DNA of 46,115 nt, from NCBI RefSeq assembly GCF_012911005.2, contig NZ_WTVS01000047.1:1-46115 (forward strand), read 5' to 3'. Source of the stretch: Aromatoleum toluolicum. Lineage in GTDB: Bacteria > Pseudomonadota > Gammaproteobacteria > Burkholderiales > Rhodocyclaceae. Under the pieces are notes generated by a model, which saw nothing but the letters and a program-made list of their open reading frames with translations, did no database searches and had not been told where the DNA came from. Every line of letters starts with the position of its first letter. Positions within the stretch are counted from its first letter, which is position 1. Both the position numbers and the translations under genes were made by a program. Below, piece by piece: positions 1 to 46,115 of the stretch.

Positions 1-201
1 CTGCATGAAGTAGATCCGCAGCATCGTTTCCAGCGGCATCGGCGGGCGACCGCGCCGACCGGCCTTCGGGTAGTGTGGCTCGATCACTGCAAGCAATGTC
101 GACCACGGTACGACCGCGTCCATCTCGGCGAGAAAGCGTTCCCGGCGAGTCAGCTTCTTCTTCCCGTCGAAGGCCTGCGAGGCGAAGGTCGTTTGTTTCA
201 T
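1..201 (-). CDS. IS5-family transposase, N-terminal part (cut by window edge)
   Basis: The 67 visible codons begin MKQTTFASQAFDGKKKLTRR and continue through a segment with PHYPKAGRRGRPPMPLE and a final LRIYFMQ. This is the characteristic N-terminal domain (DUF772 type) of IS5-group transposases, which cut and paste their own insertion sequence. The start is the ATG complementary to 199-201. The DDE catalytic domain lies outside the window, so intactness cannot be judged. The IS end must lie a few tens of bases to the right of the start codon, but I could not define its inverted repeat. It abuts the left boundary of the catabolic island, a usual place for IS insertion. Confidence 0.85.
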   Translation of the reverse strand, partial: MKQTTFASQAFDGKKKLTRRERFLAEMDAVVPWSTLLAVIEPHYPKAGRRGRPPMPLETMLRIYFMQ

Positions 202-267
202 GGCGGCAGTGCGTGGTCTATGACTTTAGTATTTTACCGGCTCTGAATAGATCAGAGATTCCCTAAC

Positions 268-400
268 GCATACCTTGGGATCTGATCCCTCTCGCGTGCC
301 CGTGCCAAGACTCATCCAGCATTTTTACTTCTGGCGCGCCCGAGACGACGAGCATGGGCACTGGATCGAGGTGGCCGAGTTGCCACGGAGTCGCGACTGA
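268..400. repeat. Left tRNA-end remnant (dispersed repeat copy 1)
   Basis: At 332-348 the sequence TGGCGCGCCCGAGACGA matches the 3' end of the tRNA-Arg gene. The stretch before it (CGCATACCT, TCGCGTGCC, GTGCC, CATCC) resembles the sequence before the left attachment site at 24320-24370. The stretch after it matches 22726-22765. It therefore looks like an old attachment junction joined to island DNA. Confidence 0.6.
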
Positions 401-504
401 TAGCATCAGGCGACGGCTGAACAAAGGCGCTTGCACTATTCTGGATTCCGAATGAACCGAGACTATTTCGAATCGAGAGTATCCAACGCAACTCGGTACC
501 GTTC

Positions 505-720
505 GCGGTGAGATGGGACACATCCTGCGCAACCGGCAGCAAACTCTCGGCTGATCTCATACCGCGCTCGGCGTGCCTTGGTCTATCGCAACAGCGCATC
601 TCGGCGATCGAGCGCAGACCTGAGAGCGTAGCGCTGGACCAACTGCTCGACATGATGTGGGCGCTTGAATGCGAACTTGCGGTCCAGGCGCGGGAGCCTG
701 ATCGACTGGACCGGGCAGCC
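505..720 (+). pseudogene. Broken XRE-type helix-turn-helix regulator (HipB-like)
   Basis: The frame with LGLSQQRISAIERRPESVAL and DQLLDMMWALECELAVQ is the second half of a Cro/CI-type helix-turn-helix protein of the kind found as HipB-like antitoxins. The preceding part (EMGHILRNRQQTLG) is in another frame and meets a stop, so the gene is frameshifted. The C-terminal half runs into an integrase remnant. No toxin partner is recognisable. It is probably debris from the left end of the island. Confidence 0.5.
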
Positions 721-740
721 CCAAGCACCGCTCGCCGCAT

Positions 741-976
741 GCATCCGCCCGGCAGTATGCGAGGATCGTCGAACAATGGGTGACGGCGGCAGGGCTGGAT
801 CCGTCCGCCTAGGGCACGCATTCGAGGCGGACGAAGGCGACGCTGATCAACAAACGGCTGAAGAACCTGCGCTTGTTCAACTCTTACTGGGCCATTCCAA
901 GCTTGAGTCGACAGTCCGTTATCTCGGCATCGAGGTCAACGATACCTTAGAGATCTCTGAGCAGATCGAGATCTGA
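741..976 (+). pseudogene. Tyrosine recombinase remnant (C-terminal catalytic part)
   Basis: Three pieces in shifted frames match the end of an XerD-like phage/island integrase: SARQYARIVEQWVTAAGLDP, then THSRRTKATLI after an in-frame TAG at 810-812, then VQLLLGHSKLESTVRYLG. The last piece holds the conserved LGH histidine and the catalytic tyrosine of the RYLG motif. The N-terminal part is absent. With at least one stop and one frameshift it is inactive. It lies about 400 bp from the tRNA-end copy at 332, where the integrase of an element inserted at that site would be expected. Confidence 0.7.
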
Positions 977-1025
977 CGGTAGCACGGCCGCCTGGCGTAT
1001 GGGCACTGGGTACGTCCTTTTGTAG

Positions 1026-2705
1026 TCATTCGGGGAAATCCTCCTCGAAGAATTCCATCTCGCCCCGGGCGGCTTCGCCGCGCGCCTCTTCGGCCTTGCG
1101 TAGTTCCACGCGGCGGATCTTGCCCGAGATGGTCTTCGGCAGGTCCGAGAATTCGAGGCGGCGGATGCGCTTGTACGGGGCGAGCTTGTCGCGCGTGAAG
1201 GCGAAGATGTCCTTCGCGAGTTCCTTCGACGGTTCGAAGCCGGCGGCGAGGATCACGTAGGCCTTCGGCACGGCGAGACGCACCGGGTCCGGGCTCGGTA
1301 CGACGGCAGCTTCGGCCACCGCCCGATGCTCGATCAGGACCGACTCCAGCTCGAAGGGGCTGATGCGGTAGTCGGAGGCCTTGAACACGTCGTCGGCGCG
1401 GCCGACGTAGGTGATGTAGCCCTCTTCGTCGATGCTCGCGACGTCGCCGGTGCGGTAGTGGCCGTCACGCATGACTTCGGCGGTCTTCGCTTCGTCGCCG
1501 GCATAGCCGAGCATCAGGCCGACCGGGCGCTTGGCGAGGACGAGGCTGATCTCGCCTTCCTCGACCGGCTTGCTGTCGGCGTCGAGCAGCGCGATGGTGT
1601 AGCCGGGCAGCGGGCGGCCCATCGAGCCGGGCTTGAGCTTCTGGCCCGGGGTGTTGCCGATCTGGCACGTTGTTTCGGTCTGGCCGAAGCCGTCGCGGAT
1701 CGTGATGCCCCAGGCCTTCTTCACCTGCTCGATGACCTCGGGGTTGAGCGGCTCGCCCGCGCCGATGAGTTCGCGCAGCTTGGTCTTCACCGACGCGAGA
1801 TCCTGCTGGATCAGCATGCGCCACACGGTCGGGGGCGCGCACATCGTCGTGATCTCGTACTTCACGAGCACGTCGAGCAGCGCCTTGGCGTTGAAGCGGT
1901 TGTAGTTGTGCAGGAACACGCAGGCGCCGGCGTTCCACGGCGCGAAGAAGCAGCTCCACGCGTGCTTGGCCCAGCCCGGCGAGCTGATGTTCATGTGACG
2001 GTCGTTGGGCTGCAGGCCGATCCAGTACATCGTCGACAGGTGGCCGACCGGGTAGGACTGGTGGCTGTGCTGGACGAGCTTCGGCTTGGAGGTCGTGCCG
2101 GACGTGAAGTACAGCAGCAGCGGGTCGGTGACCTTGGTGACGCCGGACGGGGCGAACTCGGGCGAAGCCTGGTAGGCGTCCTCGAAGGAGAGCCAGCCGG
2201 CGGTCGCGCCGCCGACGCTGATGCGCGTGTAGTTGCCGGCAAGGTCGGCGAACTTGTCGGTGTGGGCCTTGCCGATGACGACGTGCTTGACCTGGCCGCG
2301 CTCGAGGCGGTCGGCCAGGTCGTCCGGGGTCAGCAGCGTGGTCGCGGGGATCACGACGGCGCCGAGCTTGATCGCGGCGAGCATGGTTTCCCACAGCGGC
2401 ACTTCGTTGCCGAGCATGATCAGGATGCGGTCGCCGCGCGCGACGCCCTGCTCGCGCAGCCAGTTCGCGACGCGATTCGAGCGTGCGGACATCTCGGCGA
2501 AGGAGAGCTTCGATTCGCGGCCGTCTTCCTCGACGATCCACAGCGCGGGCTGCTCGTTGCCCTTGGCCATCGAATCGAAGTAGTCGAGCGCCCAATTGAA
2601 CTCGGTGAGCTGCGGCCATTGGAATCCGGCGTACGCGGTGGCGTAGTCGGTGCGGTTGGCCAGCAGGAAATCGCGTGCGGCAAGAAAACTTGATAAATCA
2701 CTCAT
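1026..2705 (-). CDS. Acyl-CoA synthetase (AMP-forming, medium-chain type)
   Basis: A 559-residue ANL-superfamily ligase that activates a carboxylic acid to its CoA thioester through an acyl-adenylate. Visible motifs are the phosphate loop YFTSGTTSKPK (about residue 205), the A5 motif DGFGQTETT, YRTGDVA and GRADDVFKASDYRISPFE (hinge), and the C-terminal PKTISGKIRR with the catalytic lysine. Length is normal and there is no signal peptide, so it is cytoplasmic. A strong AGGAGG site precedes the ATG. It is the last gene after the ABC copy 1 operon and SulP. In this island it would activate the fatty acid made from the alkyl sulfate for beta-oxidation. Substrate chain length cannot be read from sequence. 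A TGCA-N5-TGCA box lies 30 bp upstream. Confidence 0.85.
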   Translation of the reverse strand: MSDLSSFLAARDFLLANRTDYATAYAGFQWPQLTEFNWALDYFDSMAKGNEQPALWIVEEDGRESKLSFAEMSARSNRVANWLREQGVARGDRILIMLGNEVPLWETMLAAIKLGAVVIPATTLLTPDDLADRLERGQVKHVVIGKAHTDKFADLAGNYTRISVGGATAGWLSFEDAYQASPEFAPSGVTKVTDPLLLYFTSGTTSKPKLVQHSHQSYPVGHLSTMYWIGLQPNDRHMNISSPGWAKHAWSCFFAPWNAGACVFLHNYNRFNAKALLDVLVKYEITTMCAPPTVWRMLIQQDLASVKTKLRELIGAGEPLNPEVIEQVKKAWGITIRDGFGQTETTCQIGNTPGQKLKPGSMGRPLPGYTIALLDADSKPVEEGEISLVLAKRPVGLMLGYAGDEAKTAEVMRDGHYRTGDVASIDEEGYITYVGRADDVFKASDYRISPFELESVLIEHRAVAEAAVVPSPDPVRLAVPKAYVILAAGFEPSKELAKDIFAFTRDKLAPYKRIRRLEFSDLPKTISGKIRRVELRKAEEARGEAARGEMEFFEEDFPE

Positions 2706-2734
2706 ATTGAAACCTCCTATAACTCAAGCGACGT

Positions 2735-2747
2735 TGCAAACGTTGCA
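2735..2747. promoter_or_regulatory. TGCA-N5-TGCA box upstream of the acyl-CoA synthetase
   Basis: The sequence TGCAAACGTTGCA fits the T-N11-A LysR consensus. It repeats the TGCA-N5-TGCA pattern found at the channel and ABC promoters. It lies 30 bp before the start codon and lacks the TTACGTC partner, so it may be a lone or secondary site. Confidence 0.4.
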
Positions 2748-2839
2748 TCGCAGTTCATTATTCGCCAACAGTCCTTGCGACAGGTCGGACCGACGTCGCT
2801 ACGGTCGATCCATTCGAGCGCGGAGAGAACCAATTCGTA

Positions 2840-4540
2840 CTACACTGCAATGGATCGGCCAGTTATTTGGCAATTGGCGAGCAACTCAATGGCATCCTGG
2901 TCGGTCCGGAAGAATGCGTCATCGCCGAACTTTTCGTGCAGACCGCTCCTCTCCAACACTTCGCGCACCTGCTTCTTTACAGCGCAAAGAGTTAGTCTGA
3001 TACCTTGCGCACTGAGATTGCGGTGAAGGCTAGAAAGCATTTCAACGCCCGTGGCATCTATGTCGTTGTTCCCCGAACAGCATAGGAGCACGATTTCTAC
3101 CTTGGGGGTTTCATACACACGCTCCGTTACGAACCGCTCAAGAACCGGCGCAGTGACGTATGTAAGTGCCGCATCCATCCTCACCGCGATAACGTGAGGT
3201 GCAATCGGGGGGAGATGATGCACCGCACGGTCGCGAAAGCTCCCGTCAGGATGTACACCCACTTCCACGATACGCGGCCGGGCGCGTCGGTACAGATAGG
3301 AGAGCAGTGAAGCAGCGACGCCCGCGGCCACGCCCCAATGCAGGTTAGGCACCGTCGTAAGCGTTACGACGAACGTTAGGACGGCAATGACCCCGTCGTC
3401 ACAGGAAGTGCGCCAGAGGCGATAAAACACGCCCCAATTGACCAGGCTGAATACAGGAACAATTATGATCGCCGCCAATACGGCACGCGGCAGATGGTAC
3501 AGATAAGGCGTCCCCCAAAGCAGGCAGGCTGCCACGCCTGCGGTCGCGAAAATGGTGGAGTAACCGCTCGTGGCCCCTACATATGCATTCAGGGCCGAGC
3601 GCGAAAATGAGCCGCTGACCGGAAATGCGCCGCTCGCCCCACTGATGATCTTTGCGAGCCCTTGGCCGATCAACTCTTGGTTCTCATTCCATTGTTCGCC
3701 CCGCCTGCGAGCAAGTGCACGACAACTCGACATCGCCTCCGTAAAGCTGATGAGGGCCACGATAATCGCAGCCGGTAGCAATCTTAGGTGCTGTTCCGGT
3801 GACAGGACGGGCAGCCGCACGATAGACGGAAAGCCGCCCGAGATGGAACCCACAACTTCGCCGCCGTGAGCCGAGAAGTCAATTGCTGCGCTTAAAGCGA
3901 TTGCCGCGAGCGTGGTCAAGAGCACACCGGGCCAGCGTGGCGCATACCGCTTTGTGATTATTAGGATCAGGACCGCAGAAATACCAAATGCCGCAGTTTC
4001 GCTGACAAGTTTCGGTGTCTCACGTAGCGCGAGCAGAGTGCGCCCAGCTAAACCGGCGTCGAATCCTCCAGGAATACCGACGAGCGCAGGCAATTGCGAG
4101 AACAGGATGATGAGTGCGGCCGCATTGATAAAGCCGGTAATGACCGGAAAACCGACAAAATTAGCGATGCTCCCCAGCCGGAGTGCTCCGAGAATGCACT
4201 GAATTGCCCCTGAATAAACGGCGAGCCAGATCGCAAGCGCCACCCACTCCGGCTCTTGGGGCGAGGCGAGCGCCGTCAGGGAGGCGAAAGTCAAAAGACT
4301 TGTAAGCGCGACGGGCCCCACGGCAAGGAGCGACGACGAGCCCCACAACGTGCCGACAAGCGCGGGCAGAAGCGCCGCATAGAGGCCGGTCTCCGGCGGC
4401 ATGCCCGCAAGCGTTGCGTAGGCGAGCGACTGCGGGATCAGCACCAGTGCAACGCTCAAACCAGCCCAAGCATCCTTTCTCAGGCTATCGAACGCCGGGC
4501 GTGGCCAGCCGAGGAAGGGAAAGAAGCGCGACCAAACCAT
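2840..4540 (-). CDS. SulP-family anion (sulfate) transporter with STAS domain
   Basis: A polytopic inner-membrane protein. The first transmembrane region carries the SulP signature (DAWAGLSVALVLIPQSLAYA, GMPPETGLYAALLPALVGTL), followed by about ten more hydrophobic segments. The C-terminal cytoplasmic STAS domain includes NDIDATGVEMLSSLH. Bacterial SulP proteins move sulfate, bicarbonate or dicarboxylates. Next to a sulfatase importer operon, handling of released sulfate is the best guess, but direction and substrate are not shown. The start chosen is the ATG before VWSRFFPFLGW, matching family N-termini. An ATG at 4655-4657 would add 39 atypical residues. It follows ABC copy 1 after about 310 bp containing a hairpin. 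Confidence 0.8.
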   Translation of the reverse strand: MVWSRFFPFLGWPRPAFDSLRKDAWAGLSVALVLIPQSLAYATLAGMPPETGLYAALLPALVGTLWGSSSLLAVGPVALTSLLTFASLTALASPQEPEWVALAIWLAVYSGAIQCILGALRLGSIANFVGFPVITGFINAAALIILFSQLPALVGIPGGFDAGLAGRTLLALRETPKLVSETAAFGISAVLILIITKRYAPRWPGVLLTTLAAIALSAAIDFSAHGGEVVGSISGGFPSIVRLPVLSPEQHLRLLPAAIIVALISFTEAMSSCRALARRRGEQWNENQELIGQGLAKIISGASGAFPVSGSFSRSALNAYVGATSGYSTIFATAGVAACLLWGTPYLYHLPRAVLAAIIIVPVFSLVNWGVFYRLWRTSCDDGVIAVLTFVVTLTTVPNLHWGVAAGVAASLLSYLYRRARPRIVEVGVHPDGSFRDRAVHHLPPIAPHVIAVRMDAALTYVTAPVLERFVTERVYETPKVEIVLLCCSGNNDIDATGVEMLSSLHRNLSAQGIRLTLCAVKKQVREVLERSGLHEKFGDDAFFRTDQDAIELLANCQITGRSIAV

Positions 4541-4674
4541 TTTGAGAAACTCGATAATCAACAAGTGCCACTGCTGTGGCCAACTTGGCCATGAGCGCAG
4601 TCGACTCAAACGATGACTGACCAACGCTCGCCGAAGAATCGCGGCGTTTGATCGCATCCCCAGGAACTAACTGC

Positions 4675-4705
4675 GGCGTCGCCCGCTGACGACATGGGCG
4701 ACGCC
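4675..4705 (-). terminator. Strong hairpin between the ABC copy 1 operon and SulP
   Basis: Perfect 10-bp arms GGCGTCGCCC / GGGCGACGCC with an 11-base loop. There is no T-run on either side, so it may be an attenuating or mRNA-stabilising stem rather than a classical terminator. Confidence 0.4.
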
Positions 4706-4854
4706 GAGGCTCGGCGGAAATTCCGCAGGAGTACTTCGATAGTTCGAAACAAATTGAATGCTCGATGGCTTCGCCGAGGGCGCCAGAAGGATTATCCCGA
4801 GTCCTGTTGGCGGCAGCATCCCGACCTATGCGCCACACGGCGAGATATTGGTGC

Positions 4855-5634
4855 TTACTGCCAGCGGAGCAGGTGACGTTCCAGGCGGGTCATGCCGCTG
4901 GTAGCCGCCATGCCGAGCCAGGCGAGCACGACCAAGAGAGCCATCACGCCGTTCATGTTGAAGGTCGAAGCGAGGTAGGCGAGTTGCTGCCCCAGACCGT
5001 GTTCGGCCGCGAGGATCTCGCCGGCAATGACCCCGAGTAGTGCATAGATCAGCCCGAGCCGCAGGCCGGAGAAGATCACCGGAATGGCCCCGGGCAGCGT
5101 CACCAGAAAGAATTTCTGCCTCGGGCTGGCTCCCAGTGTGTCCGTGAGCACGATATGGTCCTGGTTGATGCCGCGCATGCCGGCCACCGTGCTGGACAGC
5201 ACGATGAAGAACGTCAGGGTGAAACCCATCGCAATCTTCGAACCGATCCCCAACCCGAACCACAGGATGAACAGCGGTGCCAATGCGATACGCGGCAAGG
5301 CGTTGAGCGCAGAGAAGTACGGATCGAGGAAACGTTCCAGGCGAGGAAAGATCACGAAGATCAATCCGGTCAGGACCGCGGCCAGACTGCCCGAAATGAA
5401 GGCAAGCAGGGTGCTCATGACCGACCAGCCCAGTTCGATCCAGAGATGGGTTCCCTGGACGAAGTTCGCCCAAAGAAACGAAATAATTCCGGCTGGATTG
5501 CCGAAAAATGTCGGATCGAGCAGTCCCATTCGGGCCGCCCACTCCCACGTAGCCAGCAGCACCGCGAGAAATCCGGCGTGAGAGGCGAAACCCATCGCCA
5601 GCTTCTTCCATCCTTGAGCGCCACTCGCGTTCAT
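4855..5634 (-). CDS. ABC transporter permease, NitT/TauT (SsuC/TauC) type, copy 1
   Basis: A 259-residue inner-membrane permease with about six hydrophobic segments. The cytoplasmic EAA-like loop (TLGASPRQKFFLVTLPGAIP) docks to the ATPase. The family imports taurine, alkanesulfonates, nitrate and similar anions. The sulfatase operon makes alkyl sulfate esters the likely cargo here. The start is the ATG overlapping the ATPase stop in an ATGA junction, which indicates translational coupling. It is nearly identical to the copy at 19383-20162, differing at six residues (for example FVQGTHLW against FVLGIQLW) that could alter substrate choice. Confidence 0.88.
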   Translation of the reverse strand: MNASGAQGWKKLAMGFASHAGFLAVLLATWEWAARMGLLDPTFFGNPAGIISFLWANFVQGTHLWIELGWSVMSTLLAFISGSLAAVLTGLIFVIFPRLERFLDPYFSALNALPRIALAPLFILWFGLGIGSKIAMGFTLTFFIVLSSTVAGMRGINQDHIVLTDTLGASPRQKFFLVTLPGAIPVIFSGLRLGLIYALLGVIAGEILAAEHGLGQQLAYLASTFNMNGVMALLVVLAWLGMAATSGMTRLERHLLRWQ

Positions 5635-6452
5635 TTCTTGTACCCCTGCTCCAGCATTTCCCAAATATGCGCGTACAGCTCGTGGTAGACGTGGTCCTTC
5701 TGCAACTCGCGCACCGAGCGTGGCCGTTTGATTGGAATCTCGACGTCCGTGACGATGCGGCCAGGGCGAGCCCCCATGACGACCACGCGATCGGAGATGG
5801 CGATCGCTTCGCCGAGATCGTGGGTAATGAACACGACCGTGCGCCTTTCCTCCTGCCACAGGTCCACCAAGAGCTCTTCGAGCTGGAGCTTCGTCTGGGC
5901 ATCGAGGGCGCCGAACGGTTCGTCCATCAATAGAATCGGAGAATCCAGGGCGAAGGTGCGGGCAAGCGCACAACGCTGGCGCATGCCGTGAGACAGTTGT
6001 TTGGGATAAGACTTCTCGAATCCTCCCAGACCGACTCGAACAAGCAGATCCCGCGCACGCTCCCTTCTTCGCTCAGCCGCCACCCCCCGAACCTCCATGC
6101 CGTAGGCCGCGTTCTCCAACGCAGTACGCCAAGGCAGGAGACTGTCGCGCGCCAGCATGTAGGCAATCCCGTGATCGCCCAGACGCGGCTCGCGCCCTTG
6201 TATGCGCACCGTGCCGGAATGGGGGACGTGAATAAGGCCGGCGAGCAGGTTCAGCATCGTCGTCTTGCCGCAGCCGCTCGGCCCGACTATCGACAGGAAC
6301 TGCCCGTGCGGAACAGTGAGCGACACCCGATCGATGGTCGGCGTGCCGGCCGTAAACGAAAGCGTCAGATCCCTGATCTCGATCGCAGCCTGTTGCGCAA
6401 CAACGTTTCCCGTCAGGGGCAAGTCAATGGATCGCACAGCGCTTTCCTCCAT
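5631..6452 (-). CDS. ABC transporter ATP-binding protein, NitT/TauT (SsuB/TauB) type, copy 1
   Basis: The cytoplasmic ATPase that drives the importer. Motifs: Walker A GPSGCGKTT, Q-loop region, signature LSHGMRQR as in SsuB/TauB proteins, Walker B ILLMDEPFGALD and switch histidine VFITHD. All are intact. The ATG at 6450-6452 is chosen; a TTG one codon earlier is possible. It begins four bases after the binding-protein stop and overlaps the permease start by four bases. It differs from the second copy at seven positions, five of them in the first 28 residues. Confidence 0.9.
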   Translation of the reverse strand: MEESAVRSIDLPLTGNVVAQQAAIEIRDLTLSFTAGTPTIDRVSLTVPHGQFLSIVGPSGCGKTTMLNLLAGLIHVPHSGTVRIQGREPRLGDHGIAYMLARDSLLPWRTALENAAYGMEVRGVAAERRRERARDLLVRVGLGGFEKSYPKQLSHGMRQRCALARTFALDSPILLMDEPFGALDAQTKLQLEELLVDLWQEERRTVVFITHDLGEAIAISDRVVVMGARPGRIVTDVEIPIKRPRSVRELQKDHVYHELYAHIWEMLEQGYKK

Positions 6453-6455
6453 CAA

Positions 6456-7457
6456 TTAGCGAAAACGCGCCGTATTGAACGCCTCGGGAACCTGGCCGGT
6501 GGAATGCAGATAATCTGCCGCCGCCTGAATTGCCTGAACTGCCTGAGGGTTGAGTTCCGCTTGCCAGGAGGTCAGGAAGCGCTTGACGCTGCTTCTGAGG
6601 ATGGCATCGCCCTGAGGGTGCTCGATGCGAAAGTTCTTCCGCGCGATCTCGTAGACTTGCTCGAAATTCGCCGGATCCTGGATAAACCGCGCCGAGTCGC
6701 GCACGGCGCCCTGGAATGCCTCGACGAGACGCGGATCATAATCCCGCCGCACGACATAAACACCGCCTGCACCATTGAGTCGGGTGATTTCGGCCGGCCC
6801 CTCGCCGTTGAAGGGCGCCACTGCGATGCGACACGTCTTCAGGACATCGCAGAATCCATCCAGCGGGATAAAGCCCATGACTGCATCGATCTGCTTGTTC
6901 GCCAGCGCCGGATACGCGGTATTGGGAGAACCGACGGCAACGAAAGTGACATCCGAGTCACCGAGGCCGGCCGCCTTCAGCATGGTCTTGTACTGGAACT
7001 CGGGCCCGGCGCCACGCGAAGTCACACCGATCTTCTTGCCCTTCAGCGCGTGCAAGACGGCCTTGTAGTCACCGCCGGCGGGCAGCTCGATATGATTGCC
7101 CACGGCCAGGAAAAAGACACTCGAACGAAATGCGGTTCCGATGACCCGGATGTCCGCCCCCTTCAGCGCGGATTGAATGGCGACCTCCGGCGGCGGCAAT
7201 GCGATGTCGATTCCCTTGGAAAGCAGCGTCTGGATCCCCAGCGGCGCCGCCGGAATGAGCTTCAGATCACACTCGATCCCGTGATCCCGGCAAAACCCCT
7301 TCTCCACGGCCACCTGCGTCAGCAGATTGATCGGCCCCGGGTAGTTCTGAATCACGACCTTGGTCAGATTGCTGCCGCCCCCGGTTTGGGCGAACACGGC
7401 CATACTTACCGCCCAAATACCTGCACCTACCAAGGCGCATACGCGTCCACGGGTCAT
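6456..7457 (-). CDS. ABC transporter periplasmic substrate-binding protein, NitT/TauT type, copy 1
   Basis: A 333-residue protein with a cleavable signal peptide (positive start MTRGR, hydrophobic core, cleavage near VFAQ). It has the two-lobed SsuA/NMT1 layout, including IDIALPPPEVAIQ and KGKKIGVTSRGAGPEFQ. It captures the ligand in the periplasm and delivers it to the permease. It is the first gene of its operon, behind a strong GGAGGAG ribosome site and an operator-bearing promoter. Ten residues differ from the second copy. The ligand is not predictable from sequence alone; an alkyl sulfate is inferred from context. Confidence 0.88.
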   Translation of the reverse strand: MTRGRVCALVGAGIWAVSMAVFAQTGGGSNLTKVVIQNYPGPINLLTQVAVEKGFCRDHGIECDLKLIPAAPLGIQTLLSKGIDIALPPPEVAIQSALKGADIRVIGTAFRSSVFFLAVGNHIELPAGGDYKAVLHALKGKKIGVTSRGAGPEFQYKTMLKAAGLGDSDVTFVAVGSPNTAYPALANKQIDAVMGFIPLDGFCDVLKTCRIAVAPFNGEGPAEITRLNGAGGVYVVRRDYDPRLVEAFQGAVRDSARFIQDPANFEQVYEIARKNFRIEHPQGDAILRSSVKRFLTSWQAELNPQAVQAIQAAADYLHSTGQVPEAFNTARFR

Positions 7458-7537
7458 GCTTGTCTCCTCCTGGTCTCGATACGTCGTTATGGGCCGTTTC
7501 CCAGCCTCTTGAACCCAAGGTTAGTCACTACCTAAAC

Positions 7538-7582
7538 TTACGTCCAGTGCAAAATTTTTCGATTGTTAATGCACGTTTTGCA
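7538..7582 (-). promoter_or_regulatory. LysR-type operator and promoter of ABC operon copy 1
   Basis: TTACGTCCAGTGCA (7538-7551) is followed after 18 bp by TGCA-N5-TGCA (7570-7582). The same spacing occurs at 22066 and 10942. Read on the minus strand, the distal T-N11-A box precedes a TTGCAC-like -35, with only a weak -10 (TAGTGA) after 16 bp. That suits an activator-dependent promoter. It lies 81-125 bp before the start codon. Confidence 0.6.
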
Positions 7583-7751
7583 ACGTGTATGTGCGGTCAT
7601 ATCTCACCCGCAGCAGGAGCGCCAATTTAAATGCGACCGATCGAGCGGCGGATCGTGTCCCGGGGCGTGGTGTAAGAAGGGTTCGGCAGCCCATCTGCTC
7701 CGCTTTTGCGGCAGAGGGGTTCGATCCGCCTCTGCGAGGAGCGGGTCGATG

Positions 7752-8399
7752 TCAGGCCTCGATCAGACCGGAGCGCACTGCGATCAAGGCGAGTTCGGCG
7801 GCATTCGCGGCATTGAGCTTTTGCTTGATGTGGTAGAGGTGGGTGCCGACGGTGCTGGGGCTGAGCTTGTGGGTGTCGGCGACCTGCGTCACGGAATTGC
7901 CTTTCGCGAGTTCGAGGAAGACGGCGAATTCCTTGTCCGTGAGCGCGTCGGCGGGGTCGTTGCTGCCGCCGAACTGGGCGAGCGCGAGCTGCGGCGCGAG
8001 CTCGGGGTCGACGTAGCGCTGGCCGCGCGCGACCTGGGCGACGGCGCGCACCAGTTCCTGCGGCTGGGCGCGCTTCGAGAGGTAGCCGGTGGCCCCGGAG
8101 CGCAGTGCGCGCATCGGGATCTGTGAGTCCTCGTGTGCCGACAGCATCAGCACGCGGGCGCCGGGGTGGTGCGCGCGCAGGCGGTCCAGCGCGCACAGGC
8201 CGCCCAGCCCGGGCATGGTCACATCCATCACCAGGGCGTCGGGCTGATGCTCGCCGAACGCGGCGATCGCGGCCTCGCCGCTGTCGGCCTCGGCAACGAT
8301 GGTGGCGCCGGCGCCTTCGAGCAGCATGCGGAAGCCCATGCGGACGATGGCGTGGTCATCGGCGAGGACGAGGCGGAGGTTTTCAAGAATGCTGGCCAT
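7752..8399 (-). CDS. LuxR-family response regulator (NarL/FixJ type)
   Basis: 215 residues. The N-terminal receiver domain has the acidic pair near VLADDH, the phospho-acceptor aspartate in LVMDVTMPG, and the conserved threonine/serine and lysine positions (LMLSAHED, YLSKRA). The C-terminal LuxR helix-turn-helix (LTDKEFAVFLELAKGNSVTQ, LSPSTVGTHLYHIKQKL) binds DNA. The ATG sits inside the end of the kinase gene, so the two are co-translated. Similar pairs such as MoxXY control PQQ-dependent alcohol dehydrogenases in other bacteria. Control of the island's alcohol dehydrogenase is therefore plausible but unproven. GC is markedly higher than in the neighbouring channel and LysR genes. Confidence 0.85.
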   Translation of the reverse strand: MASILENLRLVLADDHAIVRMGFRMLLEGAGATIVAEADSGEAAIAAFGEHQPDALVMDVTMPGLGGLCALDRLRAHHPGARVLMLSAHEDSQIPMRALRSGATGYLSKRAQPQELVRAVAQVARGQRYVDPELAPQLALAQFGGSNDPADALTDKEFAVFLELAKGNSVTQVADTHKLSPSTVGTHLYHIKQKLNAANAAELALIAVRSGLIEA

Positions 8400-9768
8400 G
8401 GAAGCTTTCCTCGGTGGGAATCTCGGTCGGAACGGGGTGCGGCAGGCGGGCGCTGACGCGCAGGCCGCCGCCGGAGGTGGTGTCGAATGCGAGCTCGCCG
8501 TGCAGCTCGGCGACGCGCTCGCGCATGCCGGTAAGGCCGTAGCGCCCCGGGCGCGGGTCGGGTGGCAGGCCGCGGCCGTTGTCGCGCACTTCGAGCGCGA
8601 CGGCGCCGGGCTGGAAATCGAGCCGCACTTCGACGTGCGTGGCGCCGGAGTGGCGCGCGACATTGGTCAGGCTTTCCTGCAGCAGACGCAGCACCGTGAG
8701 GCCCAGTGCTTCGCCGGTCGGCGCACCGGCGGGGGCGGTGCGGCAGTCGATCCGGATGTCGGGATGGTGGCCGGACCACAGGCGGCAGTAGTCGGCGACG
8801 GCGCGGTCGAGCTGGCCGGTGTCGGCGCCGGCGGGGCGCAGGCGCTGCAGGATCGTGCGCACGCCGTCCTGCATCTGGCCGGTCATCGCGAGGATGGCCT
8901 GGGCGCTGCCGTGGAGCTGCGGCCGGTCTTCGCAGCGCTGCAGGATGGCGCCGGAGATCGCGCGCACCGCGGTGATGGCCTGGCCGAGTTCGTCGTGCAA
9001 CTCGCGCGCGATCACGCGCCGCTCTTCTTCGAGGCGGGCGTGCACGGCGCGTGCGAAGGCCTGGTCCTCTTCGAGGCGCAGGTTGTGCGCGCGGGTGTCA
9101 TCCAACGTGTCGGCGAGGCGGTTGTAGCTCGCGGCAAGGCGGTCGAGCTCGGCGACGCGGTAACCGGGCAGGCGCACGTCGAAGCGTCCGTCGGCACCGC
9201 GCGTGAGGGCGGCGTCGATCTGCGCGAGCGGCGCGAGTGCGCGGTGCAACGCGAAGCGGGCAGCGAGGGCGACGACCAGCAGCAGCGCGAGGGCGGTGCC
9301 GAGGCCGGCGGTGAGGTCGTCCCAGGCGTCGAGCACGGCACGCGAGGCGTCGGGGCGCAACACGATCTGGCGGTCGCCGGCGTCGAAGTGGCGCACCGGC
9401 AGCGCGGGCGTCATGCGTTCGGCGAACCAGTCGGGGGCAAAGCGGCCGGGCTTGTAGGTCGATTCGGGCGACACGTAGAGGCGGGCGCCGTCGGGGGCAT
9501 GCACCTCCAGCTGGTTCGCGCGCAGCCGCCCGACGGCGCGCAGGTGCGCCATCAGGCGCTCGGGGCCGTCGGCGCGGTCGCGCAAGGTTTCGGAAACGAG
9601 CACGGCGACCCATTGCTGCGCGACGTGGCTCGCGGCGAGCACTTCTTCGTGGACCGACTTGCGCGTCTCGCGCACCCACCAGCCGGCGCCGACGAGCAGG
9701 AGCAGCGCAAGCGTGGCGGCCAGCACGAGGCCGACGCGGGTGCCGAGGGTGACCGGTCTAGCATGCAC
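8383..9768 (-). CDS. Sensor histidine kinase (HisKA_3 / UhpB-NarX type)
   Basis: 461 residues. A first membrane helix (about 10-30), a periplasmic sensor region of about 120 residues, a second helix (about 155-175) and a HAMP linker lead to the dimerisation domain with the phosphorylated histidine in RVIARELHDELGQAI. The ATPase domain has LLQESLTNVARHS (N box) and DNGRGLPP / GRYGLTGMRER (G boxes). All key motifs are intact. It overlaps the regulator gene by 17 bases. Its ligand is unknown. It lies between ABC copy 1 and the channel gene but shows no promoter box of the LysR type, so it may be separately expressed. Confidence 0.87.
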   Translation of the reverse strand: MHARPVTLGTRVGLVLAATLALLLLVGAGWWVRETRKSVHEEVLAASHVAQQWVAVLVSETLRDRADGPERLMAHLRAVGRLRANQLEVHAPDGARLYVSPESTYKPGRFAPDWFAERMTPALPVRHFDAGDRQIVLRPDASRAVLDAWDDLTAGLGTALALLLVVALAARFALHRALAPLAQIDAALTRGADGRFDVRLPGYRVAELDRLAASYNRLADTLDDTRAHNLRLEEDQAFARAVHARLEEERRVIARELHDELGQAITAVRAISGAILQRCEDRPQLHGSAQAILAMTGQMQDGVRTILQRLRPAGADTGQLDRAVADYCRLWSGHHPDIRIDCRTAPAGAPTGEALGLTVLRLLQESLTNVARHSGATHVEVRLDFQPGAVALEVRDNGRGLPPDPRPGRYGLTGMRERVAELHGELAFDTTSGGGLRVSARLPHPVPTEIPTEESFHGQHS

Positions 9769-9927
9769 GGTGCGCTACCAGTACAGGCTGCTCGGCGGCA
9801 GGGCAGAGATGAGCGACGGCCCGCACCGGTTCGCTCTTACCTATGCCCTGCATTTGCCTTGCTTGCTGTCGCCGCAAGCGCGGAGTGACAATTTGGCATG
9901 GCCTGCCGATCGCCACTCATCGCCAAT

Positions 9928-10845
9928 TCAGAACACTTGGGTAAATCGCACGACGAGTTTTCCAGACTCCTTAAGACCGTTCTCCACTGCTGTGTCGCGA
10001 CTGAATAACGCGAGTAGCTGTGTGGTTGGCCGGAAGAAATAGGCGGCGCCAACCAAATATTTCGTTGTCCGCAACTCGTTGCGTTGCTTTACGCCGTTGA
10101 TTTCGGTCTCACCACCCCACACATGAGAAAGCCCAATGTTGGCTTCGAAAGAAGGTGAAAATTTATATCGAAGATACGTTTGAACCTGATAGGATTCGTC
10201 CTGCTCCAGTTTTGCACTGGCGGCGCCAAAATCATTGTTCTTTCCATATACGGTGACGTCGCCCGTTAAATCGAAAAGAATGTTATCGGATATCGCGGTC
10301 GTATAACCCCCTTGCAGGGCGAACTTCCACCTATTTTCCCCCAAATTCAAGCGCTCCTTGTTGTCGTACTCGCCGGTGGGAAGAAATAGATACGGTGTGA
10401 TGCCAAAGTATGTACGCGCCTTCGGGTCATTATGCAGCCAAATTGTTGCATTCAGGACAACATCACCCAAGCCTTCAGACTTTCCAAAGGCCGAGAGATC
10501 GCGCTTTCCTTCCAGTTGTCCGTACGGAATTATGATATTTGGATTGACAATGTAGCCACCCATTTCCATGAAATGGTGGTATCTCAGCTGGAAGATGTCC
10601 GAATCCACGCGCGCGGCAATCGGCCGCGAATGCCCGTCGACGTATTGCTTATTTCGTTCGGTGTGCGTGTAAAAGAGCTGAAACACATTTTTGTCTGCTG
10701 GCAGAGCAGTGTAAGCTCCTGGAAGAACGTCTGCAGCATGCGCATGCATGGACAACATCGCCCATGCCGCACCCGCAGCGAGGGTAGTCTGCCAGACACC
10801 GCTATGATTTCTTGAGCGACCTAACATCACTGAATTTCTTTTCAT
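9928..10845 (-). CDS. Outer-membrane channel, phenol-MetA-degradation family
   Basis: 305 residues with an N-terminal signal peptide ending near MHAHAA. Alternating beta strands follow (QLFYTHTERNK, DIFQLRYHHF, GITPYLFLPTGEY, WKFALQGGYTT, VQTYLRYKF) and the chain ends in an aromatic residue (VRFTQVF), as outer-membrane barrels do. Members of this family sit in catabolic clusters and are thought to admit hydrophobic substrates. A strong AGGAGGAG site precedes the start. Its promoter carries the same operator as both ABC operons, which ties it to uptake of the same compound. It is divergent from the LysR gene. Confidence 0.8.
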   Translation of the reverse strand: MKRNSVMLGRSRNHSGVWQTTLAAGAAWAMLSMHAHAADVLPGAYTALPADKNVFQLFYTHTERNKQYVDGHSRPIAARVDSDIFQLRYHHFMEMGGYIVNPNIIIPYGQLEGKRDLSAFGKSEGLGDVVLNATIWLHNDPKARTYFGITPYLFLPTGEYDNKERLNLGENRWKFALQGGYTTAISDNILFDLTGDVTVYGKNNDFGAASAKLEQDESYQVQTYLRYKFSPSFEANIGLSHVWGGETEINGVKQRNELRTTKYLVGAAYFFRPTTQLLALFSRDTAVENGLKESGKLVVRFTQVF

Positions 10846-10941
10846 CGTCTCCTCCTAGTTTTAAGTATACGAATGCCTAAGGCATCAATACTGAGGCTCG
10901 ATCAGCCTTCTTTTCTTGCAATTATTGGCGGATCCGAAATA

Positions 10942-10986
10942 TTACGTCCAATGCATTTTTCTTGCTAAATCAATGCATGAAGTGCA
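10942..10986 (-). promoter_or_regulatory. LysR-type operator in the channel / lysR intergenic region
   Basis: TTACGTCCAATGCA (10942-10955) is followed at the conserved 18-bp gap by TGCATGAAGTGCA (10974-10986), a T-N11-A box. It lies in the 357-bp space between the divergent channel gene and the LysR gene, the usual position for such regulators and their self-control. Nothing else gene-like is seen in this spacer. Confidence 0.65.
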
Positions 10987-11202
10987 TCAAGGACGAGGTC
11001 GCTGTAACAGTGGGTCGTGGCGCTCAGCAAATCCGGCTGTGACATATTGCTTCCCTCGCTGGCGAACGCCTGCGTAAAGGTTGCCGTGCCCAGACTCCGT
11101 GAGATCGGGCAGCTTGCATCGCGCCAAAAACACAGTTCTGATACATTTACTTGCATGAAAGATACGCATTGACGGACTTTATCCGTCACAAAAGGGGGAG
11201 CC

Positions 11203-12090
11203 TTGCAGACACGCAAACTTGAACACCTTATTGCGCTCATCGAACTGCGGAATTTTCGAAAAGCCGCAGACGTAGTTCACCTGTCCCAACCGGCACTAAG
11301 TCGCAGCTTAAGCTCGCTCGAACTCGAACTAGACGTCGACTTATTTGACCGCAGCCACGGAGAATTAGCCCCGAACGAGTTCGGACGAGCGGTTTATGAT
11401 CATGCTCGGAGAATTCAGTTTGAGCTTCGTGAACTTGACCGGACTGTAAGGCGAATAAAGGGTCTTGAGGAAGGCGAACTTCGCGTCGGCCTGGGCCCCA
11501 TGGTAGCGGCGATTTTATTGCCAAGTGTTCTCGTTGAACTTGTGACCAGATACCCGAAACTGCGTATTATTTTGAATATCGCATCCGGGAAGACCAATCT
11601 TCAGATGCTCAAGGAAGATCGGCTGGATGTCGCCGTATTCGATACCCGTGTGATCGAGTCGCGCGATGATGTCACAATCGAAGACCTTCCCCAACATCGC
11701 TTTGGGTTCGTCGTTCGCCCCGAGCATCCGCTCCTTGCAATTGGACGCAATGCCGTCCTGGCTGACTTCAAGGATTACCCGGTTGGAGCGCCCACACTCC
11801 CCCCGCCGCTCATGAGCAGTGCCCGGCAGGCCGGTCTTGATCAATTACAGACGGTCACTTGCGATGACATCGCCACGCTACTTCGCCTATCCGCGGCGTC
11901 GGATCTTGTCGCATTGGTATCTCTTCCCGTCGCCGCATCGCATATTCTCGCTGGCGCATTGGCTGAACTCCCGGTCGAACTACCTTTCGACACGCAATCG
12001 CACATCGGCTTCTTGCACGTCACGGCAAGAACTCTTGGCCCGGCCGCGACGCTCTTTCTCGACCTGGTCAGGGATCGGTTAAGGGAATGA
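11203..12090 (+). CDS. LysR-family transcriptional regulator
   Basis: 295 residues of standard length. The N-terminal winged helix-turn-helix has the LysR pattern (FRKAADVVHLSQPALSRSLS, LELELDVDLFDRS). The C-terminal part is a two-lobed effector domain (ELRVGLGPMVAA). It starts with TTG behind a GGGGGAG site; no nearby ATG gives the full domain. LysR proteins bind T-N11-A boxes and activate divergent genes when bound to an inducer. Boxes of this form occur before the channel gene and both ABC operons, making this the likely activator. The inducer is unknown. Lower GC than the adjacent kinase suggests a different origin. Confidence 0.88.
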   Translation: MQTRKLEHLIALIELRNFRKAADVVHLSQPALSRSLSSLELELDVDLFDRSHGELAPNEFGRAVYDHARRIQFELRELDRTVRRIKGLEEGELRVGLGPMVAAILLPSVLVELVTRYPKLRIILNIASGKTNLQMLKEDRLDVAVFDTRVIESRDDVTIEDLPQHRFGFVVRPEHPLLAIGRNAVLADFKDYPVGAPTLPPPLMSSARQAGLDQLQTVTCDDIATLLRLSAASDLVALVSLPVAASHILAGALAELPVELPFDTQSHIGFLHVTARTLGPAATLFLDLVRDRLRE

Positions 12091-12147
12091 TTAGTTGTCG
12101 GAAAGGCCCCTACAGATTCGACGCGCGTGGGCGCAAGCCAAGCAAAA

Positions 12148-12193
12148 GCCAACCCATGCACTTCAAACAAAAAGATGAAAGGCATGGGTCGGC
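12148..12193. terminator. Hairpin between convergent lysR and aldehyde dehydrogenase genes
   Basis: Arms GCCAACCCATGC and GCATGGGTCGGC pair with one mismatch. AAAAG before the left arm and ATATTTT after the right arm allow it to stop transcription from both sides. Confidence 0.6.
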
Positions 12194-12227
12194 ATATTTT
12201 ACAACGAAGGGCGTATCAGATAATCGA

Positions 12228-13736
12228 CTAGATTGCCATAACTACGGACTTCGTTTCCAGATAGGCGTCGAGGGCAGCCTTACCCATTTCCCTTCCGAAA
12301 CCGGAAAGCTTGAATCCACCAAACGGTACGGCGGGGTCGAGGACATTGTGGCAGTTAACCCAAACCGTTCCTGCCTTGATTTTCGGAATCAGTTGATGAA
12401 CTTTTGAAAGGTCATTGGACCAGATGCTGGCGCCAAGGCCATACGGCGTATCATTCGCCCGCGCGGCAACTTCGTCCAGATCGTCATAGGGCAACGCCAC
12501 CAGTACCGGCCCGAATATTTCTTCCTGAACCACTCGCGTTGTCTGGTGGGCTCCGATAATAACCGTGGGCTTGACAAAGTATCCCTTTTCACCCGCGCGC
12601 GCCCCGCCCGCCACAATTTCAGCGCCCTGCTGCCGACCTATGTCGATGTAATTACATACACGCTCCATTTGCTCGCGAGACACAAGCGGTCCCAACTGGG
12701 TGGCCGCCTCCAGTCCGGGGCCAATTTTGAGTGCATTTGCGGCGTCGGCAATGCCCGATACCACTCGGTCAAACTGCCTCTTTGGAACATAAAGGCGCGA
12801 GCCTGCGCAGCAAGTCTGCCCCTGATTAAAGAAGATCGCGTTCGCTGCACCGGCCGCGGCTACCACTGGGTCGCAGTCATCAAGCACGATGACCGGGGAC
12901 TTTCCTCCAAGTTCGAGGGTCACGCGTGCCATGTTGTCCATGGCTGCCTTTCCGATCAGCTTGCCTACCTCGGTTGAGCCGGTAAATGTGATTTTGTTCA
13001 CCAGCGGGTGGGTGGTTAGCGGCGCACCGGCGGAAATACCGTCACCCGTTACGATATTCACCACGCCAGGCGGATAGCCGGCTTCTTCGATTAACTTACC
13101 GAGATAAAGCGCAGAAAGCGGGGTTTGTTCAGCAGGTTTAAGCACAACCGTGCAGCCGGTTGCCAGAGCCGGCCCTAATTTCCAACATGCAAGCATGAGG
13201 GGGAAATTCCATGCGACGATGGCGGCGACTACTCCTACGGGTTCACGGCGTGTATAGGCGTTGAAGCTTCCGCCGGGTACAAACGGCACGGATACGTCGA
13301 CCGTCGAGCCTTCAATCTTGGTGGCCCATCCCGCCATATAGCGCAGAAAAGCTATGGACAGGGTGACATCGACTGCTTTCGCAATCGTAGCTGGCTTGCC
13401 GTTGTCGATGGACTCAATCTCGGCCATGGCTTGGGCATTTTGTTCGACAAGGTCGGCCAGTCTCAGGAGTAAGCGCTCGCGGTCCATGGGCGTCATCTTC
13501 GGCCAACTTCCAGACTCAAAGGCGCAGGAGGCGGCTTGAACCGCCAAGTCAACATCCTTCGCATCACCAGCCGGAACTCGAGAAATCACCTCTTCTGTAG
13601 CGGGATTTATGACGTCCAGCGTACGCCCGGATCCCGAATCAACCCAAAGGCCCCCGACGAGCATGCGGTGATCGCGTTTGCCAATAAAGTCACGTGCTTC
13701 TCGGCTCAAGCCATTGACGGTTTCGTATGCTTCCAT
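12228..13736 (-). CDS. NAD(P)-dependent aldehyde dehydrogenase
   Basis: 502 residues. It has the family layout with the coenzyme fold (AAIVAWNFPLML, TGSTEVGKLI), the general base in VTLELGGKSPVIVL and the catalytic cysteine in NQGQTCCAGSRL; all are intact. It oxidises an aldehyde to the acid in the cytoplasm. The ATG preceded by GGAGACACAGCA is chosen; one at 13806-13808 would add 24 residues unlike the family. It is the last gene of the minus-strand run downstream of the sulfatase and alcohol dehydrogenase, and would convert their aldehyde product to the acid used by the acyl-CoA synthetase. Confidence 0.9.
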   Translation of the reverse strand: MEAYETVNGLSREARDFIGKRDHRMLVGGLWVDSGSGRTLDVINPATEEVISRVPAGDAKDVDLAVQAASCAFESGSWPKMTPMDRERLLLRLADLVEQNAQAMAEIESIDNGKPATIAKAVDVTLSIAFLRYMAGWATKIEGSTVDVSVPFVPGGSFNAYTRREPVGVVAAIVAWNFPLMLACWKLGPALATGCTVVLKPAEQTPLSALYLGKLIEEAGYPPGVVNIVTGDGISAGAPLTTHPLVNKITFTGSTEVGKLIGKAAMDNMARVTLELGGKSPVIVLDDCDPVVAAAGAANAIFFNQGQTCCAGSRLYVPKRQFDRVVSGIADAANALKIGPGLEAATQLGPLVSREQMERVCNYIDIGRQQGAEIVAGGARAGEKGYFVKPTVIIGAHQTTRVVQEEIFGPVLVALPYDDLDEVAARANDTPYGLGASIWSNDLSKVHQLIPKIKAGTVWVNCHNVLDPAVPFGGFKLSGFGREMGKAALDAYLETKSVVMAI

Positions 13737-13914
13737 TGCTGTGTCTCCATTAGAAGTTGGTTTAGTAAAATTGGATGTCGCTCTTGTGCCTCGAATATCG
13801 CTAGTCATCGTGAAAGCTCAGCCGCGCCGGGCAAGGCGACTGGGAAACTGAACGGCGATCGCGGCGTCCGCGGAAGCGCCGGCTTGGGTATTGACGCTTG
13901 AAGGGCCTGCCTTA

Positions 13915-14349
13915 TTATTCCGACAGACTGACACCCGAGCCCCCCATTTCCTTCGGGACGTCTTTCATCTTCGGCAGCCCGTCCTTTATGCGTAGCTTCG
14001 ACTCCTCGTAGTGGACATGGACGCCGGCGTTGTACGGAAAGTCGGGAATGACCGCCGCGTACACGTCGGTGAGTCCCATCCCGGGATGCTCGGTGAAGAC
14101 GTGGCCTCCACACGTTTTGCACCACTTGCGATAGCTGTGTGGCGTCTTGTTGTAGGTGGCTAGGTTGTCTGCTCCCCGCGTAATCTGTACTGCTTCGGGT
14201 TTCCATAAGGTGAAGGCGTTGACAGGCGCTGCTGACCAGTGTCGACACGACTCACAATGGCAATAACCCATCGCGACTGGCTCACCGCTGACCGTGAAAT
14301 GAACCGCGCCGCAAAAGCAGCTGCCTTTGTAAACTCGTCCTATGTTCAT
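13915..14349 (-). CDS. GFA-family zinc-binding protein
   Basis: 144 residues with the cysteine motifs of the glutathione-dependent formaldehyde-activating (GFA/CENP-V) family: GSCFCGAV, CHCESCR and WCKTCGG, binding two structural/catalytic zincs. Most members have no proven reaction; some react with thiol-aldehyde adducts. Its place between the deleted acyl-CoA synthetase and the aldehyde dehydrogenase suggests a role around aldehyde handling, but this is only inferred. Cytoplasmic, no signal peptide. Confidence 0.8.
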   Translation of the reverse strand: MNIGRVYKGSCFCGAVHFTVSGEPVAMGYCHCESCRHWSAAPVNAFTLWKPEAVQITRGADNLATYNKTPHSYRKWCKTCGGHVFTEHPGMGLTDVYAAVIPDFPYNAGVHVHYEESKLRIKDGLPKMKDVPKEMGGSGVSLSE

Positions 14350-14465
14350 ATGTACATTCCCGTGATGGTGGCACGATGAAATAGTCTCGAACGCAACTAT
14401 TTCCCAGAGTTACACCTGCGTGAAATTTCCCGGTTTATCGAGGGGCCAACCGGGGTTTATTTTTT

Positions 14466-14981
14466 TCATGCGGTGGCCGTTTGTTCCAATGCCAGTTGCT
14501 GCATCATCTGCTCGCGGATCTGGAACTTCTGGATCTTGCCGGTCACCGTCATTGGGAACGCATCGACGAACTTGATGTAGCGCGGCACCTCGTAGTGCGC
14601 GATCTGACCCTGGCAGAAGTCCCGGACCTCGGCCTCGGTCAGCGACTGCCCTTCGCGCACGATGACCCACGCGCACAGTTCCTCGCCGTATTTCCGGTCC
14701 GGCACGCCGACGACCTGCACGTCGAGGATCTTCGGATGGCGGTAGAGGAACTCCTCGATCTCGCGCGGGTACAGGTTCTCGCCGCCGCGAATGACCATAT
14801 CCTTGATGCGGCCGACGATGTTGCAGAAACCCTCGTCGTCGATCGTTGCAAGGGCGTCGACGCGCTGCTTCAGCGTGGCGTAGGTGAGGTGGCGGGCGCA
14901 AGCCTCATCGAAGAAGCGGCCAATGGTCTGACCTATGAGGGGACTAACCGATGAGCCGTGCACATAACTGAGGTGATCCAT
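14466..14981 (-). pseudogene. Acyl-CoA synthetase with large in-frame internal deletion
   Basis: The first 31 residues ([20 protein letters not shown] and onward to EACARH) and the short segment [14 protein letters not shown] are family N-terminus. They run directly into the C-terminal lid domain: [30 protein letters not shown] and [10 protein letters not shown] with the catalytic lysine. Roughly 350 residues holding the ATP- and acid-binding core are missing, and a smaller deletion precedes LTYA. The frame is open throughout (171 codons). It cannot form acyl-adenylate; whether the fragment is made is unknown. The intact synthetase at 1026-2705 probably replaces it. Confidence 0.8.
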
Positions 14982-15112
14982 GAGGTTCCCCCTACAAATT
15001 TCCGGTTGCCGGGCGCATGTCGACGTTTGCTAGCCGGCACACGCCCCCGCGAAGAAAGAAAAATTGTCGAGAAGGCGGCGAGCAAATGTCCCGCGCTGCC
15101 CTTAGACACCGA

Positions 15113-17185
15113 TCACTTTGGCGGTCGAATTGCGTCGGCAGTACTCAGGATGAAGGCCTTAATCTTCTGGACCTCCTCCATGCTGAGTTTCCCCGTGAAG
15201 TCCGGCATTCCGCGTGGCACGTAAGGACCGTTGAAGACGAATCGATCGAGATTCGCGATCACTTCTGGGGCCGAGTAGCCGAGGTTCGGCAAGATCCCAC
15301 CCTTATCGACGCCTGGCACCCCATGACAGAATGCGCAGTTCATCACGTACAGTCCCGTGCCCTCGGCAACATGGTCGGAGTTGTATTTAACGCCCGAAAC
15401 CAAACGTTTCCGCTGGAATTCCGTGAATGCCGGCATCGGAGCCTTGCCGCCGAGGGCGAATGTGTAGACAGTTCCGGGGGTGTTGCGCTCGGACGCCCGC
15501 TGGGTCTGGCCGTACACACCGCCCCAGCCGACTGCCACCGATATGTACTGGCGACCATCAACCTCGTAGCTGATGGGGGCCGCAAGTACCCCGGTCCCCA
15601 TTGGCGAGGACCACAATTCCCTGCCGTTGCTCGCATCAAAGGCAATCAGGCGGGCGTCCGCAGTTCCCTGGAACACGACCTTACCCGCCGTCACGAGCGT
15701 CCCACCGTTCCACGGCGAAACATGCTCCTTGCGCCATACCTCTTTCTGGTTGACCGGATCCCACGCAATCAGGCGGCCGAATGGGGTGCTCGTAGGGGGC
15801 CGCGGATTAACCTCCATCGCCAGGTTCCAGCCAATGCCCGCCATCGCCTGACCCGGCTGCGCCTTGTTGTAGGCCCACTTCTTGTCCTCGGCCAATACCA
15901 GCGGAATGTTCTGCGCAGGAAAGTAGGCAAGTCCGGTCTGCGGGCTGAAGGACATCGAGTGCCAGTTGTGTCCACCGAAAGGTCCGGGTATGGCGTCAAA
16001 CGGCTGGTCAGGGGAACGCGCCTCCGGCAGCTCGATTGGGCGTCCGTTCTTGTCGTATCCGCTGGCCCAGTTCACAGGAACAAAGTTTTTCGCCGAAATG
16101 AAGGACCCATCGGTGCGGTCGATCACGAAAAAGAACCCGTTCTTCGGCGCGTGCATGACGACTTTGCGCACCTTGCCATCGATCTTGAGATCCGCCAGGA
16201 TTAAGTCCTGCGTCGAGGTGTAGTCCCAGTTGTCCGCCGGAGTTTCCTGGTAATGCCAGACATATTTTCCGGTGTCGGGATCTAGGGCCACGATCGAAGC
16301 GACGTAAAGATTATCTCCGCCGCCCGGACTGCGCCGGCGGTGCGCCCATGGCGACGCGTTGCCGGTACCGATGTACATGAGGTTCAATTCCGGATCGAAC
16401 ACCATCGAGTTCCACACGGTGCCGCCGCCGCCTGCCTCCCAATACTTGCCGGCTGGATCCCAAGTCTTGGCCGCTTTCGCCATCGACTCGTCCTCGAATG
16501 GTTTGGAGGGATCGCCGGGGACCACGAACCAGCGCCACGCCTGCTTGCCGGTCTTGGCATCGTAGGCGGTAATGTATCCGCGCACCCCATACTCGGCACC
16601 GCTGTTTCCGATGATGACCTTGTTCTTGATGACTCGCGGCGCACCCGTGATGGTATAAGGGCGTGAGCGATCGGTGATCGTGTCCTGTTCCCAAGTCTTA
16701 GTGCCGGTCTTCGCGTCGATCGCAATCAGACGACCGTCGAGCGAGCCGACGTATACCAAGCCGTCATGAACGGCCACGCCTCGATTGACCACATCGCAAC
16801 ATGCATTCTTTGCGTAGCTGCGCGGCACTGCCGGGTCATAGGTCCATACGCGTTCTCCGGTGCGCACATCGATCGCATGCACCACGCTCCAAGGAGCGGA
16901 AACGTACATCACACCGTTGGCGACGATGGGCGTCGCCTCCACTCCTCGGGTCGATTCGAGGTTGTAGGACCACACAAGGCCCATGTCCTTGACATTGTCA
17001 GTCGTAATTTCCTTCAATGGACTGAAGCGCGTACCCGCGTTGTCATAGCCATGAACCAGCCATTCGGCTACTGGTTGCGCCGCCCATGCCACGCCGGACG
17101 CCAGTGCAAGCCAACCCACCCCGAAGGCGGCGCGCAACCACCGCCGGACGAACCGGCCACTTCGCTTGTCGTCTAATTGATCCAT
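15113..17185 (-). CDS. Quinohaemoprotein alcohol dehydrogenase (PQQ and cytochrome c)
   Basis: A periplasmic enzyme oxidising primary alcohols to aldehydes with PQQ and passing electrons to an attached haem. It has a signal peptide (RRWLRAAFGVGWLALASGVA, cleavage near AWAA). An eight-bladed propeller carries the vicinal disulfide NACCDVVN, the PQQ-contact region and tryptophan-docking repeats. The C-terminal domain has the haem motif CAFCH and a later methionine (GMPDF). Size fits type II enzymes. The ATG with AAGGAG upstream is chosen; an earlier ATG adds eight residues. It follows the sulfatase gene and would oxidise the alcohol released from alkyl sulfates. PQQ biosynthesis genes are not in the window. 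Confidence 0.9.
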   Translation of the reverse strand: MDQLDDKRSGRFVRRWLRAAFGVGWLALASGVAWAAQPVAEWLVHGYDNAGTRFSPLKEITTDNVKDMGLVWSYNLESTRGVEATPIVANGVMYVSAPWSVVHAIDVRTGERVWTYDPAVPRSYAKNACCDVVNRGVAVHDGLVYVGSLDGRLIAIDAKTGTKTWEQDTITDRSRPYTITGAPRVIKNKVIIGNSGAEYGVRGYITAYDAKTGKQAWRWFVVPGDPSKPFEDESMAKAAKTWDPAGKYWEAGGGGTVWNSMVFDPELNLMYIGTGNASPWAHRRRSPGGGDNLYVASIVALDPDTGKYVWHYQETPADNWDYTSTQDLILADLKIDGKVRKVVMHAPKNGFFFVIDRTDGSFISAKNFVPVNWASGYDKNGRPIELPEARSPDQPFDAIPGPFGGHNWHSMSFSPQTGLAYFPAQNIPLVLAEDKKWAYNKAQPGQAMAGIGWNLAMEVNPRPPTSTPFGRLIAWDPVNQKEVWRKEHVSPWNGGTLVTAGKVVFQGTADARLIAFDASNGRELWSSPMGTGVLAAPISYEVDGRQYISVAVGWGGVYGQTQRASERNTPGTVYTFALGGKAPMPAFTEFQRKRLVSGVKYNSDHVAEGTGLYVMNCAFCHGVPGVDKGGILPNLGYSAPEVIANLDRFVFNGPYVPRGMPDFTGKLSMEEVQKIKAFILSTADAIRPPK

Positions 17186-17416
17186 CACGTCTCCTTGTGT
17201 TCTTGTCACGCTCTCGGTCGCCAGGCTGAGCGCCCCGAACGACCGCCGGATTGTTTGGGCCGAGGTGCCTTCAGCCTGAATCCACAGGAGAACTCACATA
17301 CCCCGGGACACAAGACCGTCCGCTCGTCGCCAGACACGCAGCGCTTCGTGAGCACTGCCTGTATCAGTCGCGCCTCCTGGCGAAAGGAGTGCGCGACCGA
17401 CACCGGTGTAGCGCCC

Positions 17417-19342
17417 TTATGGCGTGACGATGTCGAACCAGTAATCGAAGGTATCGAAGAGCGACAGAAGCTCACTCAGTGCTTCAGCCCGTCCTTCGAT
17501 CTGCACCGATCCCGACGCGATCTCGGCATCGAACGTGGTGGTCTCCGCCTGGATCTCGTTGAACACGTGCCGCTTGATCCTCACCGTCGCGTCCGCACGA
17601 TCGCCGAGTTTGGCCGGGGAGTAATTGAGGACGCTGTTTTCGAGTTGTACGACGTACTGTTTGTTGTCGTCGTAAAAATCGAATTTGATCGCAAGCGTCC
17701 TGCCCTCGGCCTTGGGCCCGTTCAAGCGGATCGCCCAGTAATCGAAGATCAATTCTTCGGGCATGGCCCGCAGATAGTCCATGCTCGCGAACTTGAGCGC
17801 CTTGTGCGTGCGCTCCACCCCTTCGCGCAGTTCCATCGCCCCCGTCAGATAGAAGTTGCGCCACGGACCGGATTCGGCCTGGTAACCGAGCTGTTCCAGC
17901 GCCGCCGCCTGAAGTTCCCGTGCAACCCTGTTGTCGGGATCTGCAAAGACCAGATGGTTGACCACCTGTGCGACCCAGCGGTATTCGCCCTTTTCGAAGT
18001 AGTCGCGCGCCTTCGAGAGCAGCGCATCGGCGCCACCCATGAACTCCACGTAGCGCTTGCCTGCCTCGACCGGTGGCAGCGGATGCAGGTTCGCCGGGTT
18101 CGCGTCGAACCAGCCCAGATAGCGTTGATAGACCGCTTTCGAGTTGTGATTGACGGTGCCGTAATAGCCGCGAATCGACCAGCATTGATCGAGACTCTTC
18201 GGCAGCGCCATCATCTCGGCAATCTCGACCATCGTATAGCCGTGATTGGCAAGCCGAAGGGTCTGATCGTGAATATAGCGGTAAACATCGCGCTGCTTCT
18301 TCAAGTACTCGACGATATCCTCTCGTCCCCAACGCGGCCAGTGATGGCTGATGAACATCACGTCGGTCTCGGCACCGAAGAGCTCGATCGCCTCGTTGAT
18401 ATAAGTGCTCCACGCTCGCGCGTCGCGGATCTTCGCGCCACGCAGCGTATAGAGATTGTGCATGACGGCACACGTATTTTCCGCCATGCACAGTGCCTTG
18501 AACTGCGGAAAATGGAAGTTCATTTCGGCAGGCGCTTCGGTACCGGGCGTGAGTTGGAACACGATTTCCACACCGTCGATCAGCAGCGTCTGGCCCGTTC
18601 TCGTGATATCCACCGTGGGCAGAATCAGTGTCGACTCACCCGCAGCCAAGTGCTTGCCCAGGCCCGCATCGACAAAGCCACGTTCCCCGCTGGGTAGCAG
18701 GTTGCCAAACATGTACGACGCGCGGCGCCCCATCGCATTGCCCGCATAGACGTTTTCGCTGATCGTTTCCTCGGTGAAGTGCTCGGGCGCGATGATCTTG
18801 ACGTGGTCTGCCGCCACGTCCGCTTCCGACACAATTCCCTTCGCGCCGCCAAAATGGTCGATATGGCTGTGGGTGTAGAGGACTGCCTTGATCTTCCGTT
18901 CGCCCAGGAAGCTTGTCACCAGCTCAAGCGCGGCGTGCGCCACCTCGAGCGTGCAGCAAGGGTCGATGACGATCCAGCCCGTATCCCCTTCGACGAAAGT
19001 GATGTTTGAGATGTCATAGCCGCGGACCTGGTAGATGCGCTCGCAGACCTTGAAGAGGCCGTGGTGCGTGTTCAGCTGGGCTTGACGCCAGAGGCTCGGA
19101 TTCACCGTTTCCGGGGCCGGCGCGTCCGGAGCGAGGAAAGCGTATTGGTCCATGTCCCAGACCACTTCGCCTTTGTCATTCCGAATGATCGTGCTGTCGA
19201 GCTTGCCAATGAAGCCGCGCTTGGCGCGTTCGAAATCTGAGCGGTCGTCGGGCGGCAACGAGTCGCGTAAACGCCGGTTTGCCTCGATCGTATGATGCGT
19301 TGCGCAGGCGCAGCCGGACCCCTGGGATTTGATATTTCCCAT
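17417..19342 (-). CDS. Alkylsulfatase, metallo-beta-lactamase type (SdsA1-like)
   Basis: 641 residues with the three-part layout of SdsA1/BDS1-type alkylsulfatases. First is a metallo-beta-lactamase domain with the zinc site THSHIDHFGG and the acidic ligand regions TEAPAEMN and MAENT. Next is the alkylsulfatase dimerisation domain (SHHWPRWGREDI, GYYGTVNHN). Last is a sterol-carrier-like C-terminal domain. The enzyme cleaves alkyl sulfate esters such as dodecyl sulfate to alcohol and sulfate. Unlike exported relatives it shows no signal peptide (starts MGNIKSQGSGCACATHH), so it is probably cytoplasmic, which fits an import system. AGGAGG lies eight bases before the ATG. It starts 40 bp after the permease of ABC copy 2, so they likely share a transcript. 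Confidence 0.9.
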   Translation of the reverse strand: MGNIKSQGSGCACATHHTIEANRRLRDSLPPDDRSDFERAKRGFIGKLDSTIIRNDKGEVVWDMDQYAFLAPDAPAPETVNPSLWRQAQLNTHHGLFKVCERIYQVRGYDISNITFVEGDTGWIVIDPCCTLEVAHAALELVTSFLGERKIKAVLYTHSHIDHFGGAKGIVSEADVAADHVKIIAPEHFTEETISENVYAGNAMGRRASYMFGNLLPSGERGFVDAGLGKHLAAGESTLILPTVDITRTGQTLLIDGVEIVFQLTPGTEAPAEMNFHFPQFKALCMAENTCAVMHNLYTLRGAKIRDARAWSTYINEAIELFGAETDVMFISHHWPRWGREDIVEYLKKQRDVYRYIHDQTLRLANHGYTMVEIAEMMALPKSLDQCWSIRGYYGTVNHNSKAVYQRYLGWFDANPANLHPLPPVEAGKRYVEFMGGADALLSKARDYFEKGEYRWVAQVVNHLVFADPDNRVARELQAAALEQLGYQAESGPWRNFYLTGAMELREGVERTHKALKFASMDYLRAMPEELIFDYWAIRLNGPKAEGRTLAIKFDFYDDNKQYVVQLENSVLNYSPAKLGDRADATVRIKRHVFNEIQAETTTFDAEIASGSVQIEGRAEALSELLSLFDTFDYWFDIVTP

Positions 19343-19382
19343 TTTACTTCCTCCTGTGAGAAAACGAGCTAGATGCTGGTGT

Positions 19383-20162
19383 CTATTGCCAGCGGAGCAG
19401 ATGGTGTTCCAGGCGGGTCATGCCGCTGGTAGCGGCCATGCCGAGCCAGGCGAGCACGACGAGAAGAGCCATCACGCCGTTCATGTTGAAGGTCGAAGCG
19501 AGGTAGGCGAGTTGCTGCCCCAGACCGTGTTCGGCCGCGAGGATCTCGCCGGCAATGACCCCGAGTAGTGCATAGATCAGCCCGAGCCGCAGGCCGGAGA
19601 AGATCACCGGAATGGCCCCGGGCAGCGTCACCAGAAAGAATTTCTGCCTCGGGCTGGCTCCCAGTGTGTCCGTGAGCACGATATGGTCCTGGTTGATGCC
19701 GCGCATGCCGGCCACCGTGCTGGACAGCACGATGAAGAACGTCAGGGTGAAACCCATCGCAATCTTCGAACCGATCCCCAACCCGAACCACAGGATGAAC
19801 AGCGGTGCCAAAGCGATACGCGGCAAGGCGTTGAGTGCAGAGAAATACGGATCGAGAAAACGTTCCAGACGAGGAAAGATCACGAAGATCAATCCTGTCA
19901 GGACCGCGGCCAGACTGCCTGAGATAAAAGCAATCAGGGTGCTCATGACCGACCAGCCCAGCTCGATCCAGAGCTGGATTCCCAGGACGAAGTTCGCCCA
20001 AAGAAACGAAATAATTCCGGCTGGATTGCCGAAAAATGTCGGATCGAGCAGTCCCATTCGGGCCGCCCACTCCCACGTAGCCAGCAACACCGCGAGAAAA
20101 CCGGCGTGAGAGGCGAAACCCATCGCCAGTTTCTTCCATCCTTGAGCGCCACTCACGTTCAT
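19383..20162 (-). CDS. ABC transporter permease, NitT/TauT type, copy 2
   Basis: 259 residues, nearly the same as copy 1, with the same ATGA overlap to the ATPase. Differing residues are A3V, three in the second hydrophobic region (LGIQ for QGTH), L to I nearby, and R to H near the C-terminus. The protein forms the membrane channel of the importer. It ends 40 bp before the sulfatase start, so imported ester could be cleaved at once in the cytoplasm. Confidence 0.88.
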   Translation of the reverse strand: MNVSGAQGWKKLAMGFASHAGFLAVLLATWEWAARMGLLDPTFFGNPAGIISFLWANFVLGIQLWIELGWSVMSTLIAFISGSLAAVLTGLIFVIFPRLERFLDPYFSALNALPRIALAPLFILWFGLGIGSKIAMGFTLTFFIVLSSTVAGMRGINQDHIVLTDTLGASPRQKFFLVTLPGAIPVIFSGLRLGLIYALLGVIAGEILAAEHGLGQQLAYLASTFNMNGVMALLVVLAWLGMAATSGMTRLEHHLLRWQ

Positions 20163-20980
20163 TTCTTGTACCCCTGCTCCAGCATTTCCCAAATATGCGC
20201 GTACAGCTCGTGGTAGACGTGGTCCTTCTGCAACTCGCGCACCGAGCGTGGCCGTTTGATTGGAATCTCGACGTCCGTGACGATGCGGCCAGGGCGGGCC
20301 CCCATGACGACCACGCGATCAGAGATGGCGATCGCCTCGCCCAGATCGTGGGTAATGAACACGACCGTGCGCCTTTCCTCCTGCCACAAGTCCACCAGGA
20401 GTTCCTCGAGCTGGAGCTTCGTCTGGGCATCAAGGGCGCCGAACGGCTCGTCCATCAACAAGATCGGCGAATCCAGGGCGAAGGTGCGGGCAAGCGCACA
20501 ACGCTGGCGCATGCCGTGAGAAAGTTGTTTGGGATAAGACTTCTCGAATCCCCCCAGACCGACTCGAACCAGCAGATCCCGCGCACGCTCCCTTCTTTGC
20601 TCGGCCGCCACCCCCCGAACCTCCATCCCGTAGGCCGCGTTCTCCAACGTCGTTCGCCAGGGAAGGAGACTGTCGCGCGCCAGCATGTAGGCAATCCCGT
20701 GATCGCCCAGACGCGGTTCGCGTCCTTGTATCCGCACCGTGCCGGAATGGGGGACGTGAATAAGGCCGGCGAGCAGGTTCAGCATCGTCGTCTTGCCGCA
20801 GCCGCTCGGCCCGACTATCGACAGGAACTGCCCGTGCGGAACAGTGAGCGACACCCGATCGATGGTCGGCGTGCCGGCCGTAAATGAAAGCGTCAGATCC
20901 TTGATTTCGATCGCTGCCTGTTGCGCAACGACGTTTGCCGTCAGGGGCAAGTCCATGGGTCGCACTGCGTTTTCCTCCAT
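20159..20980 (-). CDS. ABC transporter ATP-binding protein, NitT/TauT type, copy 2
   Basis: 273 residues with all ATPase motifs intact (GPSGCGKTT, LSHGMRQR, ILLMDEPFGALD). It carries seven changes from copy 1, clustered at the N-terminus (N5, P9, M10, A16, K28 by copy 1 numbering from the TTG) plus T and Q in WRTTLE and AAEQRRE. Since none is in a motif, both copies should work and might exchange partners. Confidence 0.9.
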   Translation of the reverse strand: MEENAVRPMDLPLTANVVAQQAAIEIKDLTLSFTAGTPTIDRVSLTVPHGQFLSIVGPSGCGKTTMLNLLAGLIHVPHSGTVRIQGREPRLGDHGIAYMLARDSLLPWRTTLENAAYGMEVRGVAAEQRRERARDLLVRVGLGGFEKSYPKQLSHGMRQRCALARTFALDSPILLMDEPFGALDAQTKLQLEELLVDLWQEERRTVVFITHDLGEAIAISDRVVVMGARPGRIVTDVEIPIKRPRSVRELQKDHVYHELYAHIWEMLEQGYKK

Positions 20981-20983
20981 CAA

Positions 20984-21985
20984 TTAGCGAAAACGCGCCG
21001 TATTAAATGTCTCGGGAACCTGGCCGGTGGAATGCAGATAATCTGCCGCAGCCTGAACTGCCTGAACGGCCTGGGGATTGAGTTCCGATTGCCAGGAGGT
21101 CAGGAAGCGCTTGACGGTACTTCGCAGGATGGCATCGCCCTGGGGGTGCTCGATACGAAAGTTCTTCCGCGCGATCTCGTAGACTTGCTCGAAATTCGCC
21201 GGATCCTGGATGAAACGCGTGGAGTCGCGCACGGCGCCCTGGAATGCCTCGACGAGACGCGGGTCATAATCCCGCCGCACGACATAAATCCCACCTGCGC
21301 CATTGAGTCGGGTGATCTCGGCCGGCCCCTCCCCGTTGAAAGGCGCCACGGCGATGCGACACGTCTTCAGGACATCGCAGAATCCATCCAGCGGGATAAA
21401 GCCCATGACCGCATCGACCTGCTTGTTCGCCAGCGCCGGATACGCGGTATTGGGCGAACCGACGGCAACGAAGGTGACATCGGAGTCACCCAGGCCGACC
21501 GCCTTCAGCATGGTCTTGTACTGGAACTCTGGCCCGGCGCCACGCGAAGTCACACCGATCTTCTTGCCCTTCAACGCGTTCAGGACGGCCTTGTAGTCAC
21601 CGCCGGCGGGCAGCTCGATATGATTGCCCACGGCCAGGAAAAAGACACTCGAACGAAATGCGGTTCCGATGACCCGGATGTCCGCCCCTTTCAGCGCCCC
21701 TTGGATGGCGACCTCCGGCGGCGGCAACGCGATGTCGATTCCCTTGGAAAGCAGCGTCTGGATCCCCAGCGGCGCCGCCGGAATGAGCTTCAGATCACAC
21801 TCGATCCCGTGATCCCGGCAAAACCCCTTCTCCACGGCCACCTGCGTCAGCAGATTGATCGGCCCCGGGTAGTTCTGAATCACGACCTTGGTCAGATTGC
21901 TGCCGCCCCCGGTTTGGGCGAACACGGCCATACTTACCGCCCAAATACCTGCACCTACCAAGGCGCATACGCGTCCACGGGTCAT
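20984..21985 (-). CDS. ABC transporter periplasmic substrate-binding protein, NitT/TauT type, copy 2
   Basis: 333 residues with the same signal peptide as copy 1 and ten substitutions, all outside the first 90 residues (for example IQGALKG, VLNALKG, NKQVDAV, GGIYVV, PETFNT). The unchanged N-terminal lobe and changed C-terminal half are compatible with slight tuning of ligand preference or with drift. First gene of the long minus-strand run that continues into the sulfatase, alcohol dehydrogenase and aldehyde dehydrogenase genes. Confidence 0.88.
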   Translation of the reverse strand: MTRGRVCALVGAGIWAVSMAVFAQTGGGSNLTKVVIQNYPGPINLLTQVAVEKGFCRDHGIECDLKLIPAAPLGIQTLLSKGIDIALPPPEVAIQGALKGADIRVIGTAFRSSVFFLAVGNHIELPAGGDYKAVLNALKGKKIGVTSRGAGPEFQYKTMLKAVGLGDSDVTFVAVGSPNTAYPALANKQVDAVMGFIPLDGFCDVLKTCRIAVAPFNGEGPAEITRLNGAGGIYVVRRDYDPRLVEAFQGAVRDSTRFIQDPANFEQVYEIARKNFRIEHPQGDAILRSTVKRFLTSWQSELNPQAVQAVQAAADYLHSTGQVPETFNTARFR

Positions 21986-22065
21986 GCTTGTCTCCTCCTG
22001 GTCTCGATACGTCGTTATGGGCCGTTTCCCAGCCTCTTGAATCCAAGGTTAGTCACTACCTAAAC

Positions 22066-22114
22066 TTACGTCTATTGCAAAATTTTCATGATTTTTATGC
22101 ATGCATTGCATGCA
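22066..22114 (-). promoter_or_regulatory. LysR-type operator and promoter of ABC operon copy 2
   Basis: TTACGTCTATTGCA (22066-22079) is followed after 18 bp by two interlocked TGCA-N5-TGCA boxes (22098-22110 and 22102-22114). The distal box lies outside the duplicated unit and differs in sequence from that of copy 1, yet keeps the same spacing. Selection for this layout is therefore likely. Confidence 0.6.
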
Positions 22115-22343
22115 TCGCTGCCTGCACAGCAAGGGTGGGGTATTCGCAAGTTGCCCGTGGTCGAGGGGCGGCCGGGGAAAGAGTGGCGGCGTGCGGGTCA
22201 TCTATTATTTCCACAGCGAAGCCATGCCGCTCTATCTGCTGACCCTAGTCGCCAAGAACGAGCGCGCCAATCTCAGCAAGGCAGAGAGAAACACGTTGGC
22301 TGAACTTGTCGACCTGCTGGTGTCGGCTTGGCAGAAGGAGTGA
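22110..22343 (+). pseudogene. RelE-type toxin remnant, frameshifted and 5'-truncated
   Basis: The last 60 residues (VRVIYYFHSEAMPLYLLTLV, KNERANLSKAERNTL) match the C-terminus of RelE/HigB-like mRNA-cleaving toxins. The preceding GWGIRKLPVVEG is in another frame, so the gene is shifted. The true N-terminus is missing where ABC copy 2 begins, suggesting the duplication or insertion cut the gene. It is followed after four bases by its antitoxin remnant. Confidence 0.6.
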
Positions 22344-22347
22344 AACG

Positions 22348-22622
22348 ATGAGCAAGGCTTTCGATAGCATCAAGCAGGGGCTTTCCGAAGCTATCGCACA
22401 TGCACGAGGTGAAGAGCAGGGTGTGAAGGTCTATCGTCCTCATACTGTGGACGTAAAAGCGCTACGGCAACGCGTTCATATGACTCAGGAGCAGTTCGCC
22501 GCCCGCTTCGGTTTTTCCGTCGCAACGGTAAGACATTAGGACGTCCGCAAAGGCCAGCCCTTGCACTGCTCAATATGATCGAGAAGAACCACACGGCCGT
22601 GCTGAGCACCCTTGAGGGATAA
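22348..22622 (+). pseudogene. XRE-type antitoxin remnant (NadS/HigA-like)
   Basis: The open part, MSKAFDSIKQGLSEAIAHAR to MTQEQFAARFGFSVATVRH, is an antitoxin helix-turn-helix of the NadS type. The expected tryptophan after VRH is a TAG stop. In another frame the ending RPALALLNMIEKNHTAVLST is still readable to the TAA at 22620. A point mutation plus an indel thus disabled it, in keeping with the dead toxin next door. Confidence 0.65.
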
Positions 22623-22639
22623 GTTCGGGACGAAACGTT

Positions 22640-22770
22640 AGTGCCCAGATTCGTCCGGCCCGGAGATGTGAAAAAAGCGCTGATTTCTTCGTGAAATCAG
22701 CGCTTTTCTGAATATGGCGCGCCCCAGGCGACGGGCATGGCACTGGATCGAGGTGGCTGAGTTGCCCACC
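22640..22770. repeat. Right tRNA-end remnant of the island (dispersed repeat copy 2)
   Basis: TGGCGCGCCC at 22715-22724 is the last ten bases of the tRNA-Arg gene. What follows (GGGCATGGCACTGGATCGAG and on to GAGTTGCC) matches the flank of the left copy at 345-395. The part before it (GTGCCCAGA, CGTCCGG, hairpin) matches 24345-24420. It combines features of both other copies, as expected of an old attachment junction between two elements. Confidence 0.6.
22673..22707. terminator. Bidirectional rho-independent terminator
   Basis: Arms AAAAGCGCTGATTTC and GAAATCAGCGCTTTT form a 15-bp stem with loop TTCGT and flanking A and T runs on both sides. It sits 3' of the tRNA-end remnant on the minus strand, as a tRNA terminator would. 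Related stem at 24383-24419. Confidence 0.85.
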
Positions 22771-22820
22771 GGCTCTAGATTGCCAACCAAGCGATGACTT
22801 GCCTGGCGATGCCAAGACAC

Positions 22821-24185
22821 TCAAATCGGCTTGCCGCGCTCGATCCAGGACAGCACCTCCCCAACCGTCAACCTGTATCGCGCACAGTTGTGCGCCGTCA
22901 GCATTTCGAGCTCCGCTTTCAGCGTCTCACCGAACTGTCCCACGTCCTCGGCGGGTAGGCCCAGATCCTCCACCGCCTGCTCGACACGCCGGCCGCTTCT
23001 CACAACGTGCTGCACCGCTTCGCTCAGGTGTTCGCGGTGGCGCACCCTGAAAGGATCGGGCGATCCCATCGCCTCCAAGATGACCTTGTATTTGCGGATC
23101 GACCGTCGGTACGTCCACGCGAAGAGTTCGACTGCCAGCGAAACATCGAGCAACTCGTAGACGCCCATCATGGCCTTCGCGTAGTCATGCGGATCGACAT
23201 CGAGAAAGGCGAGCGGGGCGCAGTTATAGAGCATCAACGGGATGTTCGCAGCGAGCCTGCTCGTACGCTTGTTGCCGTCCTCGAAGGGCTGCAAGTAGGC
23301 GAGGTTCACCCACAGGAAGAACGCGGCCTCCGCAGGACTCTTGACGAGTTGGGCTTTGGCCACGATCTGCGAGAGCATTTCCTCCAGAAGCTGCGGCACC
23401 TGGGAGGGGACATACGTGGTGCCCGAGATATTGACCACCTTGCTTCGGATGGCCCCCAACCCAGCGACGTCGGCCAGCAAATCCTGCATCAGCAGCGCGT
23501 GCAGATTACGGATGACGATGTCGCTGAGGCCGTAGGTCGGCACCGCGCCGACCAGAAATTCGATGGCGCGCTTGTGATTGAGCAGCATGACGCCATCCCA
23601 ATCCATCGGCGGATCGCCGCTCTTGAACAGTTCTTCCGTCGCCAGCAGGCTGTAGGTATTCCCCTCCAGCCGCGACGACGACCAGGACAGGTCGATCAAG
23701 AGCTGTTCAAGGACCTTCCGGGCATACGTCCCCGCGGGTTGCTGCCCCTGCATCCGGCCTTCCTGTGCGAGGGCGTCCGCCAGTTCAGGGGGCAGCAAGA
23801 CGGATTGATTGGGAACGTACTCATCCAGAAACCGGCGCTGATAGGTCACGGGGCTCCGTGCGCCCAGGGGGCGGTTGAGGACCTTCAGCAACGACTGCGC
23901 CTTGCCGGACCAAGCGGGCGACACGGTCGCCGTCACAACGTCCGTGACGTTCACCGTTTCCCTTACGTCGGCTTCGCCCGATGGCAGGAAATACCGGGTG
24001 GCCCGTGCTTTTCCGGTCCGGACGAGAGCTTGGGCTTGAACGAGTTTGTCCAGAATCCTCCCGACAGTAGCGTAGCTACCGCCAACGCGCGCGTGGATTT
24101 CGGACGACGAAACCGCCTGGAGACCTTCGGCCTCAAGCGCCTTGACCGCTTCCAGAATGGCGTCCGGCTGAAGTTTCTGTGACAT
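22821..24185 (-). CDS. Fic-domain protein with N-terminal winged helix, altered active site
   Basis: 454 residues. The N-terminal 80 form a DNA-binding-type winged helix (EIHARVGGSYATVGRILDKL, QALVRTGKARATRYF). An inhibitory-helix motif of the S-x-x-x-E-G type occurs in SSRLEGN. The Fic core follows with LQPFEDGNKRTSRL. Fic enzymes transfer AMP or related groups to hydroxyl side chains using the histidine of HPFxxGNGR. Here that position is glutamine, while the rest of the loop is kept. The activity may therefore be lost, reversed or different. The ATG nearest the winged helix is chosen; the frame stays open 15 codons upstream. Two palindromes precede it, suggesting self-regulation. Confidence 0.85.
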   Translation of the reverse strand: MSQKLQPDAILEAVKALEAEGLQAVSSSEIHARVGGSYATVGRILDKLVQAQALVRTGKARATRYFLPSGEADVRETVNVTDVVTATVSPAWSGKAQSLLKVLNRPLGARSPVTYQRRFLDEYVPNQSVLLPPELADALAQEGRMQGQQPAGTYARKVLEQLLIDLSWSSSRLEGNTYSLLATEELFKSGDPPMDWDGVMLLNHKRAIEFLVGAVPTYGLSDIVIRNLHALLMQDLLADVAGLGAIRSKVVNISGTTYVPSQVPQLLEEMLSQIVAKAQLVKSPAEAAFFLWVNLAYLQPFEDGNKRTSRLAANIPLMLYNCAPLAFLDVDPHDYAKAMMGVYELLDVSLAVELFAWTYRRSIRKYKVILEAMGSPDPFRVRHREHLSEAVQHVVRSGRRVEQAVEDLGLPAEDVGQFGETLKAELEMLTAHNCARYRLTVGEVLSWIERGKPI

Positions 24186-24186
24186 T

Positions 24187-24255
24187 GAGGAGATCCTCTT
24201 GATCTCCTCAGAAGTGAGGAGATTATGCAAATCTACTCATTTCTGACCAGAAATG
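24187..24255 (-). promoter_or_regulatory. Palindromic operators in the Fic gene leader
   Basis: GAGGAGATC-N5-GATCTCCTC (24187-24209) is a perfect 9-bp inverted repeat right before the start codon and includes the ribosome site. CATTTCTG-N2-CAGAAATG (24238-24255) is a perfect 8-bp one further upstream. A short CTCA-N4-TGAG lies between. The protein's own winged helix is a natural candidate binder. Confidence 0.55.
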
Positions 24256-24382
24256 GAATGATTTGAAGAGACTCCGCTCCACTCACTTCTTCCCGCCGCC
24301 GCACTTTGCTTTACCCGTCCAGCGCATACCTCGGAGGAACTTCGCGTGCCTGTGCCCAGAGTCGTCCGGTTTTCTGAAGTGA

Positions 24383-24419
24383 AAAAGGTGCTGATTTCTT
24401 AATGAAATCAGCACCTTTT
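24383..24419. terminator. Bidirectional terminator beside the left attachment site
   Basis: Arms AAAAGGTGCTGATTTC and GAAATCAGCACCTTTT form a 16-bp stem with loop TTAAT. Compared with 22673-22707, paired positions changed together (GCGC to GGTGC with matching GCGC to GCACC), which keeps the stem. The 24231-24382 stretch between it and the Fic gene holds the Fic operators and no gene. Confidence 0.85.
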
Positions 24420-24425
24420 GAATTC

Positions 24426-24472
24426 TGGCGCGCCCGAGACGATTCGAACGTCCGACCCCTGCCTTCGGAGGG
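24426..24472. repeat. attL core (47-bp direct repeat of the tRNA-Arg 3' half)
   Basis: Identical over 47 bases to 45463-45509, covering the tRNA from the encoded CCA to the anticodon arm. The match ends exactly at 24473. This is the left junction of the integrated element. Confidence 0.93.
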
Positions 24473-24486
24473 ACAAGGTCAAACTA

Positions 24487-24536
24487 TTTATCATTGTTTA
24501 TCTGCGTTTATTTATGTTGATAATCAGTCGTTTATC
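24487..24536. promoter_or_regulatory. Helically phased TTTAT repeats between attL and the integrase gene
   Basis: TTTATC or TTTATT occurs at 24487, 24497 and 24507, exactly ten bases apart, again at 24511 (TTTATG) and at 24531. The stretch is AT-rich. Such phased repeats suit an excisionase, IHF or integrase contact region and probably overlap the integrase promoter. Confidence 0.4.
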
Positions 24537-24580
24537 GATGATCTTGTATTTACCGATGTAGCCTGATGTTTCTATAATGG

Positions 24581-24598
24581 GTAGCACCGAAGTAGCAC
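24581..24598 (+). promoter_or_regulatory. Candidate integrase arm site, left
   Basis: GTAGCACCGAAGTAGCAC is two GTAGCAC units 11 bases apart. The same 18 bases in the same orientation occur at 45399-45416 near the other end. Tyrosine integrases use repeated arm sites of this sort outside the core. Confidence 0.5.
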
Positions 24599-24618
24599 GG
24601 GCACCTGTTGGAGAAACC

Positions 24619-26136
24619 ATGGCTTACGAGAAGATCAACTTCAGCCGCAGCGCGCTTGTGGCACTGCCCTCCGCCCCCGTGGGGAAACGCACCTACTGCA
24701 GCGACACGAAGGAGCCGGGCCTCGTACTCTGCGTCACTCCCACCGGCGCCAAGAGCTTCCAGGTCTATATCAAGGTCAATGGGAAGCCCGAGCGGGTAAC
24801 GTTGGGTCGCTTCAATCCCTCCCTGGCGGATAGCGTCGAGCTTCCCCGGGACTGTGGCCATAACGACTTTCTGGCGAACCTGCCTGAACTCAACATCCGG
24901 ATGGCCCGAGCCTTGGCCGCCCTGGTGAAGATCGATTTGAAGGCCGGCGTGAAGCCCGCCGACATCAAGCGCGCAAAGCGCTCCGAACTGACCTTGGGCG
25001 AGCTGTTCGAGGAGTACGTCACCCGCCATCTGATCCCCCACGGAAAGAAGCGGATTGACGATGCACGGGAAAACTTTCAGCGCTACTTTGGCGTCATCCC
25101 GCCAGACTCAAAGAAGAAGCACGGCAAAGAGCGTGCGAAGGCCAAGGGATCGGTGAATTGGCACAACCGTCCAATTGGCGCCATCACCAAAGCCGAGGTG
25201 CAACGGACGATCCTGGACTTGGGCCGAGTGAGCCCGAGTGCTGGCAATCGCGCTCTCGGGCTGATCCGATCGATGTACAACCGCGCTACCGAGTGGGGGC
25301 TGTTCGAAAAGCCCAACCCCGCGGCCAGCATCAAGAAGTTCAAGCTGCGTTCCCGCGAGCGCTTCTTGTACTCCGATGAGTTGCCGCGCTTCTTCACCGC
25401 CGTCGCAGAGGAGCCGAGCAAGGATGTTCGGGATTTCATTCTGCTCAGCCTTATGACGGGCGCCCGCAAGAGCAATGTGCTGGCCATGCGTTGGGCGGAC
25501 CTGAGCCTGGAGCGGGCGACCTGGGTAGTCCGTGGCGAGGAGAGCAAGAACGGCGACCCGATGACTTTGCCCTTGATGCCCGAGGCGACCGAGATCCTCA
25601 AAGCGAGGAAGCCAGACGAGGCGGCCGAATTTGTCTTCCCTGGGCGCGGGAAATCGCGGCACATGCACGACGTGAAAAAGGGCTGGCACCGGGTGCTCGA
25701 CCGCGCCGAGCTTGCCGAGCTGACTCGACGTATTCGGGAGGCCGACCACGAATTCGAATGGCCGGCCCTACGGAAGAAGACTGTCGGCCCGCGTGGGCGC
25801 AGTCGGGGGCCGATCTACGAGACGATGACGGACAGCCTGGCGCGCGCTCGTGCGATCGCTGCGGCACTCAAGATCGACGTCGTGGGCGCACGTCTCGACG
25901 ATCTGCGGGGGCATGACATGCGTCGCACCCTCGGGAGCTGGCAGGCCGCCACCGGCGCGAGCCTTGTGATCATCGGCAAGTCCTTGGGGCACAAGAGCAC
26001 GCAGGCGACGGAAATCTATTCCCGGCTCAATCTCGACCCCGTGCGCGACTCCATGCAGACCGCCACCCGCGCAATGCTGGCGGCCGGCGGCCTGATCCAG
26101 ACCGCCGATGTGATCCCGATCAAGAAGACCGCGTAA
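24619..26136 (+). CDS. Tyrosine site-specific integrase (P4-like)
   Basis: 505 residues. An N-terminal arm-binding domain (RTYCSDTKEPGLVLCVTPTG, KVNGKPERVTLGRF) is followed by a core-binding region (TLGELFEEYVTRHL). The catalytic domain has arginine in LMTGARKSNVLAMRW, HDMRRT, the LGH histidine and nucleophile tyrosine in ATEIYSRL. All are intact. It integrates the element into the tRNA-Arg gene 150 bp away. The ATG with a GGAGAAACC site is chosen; the frame is open 14 codons further up. The region between RFNPSLA and TLGELFE is longer than usual. Confidence 0.92.
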   Translation: MAYEKINFSRSALVALPSAPVGKRTYCSDTKEPGLVLCVTPTGAKSFQVYIKVNGKPERVTLGRFNPSLADSVELPRDCGHNDFLANLPELNIRMARALAALVKIDLKAGVKPADIKRAKRSELTLGELFEEYVTRHLIPHGKKRIDDARENFQRYFGVIPPDSKKKHGKERAKAKGSVNWHNRPIGAITKAEVQRTILDLGRVSPSAGNRALGLIRSMYNRATEWGLFEKPNPAASIKKFKLRSRERFLYSDELPRFFTAVAEEPSKDVRDFILLSLMTGARKSNVLAMRWADLSLERATWVVRGEESKNGDPMTLPLMPEATEILKARKPDEAAEFVFPGRGKSRHMHDVKKGWHRVLDRAELAELTRRIREADHEFEWPALRKKTVGPRGRSRGPIYETMTDSLARARAIAAALKIDVVGARLDDLRGHDMRRTLGSWQAATGASLVIIGKSLGHKSTQATEIYSRLNLDPVRDSMQTATRAMLAAGGLIQTADVIPIKKTA

Positions 26137-26170
26137 CGCTTGCCGTTTAACGCTTGACGTTTAACGTAAC
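26134..26170 (+). promoter_or_regulatory. Tandem 14-bp repeats upstream of higBA
   Basis: TAACGCTTGCCGTT, TAACGCTTGACGTT and a partial TAACGTAAC follow one another directly, starting in the integrase stop codon. The toxin gene starts 20 bp later. Iterated sites here suit autorepression by the antitoxin. Confidence 0.55.
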
Positions 26171-26189
26171 ACAATATAAATTAAAAGCC

Positions 26190-26471
26190 ATGACGATTCG
26201 TTCTTTCCGGTGCGCCGACACCCAGGCACTTTACGAGGGCCTGAGCCCGAAGCGGTTTCGGAACATCGAAAGCGTCGCAGAGCGGAAGCTGCAAATGCTG
26301 GATGCTGCTGTGGAGCTGAGCGACTTGCGGACGCCACCGGGCAATCGCTTGGAGCCTTTGAGCGGGAACCGCGCGGGCCAGTACAGCATCCGCATCAACG
26401 CCCAGTGGCGCGTGTGCTTCACCTGGACGGCGGCGGGGCCGGAAAGCGTTGAGATCGTCGATTACCACTGA
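26190..26471 (+). CDS. higB: HigB-type toxin (RelE superfamily)
   Basis: 93 residues, the usual size. It begins MTIRSFRCADTQALYEG and carries the family's core (LYEGLSPKRFRNIESVAERK, SGNRAGQYSIRINAQWRVCF). HigB toxins cut mRNA on the ribosome. The toxin-first order with HigA following after 19 bases is typical of this pair. An upstream TTG would extend it by 12 residues unlike the family. In an integrated element the pair probably stabilises inheritance and may exclude other phages. Confidence 0.92.
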   Translation: MTIRSFRCADTQALYEGLSPKRFRNIESVAERKLQMLDAAVELSDLRTPPGNRLEPLSGNRAGQYSIRINAQWRVCFTWTAAGPESVEIVDYH

Positions 26472-26490
26472 CCTTTACAGAGAAACGGAA

Positions 26491-26796
26491 ATGGCGACCA
26501 ACAGAATGCGACCGATCCACCCGGGCGAAGTCCTGCGGGAGGAATTTCTCGTGCCGCTCGATATGAGCGCCAGTGCGCTGGCCACGGAGCTCCGGGTGCC
26601 GGCACCGCGTATCAACGATATCGTTCGCGAGCGCCGGGCGGTCACACCGGACAGCGCTTTGCGGCTGGCGCGCTACTTCGGAAACACAGCGCAGTTCTGG
26701 CTGAACCTCCAGAGCGCTTTCGATTTGAAGCAGGCGGAAAAGGAAGCTGGCGACAAGATCGCCGAAGAAGTACGCCCGCTGCAAAGGGTGACTTAA
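26491..26796 (+). CDS. higA: HigA-type antitoxin (XRE family)
   Basis: 101 residues with the HigA hallmark IHPGEVLREEFLVPLDMSAS, a helix-turn-helix (SALATELRVPAPRINDIVRE) and the ending AQFWLNLQSAFDLKQAE. It neutralises HigB and represses the operon, probably through the tandem repeats upstream. The start is the ATG at 26491, 19 bases after the toxin stop. Confidence 0.93.
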   Translation: MATNRMRPIHPGEVLREEFLVPLDMSASALATELRVPAPRINDIVRERRAVTPDSALRLARYFGNTAQFWLNLQSAFDLKQAEKEAGDKIAEEVRPLQRVT

Positions 26797-26899
26797 GTCG
26801 TACCCGTCCCGGTGCGGGCAAACATCAGGGAGCGGGGATAGGAAGGTGCGGGAACACCGACCCATCCCCTGACCACAATACACTACACGGAGTGCATCA

Positions 26900-27160
26900 A
26901 TGGCTGACGCTATCATCGCAGAAACGAATCAGAAGCTCCTCGACAATATTGACGCGGCCGATACCGCGAACGCACGGCTATACCAAGGGATGGCAATCAT
27001 CGGCGTGCTCGAGAACATTGCCCTACGCGCGGTCGAGAAGAAGACCAACGATCTGGAACTGAGCGCCGAACAGATCGCGCAAACGCTTTGGGCTGCACGT
27101 GAGCTCATCGAACAAGCCCAAAGCGCCGTGAATCGCATCGACTTGCGCGCGGCCGCTTAA
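26900..27160 (+). CDS. Small hypothetical protein, mostly helical
   Basis: 86 residues, no family recognised. It is alanine- and leucine-rich and predicted helical from composition, with charged and hydrophobic residues spaced as in a coiled coil (RLYQGMAIIGVLENIALRAV, AEQIAQTLWAARELIEQAQS). No signal peptide. An ACGGAG site precedes the ATG. It is the first of a run of small plus-strand genes between HigBA and the primase, the early region of such elements. Confidence 0.65.
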   Translation: MADAIIAETNQKLLDNIDAADTANARLYQGMAIIGVLENIALRAVEKKTNDLELSAEQIAQTLWAARELIEQAQSAVNRIDLRAAA

Positions 27161-27226
27161 CCACATGGGGCCACGTGTTCATGGCGCACAAGTACGGCGA
27201 CGCGATCATGCTCGCAGACTGAAGCC

Positions 27227-27502
27227 ATGTTTCTCAACGCCCAGGAAGTCCGAGATCTCACCGGCCGGCAGAGAGTAACTGCCCAGGCAAAGGCGTTGGA
27301 CAGCATGGGCATTCCATACCGCCGGCGACCAGACGGCACGCTGGCGGTGCTCCGTACCGCCGTCGAGGCGATACTCGGCGGCGACACCATCACCCCAAAA
27401 GCTGCGTCGGCTAAGTCGGAGCCCAAGGTGAGACCGCCCGTTGATGATGGGCGGGTCCATCCTTGGGATTACGCGAAGGGCAGAAAGAAGAAGAAGGGAT
27501 AG
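27227..27502 (+). CDS. Small phage protein (DUF4224-like)
   Basis: 91 residues. The N-terminal half (MFLNAQEVRDLTGRQRVTAQ and MGIPYRRRPDGTLAVLRTAV) matches a short family common in prophages, whose pattern suggests a compact DNA-binding helix-turn-helix. The C-terminus is very basic (GRKKKKG). It could be a regulator or excision factor. It is separated by three bases from the next gene, so they are likely co-transcribed. Confidence 0.7.
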   Translation: MFLNAQEVRDLTGRQRVTAQAKALDSMGIPYRRRPDGTLAVLRTAVEAILGGDTITPKAASAKSEPKVRPPVDDGRVHPWDYAKGRKKKKG

Positions 27503-27505
27503 CGG

Positions 27506-27862
27506 ATGCTCTTCAGGAATAGCCGGGAAGCGATGCTGTTTTGGCAGAAAATTTCCGACGGCAGACTAGACAGCAACACCATCGAGCGCCTCAAGGAGGT
27601 CGCTTTCGAGATTGTCCAAGCTACGTTTGCCGACGAGTATGAACACGCAGCAAGGCGAGCTGATGCAACGCTACGCGCTGTTGGCTGGGGCGGCCGCATG
27701 GAGAAATATCCTGGCTTGAAGCACTTGGCGACCGAGGAGCTTCCTGACGCTGCGCCTACCGATATCGCAAAGGTGGCCGACCTATTACTGGCAGATTTTC
27801 CGACCGACGCCGATGCAAAGACAATTGCGAAAACCGTGCGAGCCTATCGCTCCCGTAAATAG
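27506..27862 (+). CDS. Hypothetical protein
   Basis: 118 residues, not recognised. Soluble and helical in character, with a basic C-terminus (AKTIAKTVRAYRSRK). It follows the DUF4224-like gene by three bases and converges on the minus-strand gene at 27864, with only one base between the two stop codons. Confidence 0.65.
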   Translation: MLFRNSREAMLFWQKISDGRLDSNTIERLKEVAFEIVQATFADEYEHAARRADATLRAVGWGGRMEKYPGLKHLATEELPDAAPTDIAKVADLLLADFPTDADAKTIAKTVRAYRSRK

Positions 27863-27863
27863 G

Positions 27864-28715
27864 CTAAACGAGTGACGGCTGTTGAGCCGCTTCGCGGTGC
27901 TCGAGCACTCGCAGGACTACCCGCTCCACGCTGATTTTGTTCGATGTGCGGGTTTGCACGATCCGCATCTCGACAGTGAGCACGTCACCCTTTCCGAACC
28001 GCTCGCCATTATTTACCCTGGCGATGAAGGTTTGATCTTCGATAGCTGCGGAAAACGATGATGTGCCGGTCCCGTCGCTGAACCGCCACTTGTTGCCATC
28101 CTGAAATACTGGCGCGACCAGGATAAGGGCCATGGTGACAACGTTCTCGGATACCGGTGACTCTTTCGCAACGGGCACGAAGTAATCAGCCTCATGCTGC
28201 GCGACGTGAGCGACCGGCTCGCCTTTCGAGGCGATTTCCACACCGGTGATCCCCGTTTGGTTCAGCGCATCCTTGATGAACCGACCAACCGAATCCGCGC
28301 CCTTCTCGGAAAAGACCAGATTCAGAGTGTCGGTCTGCACCTGGATGATCTGCCCGGTGTTGTTGGTCACCGAAACCGATTGGCCGGATTGATTCACCTC
28401 AGTCGGAGGTGATCCCTTCAGATGCTTCCAGAGACCAAACGCCTCCTGAAGCACAGTGACAAGGTGATCCGAGGTGAAGGAAGCGAATATCGTCGCCGCC
28501 GGTCCTCCCACGCTGAAGACCAGATCAGTGATGAAGGATCCCTTGCCAAAGCCAGCGACATTCGCCTTGGCATCGGCAGCGTCGCCGAAGGTCGCCTTGA
28601 CCGCAGTCACCATGAACTCCGAGAAGGCGATCATGTTGGCGGACGCCTGATAGACATCCATCAGCCCTTCATCGACGGCGGGGCCCGTGTAGCGCAAGGA
28701 CAGTCTGGTTTCCAT
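27864..28715 (-). CDS. Unknown protein on the opposite strand (cargo/moron candidate)
   Basis: 283 residues from METRLSLRYTGPAVDEGLMD. The first half has the flow MDVYQASANMIAFSEFMVTA, then GKGSFITDLVFSVGG and a hydrophobic glycine-rich stretch (GPAATIFASFTSDHLVTVLQ) that might touch a membrane. The second half is beta-rich with VTNNTGQIIQVQT. I recall broadly similar proteins of unknown function but cannot name the family. It is the only minus-strand gene in the left half of the element, a position typical of lysogenic cargo, including defence genes. The frame is open 23 codons upstream of the chosen ATG. Confidence 0.65.
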   Translation of the reverse strand: METRLSLRYTGPAVDEGLMDVYQASANMIAFSEFMVTAVKATFGDAADAKANVAGFGKGSFITDLVFSVGGPAATIFASFTSDHLVTVLQEAFGLWKHLKGSPPTEVNQSGQSVSVTNNTGQIIQVQTDTLNLVFSEKGADSVGRFIKDALNQTGITGVEIASKGEPVAHVAQHEADYFVPVAKESPVSENVVTMALILVAPVFQDGNKWRFSDGTGTSSFSAAIEDQTFIARVNNGERFGKGDVLTVEMRIVQTRTSNKISVERVVLRVLEHREAAQQPSLV

Positions 28716-28837
28716 GCGACAGATTATGCCGAACTGATCGAGGAACGCCACCAGATGAACGCACAAAGTACGTAGGACGTGCATCTAGCACATAGAGATA
28801 CTGGCATCAACATTCCACAACAGGGAGAAATGCCGGT

Positions 28838-29086
28838 ATGGACACAGCAACTAGCAGCAACGCATCTGGCCTGCGCAGCGCCCTTTTCGGCCAGGCCGGA
28901 ATGACGACCGAGCAGGCAGCCGACTACTTGGGCATCAAGCCCATCACTCTGAGAACCTGGCGCTGCAACAAGCGCTACACCATCCCCTTCATCAAGGTCG
29001 GCGGCCGCATCCGCTACCGCAAGGAAGACCTCGACGCTTGGCTGGAATCCCGTACCGTTGGCGCTCAGCGAGGGGTATCGGCATGA
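28838..29086 (+). CDS. Excisionase-like helix-turn-helix protein
   Basis: 82 residues with the MerR/HTH_17 pattern MTTEQAADYLGIKPITLRTW, PFIKVGGRIRYRKEDLDAWL. Such proteins act as excisionases or small regulators. The stop overlaps the next start in ATGA, so translation is coupled to the metallopeptidase-like gene. Confidence 0.82.
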   Translation: MDTATSSNASGLRSALFGQAGMTTEQAADYLGIKPITLRTWRCNKRYTIPFIKVGGRIRYRKEDLDAWLESRTVGAQRGVSA

Positions 29087-29679
29087 AGCCCAAGGCATCA
29101 CGCGTTGTGGCGATCCACGAAGCCGGGCATTGCCTCGCACACTGGTGGAATGGCCAGAGCATTCACAGGGTCATCGTGCGCCCCTCGTCGGTGCGCGAGC
29201 CGGTTATTGACCGTCGAGGGCGGGAGGTCCGTTGCCAGGGCCTCACAGAGGCATCGTCGTTCATCTCTTCGCCGGCGTTTATTCCACTGCTCCCGCCGCG
29301 TCCGGATCTGCTTGAGGACGTCGAACGCGATCTGCTGCACGCCTATGCAGGCCCGGTTGCGGAGTCCCGGCAGAATCATGGGAGCCTCGTCGTCGTTCTA
29401 CTGACGAGTGCAGGTGCGGGCGACAGTCAGCACGCTGATGAACTGCTGGCTCTACTCCCAGAAGATCAGCGACGTGGAGCTTCAGCGAGGGCGCTAGCGC
29501 GATCCCGGTCGCTCGTCGGTCGATATTGGCGCGCGCTTTCCGCTGTGGCCGATCTCCTTCAGGAAAAAGGCGACGTTGAGGGGGACGAGATCATGAGCCT
29601 GTTCGCTGCCGTGACCGGCGAGACGCAGCGCTGGAAGGGAAACCCCCTCGCGTCGATTCCGATGAGGGCCGCAGCCTGA
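29083..29679 (+). CDS. Putative zinc metallopeptidase with HEAGH motif
   Basis: 198 residues. Near the N-terminus VVAIHEAGHCLAHWWNG contains HExxH, the zinc and catalytic motif of gluzincin-type peptidases, in a context like M41/FtsH peptidase domains. A later segment (DLLHAYAGPVAESRQNHGS) resembles the M41 part that supplies the third ligand, but an expected acidic residue is not obvious. No membrane or ATPase domain is present. It may cleave a phage or host regulator, for example as an induction switch; this is inference. Coupled to the preceding gene by ATGA. Confidence 0.6.
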   Translation: MKPKASRVVAIHEAGHCLAHWWNGQSIHRVIVRPSSVREPVIDRRGREVRCQGLTEASSFISSPAFIPLLPPRPDLLEDVERDLLHAYAGPVAESRQNHGSLVVVLLTSAGAGDSQHADELLALLPEDQRRGASARALARSRSLVGRYWRALSAVADLLQEKGDVEGDEIMSLFAAVTGETQRWKGNPLASIPMRAAA

Positions 29680-29831
29680 AGGCGACGAGCTTCGCCGCAG
29701 TTCTGGACGGCCTGACGCGCGAAATACCCCAAGTCCATACCGGCGCCCCGGCGCCAACAATCGAGCCCGGCCGCTACCGAGATCCACCCGTCGAATCCGA
29801 AGGCGGCGAGCTATGACGCCGCCAGCCCGAG

Positions 29832-29854
29832 AGGCCGCCGCGAGCGGCCTTTTT
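29832..29854 (+). terminator. Rho-independent terminator
   Basis: AGGCCGC-CGCGA-GCGGCCT followed by TTTT: a perfect 7-bp GC-rich stem with a five-base loop and T-run. It ends the small-gene transcript; the next gene starts 90 bases later. Confidence 0.85.
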
Positions 29855-29944
29855 CATGCCCGGAGAGAGGGGTGCGCGTACCGATTCCTCACGGTGCGAG
29901 AGTGGCGCAGCGAAACGCAGGAAAACGCAACTAGGAGCACTGCA

Positions 29945-30166
29945 ATGGGGTTGATCAACTACAAGCGGACGGTGGAGAAGCTCGGCGCCGGGGGTGACGG
30001 CCCGTGCAAACGAACCGTCGAGGGCATGGTGAAGCGGGGTGAATTCCCTGCGCCCATCCGCGTATCGCCGCGGCGCGTCATGTTCGACGAAACAGAGGTC
30101 GATGCTTGGATCGAGTCGCGCCGACGGCAGGGAGGACCGCGGCATGAACGCGCCACTACAACGTGA
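29945..30166 (+). CDS. AlpA-like regulator
   Basis: 73 residues with a helix-turn-helix of the AlpA/excisionase type (CKRTVEGMVKRGEFPAPIRV, DETEVDAWIESR). AlpA proteins regulate excision or early genes in P4-like elements. TAGGAG precedes the ATG. The end overlaps the primase start by 23 bases. Confidence 0.78.
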   Translation: MGLINYKRTVEKLGAGGDGPCKRTVEGMVKRGEFPAPIRVSPRRVMFDETEVDAWIESRRRQGGPRHERATTT

Positions 30167-33100
30167 AAACGCCCTGCCGGGGGCAGACCGGCGGGGCGTA
30201 GGGGGCGAAGCAGAAACGACTGACGACGCGATGGGCTTGGCGTCGGCGGACCTGAAGTCAATCGAAAGAAATACGACGATGACGACCGCGAACGAAAGAT
30301 TATCCGCTGCTCAAAAATTAGGCAATGTGTCCGCAGCGCTCGGGGACGTGATCACCGTCATTCGTGATCCGGTGCAGCCACTGGGCAAGCGCTTTCTCCT
30401 CAAGGCCAATGGCAAGGTCGAAAAAGGCGCGGAAATAAAAGCAGCCTTCTGCTACGGGCGGATGATCCATGTCCCGGATCACAACGCGCTCACCGCGCTG
30501 CTGGCGCGCGTGGCCAAGGACGATCACTTGGCCATCATCAACAGCCGCTTCAAGGACGTCGAGATAGGCGAGCGTTTCATCATCCTGTCGGAAGCGGAAA
30601 TTGAGCGCCGCTACAACGTGAAGGGCCGGGAAAGCGCCGCAGGTATCCATCCCGTTGCTGACGACCCTGAAGGCTGCACGAAGGCAATGGGCCGCTTTGC
30701 CGAGAACGTCGAGCCGTCCGCGTGGCAGATCCTTGATCGTGACACCGACGAGCACACACCGGCCGAGTTTGCGTCGATGGACTACGACACCTGGGTGACC
30801 TACGTTGATCAACTCCTGCCCGGAGTGCAACTCGTTGATCGCACCCGCGCGTCTTCCGCTTCCAGCAGAGTACTGCTTGACGGCGTCCCGGTGGGAAAGG
30901 GCAACGGTCACACCTGGATCAAGCTCGAGAATGCCCAAGACGTCGATCGCATTCGCCAGTTGCTCACCATACGCGCCATGGAGCTCGGCCTGTCGTGGTT
31001 GAAGCCTCGAGTCAGTCGCGTGACCGGTGAAGTGGTCGGCCACAGTACAGCCACGATTGTGGATCCGTCAGTCTGGTCCCGCGGGCGCATCATATTCGTA
31101 GGCAAGCCTGTTGCCGACGGCACAGGATTGACCGTCAGTGAGCAGCGCATCGAGCACACGCCGGGGCTGACCGGCTGCGAGCTTTCCACCGGTGAGTTGA
31201 TATGCCCCATCCCTGAACGAGTTCGCGAAATTGCCAAGGCTGCAGGAGTTGATCTCCGCATCCGTGGCGGCGGCGGCGCGGGTATGGCGTTCGACGCCTA
31301 CGACCTGACGCTGGCGACGGAAGTCGAGCTCAAAGGGCACGGGCTGATGACTGTCGAAGAAGCTGCCGACTTGCTCGACACCGAGAGGAAGATCCGCTGC
31401 CAAACCCCTTTTCGTGCTTCCGATTCGTGGGCCGGCGTCTTTTCCCGCGGCGCCGACGGACGGCCGTTTGTTTTCGATTCGGGCACCAACACGACGCACT
31501 GGTTAAGCGATCACGACCACGAGCTGCTGACGTTCTCCGATCTGACCGACCTTCCCCTGACTGCTGAAGAGGAGGCGGAGCAGGCCGCGATCAGAAAACG
31601 GAATGCGGAGAAAGCCGCGAAGATCACCCAGGCCGCGATCGAGAAAGCGATGGCGCCGTCGTTGCCTGAGATCCTCAGCACCATCGAGTCGGCCGACCTT
31701 CTGGGGATTGGAGGCCGCGAGCTCGCGACGAAGGTGATCGATGACCTTGTTACAGCCCGCGTCAGTAGCATCGACGAAGAGACGGTCCTCAAAAGCTTGA
31801 AGGAGGCAACCGGGCACTCTCTCAAAGCGCTGCGCGAATCCCTCGGCGAGGCTCGCCGGAGAGGCCCCGGTGACGACTACACCGGCGTCGGGGTCGATTG
31901 GCCCGTACCAACGGCCCGTGCCTTCCTTCAGGAATGCCATACGTCCGCCGATGGCCTGACCCTACGCTACTGGCAGGACGAATTCATGGCGTGGGGGAAC
32001 GGTCGCTATCGCACCATTAGCAACGCGGACGTTCGTGCAGGAATCTATGCGCTCTTCGAGCGCCACAAAGTGGCCTTGCCAGGCCGAGGACCGGTAGACA
32101 ACACCATCGACGCGCTCAAGGCGCTGATCAACGTGCCTTCGACCAGCACGATGCCGAGTTGGCTGTGCGCCATCGCGCCCGCCCCCGTGTCCGAGCTGAT
32201 TGCTGTAGGCAACGGTTTGCTGCACGTCCCCTCCCGATCCCTGCTCCCGCACACACCGCGCTTCTTCTCGACAAGCGCCGTGGATGTAACGTATTCGCCC
32301 GATGCACCAGAGCCGGTGGCCTGGATCAACTTCCTTGCAGCGGCCTTCCCCGACGACCCCGAATCGATCGAGGCGTTGCAGCAGTGGTTTGGCTACCTGC
32401 TGACTCAAGACACAACCCAGCAGAAGGCGCTGATCTGCGTCGGACCGAAACGCTGCGGCAAGGGCACGATCGCCCGAGTCCTGCGGGGCTTGCTCGGCGA
32501 TCACAACTGCGCGGGTCCTACCCTTGGGCAACTCGCTCGTCCGTTCGGCTTGCAGGGACTGATCGGCAAGTCTCTGGCGATCATCTCCGATGCCCGTGTC
32601 GGAGGCGGAGCCGACCTTCAGGCGATCAGCGAAAACCTCCTGCGCATTACCGGCGAGGACGCCATCAGCGTGGAGCGAAAGCAGATCTCCGACTGGGTCG
32701 GCAAGCTGACAACGCGCTTTGTCCTGACGACCAACATCCTGCCCGGAATTGTCGATGCCGGTGGGGCGGTCGCATCACGCTTCATCGTCATCAAGTTCAA
32801 GCAATCGTTCTTCGGGCGCGAGGACACAAGGCTGACCGGCAAGCTGATGGCCGAACTGCCCGGGATTCTCAATTGGGCACTGGATGGGCTGGCAAAGCTT
32901 CAACGACGTGGCGCTTTCATCCAGCCAGAGAGCGGAGTTGCTGCAGTCGATGAGCTCATCCGCAAGACGACGCCGATCGTCGGCTTCATCGCGGACGTCC
33001 TAACCTACGACAGCGCCCGCTGGGTGGCGAAGGAAGCTCTCTACGACTGCTACAAGGCCTGGTGTCACGACGAGGGGATGAAATTCACGCTGCAGAAGAA

Positions 33101-33287
33101 TGCGTTTTTCAGCGAACTCTATGCCAACTCTGACGGGCGGATCACCAGCATCCTCCCGCGAGTGGGGGAAGATCGCGTGAAAGCAGTCCGCGGCGTTCGA
33201 CTTGCCGACGATTGGCGCGCTCGAAATGGGTGCCTGGAATCCGCAGAAAACCGCGCGAAGGTAGAAGGGAGCATTGATCGTGCGTAA
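30144..33287 (+). CDS. Large primase-helicase (D5 / P4-alpha type)
   Basis: 1047 residues. The C-terminal third is a superfamily 3 helicase as in phage D5/P4 alpha proteins: Walker A GPKRCGKGTIARVL, Walker B-like SLAIISDARVG, sensor VLTTNILPG. The N-terminal half includes WQILDRDTD and SSRVLLDG, which resemble the DxD and later motifs of archaeo-eukaryotic-type primases; this part is less certain. It would prime and unwind DNA at the element's own origin, giving replication independent of host DnaB/DnaG. GGAGG lies seven bases before the chosen ATG. A later ATG at 30279 is possible. Confidence 0.88.
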   Translation: MNAPLQRENALPGADRRGVGGEAETTDDAMGLASADLKSIERNTTMTTANERLSAAQKLGNVSAALGDVITVIRDPVQPLGKRFLLKANGKVEKGAEIKAAFCYGRMIHVPDHNALTALLARVAKDDHLAIINSRFKDVEIGERFIILSEAEIERRYNVKGRESAAGIHPVADDPEGCTKAMGRFAENVEPSAWQILDRDTDEHTPAEFASMDYDTWVTYVDQLLPGVQLVDRTRASSASSRVLLDGVPVGKGNGHTWIKLENAQDVDRIRQLLTIRAMELGLSWLKPRVSRVTGEVVGHSTATIVDPSVWSRGRIIFVGKPVADGTGLTVSEQRIEHTPGLTGCELSTGELICPIPERVREIAKAAGVDLRIRGGGGAGMAFDAYDLTLATEVELKGHGLMTVEEAADLLDTERKIRCQTPFRASDSWAGVFSRGADGRPFVFDSGTNTTHWLSDHDHELLTFSDLTDLPLTAEEEAEQAAIRKRNAEKAAKITQAAIEKAMAPSLPEILSTIESADLLGIGGRELATKVIDDLVTARVSSIDEETVLKSLKEATGHSLKALRESLGEARRRGPGDDYTGVGVDWPVPTARAFLQECHTSADGLTLRYWQDEFMAWGNGRYRTISNADVRAGIYALFERHKVALPGRGPVDNTIDALKALINVPSTSTMPSWLCAIAPAPVSELIAVGNGLLHVPSRSLLPHTPRFFSTSAVDVTYSPDAPEPVAWINFLAAAFPDDPESIEALQQWFGYLLTQDTTQQKALICVGPKRCGKGTIARVLRGLLGDHNCAGPTLGQLARPFGLQGLIGKSLAIISDARVGGGADLQAISENLLRITGEDAISVERKQISDWVGKLTTRFVLTTNILPGIVDAGGAVASRFIVIKFKQSFFGREDTRLTGKLMAELPGILNWALDGLAKLQRRGAFIQPESGVAAVDELIRKTTPIVGFIADVLTYDSARWVAKEALYDCYKAWCHDEGMKFTLQKNAFFSELYANSDGRITSILPRVGEDRVKAVRGVRLADDWRARNGCLESAENRAKVEGSIDRA

Positions 33288-33736
33288 TTCTGCTCGCTCG
33301 TCCTCGTCGCTGGTACGGGTGGTACGGGTCAAAACCCATTGCAGTGAGAAGTCTGTTCTCTCTATTGCTGACGAATTCGCTGCAGACCGATATAGAGAGG
33401 TTCTTAGTAGGTGCGTAATAGAGCGTGACCCGTACCACCCGTACCAACCTCAAGGGGGCCGAAACCCAGGTTCCGCTTGGTTGTAGCCGAGTAGGTCGGA
33501 AGGCAACGGCACTCGCCCAGTGCCGTGGGTTATTGGAGCAGTACGCGCGAACGCGTGGCCGGGCGATACAGGTAGCAGCGGTCGAGAGCGGAGACGAGGA
33601 CTTGTTGCACGCATCGCGCGCCAGGTGCGCAGGCGGGCACACGATATGGGGCGCCCCCAACCGCGGACGGCGCGAAGGTTACGAAGCACACACCCCAACG
33701 CGCGATCGCAGCCAGGCGATATAGGAGGAAAACGGC
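33288..33736. other. Non-coding spacer with perfect 19-bp inverted repeat (candidate origin)
   Basis: No gene with a credible start is seen in these 449 bases. GGTACGGGTGGTACGGGTC (33312-33330) and its exact complement (33427-33445) flank a 96-base AT-richer centre holding a second inverted pair, CTCTCTAT (33358-33365) and ATAGAGAG (33392-33399). Each outer arm is two tandem copies of GGTACGGGT. A further hairpin, CGGCACT-N5-AGTGCCG, lies at 33507-33525. Position directly after the primase-helicase and the iterated nonamers suit a replication origin. Confidence 0.5.
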
Positions 33737-34228
33737 ATGCTAATGCCGATGGGCAAATTCAAAGGACAGCCGGTAGAGGCGATGACCACCGCCTACCTGC
33801 ACTGGCTGGTCTGCAACGATGCGATTCGCTTCAAGCGTTGGCCCCTCGTGGAGGAGGCCCTGCGCATCCTGCGCAGCCGGTTCGAGGACTTCGACGCGCT
33901 GCTGGCCGGGCTAAAGGTCGATAGGCCGCCGCCGCGCCGCTGGGACACGCCGGAGCGCACCGAGCAGCGCGCGAAGGAGAAGGCCGAAAAGTTGCACCAA
34001 CTCGAAGAGCGGCGGGCAGAAGAGCGTAAGCGCCGCCGGGAGGAAAGGAGCGCTCAAAGGATCCTGATGCAGATGCAGGCCCAGGCGGAAGTGATCCGCC
34101 AACGTCGGGAGGCGAGCCTTCCGCCAAGCAGCGAGCCACCGCCGGGGGTGTGGAGGGATGCCTCGTACTTCGTCCGGCAATCGCGCGAGGCGGCAGTCGA
34201 TCCCAATGACGCGAGCGACTTGGTGTAG
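33737..34228 (+). CDS. Phage protein with DUF3820-like N-terminus and charged coiled coil
   Basis: 163 residues. The first 70 (MPMGKFKGQPVEAMTTAYLH, LRSRFEDFDALL) match a short fold found in prophage-encoded proteins of the DUF3820 type. The middle is an extremely charged helix (RTEQRAKEKAEKLHQLEERR onward), probably a coiled coil, and the end is proline-rich. AGGAGG is eight bases before the ATG. Function unknown. Confidence 0.7.
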   Translation: MLMPMGKFKGQPVEAMTTAYLHWLVCNDAIRFKRWPLVEEALRILRSRFEDFDALLAGLKVDRPPPRRWDTPERTEQRAKEKAEKLHQLEERRAEERKRRREERSAQRILMQMQAQAEVIRQRREASLPPSSEPPPGVWRDASYFVRQSREAAVDPNDASDLV

Positions 34229-34238
34229 GAGCAGATCA

Positions 34239-34763
34239 ATGAGCGCATTTATCACGTTGGGCAATGCCGCCCGGCTCCTCGCCGCGGAGGGCGACGGATC
34301 CGACGACGTCGCTCTCTGGCTATCCCTGCTGGAGAGTCACGCGGACGATCTCAGAGCCGTGAGGACGTGGATCGACCGCACCCATACAGCCCTTCCTGGG
34401 GGCATTTCCTACTGGCGCAGCCCGGACCAATGGCAAATCCCTCGTGCGCTATTCCTGGCATGGTGTGACAAGCACGGGTTTCAACCGCATCGTGATGAAG
34501 AAGGCATCCCTTCCACCCGCGATACCACGCCCCACGGCGGCGCAGACCGACGCGGGAAGCAGATTGCCGTGATCCTCGAGGCCATCGGACGCAGGGGATG
34601 GAATGCGATGCGCATCCCAACGGGCGGAAAAGGGGAGATCAAATCCGACTGCCTGACCGATGCGAGGCTTTTCACTAAATCCGGCTTCGACCGTGCATGG
34701 CAGGCAGCAATTAATGCTGGGCATCTGCGCATGGAAAACCACGATACCTACGCCCGAAGATAA
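34239..34763 (+). CDS. Hypothetical phage protein
   Basis: 174 residues, no family recognised. Soluble, with several tryptophans and a C-terminal part (LEAIGRRGWNAMRIPTGGKG) that could bind DNA given its charge. TAGGAG precedes the ATG, ten bases after the previous stop. It is followed at once by a long hairpin. Confidence 0.7.
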   Translation: MSAFITLGNAARLLAAEGDGSDDVALWLSLLESHADDLRAVRTWIDRTHTALPGGISYWRSPDQWQIPRALFLAWCDKHGFQPHRDEEGIPSTRDTTPHGGADRRGKQIAVILEAIGRRGWNAMRIPTGGKGEIKSDCLTDARLFTKSGFDRAWQAAINAGHLRMENHDTYARR

Positions 34764-34768
34764 GGAGG

Positions 34769-34810
34769 GAGTGGGCATGTGCGCACCTCAAAATGCGCAG
34801 ATGCCCACTC
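34769..34810. terminator. Long hairpin after the replication-side genes
   Basis: GAGTGGGCAT-g-TGCGCA, an 8-base loop, then TGCGCA-g-ATGCCCACTC: sixteen pairs with one G-G mismatch. There is no T-run, so it may be a factor-dependent terminator, processing site or protein-binding site. It separates two gene blocks. Confidence 0.45.
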
Positions 34811-34868
34811 TGGCCGCCCACTCGCCGGCCTCGATACATTCGCCCCATCCTACAAGGGAGTCAGGCGA

Positions 34869-35153
34869 ATGCAGCGCGAACCACTCAACATCAAATTCGT
34901 GATCCCGGCCATGCCGGGGTTCTTCTCGTTGTCGCTTCTCTACGACGAGAAGGATCAGATCATCGACGCATGCAAAGAGCCTGTCGTCGGCTGGGCGATC
35001 GACCAGTACAACATCGTTTGCCCGGTGACCCCCGACAACATCGATGAGGATGCGCTGGCGACGCTGAACCCGGACGGTACCGTTCAAAGCCCTTGCGGCT
35101 CGTGGGACTCCCTTGGCGATTGGCTCGCCGAGCAGAAGGTATCTCGAGGATAA
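34869..35153 (+). CDS. Hypothetical protein
   Basis: 94 residues starting MQREPLNIKFVIPAMPGFFS. A mixed alpha/beta, acidic protein with no recognised family; segments such as PVVGWAIDQYNIVCPVTPDN suggest a compact soluble fold. AAGGGAG lies upstream of the ATG. It stands between the hairpin and the virion-type genes. Confidence 0.65.
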   Translation: MQREPLNIKFVIPAMPGFFSLSLLYDEKDQIIDACKEPVVGWAIDQYNIVCPVTPDNIDEDALATLNPDGTVQSPCGSWDSLGDWLAEQKVSRG

Positions 35154-35166
35154 CGGGGAGAGCGCC

Positions 35167-35223
35167 ATGCCCTTTGCACTCTCCACCGCCGACCTCCCCT
35201 TCCGCACCGCCAGTTCATTCTGA
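35167..35223 (+). CDS. Possible 18-codon leader peptide
   Basis: ATG with GGGGAGAGCGCC upstream encodes MPFALSTADLPFRTASSF and stops two bases before the next start (TGACCATG). That next gene has no ribosome site of its own, so translation of this short frame may feed it. Not recognised, and may be chance. Confidence 0.3.
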   Translation: MPFALSTADLPFRTASSF

Positions 35224-35225
35224 CC

Positions 35226-35684
35226 ATGTCGGCGAGACTCATTGCGGTGAATGACCGCGGTATTCGGATCGGTGAGCACCACCAGAACGCCCGTCTCACA
35301 GATGCCGAGGTGGATCTCATCCGCGAACTGCATGAGGACGAGGGCATGGGTTATGGAGAGCTTGCAAAGCGCTTCGACGTCGGCAAATCGACGATCGCTG
35401 ACATCTGCACATACCGACGCCGCGCCCAGACCATCGCCCGGTGGGTACGAATCCAGGAGAAATGCGAATTGATCGACCGCAGTGATTATCTCGACGCCGA
35501 GTCCCTGGCCGCCCACCTAGGCTACCCGAACCGGCAGGCCATGACTGCCACGCACGACCGGCTGCCCACCCCGGATACGGTCTTTGAAGGCAAGCCGCTC
35601 TGGCACAAGGACACGGCGACCGCGCTGCTCGAAATGCGATCCAGGGCAATCCACGCCGCATTCGGCGGCAAGAAGGAGATTTGA
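35226..35684 (+). CDS. Phage helix-turn-helix protein
   Basis: 152 residues. The first half carries a clear helix-turn-helix (NARLTDAEVDLIRELHEDEG, YGELAKRFDVGKSTIADICT) of the type seen in phage HNH-endonuclease-associated and packaging-side proteins. The second half (YLDAESLAAHLGYPNRQAMT) looks like a second winged motif. Two DNA-binding motifs suggest a regulator or a small-terminase-like role; neither is demonstrated. It ends directly before the virion genes. Confidence 0.65.
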   Translation: MSARLIAVNDRGIRIGEHHQNARLTDAEVDLIRELHEDEGMGYGELAKRFDVGKSTIADICTYRRRAQTIARWVRIQEKCELIDRSDYLDAESLAAHLGYPNRQAMTATHDRLPTPDTVFEGKPLWHKDTATALLEMRSRAIHAAFGGKKEI

Positions 35685-35685
35685 C

Positions 35686-38277
35686 GTGCCCCGTGTGCCA
35701 ACCCTAGACAACTTCGGCGTGATGCCGAACCAACTGCCGGGCGTGCAAGTGCGCCCGGTCGCGCCTCGCGTCGATCCCGGCCAGCAACTTGCGCAGTTCG
35801 GCGGCGCGGTGGAGCGTGCCGGCGCGAAGGTGATGCAGATCGAAGACGACATGCAGCTTCAGCAGGACCGAGCCGAAGCCAAGGACATCGATTCGCGCTT
35901 CACCGAGGGCATCAACGATCTGCAGTTCAACGCGCAGAGCGGGTATCTCACAACGCAGCAGGGCAAGAACGCCGTCGATGCCTACGAGGACACCATGCGC
36001 ACGGTCGAAAAGCTGCGGAACGATGCCATGTCGAGCACACAGAACACACGCGTGCGGGCGATGATCGGCAACGTGCTCGCCGAGCGCGCGCAGTCGGCAA
36101 CCGCCACTATGTCTCGCCACTTCGCCGCGGAAAACCGTAAGTGGCAGGTGCAGAGCAGTCAGGACCGCGCCGACGTAACGCTGCGCGACGCGGCCGCGAA
36201 CTTCGACAACCCGGACGTTTTCACCCGTTCCCTCGGCACCGCGCACGAGGAAGTCGAAGCGCAAGGCGCGCTGCTCGGCTGGGACGATGCGACGAAGCGC
36301 CTGCAGCGCGAGAAATACACCGAATCGGCCTTCAAGATGCGTTACGACGCATGGCGGCAGGTTGATCCGGCTGCTGCACTGGCGGATCTGCAGCAAAACG
36401 GCCGGCTGCTCAACCCCGTGACGCGCGATCAGATCGAGCGTGAGCTCTTCGCCGCTGCCGCCCCCGTGCTGGCGGTGCAGATCAACAAGGCCGGCGGCGT
36501 CGGCACGCTCACGGCGCCCGGATCGACCGCTTCAACCTCCCCGCGTGGCGAGCGCAACAACAATCCCGGCAACCTCGTCCGCGGCGAGACGCCGTGGGAG
36601 GGCGAGGTGCCCGGCCCCGATGCCCGTTTCGCTGCCTTTGCCACGCCCGAAGCGGGTATCCGCGCGATGGGCAAGAATCTGCTCGCCTACCAGGACAAGC
36701 ACGGCATCAACACTGTAGAGGGCATCATCTCGCGCTGGGCGCCGGCCAGCGAGAACGACACCGCCGCCTACATCCGCACCGTGGCCGGCGCGATCGGCGT
36801 CAAGCCCGATGCCGCGATCGACCTGCACGACCCGGCCACGCTGCAGGCCGTGACAAAGGCAGTTATCCGATTCGAGAACGGCCGCCAGCCCTACACCGAC
36901 CAGCAGATCGACGCGGGCCTCGCCGCGGCGACCGGCAAGGCACCGTTGCCATCTGTGCCGGCCTCGTCCGGTGCCTCCACTGCGCAGCCCTGGCGCGATC
37001 CGGCGGTGCGCACCGGCAATGCCGTCGTCGATGCGTTGCCGCCCGACCAGCGCATGCACGTCCTGCAGCTCGCACGCAGCTACGATCAGGAGGCGCTGCA
37101 GCTCGCCCGCACGTCCCTGGGCACGCGCGTGCAGGATGCGCAGTCCGAATACCTGACACGCGGCACCGCGGCCAATCCGCCGACCGAGGCGGAATTCATC
37201 CGCGCCTATGGGCAGGATGAGGGCATCACCCGGTATCGCGCACTGCAGGATACGGCGACGCTCGGGCAGCGCTTGCAGCAGATCAAGACGATGCCTGATG
37301 CGGATCTCGCCCGCCTGCTGGCGGACGCCACGCCGACAGCGGGGGACGGGTTTGCCGCCCGCCAGCGCAACTACGAGATCCTGCAGCAGGGTGTCACGCT
37401 CGTGCGCAAGCTCCGGGCCGAGGATCCGGTGCAGACGGCATTCGAGAACCCCGGATACGGTCTCGAGCCGCTCGCGCGCTTCGACGGGCCGGAAGCGCTC
37501 ACCGAACTCCGAGCGCGGGGCACGGCGATGGCACGCATCGCGCGCGACTACGCCGCGCCGCCCGCGGTGCTGACGCAGCGCGAGGCCGATCAGTTCCGCG
37601 GCTACCTTGGCGGGATGCAGGCCGTCGATAAGGCGCGCGTGCTCGAGCAGGTGACGGGGGCAGTAGGCCCCGCCGGGATGCAGGCCATCTCCGCGCAGCT
37701 CAAGGACAAGGATTCGACGCTGGCAATCGCCGGCGTGCTCGCCTCGAAGCGCACGACCTACGGCAACTCGACGGCGCGGCTCTACCTGGAAGGCAAGGAG
37801 ATGCTTGCCGAGAAGCGCGCCAAGATCGACACGTCCGCCGAGACGGGGATCCGCGCGCGGATCTTCACCGCCATCGACGGCGTGTATCTGTCGCCGCAAG
37901 GCCGCGATGCCGCCGCCGATGCCGCGTTCGCGATCTACGCCAAGCTCAAGAGCGAGGGCGACGACGATGTAGAGCGCGCGGTGAGCCTCGCCACCGGCGG
38001 GGTGATGGAGTTCAACGGCGCGAAGATCGCCAAACCCTACGGGTGGGAGGATTCGCGCTTCCGCGACGCGCTGCGAACCACCCTGCCGGCTGGGCTCGCC
38101 GCTGCAGGCGGGGAATACGTCGTCGGCAATCAGCGTGTCACTGCACAGGAATTCGCGCGGATGCTGCCAGGCGCCCGCCTGCAGACCTTCGGCGACGGTG
38201 GCTACCTCGTGAAGGCCGGCAACGACGTGGTACGCCGCGCCGACGGCAGCCCCTTCATCCTCCAAGTGGGACAGTGA
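35686..38277 (+). CDS. Internal virion-type protein with lysozyme-like insert
   Basis: 863 residues starting with GTG behind AAGGAGAT. The N-terminal 280 residues are helical and glutamine-rich, as in podovirus inner-core proteins. At about 285-400 a segment with ERNNNPGNLVRGETPWEGEV, FATPEAGIRAMGKNLLAYQD and GIISRWAPASENDTAAYIRT matches the muramidase-like part of phage structural proteins of the P5 type, which locally open peptidoglycan. The rest is long helical sequence. Role: probably part of the ejection apparatus that carries DNA through the cell envelope. The stop is followed one base later by the next ATG. Confidence 0.75.
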   Translation: MPRVPTLDNFGVMPNQLPGVQVRPVAPRVDPGQQLAQFGGAVERAGAKVMQIEDDMQLQQDRAEAKDIDSRFTEGINDLQFNAQSGYLTTQQGKNAVDAYEDTMRTVEKLRNDAMSSTQNTRVRAMIGNVLAERAQSATATMSRHFAAENRKWQVQSSQDRADVTLRDAAANFDNPDVFTRSLGTAHEEVEAQGALLGWDDATKRLQREKYTESAFKMRYDAWRQVDPAAALADLQQNGRLLNPVTRDQIERELFAAAAPVLAVQINKAGGVGTLTAPGSTASTSPRGERNNNPGNLVRGETPWEGEVPGPDARFAAFATPEAGIRAMGKNLLAYQDKHGINTVEGIISRWAPASENDTAAYIRTVAGAIGVKPDAAIDLHDPATLQAVTKAVIRFENGRQPYTDQQIDAGLAAATGKAPLPSVPASSGASTAQPWRDPAVRTGNAVVDALPPDQRMHVLQLARSYDQEALQLARTSLGTRVQDAQSEYLTRGTAANPPTEAEFIRAYGQDEGITRYRALQDTATLGQRLQQIKTMPDADLARLLADATPTAGDGFAARQRNYEILQQGVTLVRKLRAEDPVQTAFENPGYGLEPLARFDGPEALTELRARGTAMARIARDYAAPPAVLTQREADQFRGYLGGMQAVDKARVLEQVTGAVGPAGMQAISAQLKDKDSTLAIAGVLASKRTTYGNSTARLYLEGKEMLAEKRAKIDTSAETGIRARIFTAIDGVYLSPQGRDAAADAAFAIYAKLKSEGDDDVERAVSLATGGVMEFNGAKIAKPYGWEDSRFRDALRTTLPAGLAAAGGEYVVGNQRVTAQEFARMLPGARLQTFGDGGYLVKAGNDVVRRADGSPFILQVGQ

Positions 38278-38278
38278 G

Positions 38279-39652
38279 ATGTTCGACAACCTCTTCCCCG
38301 CCGCCCGCGACACATCCCTATCGCAAGTCGTGCAGCGCCCGCCCGAGCCGGACGAGCCGCCCGGCGCCTTCCAAGGATTCGGCAGCGCACTGGCCGACGC
38401 ACTGCCGCACGCCGCGAACACGTCGGCCAGCGCCTGGACGGCCATTCTCGAAGCCTACGGGCACGCGGCCGCCTTCCGCGACGCGCCGACGAACGCACTG
38501 ATCAATGACGAGGCGACGCCCGCCCCCGCAGCGCTCCGCGCTCAGACCATCGAGCGAATGGGCAACAGCGAGGCCGCGCGCCAGTTTCGCGAGCGCGCCA
38601 AGGACTTCGCGCCTGATCCTGCATCCGTAGGGCTAGCCGGCCAGATTGCGCACGGGCTCGTGTCCGGTGTGGCGAAGATGGGCGCCTACGGCATCGCCGG
38701 CCCGGTCGGCGTCGTCGGATTCGGCCTCGATCAGGGGGTGAATACCTCGCAACGACTCACCGATCAGGGCGTCGATGAGGCGACCGCTGCCGGCGCGGGT
38801 GTGATCTCCGGTGTGGCCGGCGCCGTGTCGATGGCGCTCCCGCCAGCGCTCGGGGCCACGCGGGCGCAGAGTGCGGCCGTCGGCGCTGTGGCGAACCCGG
38901 CCATGCTCGTCGCCGAGACGGGCAGCATCCGGCTGCTGCTCGAGCATGCCGACTACGACAAGATCGCAGCACAGTATCAGCCGTTCGATCCGGTGAATCT
39001 CGCGATCGCCTCGCTCACCGGCGCCGTGTTCGGTGCGGCCTTCCACCAGGGCAAGCCGGAAGCGCCGAGGCTCACCGCGGACGAACACGCCGCGCTGCTG
39101 GTGATGAACGAGGTCCGCGTGCGTGACGGTGATGCGCTCATCCGCGCGGGCGACGTTCAGGCCGCCAACGCAGCGCGCGAAGCGCAGGCGCTCGCCCGTC
39201 AGCAGCTCGATGCAGGCGAGGCGGTGAGTGTAGCGCCGCACGTCGCGCCCGATCTGGCGCAGCTCGACGCCGTGTATCAGCGCGTTCGCGACACTGCGCC
39301 GCCCCCGGAGCCACCGCCCCCCGATGCGATGGGGGATCTCGTAACGGAAGCGCCCATCGGCGCCGTCGCACCGGACAGCCCGCCCGCTGGCGGAATTCTC
39401 GACCAGGTGCGCGAAGTGGCCGCGCGCATGTTGGGCCGCGAGGAGGCACCACGCCGGGCAGACACCCCGGAGCAGATGCGGGCCTTCGAGATCGCCGCAC
39501 GCAACCCGGACACCGTGATCCGCACCGAGGACGGCGCCGAGGTCCGCGTCGCCGATCTGCTACGGCACGCCGACGACATCGAGGCACAAGCCAAGATCGA
39601 AACCGCAGCATTTGACGCGGCCGTGAGCTGCGCATTGAGGTTCCCGCAATGA
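38279..39652 (+). CDS. Virion-associated protein with glycine/alanine-rich hydrophobic segments
   Basis: 457 residues. After a soluble start come stretches with membrane-active character (LVSGVAKMGAYGIAGPVGVV, AAGAGVISGVAGAVSMALPP, LAIASLTGAVFGAAF). A proline-rich linker (PPPEPPPPD) and a charged end follow. Such profiles occur in phage ejection proteins that insert in the host membrane. No specific family assigned. It overlaps the next gene by four bases (ATGA), so the three large genes form one unit. Confidence 0.7.
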   Translation: MFDNLFPAARDTSLSQVVQRPPEPDEPPGAFQGFGSALADALPHAANTSASAWTAILEAYGHAAAFRDAPTNALINDEATPAPAALRAQTIERMGNSEAARQFRERAKDFAPDPASVGLAGQIAHGLVSGVAKMGAYGIAGPVGVVGFGLDQGVNTSQRLTDQGVDEATAAGAGVISGVAGAVSMALPPALGATRAQSAAVGAVANPAMLVAETGSIRLLLEHADYDKIAAQYQPFDPVNLAIASLTGAVFGAAFHQGKPEAPRLTADEHAALLVMNEVRVRDGDALIRAGDVQAANAAREAQALARQQLDAGEAVSVAPHVAPDLAQLDAVYQRVRDTAPPPEPPPPDAMGDLVTEAPIGAVAPDSPPAGGILDQVREVAARMLGREEAPRRADTPEQMRAFEIAARNPDTVIRTEDGAEVRVADLLRHADDIEAQAKIETAAFDAAVSCALRFPQ

Positions 39653-42096
39653 GACGAGAATGCATCCAGGCAGTGGCCGCCGCGATCGGCCGCAGTGTCA
39701 CCCAGCGCGAGGCCGAGGACATCGAGGCGCGCATCATCGAGTCGATGAAGCAGATCGCCCGCAAGGACCCTGCCGCGTGGCAGCAGCTCGGGCGCGACGA
39801 ACGTCTGCGCACTGCCGCCAAGGAAGCCGGCGCCGGACTAATGGCGGAAGCCGCGAAGCGAAAGCAGCGCGTAGCGCTCACGATTCTCGCGCACGACAAG
39901 GTGATGAACCGGTACGCGTCGCTCGTCGGTGACGGGCTCAAACCCTTTCAGGCTGTCGGGCGCGTGCTCGACGACGCCAGCCGCTTCGCGCGTGGAGTCG
40001 CCAACGAGTATTTCTCCGGCCTGATCGACACCTTCAACGCCGTGCATCCGCGCTTTCTCGGCATGGTCGAGGACGCACGCGAGGCGGCTGATCTGGTGCG
40101 CGAAGTCTTCGGCGAGCACTCGGGCAACCCGCTGGCGGCGAAGGGCGCGAAAGCCTGGCTTGAAACCGTCGAGGCGATGCGTCAGCGCTTCAACGCTGCC
40201 GGCGGTGACGTGGGTAAGCTCGACTACGGCTACCTGCCGCAGCCGCACGACGATATCCGCGTGCTCAATGCCGGGCAGGCGAAGTGGGTGAGCGATATCC
40301 TGCCGCTGCTCGATCGGTCGCGCTATGTCTCCGCCGACGGCGCGCTGCTCAACGACGCGCAGATGGTGGATCTGCTGAACCACGCATGGGAAACCATCTC
40401 GACCGGCGGACTGAACAAGGTCGAGGCCGGGCAGGGTGCCGGCGCCAGCATGCGCGCCAACCGGGGCAGCGAGCACCGCGTGATCCACTTCAAGGACGCG
40501 ACGAGCTACCTGACCTACGCCGCCAGCTACAACCGCGGGGGCGTCCTGTCGTCGATGCAGGGGCACGTTTCCCGGCTCGCGAAGGACATCGCACTGGTCG
40601 AGGAGCTCGGGCCGAATCCGAACGTGCAATGGGGTTTCCTGCGCGACACCGCAACCCGGACAGGCGATGCGGATCTCGTCGGGCCGTGGCTCGTCAGCAC
40701 GCAGAACATGTGGGACGTGCTCAACGGCAACGCCGGCAGCGTCGTGAATGTGCGCCTTGCCGAAATCGCGCAGGGGGCGCGCAATATCGAGGTGTTCGGA
40801 AAGCTCGGCAGCGCGTTCATCTCCAGCATCACCGATCTGCCGACCTACTTCGTCACCGCCAGATTCAACCGGTTGGGCTTCGTCGATCCGCTGGTGAATC
40901 TCGTCCGCGCCTTTGGCAAGGATTCGCGCGACTACGCCAACCGCGCCGGCATCGTGGCCGAATCGATCATCAGCGACATGAACCGATGGGCCGAGTCGAA
41001 CATCGGCAAGGGCTGGACGGGCAAGCTCGCCAACGCGACGATGAAGGCGAGCCTGCTGGAGGCCTGGACGGACGCAATCCGGCGGGGCTTCTCCGTCACC
41101 ATGATGGGCGCACTCGGCAAGCTCTCACGCGCTGAATGGGGCACGCTGGCGACAGGCGACCGCGCACGCCTCGAAGCGAAAGGCGTGACCGAAACCGACT
41201 TCAAGGTGTGGCGTCTGGCCGCCCCGGAGGACTGGCGCGGCAGCCAGATGCTCACCCTGCAGGCAGTGCGGGCGACTCCCGAGGGCACGCTCACCGCGGC
41301 AGGGCTCTCGCTGCGCGACCAGAATCGCGCCGTGTCGCGCCTGCTCGGCGTCATTGCCGACGAATCGGAATATGCTTCGCTCGCGCAGGATCTGCAGACG
41401 CGCGCGGCCGTCACCCGCGGGACGCAGAAGGGCACGATCGAGGGCGAATTCCTGCGCTCGCTCATGCTCTTCAAGGGCTTCCCGCTGGCGATGGTGGCGC
41501 GGCACTGGGGGCGCATGGCTGATCAGTGGCGTGTGGGCGACAAGGCCTCTGCCGTGGCCTACGGTGCGGGGCTGACGACGGCGCTCACGATCTTCGGCGC
41601 GCTCGCCATCCAGTTGAAGGATCTGATCAACGGCAAAGACCCGCGCGACATGAGCACGCCGAAATTCTGGGGTGCGGCCTTCGCCCAGGGCGGCGGCGTC
41701 GGCATCTTCGGCGACTTCCTTTACACCGGGCTGGGCGGCCAGAACCGCGCGGGAGTGCCGAACTGGATGAACCTCTTCGGGCCGGTCATCGGCAGCGGCT
41801 TCGAGGCGGTCGATCTGACCGTCGGAAACGTCGGCGAGGCGCTGCGCGGCAAGGAGACGCACGCCGGCGCCGAGGCGTTGCGCTTCGCGAAGTCGCATCT
41901 TCCGTTCATGAATCTCTGGTACGCGAAGTCTGCGATCGACCACGCCGGCCTGCAGGATCTGCAGGAATACCTCTCACCGGGCTACCTCTCGCGGATGCGT
42001 AATCGGGCGCATACCGACTGGGGGCAGGACTTCTGGTGGAAACCGGGCGAGACGCTGCCGCGCCGGGCGCCGGATCTTGCGAATGCGATCAGGTGA
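39649..42096 (+). CDS. Large internal virion-type protein
   Basis: 815 residues. An N-terminal helical region precedes a long central domain (VDLLNHAWETISTGGLNKVE, HVIHF-like EHRVIHFKDATSYLTYAAS). The C-terminal part has hydrophobic stretches (AVAYGAGLTTALTIFGALAI, GIFGDFLYTGLGG) and ends WWKPGETLPRRAPDL. The arrangement resembles the large inner-core proteins (gp16-like) found next to other ejection proteins in podovirus-type prophages. Third in the cassette, coupled by ATGA. No signal peptide. Confidence 0.72.
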   Translation: MRRECIQAVAAAIGRSVTQREAEDIEARIIESMKQIARKDPAAWQQLGRDERLRTAAKEAGAGLMAEAAKRKQRVALTILAHDKVMNRYASLVGDGLKPFQAVGRVLDDASRFARGVANEYFSGLIDTFNAVHPRFLGMVEDAREAADLVREVFGEHSGNPLAAKGAKAWLETVEAMRQRFNAAGGDVGKLDYGYLPQPHDDIRVLNAGQAKWVSDILPLLDRSRYVSADGALLNDAQMVDLLNHAWETISTGGLNKVEAGQGAGASMRANRGSEHRVIHFKDATSYLTYAASYNRGGVLSSMQGHVSRLAKDIALVEELGPNPNVQWGFLRDTATRTGDADLVGPWLVSTQNMWDVLNGNAGSVVNVRLAEIAQGARNIEVFGKLGSAFISSITDLPTYFVTARFNRLGFVDPLVNLVRAFGKDSRDYANRAGIVAESIISDMNRWAESNIGKGWTGKLANATMKASLLEAWTDAIRRGFSVTMMGALGKLSRAEWGTLATGDRARLEAKGVTETDFKVWRLAAPEDWRGSQMLTLQAVRATPEGTLTAAGLSLRDQNRAVSRLLGVIADESEYASLAQDLQTRAAVTRGTQKGTIEGEFLRSLMLFKGFPLAMVARHWGRMADQWRVGDKASAVAYGAGLTTALTIFGALAIQLKDLINGKDPRDMSTPKFWGAAFAQGGGVGIFGDFLYTGLGGQNRAGVPNWMNLFGPVIGSGFEAVDLTVGNVGEALRGKETHAGAEALRFAKSHLPFMNLWYAKSAIDHAGLQDLQEYLSPGYLSRMRNRAHTDWGQDFWWKPGETLPRRAPDLANAIR

Positions 42097-42116
42097 CGCG
42101 CCAACTGCCGAGATGC

Positions 42117-42173
42117 CTACGACTGGATGCATTGCGGGGGTTCCAGACGTGGCGCTGACTTCTTCGGAACCCG
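42117..42173 (-). repeat. Degenerate copy of the 3' end of the gene at 43139
   Basis: Fifty-three bases (42121-42173) align without gaps to 43143-43195. On the minus strand both encode an ending of the form VPKK-x2-PR-x6-IQS and stop. It seems to be a leftover 3' fragment of a second copy of that gene. Confidence 0.55.
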
Positions 42174-42201
42174 AGGGGCCGCCCATGTACTGAAACGCGA
42201 T

Positions 42202-42516
42202 CTAGCAACCGCCGTAGTTCTTTCTGCCGCTCTTGGTGATCGTGTAGGTTCCGCCGCGAGGCCCCACGGAACAGCCCGGCGGAAGCGAGCTGGCTGCGGG
42301 TGAAGTCGCCCGCTCCATCGGTCTCGAAGACGGCGCCGCGGGCGACCGGAATTGTTGGGGGCTTCGCGATTCGCCGCCTCCGCTGCGGTGACAGTGATAA
42401 TCACCGGTCTTCCGATTGTTGTGGCAGCCTTCAGCATTAAGCCCGCCGCCGTGCGCTAGCGCTGTGGAGCTTGCACTGCCTATGAGAATTGCGACAGTCA
42501 GCTTCGATATCGACAT
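42202..42516 (-). CDS. Small secreted YHYH-type protein
   Basis: 104 residues with a signal peptide (LTVAILIGSASSTALA). The mature start AHGGGLNAEGCHNNRKTGDYHC is the histidine/cysteine pattern of YHYH-domain proteins, probably binding metal. A serine/proline-rich linker leads to a short C-terminal module (GPRGGTYTITKSGRKNYGGC) resembling small basic adaptor repeats. Periplasmic or secreted; function unknown. It lies among element cargo downstream of the virion-type genes. Confidence 0.72.
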   Translation of the reverse strand: MSISKLTVAILIGSASSTALAHGGGLNAEGCHNNRKTGDYHCHRSGGGESRSPQQFRSPAAPSSRPMERATSPAASSLPPGCSVGPRGGTYTITKSGRKNYGGC

Positions 42517-42845
42517 CTCTGCGTGTCTCCGAGTGACATTGTCGAAGGCGGGGCTCCGACTGGTCAGATTCGAGTACGCCGGACAAAGCGGAAGTCGGAA
42601 CGGACGAGCAGGAAGCCCTAGGCAAAGTATCGGTGGCGTCAGCTAGGACGTCAAACTGCTGGGGTACCGACCGGCGGTGAGCCGAGAGCGCTCCCGTGGC
42701 GGCATCTCCGATGGTGAGCCCGGAATCGGAGCCCTCGCCGAAAGCGGGACGACCGCTGCTCCCAGTGCGCGGATCGGGAACTCGGCAACGCAGGCTCGTG
42801 TGGCAGTGTTACTGCTGAACGAACCTGCCACCCAGAAGGTAAGCA
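42517..42845. other. Spacer without recognisable gene
   Basis: This stretch, between the divergent YHYH gene and the small gene at 42846, should hold both promoters. I see no convincing -35/-10 pair, repeat or coding frame; frames that are open have no family resemblance or ribosome site. Confidence 0.5.
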
Positions 42846-43076
42846 ATGCATCCCGGAGTTCGGCAGCTCGTCAAGATTCTCGCTCGCCAAGCTGTGAAAG
42901 AACACTTGGAACGCGAGCACGCGCAGCTCGCCAAGAGTCATCCGTCACACCCGAGCCCGGAGGGGCGCATGCATGAGGCGAGCGGTGTTCCAGCGTCGGG
43001 CGCACCGTTCGACTACGTGGCCGACGTGGCACAGGAACCGGCCGCCCCGCCCGTTGCCTCGCAGAGAAAGCGATGA
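42846..43076 (+). CDS. Small hypothetical protein
   Basis: 76 residues, not recognised. A basic helical start (VRQLVKILARQAVKEHLERE) is followed by a low-complexity serine/proline tail. An AAGG site precedes the ATG. It is transcribed towards the secreted-protein gene on the other strand. It may be real, but composition alone does not prove it. Confidence 0.4.
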   Translation: MHPGVRQLVKILARQAVKEHLEREHAQLAKSHPSHPSPEGRMHEASGVPASGAPFDYVADVAQEPAAPPVASQRKR

Positions 43077-43138
43077 TCCGGCCATATGTCGATCGCTGCC
43101 ATTCGCCGCTAACCGCCGCCCATAGAACACCACTCGGC

Positions 43139-44242
43139 CTATGACTGGATGCGTCGCGATGTGTCCGGCCGGGGCACGGTTTTCTTCGGAACCCGCTGTG
43201 CTGCCCGGTATTGCAGCACGATCTCCACCAATTTCGGCTGGAACTGCCTCGCCAGGATCTCTCGACTGTCGGGGTGACGGACCAAGAGATCCGCGGCGCT
43301 GTTGAACACGTCGAGGCAAGCCGAATGCAGCGCCGTCGCAACAGACTCCGCTGCCGACAATCCATCATCCAGTGCGGGCGCCTTGCGAACCGCGCAGGCC
43401 AAATAGGCTTTCATGGTTTCGACGCCTACGGCCCTCCGCTTCTCTTGGGCAATCCGCTCGGCACGTTGCTCGAATGCCTGACACCGCAAGCCTTGCCCCG
43501 CCCGCACAAGGTCGCTGCCAATCCCGGCCAGCATCCAATTCAGCGCGGTAAGCTGGCAAGCACCGTCAGGGCAGCGGGTGACTTCGGCCAGCACGTCATC
43601 TACTGCTTGGTCGGCCAACTTGGAAAAGTCGGACTTGGCCTGAACATCCTGGCCAGCTGTGCAGACTTCGTCAGCTTGGTATTTCCGGTAAAGCAGCAGG
43701 CTGACCGCGTATGCCAAATCTCGCTTTTCGGGGCTACACATGCCCTCGACTTTGCCCCCGCACTCCCGCTCGTGAGCGACGAGGAACTCAGGCATCCACT
43801 CAGGGAAAGCCGCTTGGCAGACAGTTCGAATCAGTTTGCCATCGGAGCTACCCCACGTTGCCCAGCTACTTGGATTGTCGGTGCGTGACGACTCGATAGG
43901 CGGACCCAGTCGCATACCAAGGGAGCCGTCCTTACGGACGAGAAGACGCTCACGGTGAAATGTCGATAACCCAAAGCGCTGACAGTCGATCTGGGATTTT
44001 GCGATCTCCTGCGTTTCCGGCCTGGGCGTCATCTGCGTAGTCGTATAGCGCCGCCAAGTGGCCGAAACCGATTGCGGAGCGCCGGCATCGACGGCTAGCG
44101 ATTCACTATTCCATTCGAACCACTCAACCCGATCCCCGGTTTCCCGTTGTTCGAATGGCGCCCAGCTCGAAGCCGTCGCCGAGAGAGGAGCAAGCATGGC
44201 CCCGCAGAAGATGGCTACCGCCGATTTGAATATCCACTGCAT
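43139..44242 (-). CDS. Exported hypothetical protein
   Basis: 367 residues with a clear signal peptide (MQWIFKSAVAIFCGAMLAPL, cleavage near ATAS). The mature part has several cysteines (CQRFG, RTVCQAA, RECGGKVEGMC, EVTRCPDGACQ, LRCQAF), likely disulfides in the periplasm. A charged C-terminus ends in RRIQS. No family recognised. It is placed among cargo genes of the element, and a fragment of a second copy lies at 42117. Confidence 0.7.
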   Translation of the reverse strand: MQWIFKSAVAIFCGAMLAPLSATASSWAPFEQRETGDRVEWFEWNSESLAVDAGAPQSVSATWRRYTTTQMTPRPETQEIAKSQIDCQRFGLSTFHRERLLVRKDGSLGMRLGPPIESSRTDNPSSWATWGSSDGKLIRTVCQAAFPEWMPEFLVAHERECGGKVEGMCSPEKRDLAYAVSLLLYRKYQADEVCTAGQDVQAKSDFSKLADQAVDDVLAEVTRCPDGACQLTALNWMLAGIGSDLVRAGQGLRCQAFEQRAERIAQEKRRAVGVETMKAYLACAVRKAPALDDGLSAAESVATALHSACLDVFNSAADLLVRHPDSREILARQFQPKLVEIVLQYRAAQRVPKKTVPRPDTSRRIQS

Positions 44243-44422
44243 GACCGCCCCCTCGTAAGGTCGCCTGCCTGGGTGTAATTGCTTCCGCGCAGAACGTCGT
44301 CCTATGACTTGAACATGACCACCCGGAACACGTCAAGGCGGCGGCGCAACGCGAAAGTGGATGCCGCTCCGCTGGTAGCACCGGTAAATCCAGCAGATGC
44401 GAGGCGGCAAGCGGCGCGCGCC

Positions 44423-44746
44423 CTACTCCACATCGCCAGGCAGTAGCCCCGCGCGGCTTTCGATGAACCGTTCGATGTCACTGCGCCGGTATCGGATCAG
44501 GTTCCGTCCCAGCCTGATGATCGGCAGTTCCTTCTCGAAGCGCCCTTTTACGGCCCAGACGGCCAGGGTATTGGGCCTGAGTCGCAGCAGGTAGGCAGCC
44601 TCTTTACGCGTCAGAAGATCATGCGCGGGGCTACCGGCCGCGCTACCGGTGGAACTACGAAGGGTGCTACCTGCTGGCTTTTCTGGGACCATCTCTTCCT
44701 CGATCGATACCGCCAAATTGACATGCGGAAATGATTGAGGCGCCAC
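44423..44746 (-). CDS. Excisionase-like helix-turn-helix protein at right end
   Basis: 107 residues. The C-terminal 60 have the MerR/HTH_17 fold LLTRKEAAYLLRLRPNTLAV, LPIIRLGRNLIRYRRSDIER. The N-terminal 40 residues are serine-rich and may be overcalled: an ATG 18 codons in is an alternative start. Lying near the right attachment site and close to GGTGCTAC-like sequences, it could aid excision. Confidence 0.75.
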   Translation of the reverse strand: MAPQSFPHVNLAVSIEEEMVPEKPAGSTLRSSTGSAAGSPAHDLLTRKEAAYLLRLRPNTLAVWAVKGRFEKELPIIRLGRNLIRYRRSDIERFIESRAGLLPGDVE

Positions 44747-44827
44747 GCTGTGCGGAAATAGATGGGGCTACCAATTCCGCACACCACCCCCTGAATTTGC
44801 TTGCGATGCGACCGGTGCGGGCGTTCT

Positions 44828-45361
44828 CTATTTCGCGCTCTTGGCCTGATGGTATCTGCGGTACATCGTCCCCAGCGAGTTACAGCGCGGGAAGTCAATA
44901 TCGGATCCCTGCTCGGAAAACAGCTTCTCGCACGCACGGCGAACGCTGTACCCCTCGGCGACGATGGAATCGACGGATCTCTTCAGCGCGCTCAGTTGGG
45001 ATAGACCCCAACGTTTCGGGGCCCCAGGCCGTATGCGCTCTTGAAAACCCCGCACGCAAAGCTCTGCGAGCTTGATGGCCAGTTGCCGATCCGCTCTCTT
45101 GTCCGTGGGGTGGATGTTGAAGTGCTCCATCAGCAGCCGGAGCTTTTGGTCGATGGTTTTCTCTCGCTCGACGACCATTTCGAGGAATTCGTGTGCCACG
45201 AGAAGCATCGAGGTGTTGGTCCAATCACCGAACACAGGTCTGGATGCCGCACGCCCAGGCTCAACCGCCGAAGAGAAGGTGCTCTCGGGGCGAGAAACAA
45301 GCCGCAGCGGTCGATCCAACGCGCCTCCGAACCGTGGCAGCGGTTGCCGTTTCCGGGCCAT
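44828..45361 (-). CDS. Hypothetical protein at right end of element
   Basis: 177 residues from MARKRQPLPRFGG. A helical, basic protein with segments such as LLVAHEFLEMVVEREKTIDQ and VRRACEKLFSEQGSD. Spacing of charged residues is compatible with DNA binding, but no family is recognised. The frame is open five codons upstream. It is the last gene before the right attachment site and is followed by the excisionase-like gene after about 80 bases. Confidence 0.65.
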   Translation of the reverse strand: MARKRQPLPRFGGALDRPLRLVSRPESTFSSAVEPGRAASRPVFGDWTNTSMLLVAHEFLEMVVEREKTIDQKLRLLMEHFNIHPTDKRADRQLAIKLAELCVRGFQERIRPGAPKRWGLSQLSALKRSVDSIVAEGYSVRRACEKLFSEQGSDIDFPRCNSLGTMYRRYHQAKSAK

Positions 45362-45398
45362 CCAACCTCCATGCAATCGGCTGCGCTTTGCGGATGAA

Positions 45399-45416
45399 GT
45401 AGCACCGAAGTAGCAC
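45399..45416 (+). promoter_or_regulatory. Candidate integrase arm site, right
   Basis: Exact second copy of GTAGCACCGAAGTAGCAC (see 24581-24598), in the same orientation, 46 bases inside the right core. Related GGTAGCAC or GGTGCTAC pieces also occur near 44375 and 44660. Confidence 0.5.
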
Positions 45417-45421
45417 CAAAG

Positions 45422-45447
45422 GAAAAGGCCACCCCGAGGAGTGGCCT
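45422..45447 (-). terminator. Terminator of the tRNA-Arg gene
   Basis: AGGCCAC / GTGGCCT arms (7 bp, 8-base loop), followed on the minus strand by TTTTCCTTT. It lies 16 bases after the tRNA and belongs to the element, since it differs from the hairpins beside the other tRNA-end copies. Confidence 0.75.
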
Positions 45448-45462
45448 AAGTCCTTGAATTTA

Positions 45463-45509
45463 TGGCGCGCCCGAGACGATTCGAACGTCCGACCCCTGCC
45501 TTCGGAGGG
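45463..45509. repeat. attR core (47-bp direct repeat inside tRNA-Arg)
   Basis: Identical to 24426-24472. The element supplies the 3' half of the tRNA at this junction, so the gene stays functional. Confidence 0.93.
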
Positions 45510-45539
45510 CAGTACTCTATCCAGCTGAGCTACGGGCGC
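45463..45539 (-). tRNA. tRNA-Arg, anticodon CCG
   Basis: Read on the minus strand: acceptor GCGCCCG / CGGGCGC (7 bp), D arm GCUC...GAGU, anticodon stem CUGCC / GGCAG with loop CUCCGAA (anticodon CCG, decoding CGG), T arm with UUCGAAU loop, discriminator G and encoded CCA. All stems pair, apart from a tolerable G-U. It is the integration site of the 21-kb element and the source of the remnants at 332 and 22715. Confidence 0.95.
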
Positions 45540-45652
45540 CTTGTGCCACTGGCGTGGCAACGGAACGCAGCATTATACCTGATCTGCGGCGCATGACGAA
45601 TCCGGCCTTCGGAGGGCGGTAGTCGCGGCGGCAGTCGCCTCCGGATGCCCTC

Positions 45653-46115
45653 TCACCCGTCCCGCGCACTCAGGACGGCGAGGCCCTCCAGCGCCTTGTC
45701 GAAGTCGTAGGCGGCGACGCTGGCGGCGACGTGTTTCAGGGCGGGCGCGAGCGCGGTGCCGGCGGCGCGTGCGGTGAGGGCGTCGGCGGCCTCGGCAGCG
45801 GCGGGGTCGCTGTCTTCCAGCAGGGCCTTGAGATGCTCCAGATCCTGTTGCAGGTTCGCGGCGTCGATGGTCGCGACGATTGCCTGCGCCGGCGGTTGCG
45901 CGGCTTCCGCCGTACCGAGCTGCTGCAGGCCGTCGATGACGGGGGCGAGTTCGGCGAGCGTCCAGTCGAGCAGCGGGGTGAGCTGGTCGGTGGGCAGCTT
46001 GTCGCGGCAGGCGTGCTCGAGGGCTTCGGCGGCGACCTGGACGCGGCGGGCGCCGATGTTGCCGGCGTTGCCCTTGAGCGTGTGGGCGACGCGCAGGGCG
46101 GCGGTGGGGTCGGGG
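45653..46115 (-). CDS. C-terminal part of a sensor protein with Hpt domain (cut by window edge)
   Basis: The visible 153 codons include the phosphotransfer motif AHTLKGNAGNIGA, whose histidine accepts phosphate, and a second helical region ending LEGLAVLSARDG. Hpt domains at this place usually end hybrid histidine kinases. The kinase and receiver parts would lie beyond the right edge. It is very GC-rich and is resident chromosome rather than element DNA. The 112 bases between it and the tRNA hold no gene. Confidence 0.75.
   Translation of the reverse strand, partial: PDPTAALRVAHTLKGNAGNIGARRVQVAAEALEHACRDKLPTDQLTPLLDWTLAELAPVIDGLQQLGTAEAAQPPAQAIVATIDAANLQQDLEHLKALLEDSDPAAAEAADALTARAAGTALAPALKHVAASVAAYDFDKALEGLAVLSARDG

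What the first reader, a model, noticed from the sequence alone, without database searches (positions are those of the whole stretch)
1026..22114. Complete putative alkyl-sulfate ester catabolic module with dedicated uptake
Alkylsulfatase, PQQ/haem alcohol dehydrogenase, aldehyde dehydrogenase and acyl-CoA synthetase make a linear route R-O-SO3 to alcohol to aldehyde to acid to acyl-CoA. Around them are an outer-membrane channel, NitT/TauT importers, a SulP anion transporter and a LysR regulator. The enzyme families are established; a known alkyl sulfate degradation system usually has an exported sulfatase. A system built on import and intracellular cleavage seems unusual.
Basis: partly seen in the sequence, partly recalled or inferred. 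Interest (0 to 1): 0.8.

Follow-up and report, generated by a model that had tools for sequence, protein, structure and literature searches.

The report
Mobile alkyl-sulfate import and breakdown island
A bacterium appears to carry, on a patchwork mobile island, genes to import detergent-like alkyl sulfates, cut off the sulfate inside the cell and oxidise the rest; the chemistry is a known kind, and the unusual part is where the cut seems to happen.

Summary
The genes are there. The sulfatase (17417-19342) is a type III metallo-beta-lactamase alkylsulfatase with three domains, conserved metal-ligand positions and 50.6% identity to SlfS. It lacks a signal peptide and lies 40 bp after a SsuA/TauC-type ABC importer. 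A quinohaemoprotein alcohol dehydrogenase and an aldehyde dehydrogenase follow.

Corrections. (1) The ligase in the sulfatase operon is a 171-residue deletion remnant; the intact acyl-CoA synthetase lies in another unit. (2) The two importers are near-identical copies (95.6% DNA). (3) The alcohol dehydrogenase looks exported, so the route crosses the membrane. (4) The block is mosaic and sits at a tRNA-Arg integration hotspot; of 16 same-genus genomes, none has a close alcohol dehydrogenase or binding protein, one a distant sulfatase.

The four-step chain is known (SLF module), and sulfate-ester importers occur in ats/sft clusters. Joining them around a signal-less type III sulfatase is a new variant. 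One relative (G178) independently pairs a related importer with a signal-less sulfatase; another (G615) has the importer without one. Signal-less homologues are common: 35 of 91 by my own rule, 12 of them actinobacterial. Substrate, transport direction and cell location are inferred.

The parts
17417..19342 (-). signal-less type III (metallo-beta-lactamase) alkylsulfatase, 641 aa
   Evidence: Pfam Lactamase_B + Alkyl_sulf_dimr + Alkyl_sulf_C; PDB matches PSdsA, SdsA1, YjcS, Pisa1; ligand positions; no hydrophobic N-terminus
20984..21985 (-). importer copy B: SsuA-family substrate-binding protein with signal peptide
   Evidence: NMT1; SsuA_fam below its cut-off; N-terminus
20159..20983 (-). importer copy B: ABC ATPase
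19383..20162 (-). importer copy B: TauC/SsuC-like permease (start taken at an internal ATG)
   Evidence: 6 residue differences from copy A; copy A matched
15113..17209 (-). quinohaemoprotein alcohol dehydrogenase with probable signal peptide and C-terminal cytochrome c domain
   Evidence: best PDB match 1kb0; pqqC elsewhere in the genome
14466..14981 (-). remnant of an acyl-CoA ligase: short N-terminal piece in frame with the C-terminal domain, adenylation core missing
13915..14349 (-). GFA-domain protein, role unknown
   Evidence: no NCBIfam match at E <= 1e-8
12228..13808 (-). aldehyde dehydrogenase, nearest StyD models but below their cut-offs; no signal peptide
11203..12090 (+). LysR-type regulator, divergent from the outer-membrane protein gene
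9928..10845 (-). outer-membrane PF13557 (Phenol_MetA_deg) protein
8383..9768 (-). sensor histidine kinase, nearest UhpB/NarQ models, below cut-offs
7752..8402 (-). response regulator with LuxR-type DNA-binding domain (start approximate)
6456..7457 (-). importer copy A: substrate-binding protein
5631..6455 (-). importer copy A: ABC ATPase
4855..5634 (-). importer copy A: permease
2840..4657 (-). SulP-family anion transporter with STAS domain; sulfate exit is a guess
   Evidence: below the NCBIfam sulP cut-off
1026..2705 (-). intact acyl-CoA synthetase, short/medium-chain type by nearest solved structures
4837..7558 (.). duplicated 2.7 kb importer unit, 95.6% identical to 19364-22086
45463..45539 (-). 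tRNA-Arg(ccg), integration site
24427..24472 (.). attachment-site copy of the tRNA-Arg end (46 of 46 bases)
332..384 (.). decayed att-like sequence near the left edge of the module
22715..22766 (.). decayed att-like sequence near the right edge of the module

Best explanation
A horizontally acquired, mosaic gene island for using alkyl sulfates as carbon (and sulfur). The ester crosses the outer membrane (PF13557 protein, inferred), is bound by the SsuA-like protein and imported by the ABC transporter (inferred), and is hydrolysed in the cytoplasm by a type III alkylsulfatase (enzyme class shown by sequence, location inferred from the missing signal). Sulfate leaves through SulP (guess). The alcohol diffuses to the periplasm and is oxidised by the quinohaemoprotein ADH (class shown, export signal read from sequence); the aldehyde is oxidised in the cytoplasm by the ALDH, and the acid is activated by the separate short/medium-chain acyl-CoA synthetase, because the operon's own ligase is a remnant (shown). 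Short- to medium-chain alkyl sulfates are the likeliest substrates (inference).
For: Domains and metal-ligand positions H158, H160, D162, H163, E269, E288, H333, which fit the motif in PMC3346939 and align with SdsA1 without gaps there. No signal peptide: AGGAGG just before the ATG, and no hydrophobic stretch in the protein start or the 25 in-frame codons above. Importer-sulfatase gap 40 bp, same strand. G178 (L059): importer kin (permease 61%, ATPase 64%, binding protein 41%) lie divergent from a signal-less sulfatase (50%) whose gene overlaps a GMC oxidoreductase gene by 4 bp; a PF00884 sulfatase, an SDR and an AMP-binding ligase are near. L012: FadL-type protein, sulfatase, GntR regulator, NMT1-type ABC importer and SulP within 16 kb. 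Rhodococcus plasmid L037: signal-less sulfatase (60%), ALDH (51%) and a ligase 60% identical to the remnant's C-domain over 121 residues. pqqC in the genome. The only PF14863 gene found in the genome is this one.
Against: G615: importer kin (62/59/42%) sit by an aldehyde dehydrogenase (40%), with no sulfatase in the 27 kb fetched there; its only sulfatase match is signal-bearing and on another contig. ADH-ALDH pairs occur without a sulfatase in 3 of the 5 relatives' ADH loci examined, so that part is a general alcohol cassette. Importers near signal-less sulfatases: 5 of 22 proteobacterial signal-less loci other than the window against 2 of 56 signal-bearing (Fisher p = 0.017), but 3 of 22 against 2 of 56 (p = 0.13) without two weak cases, and 0 of 12 actinobacterial ones; three positives (L012, L059, L060) also seeded the profiles, some loci are short, and L060's importer lies beside a nitrile hydratase gene. 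A periplasmic ADH after a cytoplasmic sulfatase is awkward. The ADH N-terminus (1.62) falls in the unclear band of my signal rule and was settled by eye. Importer, ALDH, SulP and intact synthetase are below the NCBIfam cut-offs.
Confidence: 0.52

Rival explanations
1. The importer carries something else (an aliphatic sulfonate, a carboxylate or an alcohol-derived compound), and the sulfatase acts on esters that enter by another way; the genes are neighbours because the island is a patchwork.
For: G615 has the importer beside an ALDH and no sulfatase nearby. A second importer copy stands away from the sulfatase, beside SulP. GC3 of single genes varies from 0.54 to 0.91.
Against: Copy B is 40 bp upstream of the sulfatase on the same strand; G178 repeats the pairing with a related importer.
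Confidence: 0.25
2. A sulfur-scavenging rather than carbon-catabolic system: sulfate esters are imported and cleaved for sulfur, like ats/sft.
For: SsuA/TauC-type importer and a LysR regulator; the ats/sft cluster joins ABC, LysR and sulfatases (PMC3596284, passages).
Against: ADH and ALDH follow on the same strand, and an acyl-CoA synthetase is present; the LysR scores best to CynR and PcaQ, less to a CysB-family model, all below cut-off.
Confidence: 0.13
3. A decaying island: ligase already deleted, att sites degraded; the pathway no longer works as a unit.
For: Ligase remnant; decayed att cores; the contig starts in an IS5-like transposase fragment.
Against: The sulfatase, ADH, ALDH and synthetase frames are open over the full profiles, and the importer copies differ mainly at third codon positions (80 of 110 coding differences; dN/dS about 0.07-0.11).
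Confidence: 0.1

Closest known systems
SLF module (slfRCHSL) of Psychrobacter plasmid pP62BP1
   Same: Type III sulfatase (50.6% to SlfS), alcohol dehydrogenase, aldehyde dehydrogenase, acyl-CoA ligase; plasmid-borne (PMC10779009 and PMC3346939, passages)
   Different: SlfS has a signal peptide and the authors place SDS hydrolysis outside the cell; SlfH is a GMC enzyme; regulator is AraC type; no importer among the listed genes; ligase gene full length
ats/sft sulfate-ester cluster of Pseudomonas (atsACBR-sftR-atsK-sftP)
   Same: ABC importer of the sulfonate/sulfate-ester class, LysR regulator, outer-membrane component, sulfatases (gene list in PMC3596284, passages)
   Different: Arylsulfatase AtsA and AtsK instead of a type III enzyme (AtsK as a dioxygenase is recalled); no ADH/ALDH in the listed cluster; TonB receptor rather than a PF13557 protein
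SdsA1 / PSdsA / YjcS / Pisa1 alkylsulfatases
   Same: Domains and metal-ligand positions
   Different: No signal peptide in the window protein; it groups with actinobacterial signal-less forms (SH-aLRT 89, not starred)
Rhodococcus sp. AH-ZY2 plasmid cluster (L037)
   Same: One of the two nearest sulfatases; ALDH; ligase related to the remnant
   Different: NDMA-dependent ADH and MFS transporter, no ABC importer in the 17.8 kb shown; annotation only, no experiment seen
Quinohaemoprotein alcohol dehydrogenase, 1kb0 type
   Same: PQQ propeller and cytochrome c domain, aligned over 651 residues
   Different: Nothing distinctive was looked for

Membership tests
Type III (metallo-beta-lactamase) alkylsulfatases | Lactamase_B + dimerisation + SCP2-like C-terminal domains | tested here: met
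Type III (metallo-beta-lactamase) alkylsulfatases | Zn-binding THxHxDHxGG x102 E x18 AE x44 H (PMC3346939) | tested here: met
   T157-G166, E269, E288, H333; met if x18 is counted to the E of AE; the literal pattern missed by one residue, a loosened one matched here and in 82 of 91 homologues
Type III (metallo-beta-lactamase) alkylsulfatases | Activity on alkyl sulfates | not testable with these tools
   needs an enzyme assay
SLF module | Exported sulfatase | tested here: not met
   against the SlfS N-terminus
SLF module | GMC alcohol dehydrogenase in the operon | tested here: not met
   quinohaemoprotein ADH instead
SLF module | Full-length acyl-CoA ligase in the sulfatase operon | tested here: not met
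   remnant; full-length synthetase in another unit
SLF module | AraC-type regulator | tested here: not met
   LysR and a kinase/regulator pair among the ORFs scanned
ats/sft sulfate-ester import cluster | SsuA/TauC-class ABC importer | tested here: met
   family level only, below equivalog cut-offs
ats/sft sulfate-ester import cluster | AtsA arylsulfatase or AtsK | tested here: not met
   no such family among the 20 window ORFs scanned; rest of the genome not searched
ats/sft sulfate-ester import cluster | SftR-type LysR | tested here: inconclusive
   LysR present; best 25 NCBIfam models shown hold no SftR
Quinohaemoprotein alcohol dehydrogenases | PQQ propeller plus C-terminal haem c domain | tested here: met
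Quinohaemoprotein alcohol dehydrogenases | Export signal | tested here: inconclusive
   reads as a signal by eye; hydrophobicity 1.62, in the unclear band of my rule

The most novel reading that the evidence does not exclude
A second, repeatedly assembled design for alkyl-sulfate catabolism in Gram-negative bacteria: type III alkylsulfatases without export signals are coupled to NitT/TauT-class importers (the window, G178, perhaps L012), moving desulfation from outside the cell into the cytoplasm, so that its products are less available to neighbours.
Probability: 0.35. Interest if true: 0.55.

Novelty: new variant of a known kind. Interest (0 to 1): 0.4.

Why it matters
Alkyl sulfates are mass-produced surfactants. 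If cleavage happens inside the cell after active import, the products are largely private, which changes how communities degrade them, and importers of this clade could help to recognise such degraders. The locus also shows how a catabolic route can be stitched together on an island: an alcohol-oxidation cassette, a sulfatase with actinobacterial-like kin, and a transporter that exists in two near-identical copies.

Tried and rejected
Whole-set conservation: no fetched locus has the full gene set. Plasmid origin by DNA match: only the acyl-CoA synthetase matches plasmids over most of its length, at 72-77% in 10 records; three further records match 53-163 bases only. Sec-alkylsulfatase (Pisa1) class: Pisa1 entries are the lowest-scoring solved relatives (627-633 bits against 701 for SdsA1 and 724 for PSdsA). 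That does not settle primary against secondary esters: PMC3920027 (passages) calls SdsAP a sec-alkylsulfatase and PMC6107682 (passages) gives it primary esters, I did not check whether PDB 'PSdsA' is SdsAP, and no specificity residues were tested. Methyl sulfate as substrate, suggested by the GFA domain: thought unlikely because a synthetase and ALDH are present; not tested. Importer kin in viral contigs: none confirmed (a close-relative scan). Importer kin on plasmids: 11 records, best 25% identity over 92%. Contamination: the contig's right end is 94% identical to a same-genus genome. GC3 of multi-gene rows is not frame-true and is not used.

Limits of the signal counts. The rule is a hydrophobicity rule of my own, not SignalP. 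Of 93 loci, L021 (cut short) and L108 fell below the score limit and were left out, as was a second weak match in L152; 91 remained: 50 signal, 36 none, 5 unclear. By eye I moved L093 and the five unclear rows to 'signal'. L012's start, and so its lack of a signal, is uncertain. The 91 were drawn by similarity to the window protein, and of the 170 plasmid records only 3 were among them.

Literature. Searches: among the titles and abstract starts listed, none describes an ABC importer with a signal-less type III sulfatase; most subscription journals are not held. Passages were seen of PMC10779009, PMC3346939, PMC3920027, PMC6107682 and PMC3596284; a word search in PMC3839906 found nothing; other papers were seen as listings only.
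Full report
Setting. The window is a whole 46,115-bp contig (C231) of a 6.16 Mb, 289-contig genome. Its right end is 94% identical to a same-genus genome, so it belongs there.

What is encoded. On the minus strand, in order of transcription: substrate-binding protein, ABC ATPase and permease (copy B); sulfatase; quinohaemoprotein ADH; ligase remnant; GFA protein; ALDH. Then a convergent LysR gene, which is divergent from an outer-membrane PF13557 gene; then histidine kinase, response regulator, importer copy A, SulP and acyl-CoA synthetase. The first three genes abut or overlap by 4 bp; the sulfatase follows after 40 bp; later gaps up to the ALDH are 106-207 bp. Operon structure is inferred, not shown.

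The sulfatase. It has the three domains of type III alkylsulfatases. Solved relatives by score: PSdsA, SdsA1, 7tl5, YjcS, Pisa1. The metal-ligand positions agree with the published motif if its x18 is counted to the E of AE. The start is well placed: AGGAGG just upstream, and neither the protein start nor the 25 in-frame codons above it are hydrophobic. Of 93 loci including the window, 91 proteins were classified by a hydrophobicity rule: 50 with signal, 36 without, 5 unclear. By eye I moved L093 and the five unclear rows to 'signal', giving 56 and 35. Of the 35, 12 are Actinomycetota and 23 Proteobacteria, the window included. On a quick tree, signal status needs 5 changes against about 28 for shuffled labels, so it is inherited in blocks; the window protein falls with two Rhodococcus and two Acidimicrobiaceae proteins (SH-aLRT 89, not starred; its own branch is 0.63).

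The importer. In 200 relatives, binding-protein kin at E <= 1e-50 occur in 2 genomes, the own one and G178; in 369 genomes of the class only in the own one; in 200 of the phylum at E <= 1e-40 in 2, the own one and G615. These samples overlap. In G178 the importer genes lie divergent from a signal-less sulfatase about 0.7 kb away, which is followed by a GMC oxidoreductase, a TctC receptor, a PF00884 sulfatase and an SDR, with an AMP-binding ligase on the other strand: an independent gene set of the same logic with a different alcohol-oxidising enzyme. In G615 the importer lies by an ALDH; no sulfatase was found in the 27 kb fetched (28-55 kb of C44), and a PQQ-domain dehydrogenase is about 8 kb off. 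A third locus, L012, has a less similar importer (29/39%), a FadL-type protein, SulP and a sulfatase whose start is uncertain. Over all loci the enrichment of importers near signal-less sulfatases is suggestive at best (5 of 22 against 2 of 56, p 0.017; or 3 of 22, p 0.13; 0 of 12 in Actinomycetota), and three positives were profile seeds.

Duplication. Copies A and B are 95.6% identical over 2.7 kb, including about 100 bp upstream. Of 110 coding differences 80 are at third positions; dN/dS is about 0.07-0.11. Both copies appear to be kept.

The chain after the sulfatase. ADH: nearest solved protein 1kb0 (1053 bits); its N-terminus reads as a signal peptide by eye, though its hydrophobicity (1.62) is in my unclear band; pqqC is in the genome. 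In relatives the ADH sits next to an ALDH of 55-67% identity in 3 of 5 loci, once also with the outer-membrane gene (L062, L063, L064), with no sulfatase in those stretches: the alcohol cassette exists on its own. The ligase in this operon is a remnant: about 45 N-terminal residues in frame with the C-terminal domain, where the Rhodococcus relative has about 360 residues between. The intact synthetase at 1026-2705 is nearest, among solved proteins, to 4-hydroxybutyrate-CoA ligase, an AMP-binding protein (3etc) and ACSM2A, which suggests short or medium chains. It is only 24-26% identical to SlfL and to the L037 and L059 ligases.

Mobility. A 46-base perfect copy of the tRNA-Arg(ccg) end lies at 24427-24472, with an integrase just inside. 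Decayed att-like cores near 330 and 22715 bracket the module. In G003 the Fic segment (22801-24472) is 94.9% identical and also abuts an att copy, 64 kb from its own tRNA-Arg; G001 and G005 keep pieces of the 22.2-24.5 kb stretch by the tRNA. No module protein matched the five stretches fetched at this site from G001, G002, G003 and G005, of which G003's middle 38 kb was not fetched. Genome-wide, of 16 same-genus genomes, 0 had the ADH (E <= 1e-200), 0 the binding protein (1e-50) and 1 a sulfatase (G006, 46%; 1e-100). Gene GC runs from 0.50 to 0.72, and GC3 of single genes from 0.54 to 0.91: a patchwork.

Known systems. The SLF module gives the same four reaction steps with an exported sulfatase, and was shown by its authors to degrade SDS, also when cloned in E. 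coli (PMC10779009, abstract and passages; PMC3346939, passages). The ats/sft cluster gives importer, LysR and sulfatases (PMC3596284, passages). The present set joins the two ideas and, by the tests above, is a member of neither. PMC6107682 and PMC3920027 (passages) gave background on the enzyme family.

Verdict. Real, and a good functional reading by the first stage, but not complete, not linear in one compartment, and not of a wholly new kind. The testable point is cytoplasmic cleavage after import.

Noticed in passing
24418-45509: A second integrative element between two att copies at tRNA-Arg(ccg): integrase 24577-26136, DUF5906 protein 30039-33287, a match to PADLOC candidate PDC-S42 at 27864-28784, and three large ORFs (35584-42096) with no Pfam match at E <= 1e-5.
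   Followed up: partly
22821-24230: Fic-family protein beside the att site, also present at the same hotspot in genome G003; weak PADLOC PDC-S04/SoFic matches.
   Followed up: partly
1-163: Contig begins in an IS5-family transposase-like fragment, 77% identical to one on a Sulfitobacter plasmid.
   Followed up: no
22160-22630: Remnants that look like a toxin-antitoxin pair (my reading of the sequence, no profile run), partly shared with G001 and G005 next to the same tRNA.
   Followed up: no
L059 1333-17952: G178 locus combines P450, FMO-like protein, ABC importer, signal-less type III sulfatase, GMC oxidoreductase, TctC receptor and a PF00884 sulfatase: possibly a richer sulfate-ester island.
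   Followed up: partly
7752-9768: Histidine kinase/response regulator pair with GC 0.72, above its neighbours (0.61 and 0.50) and equal to the short right flank.
   Followed up: no
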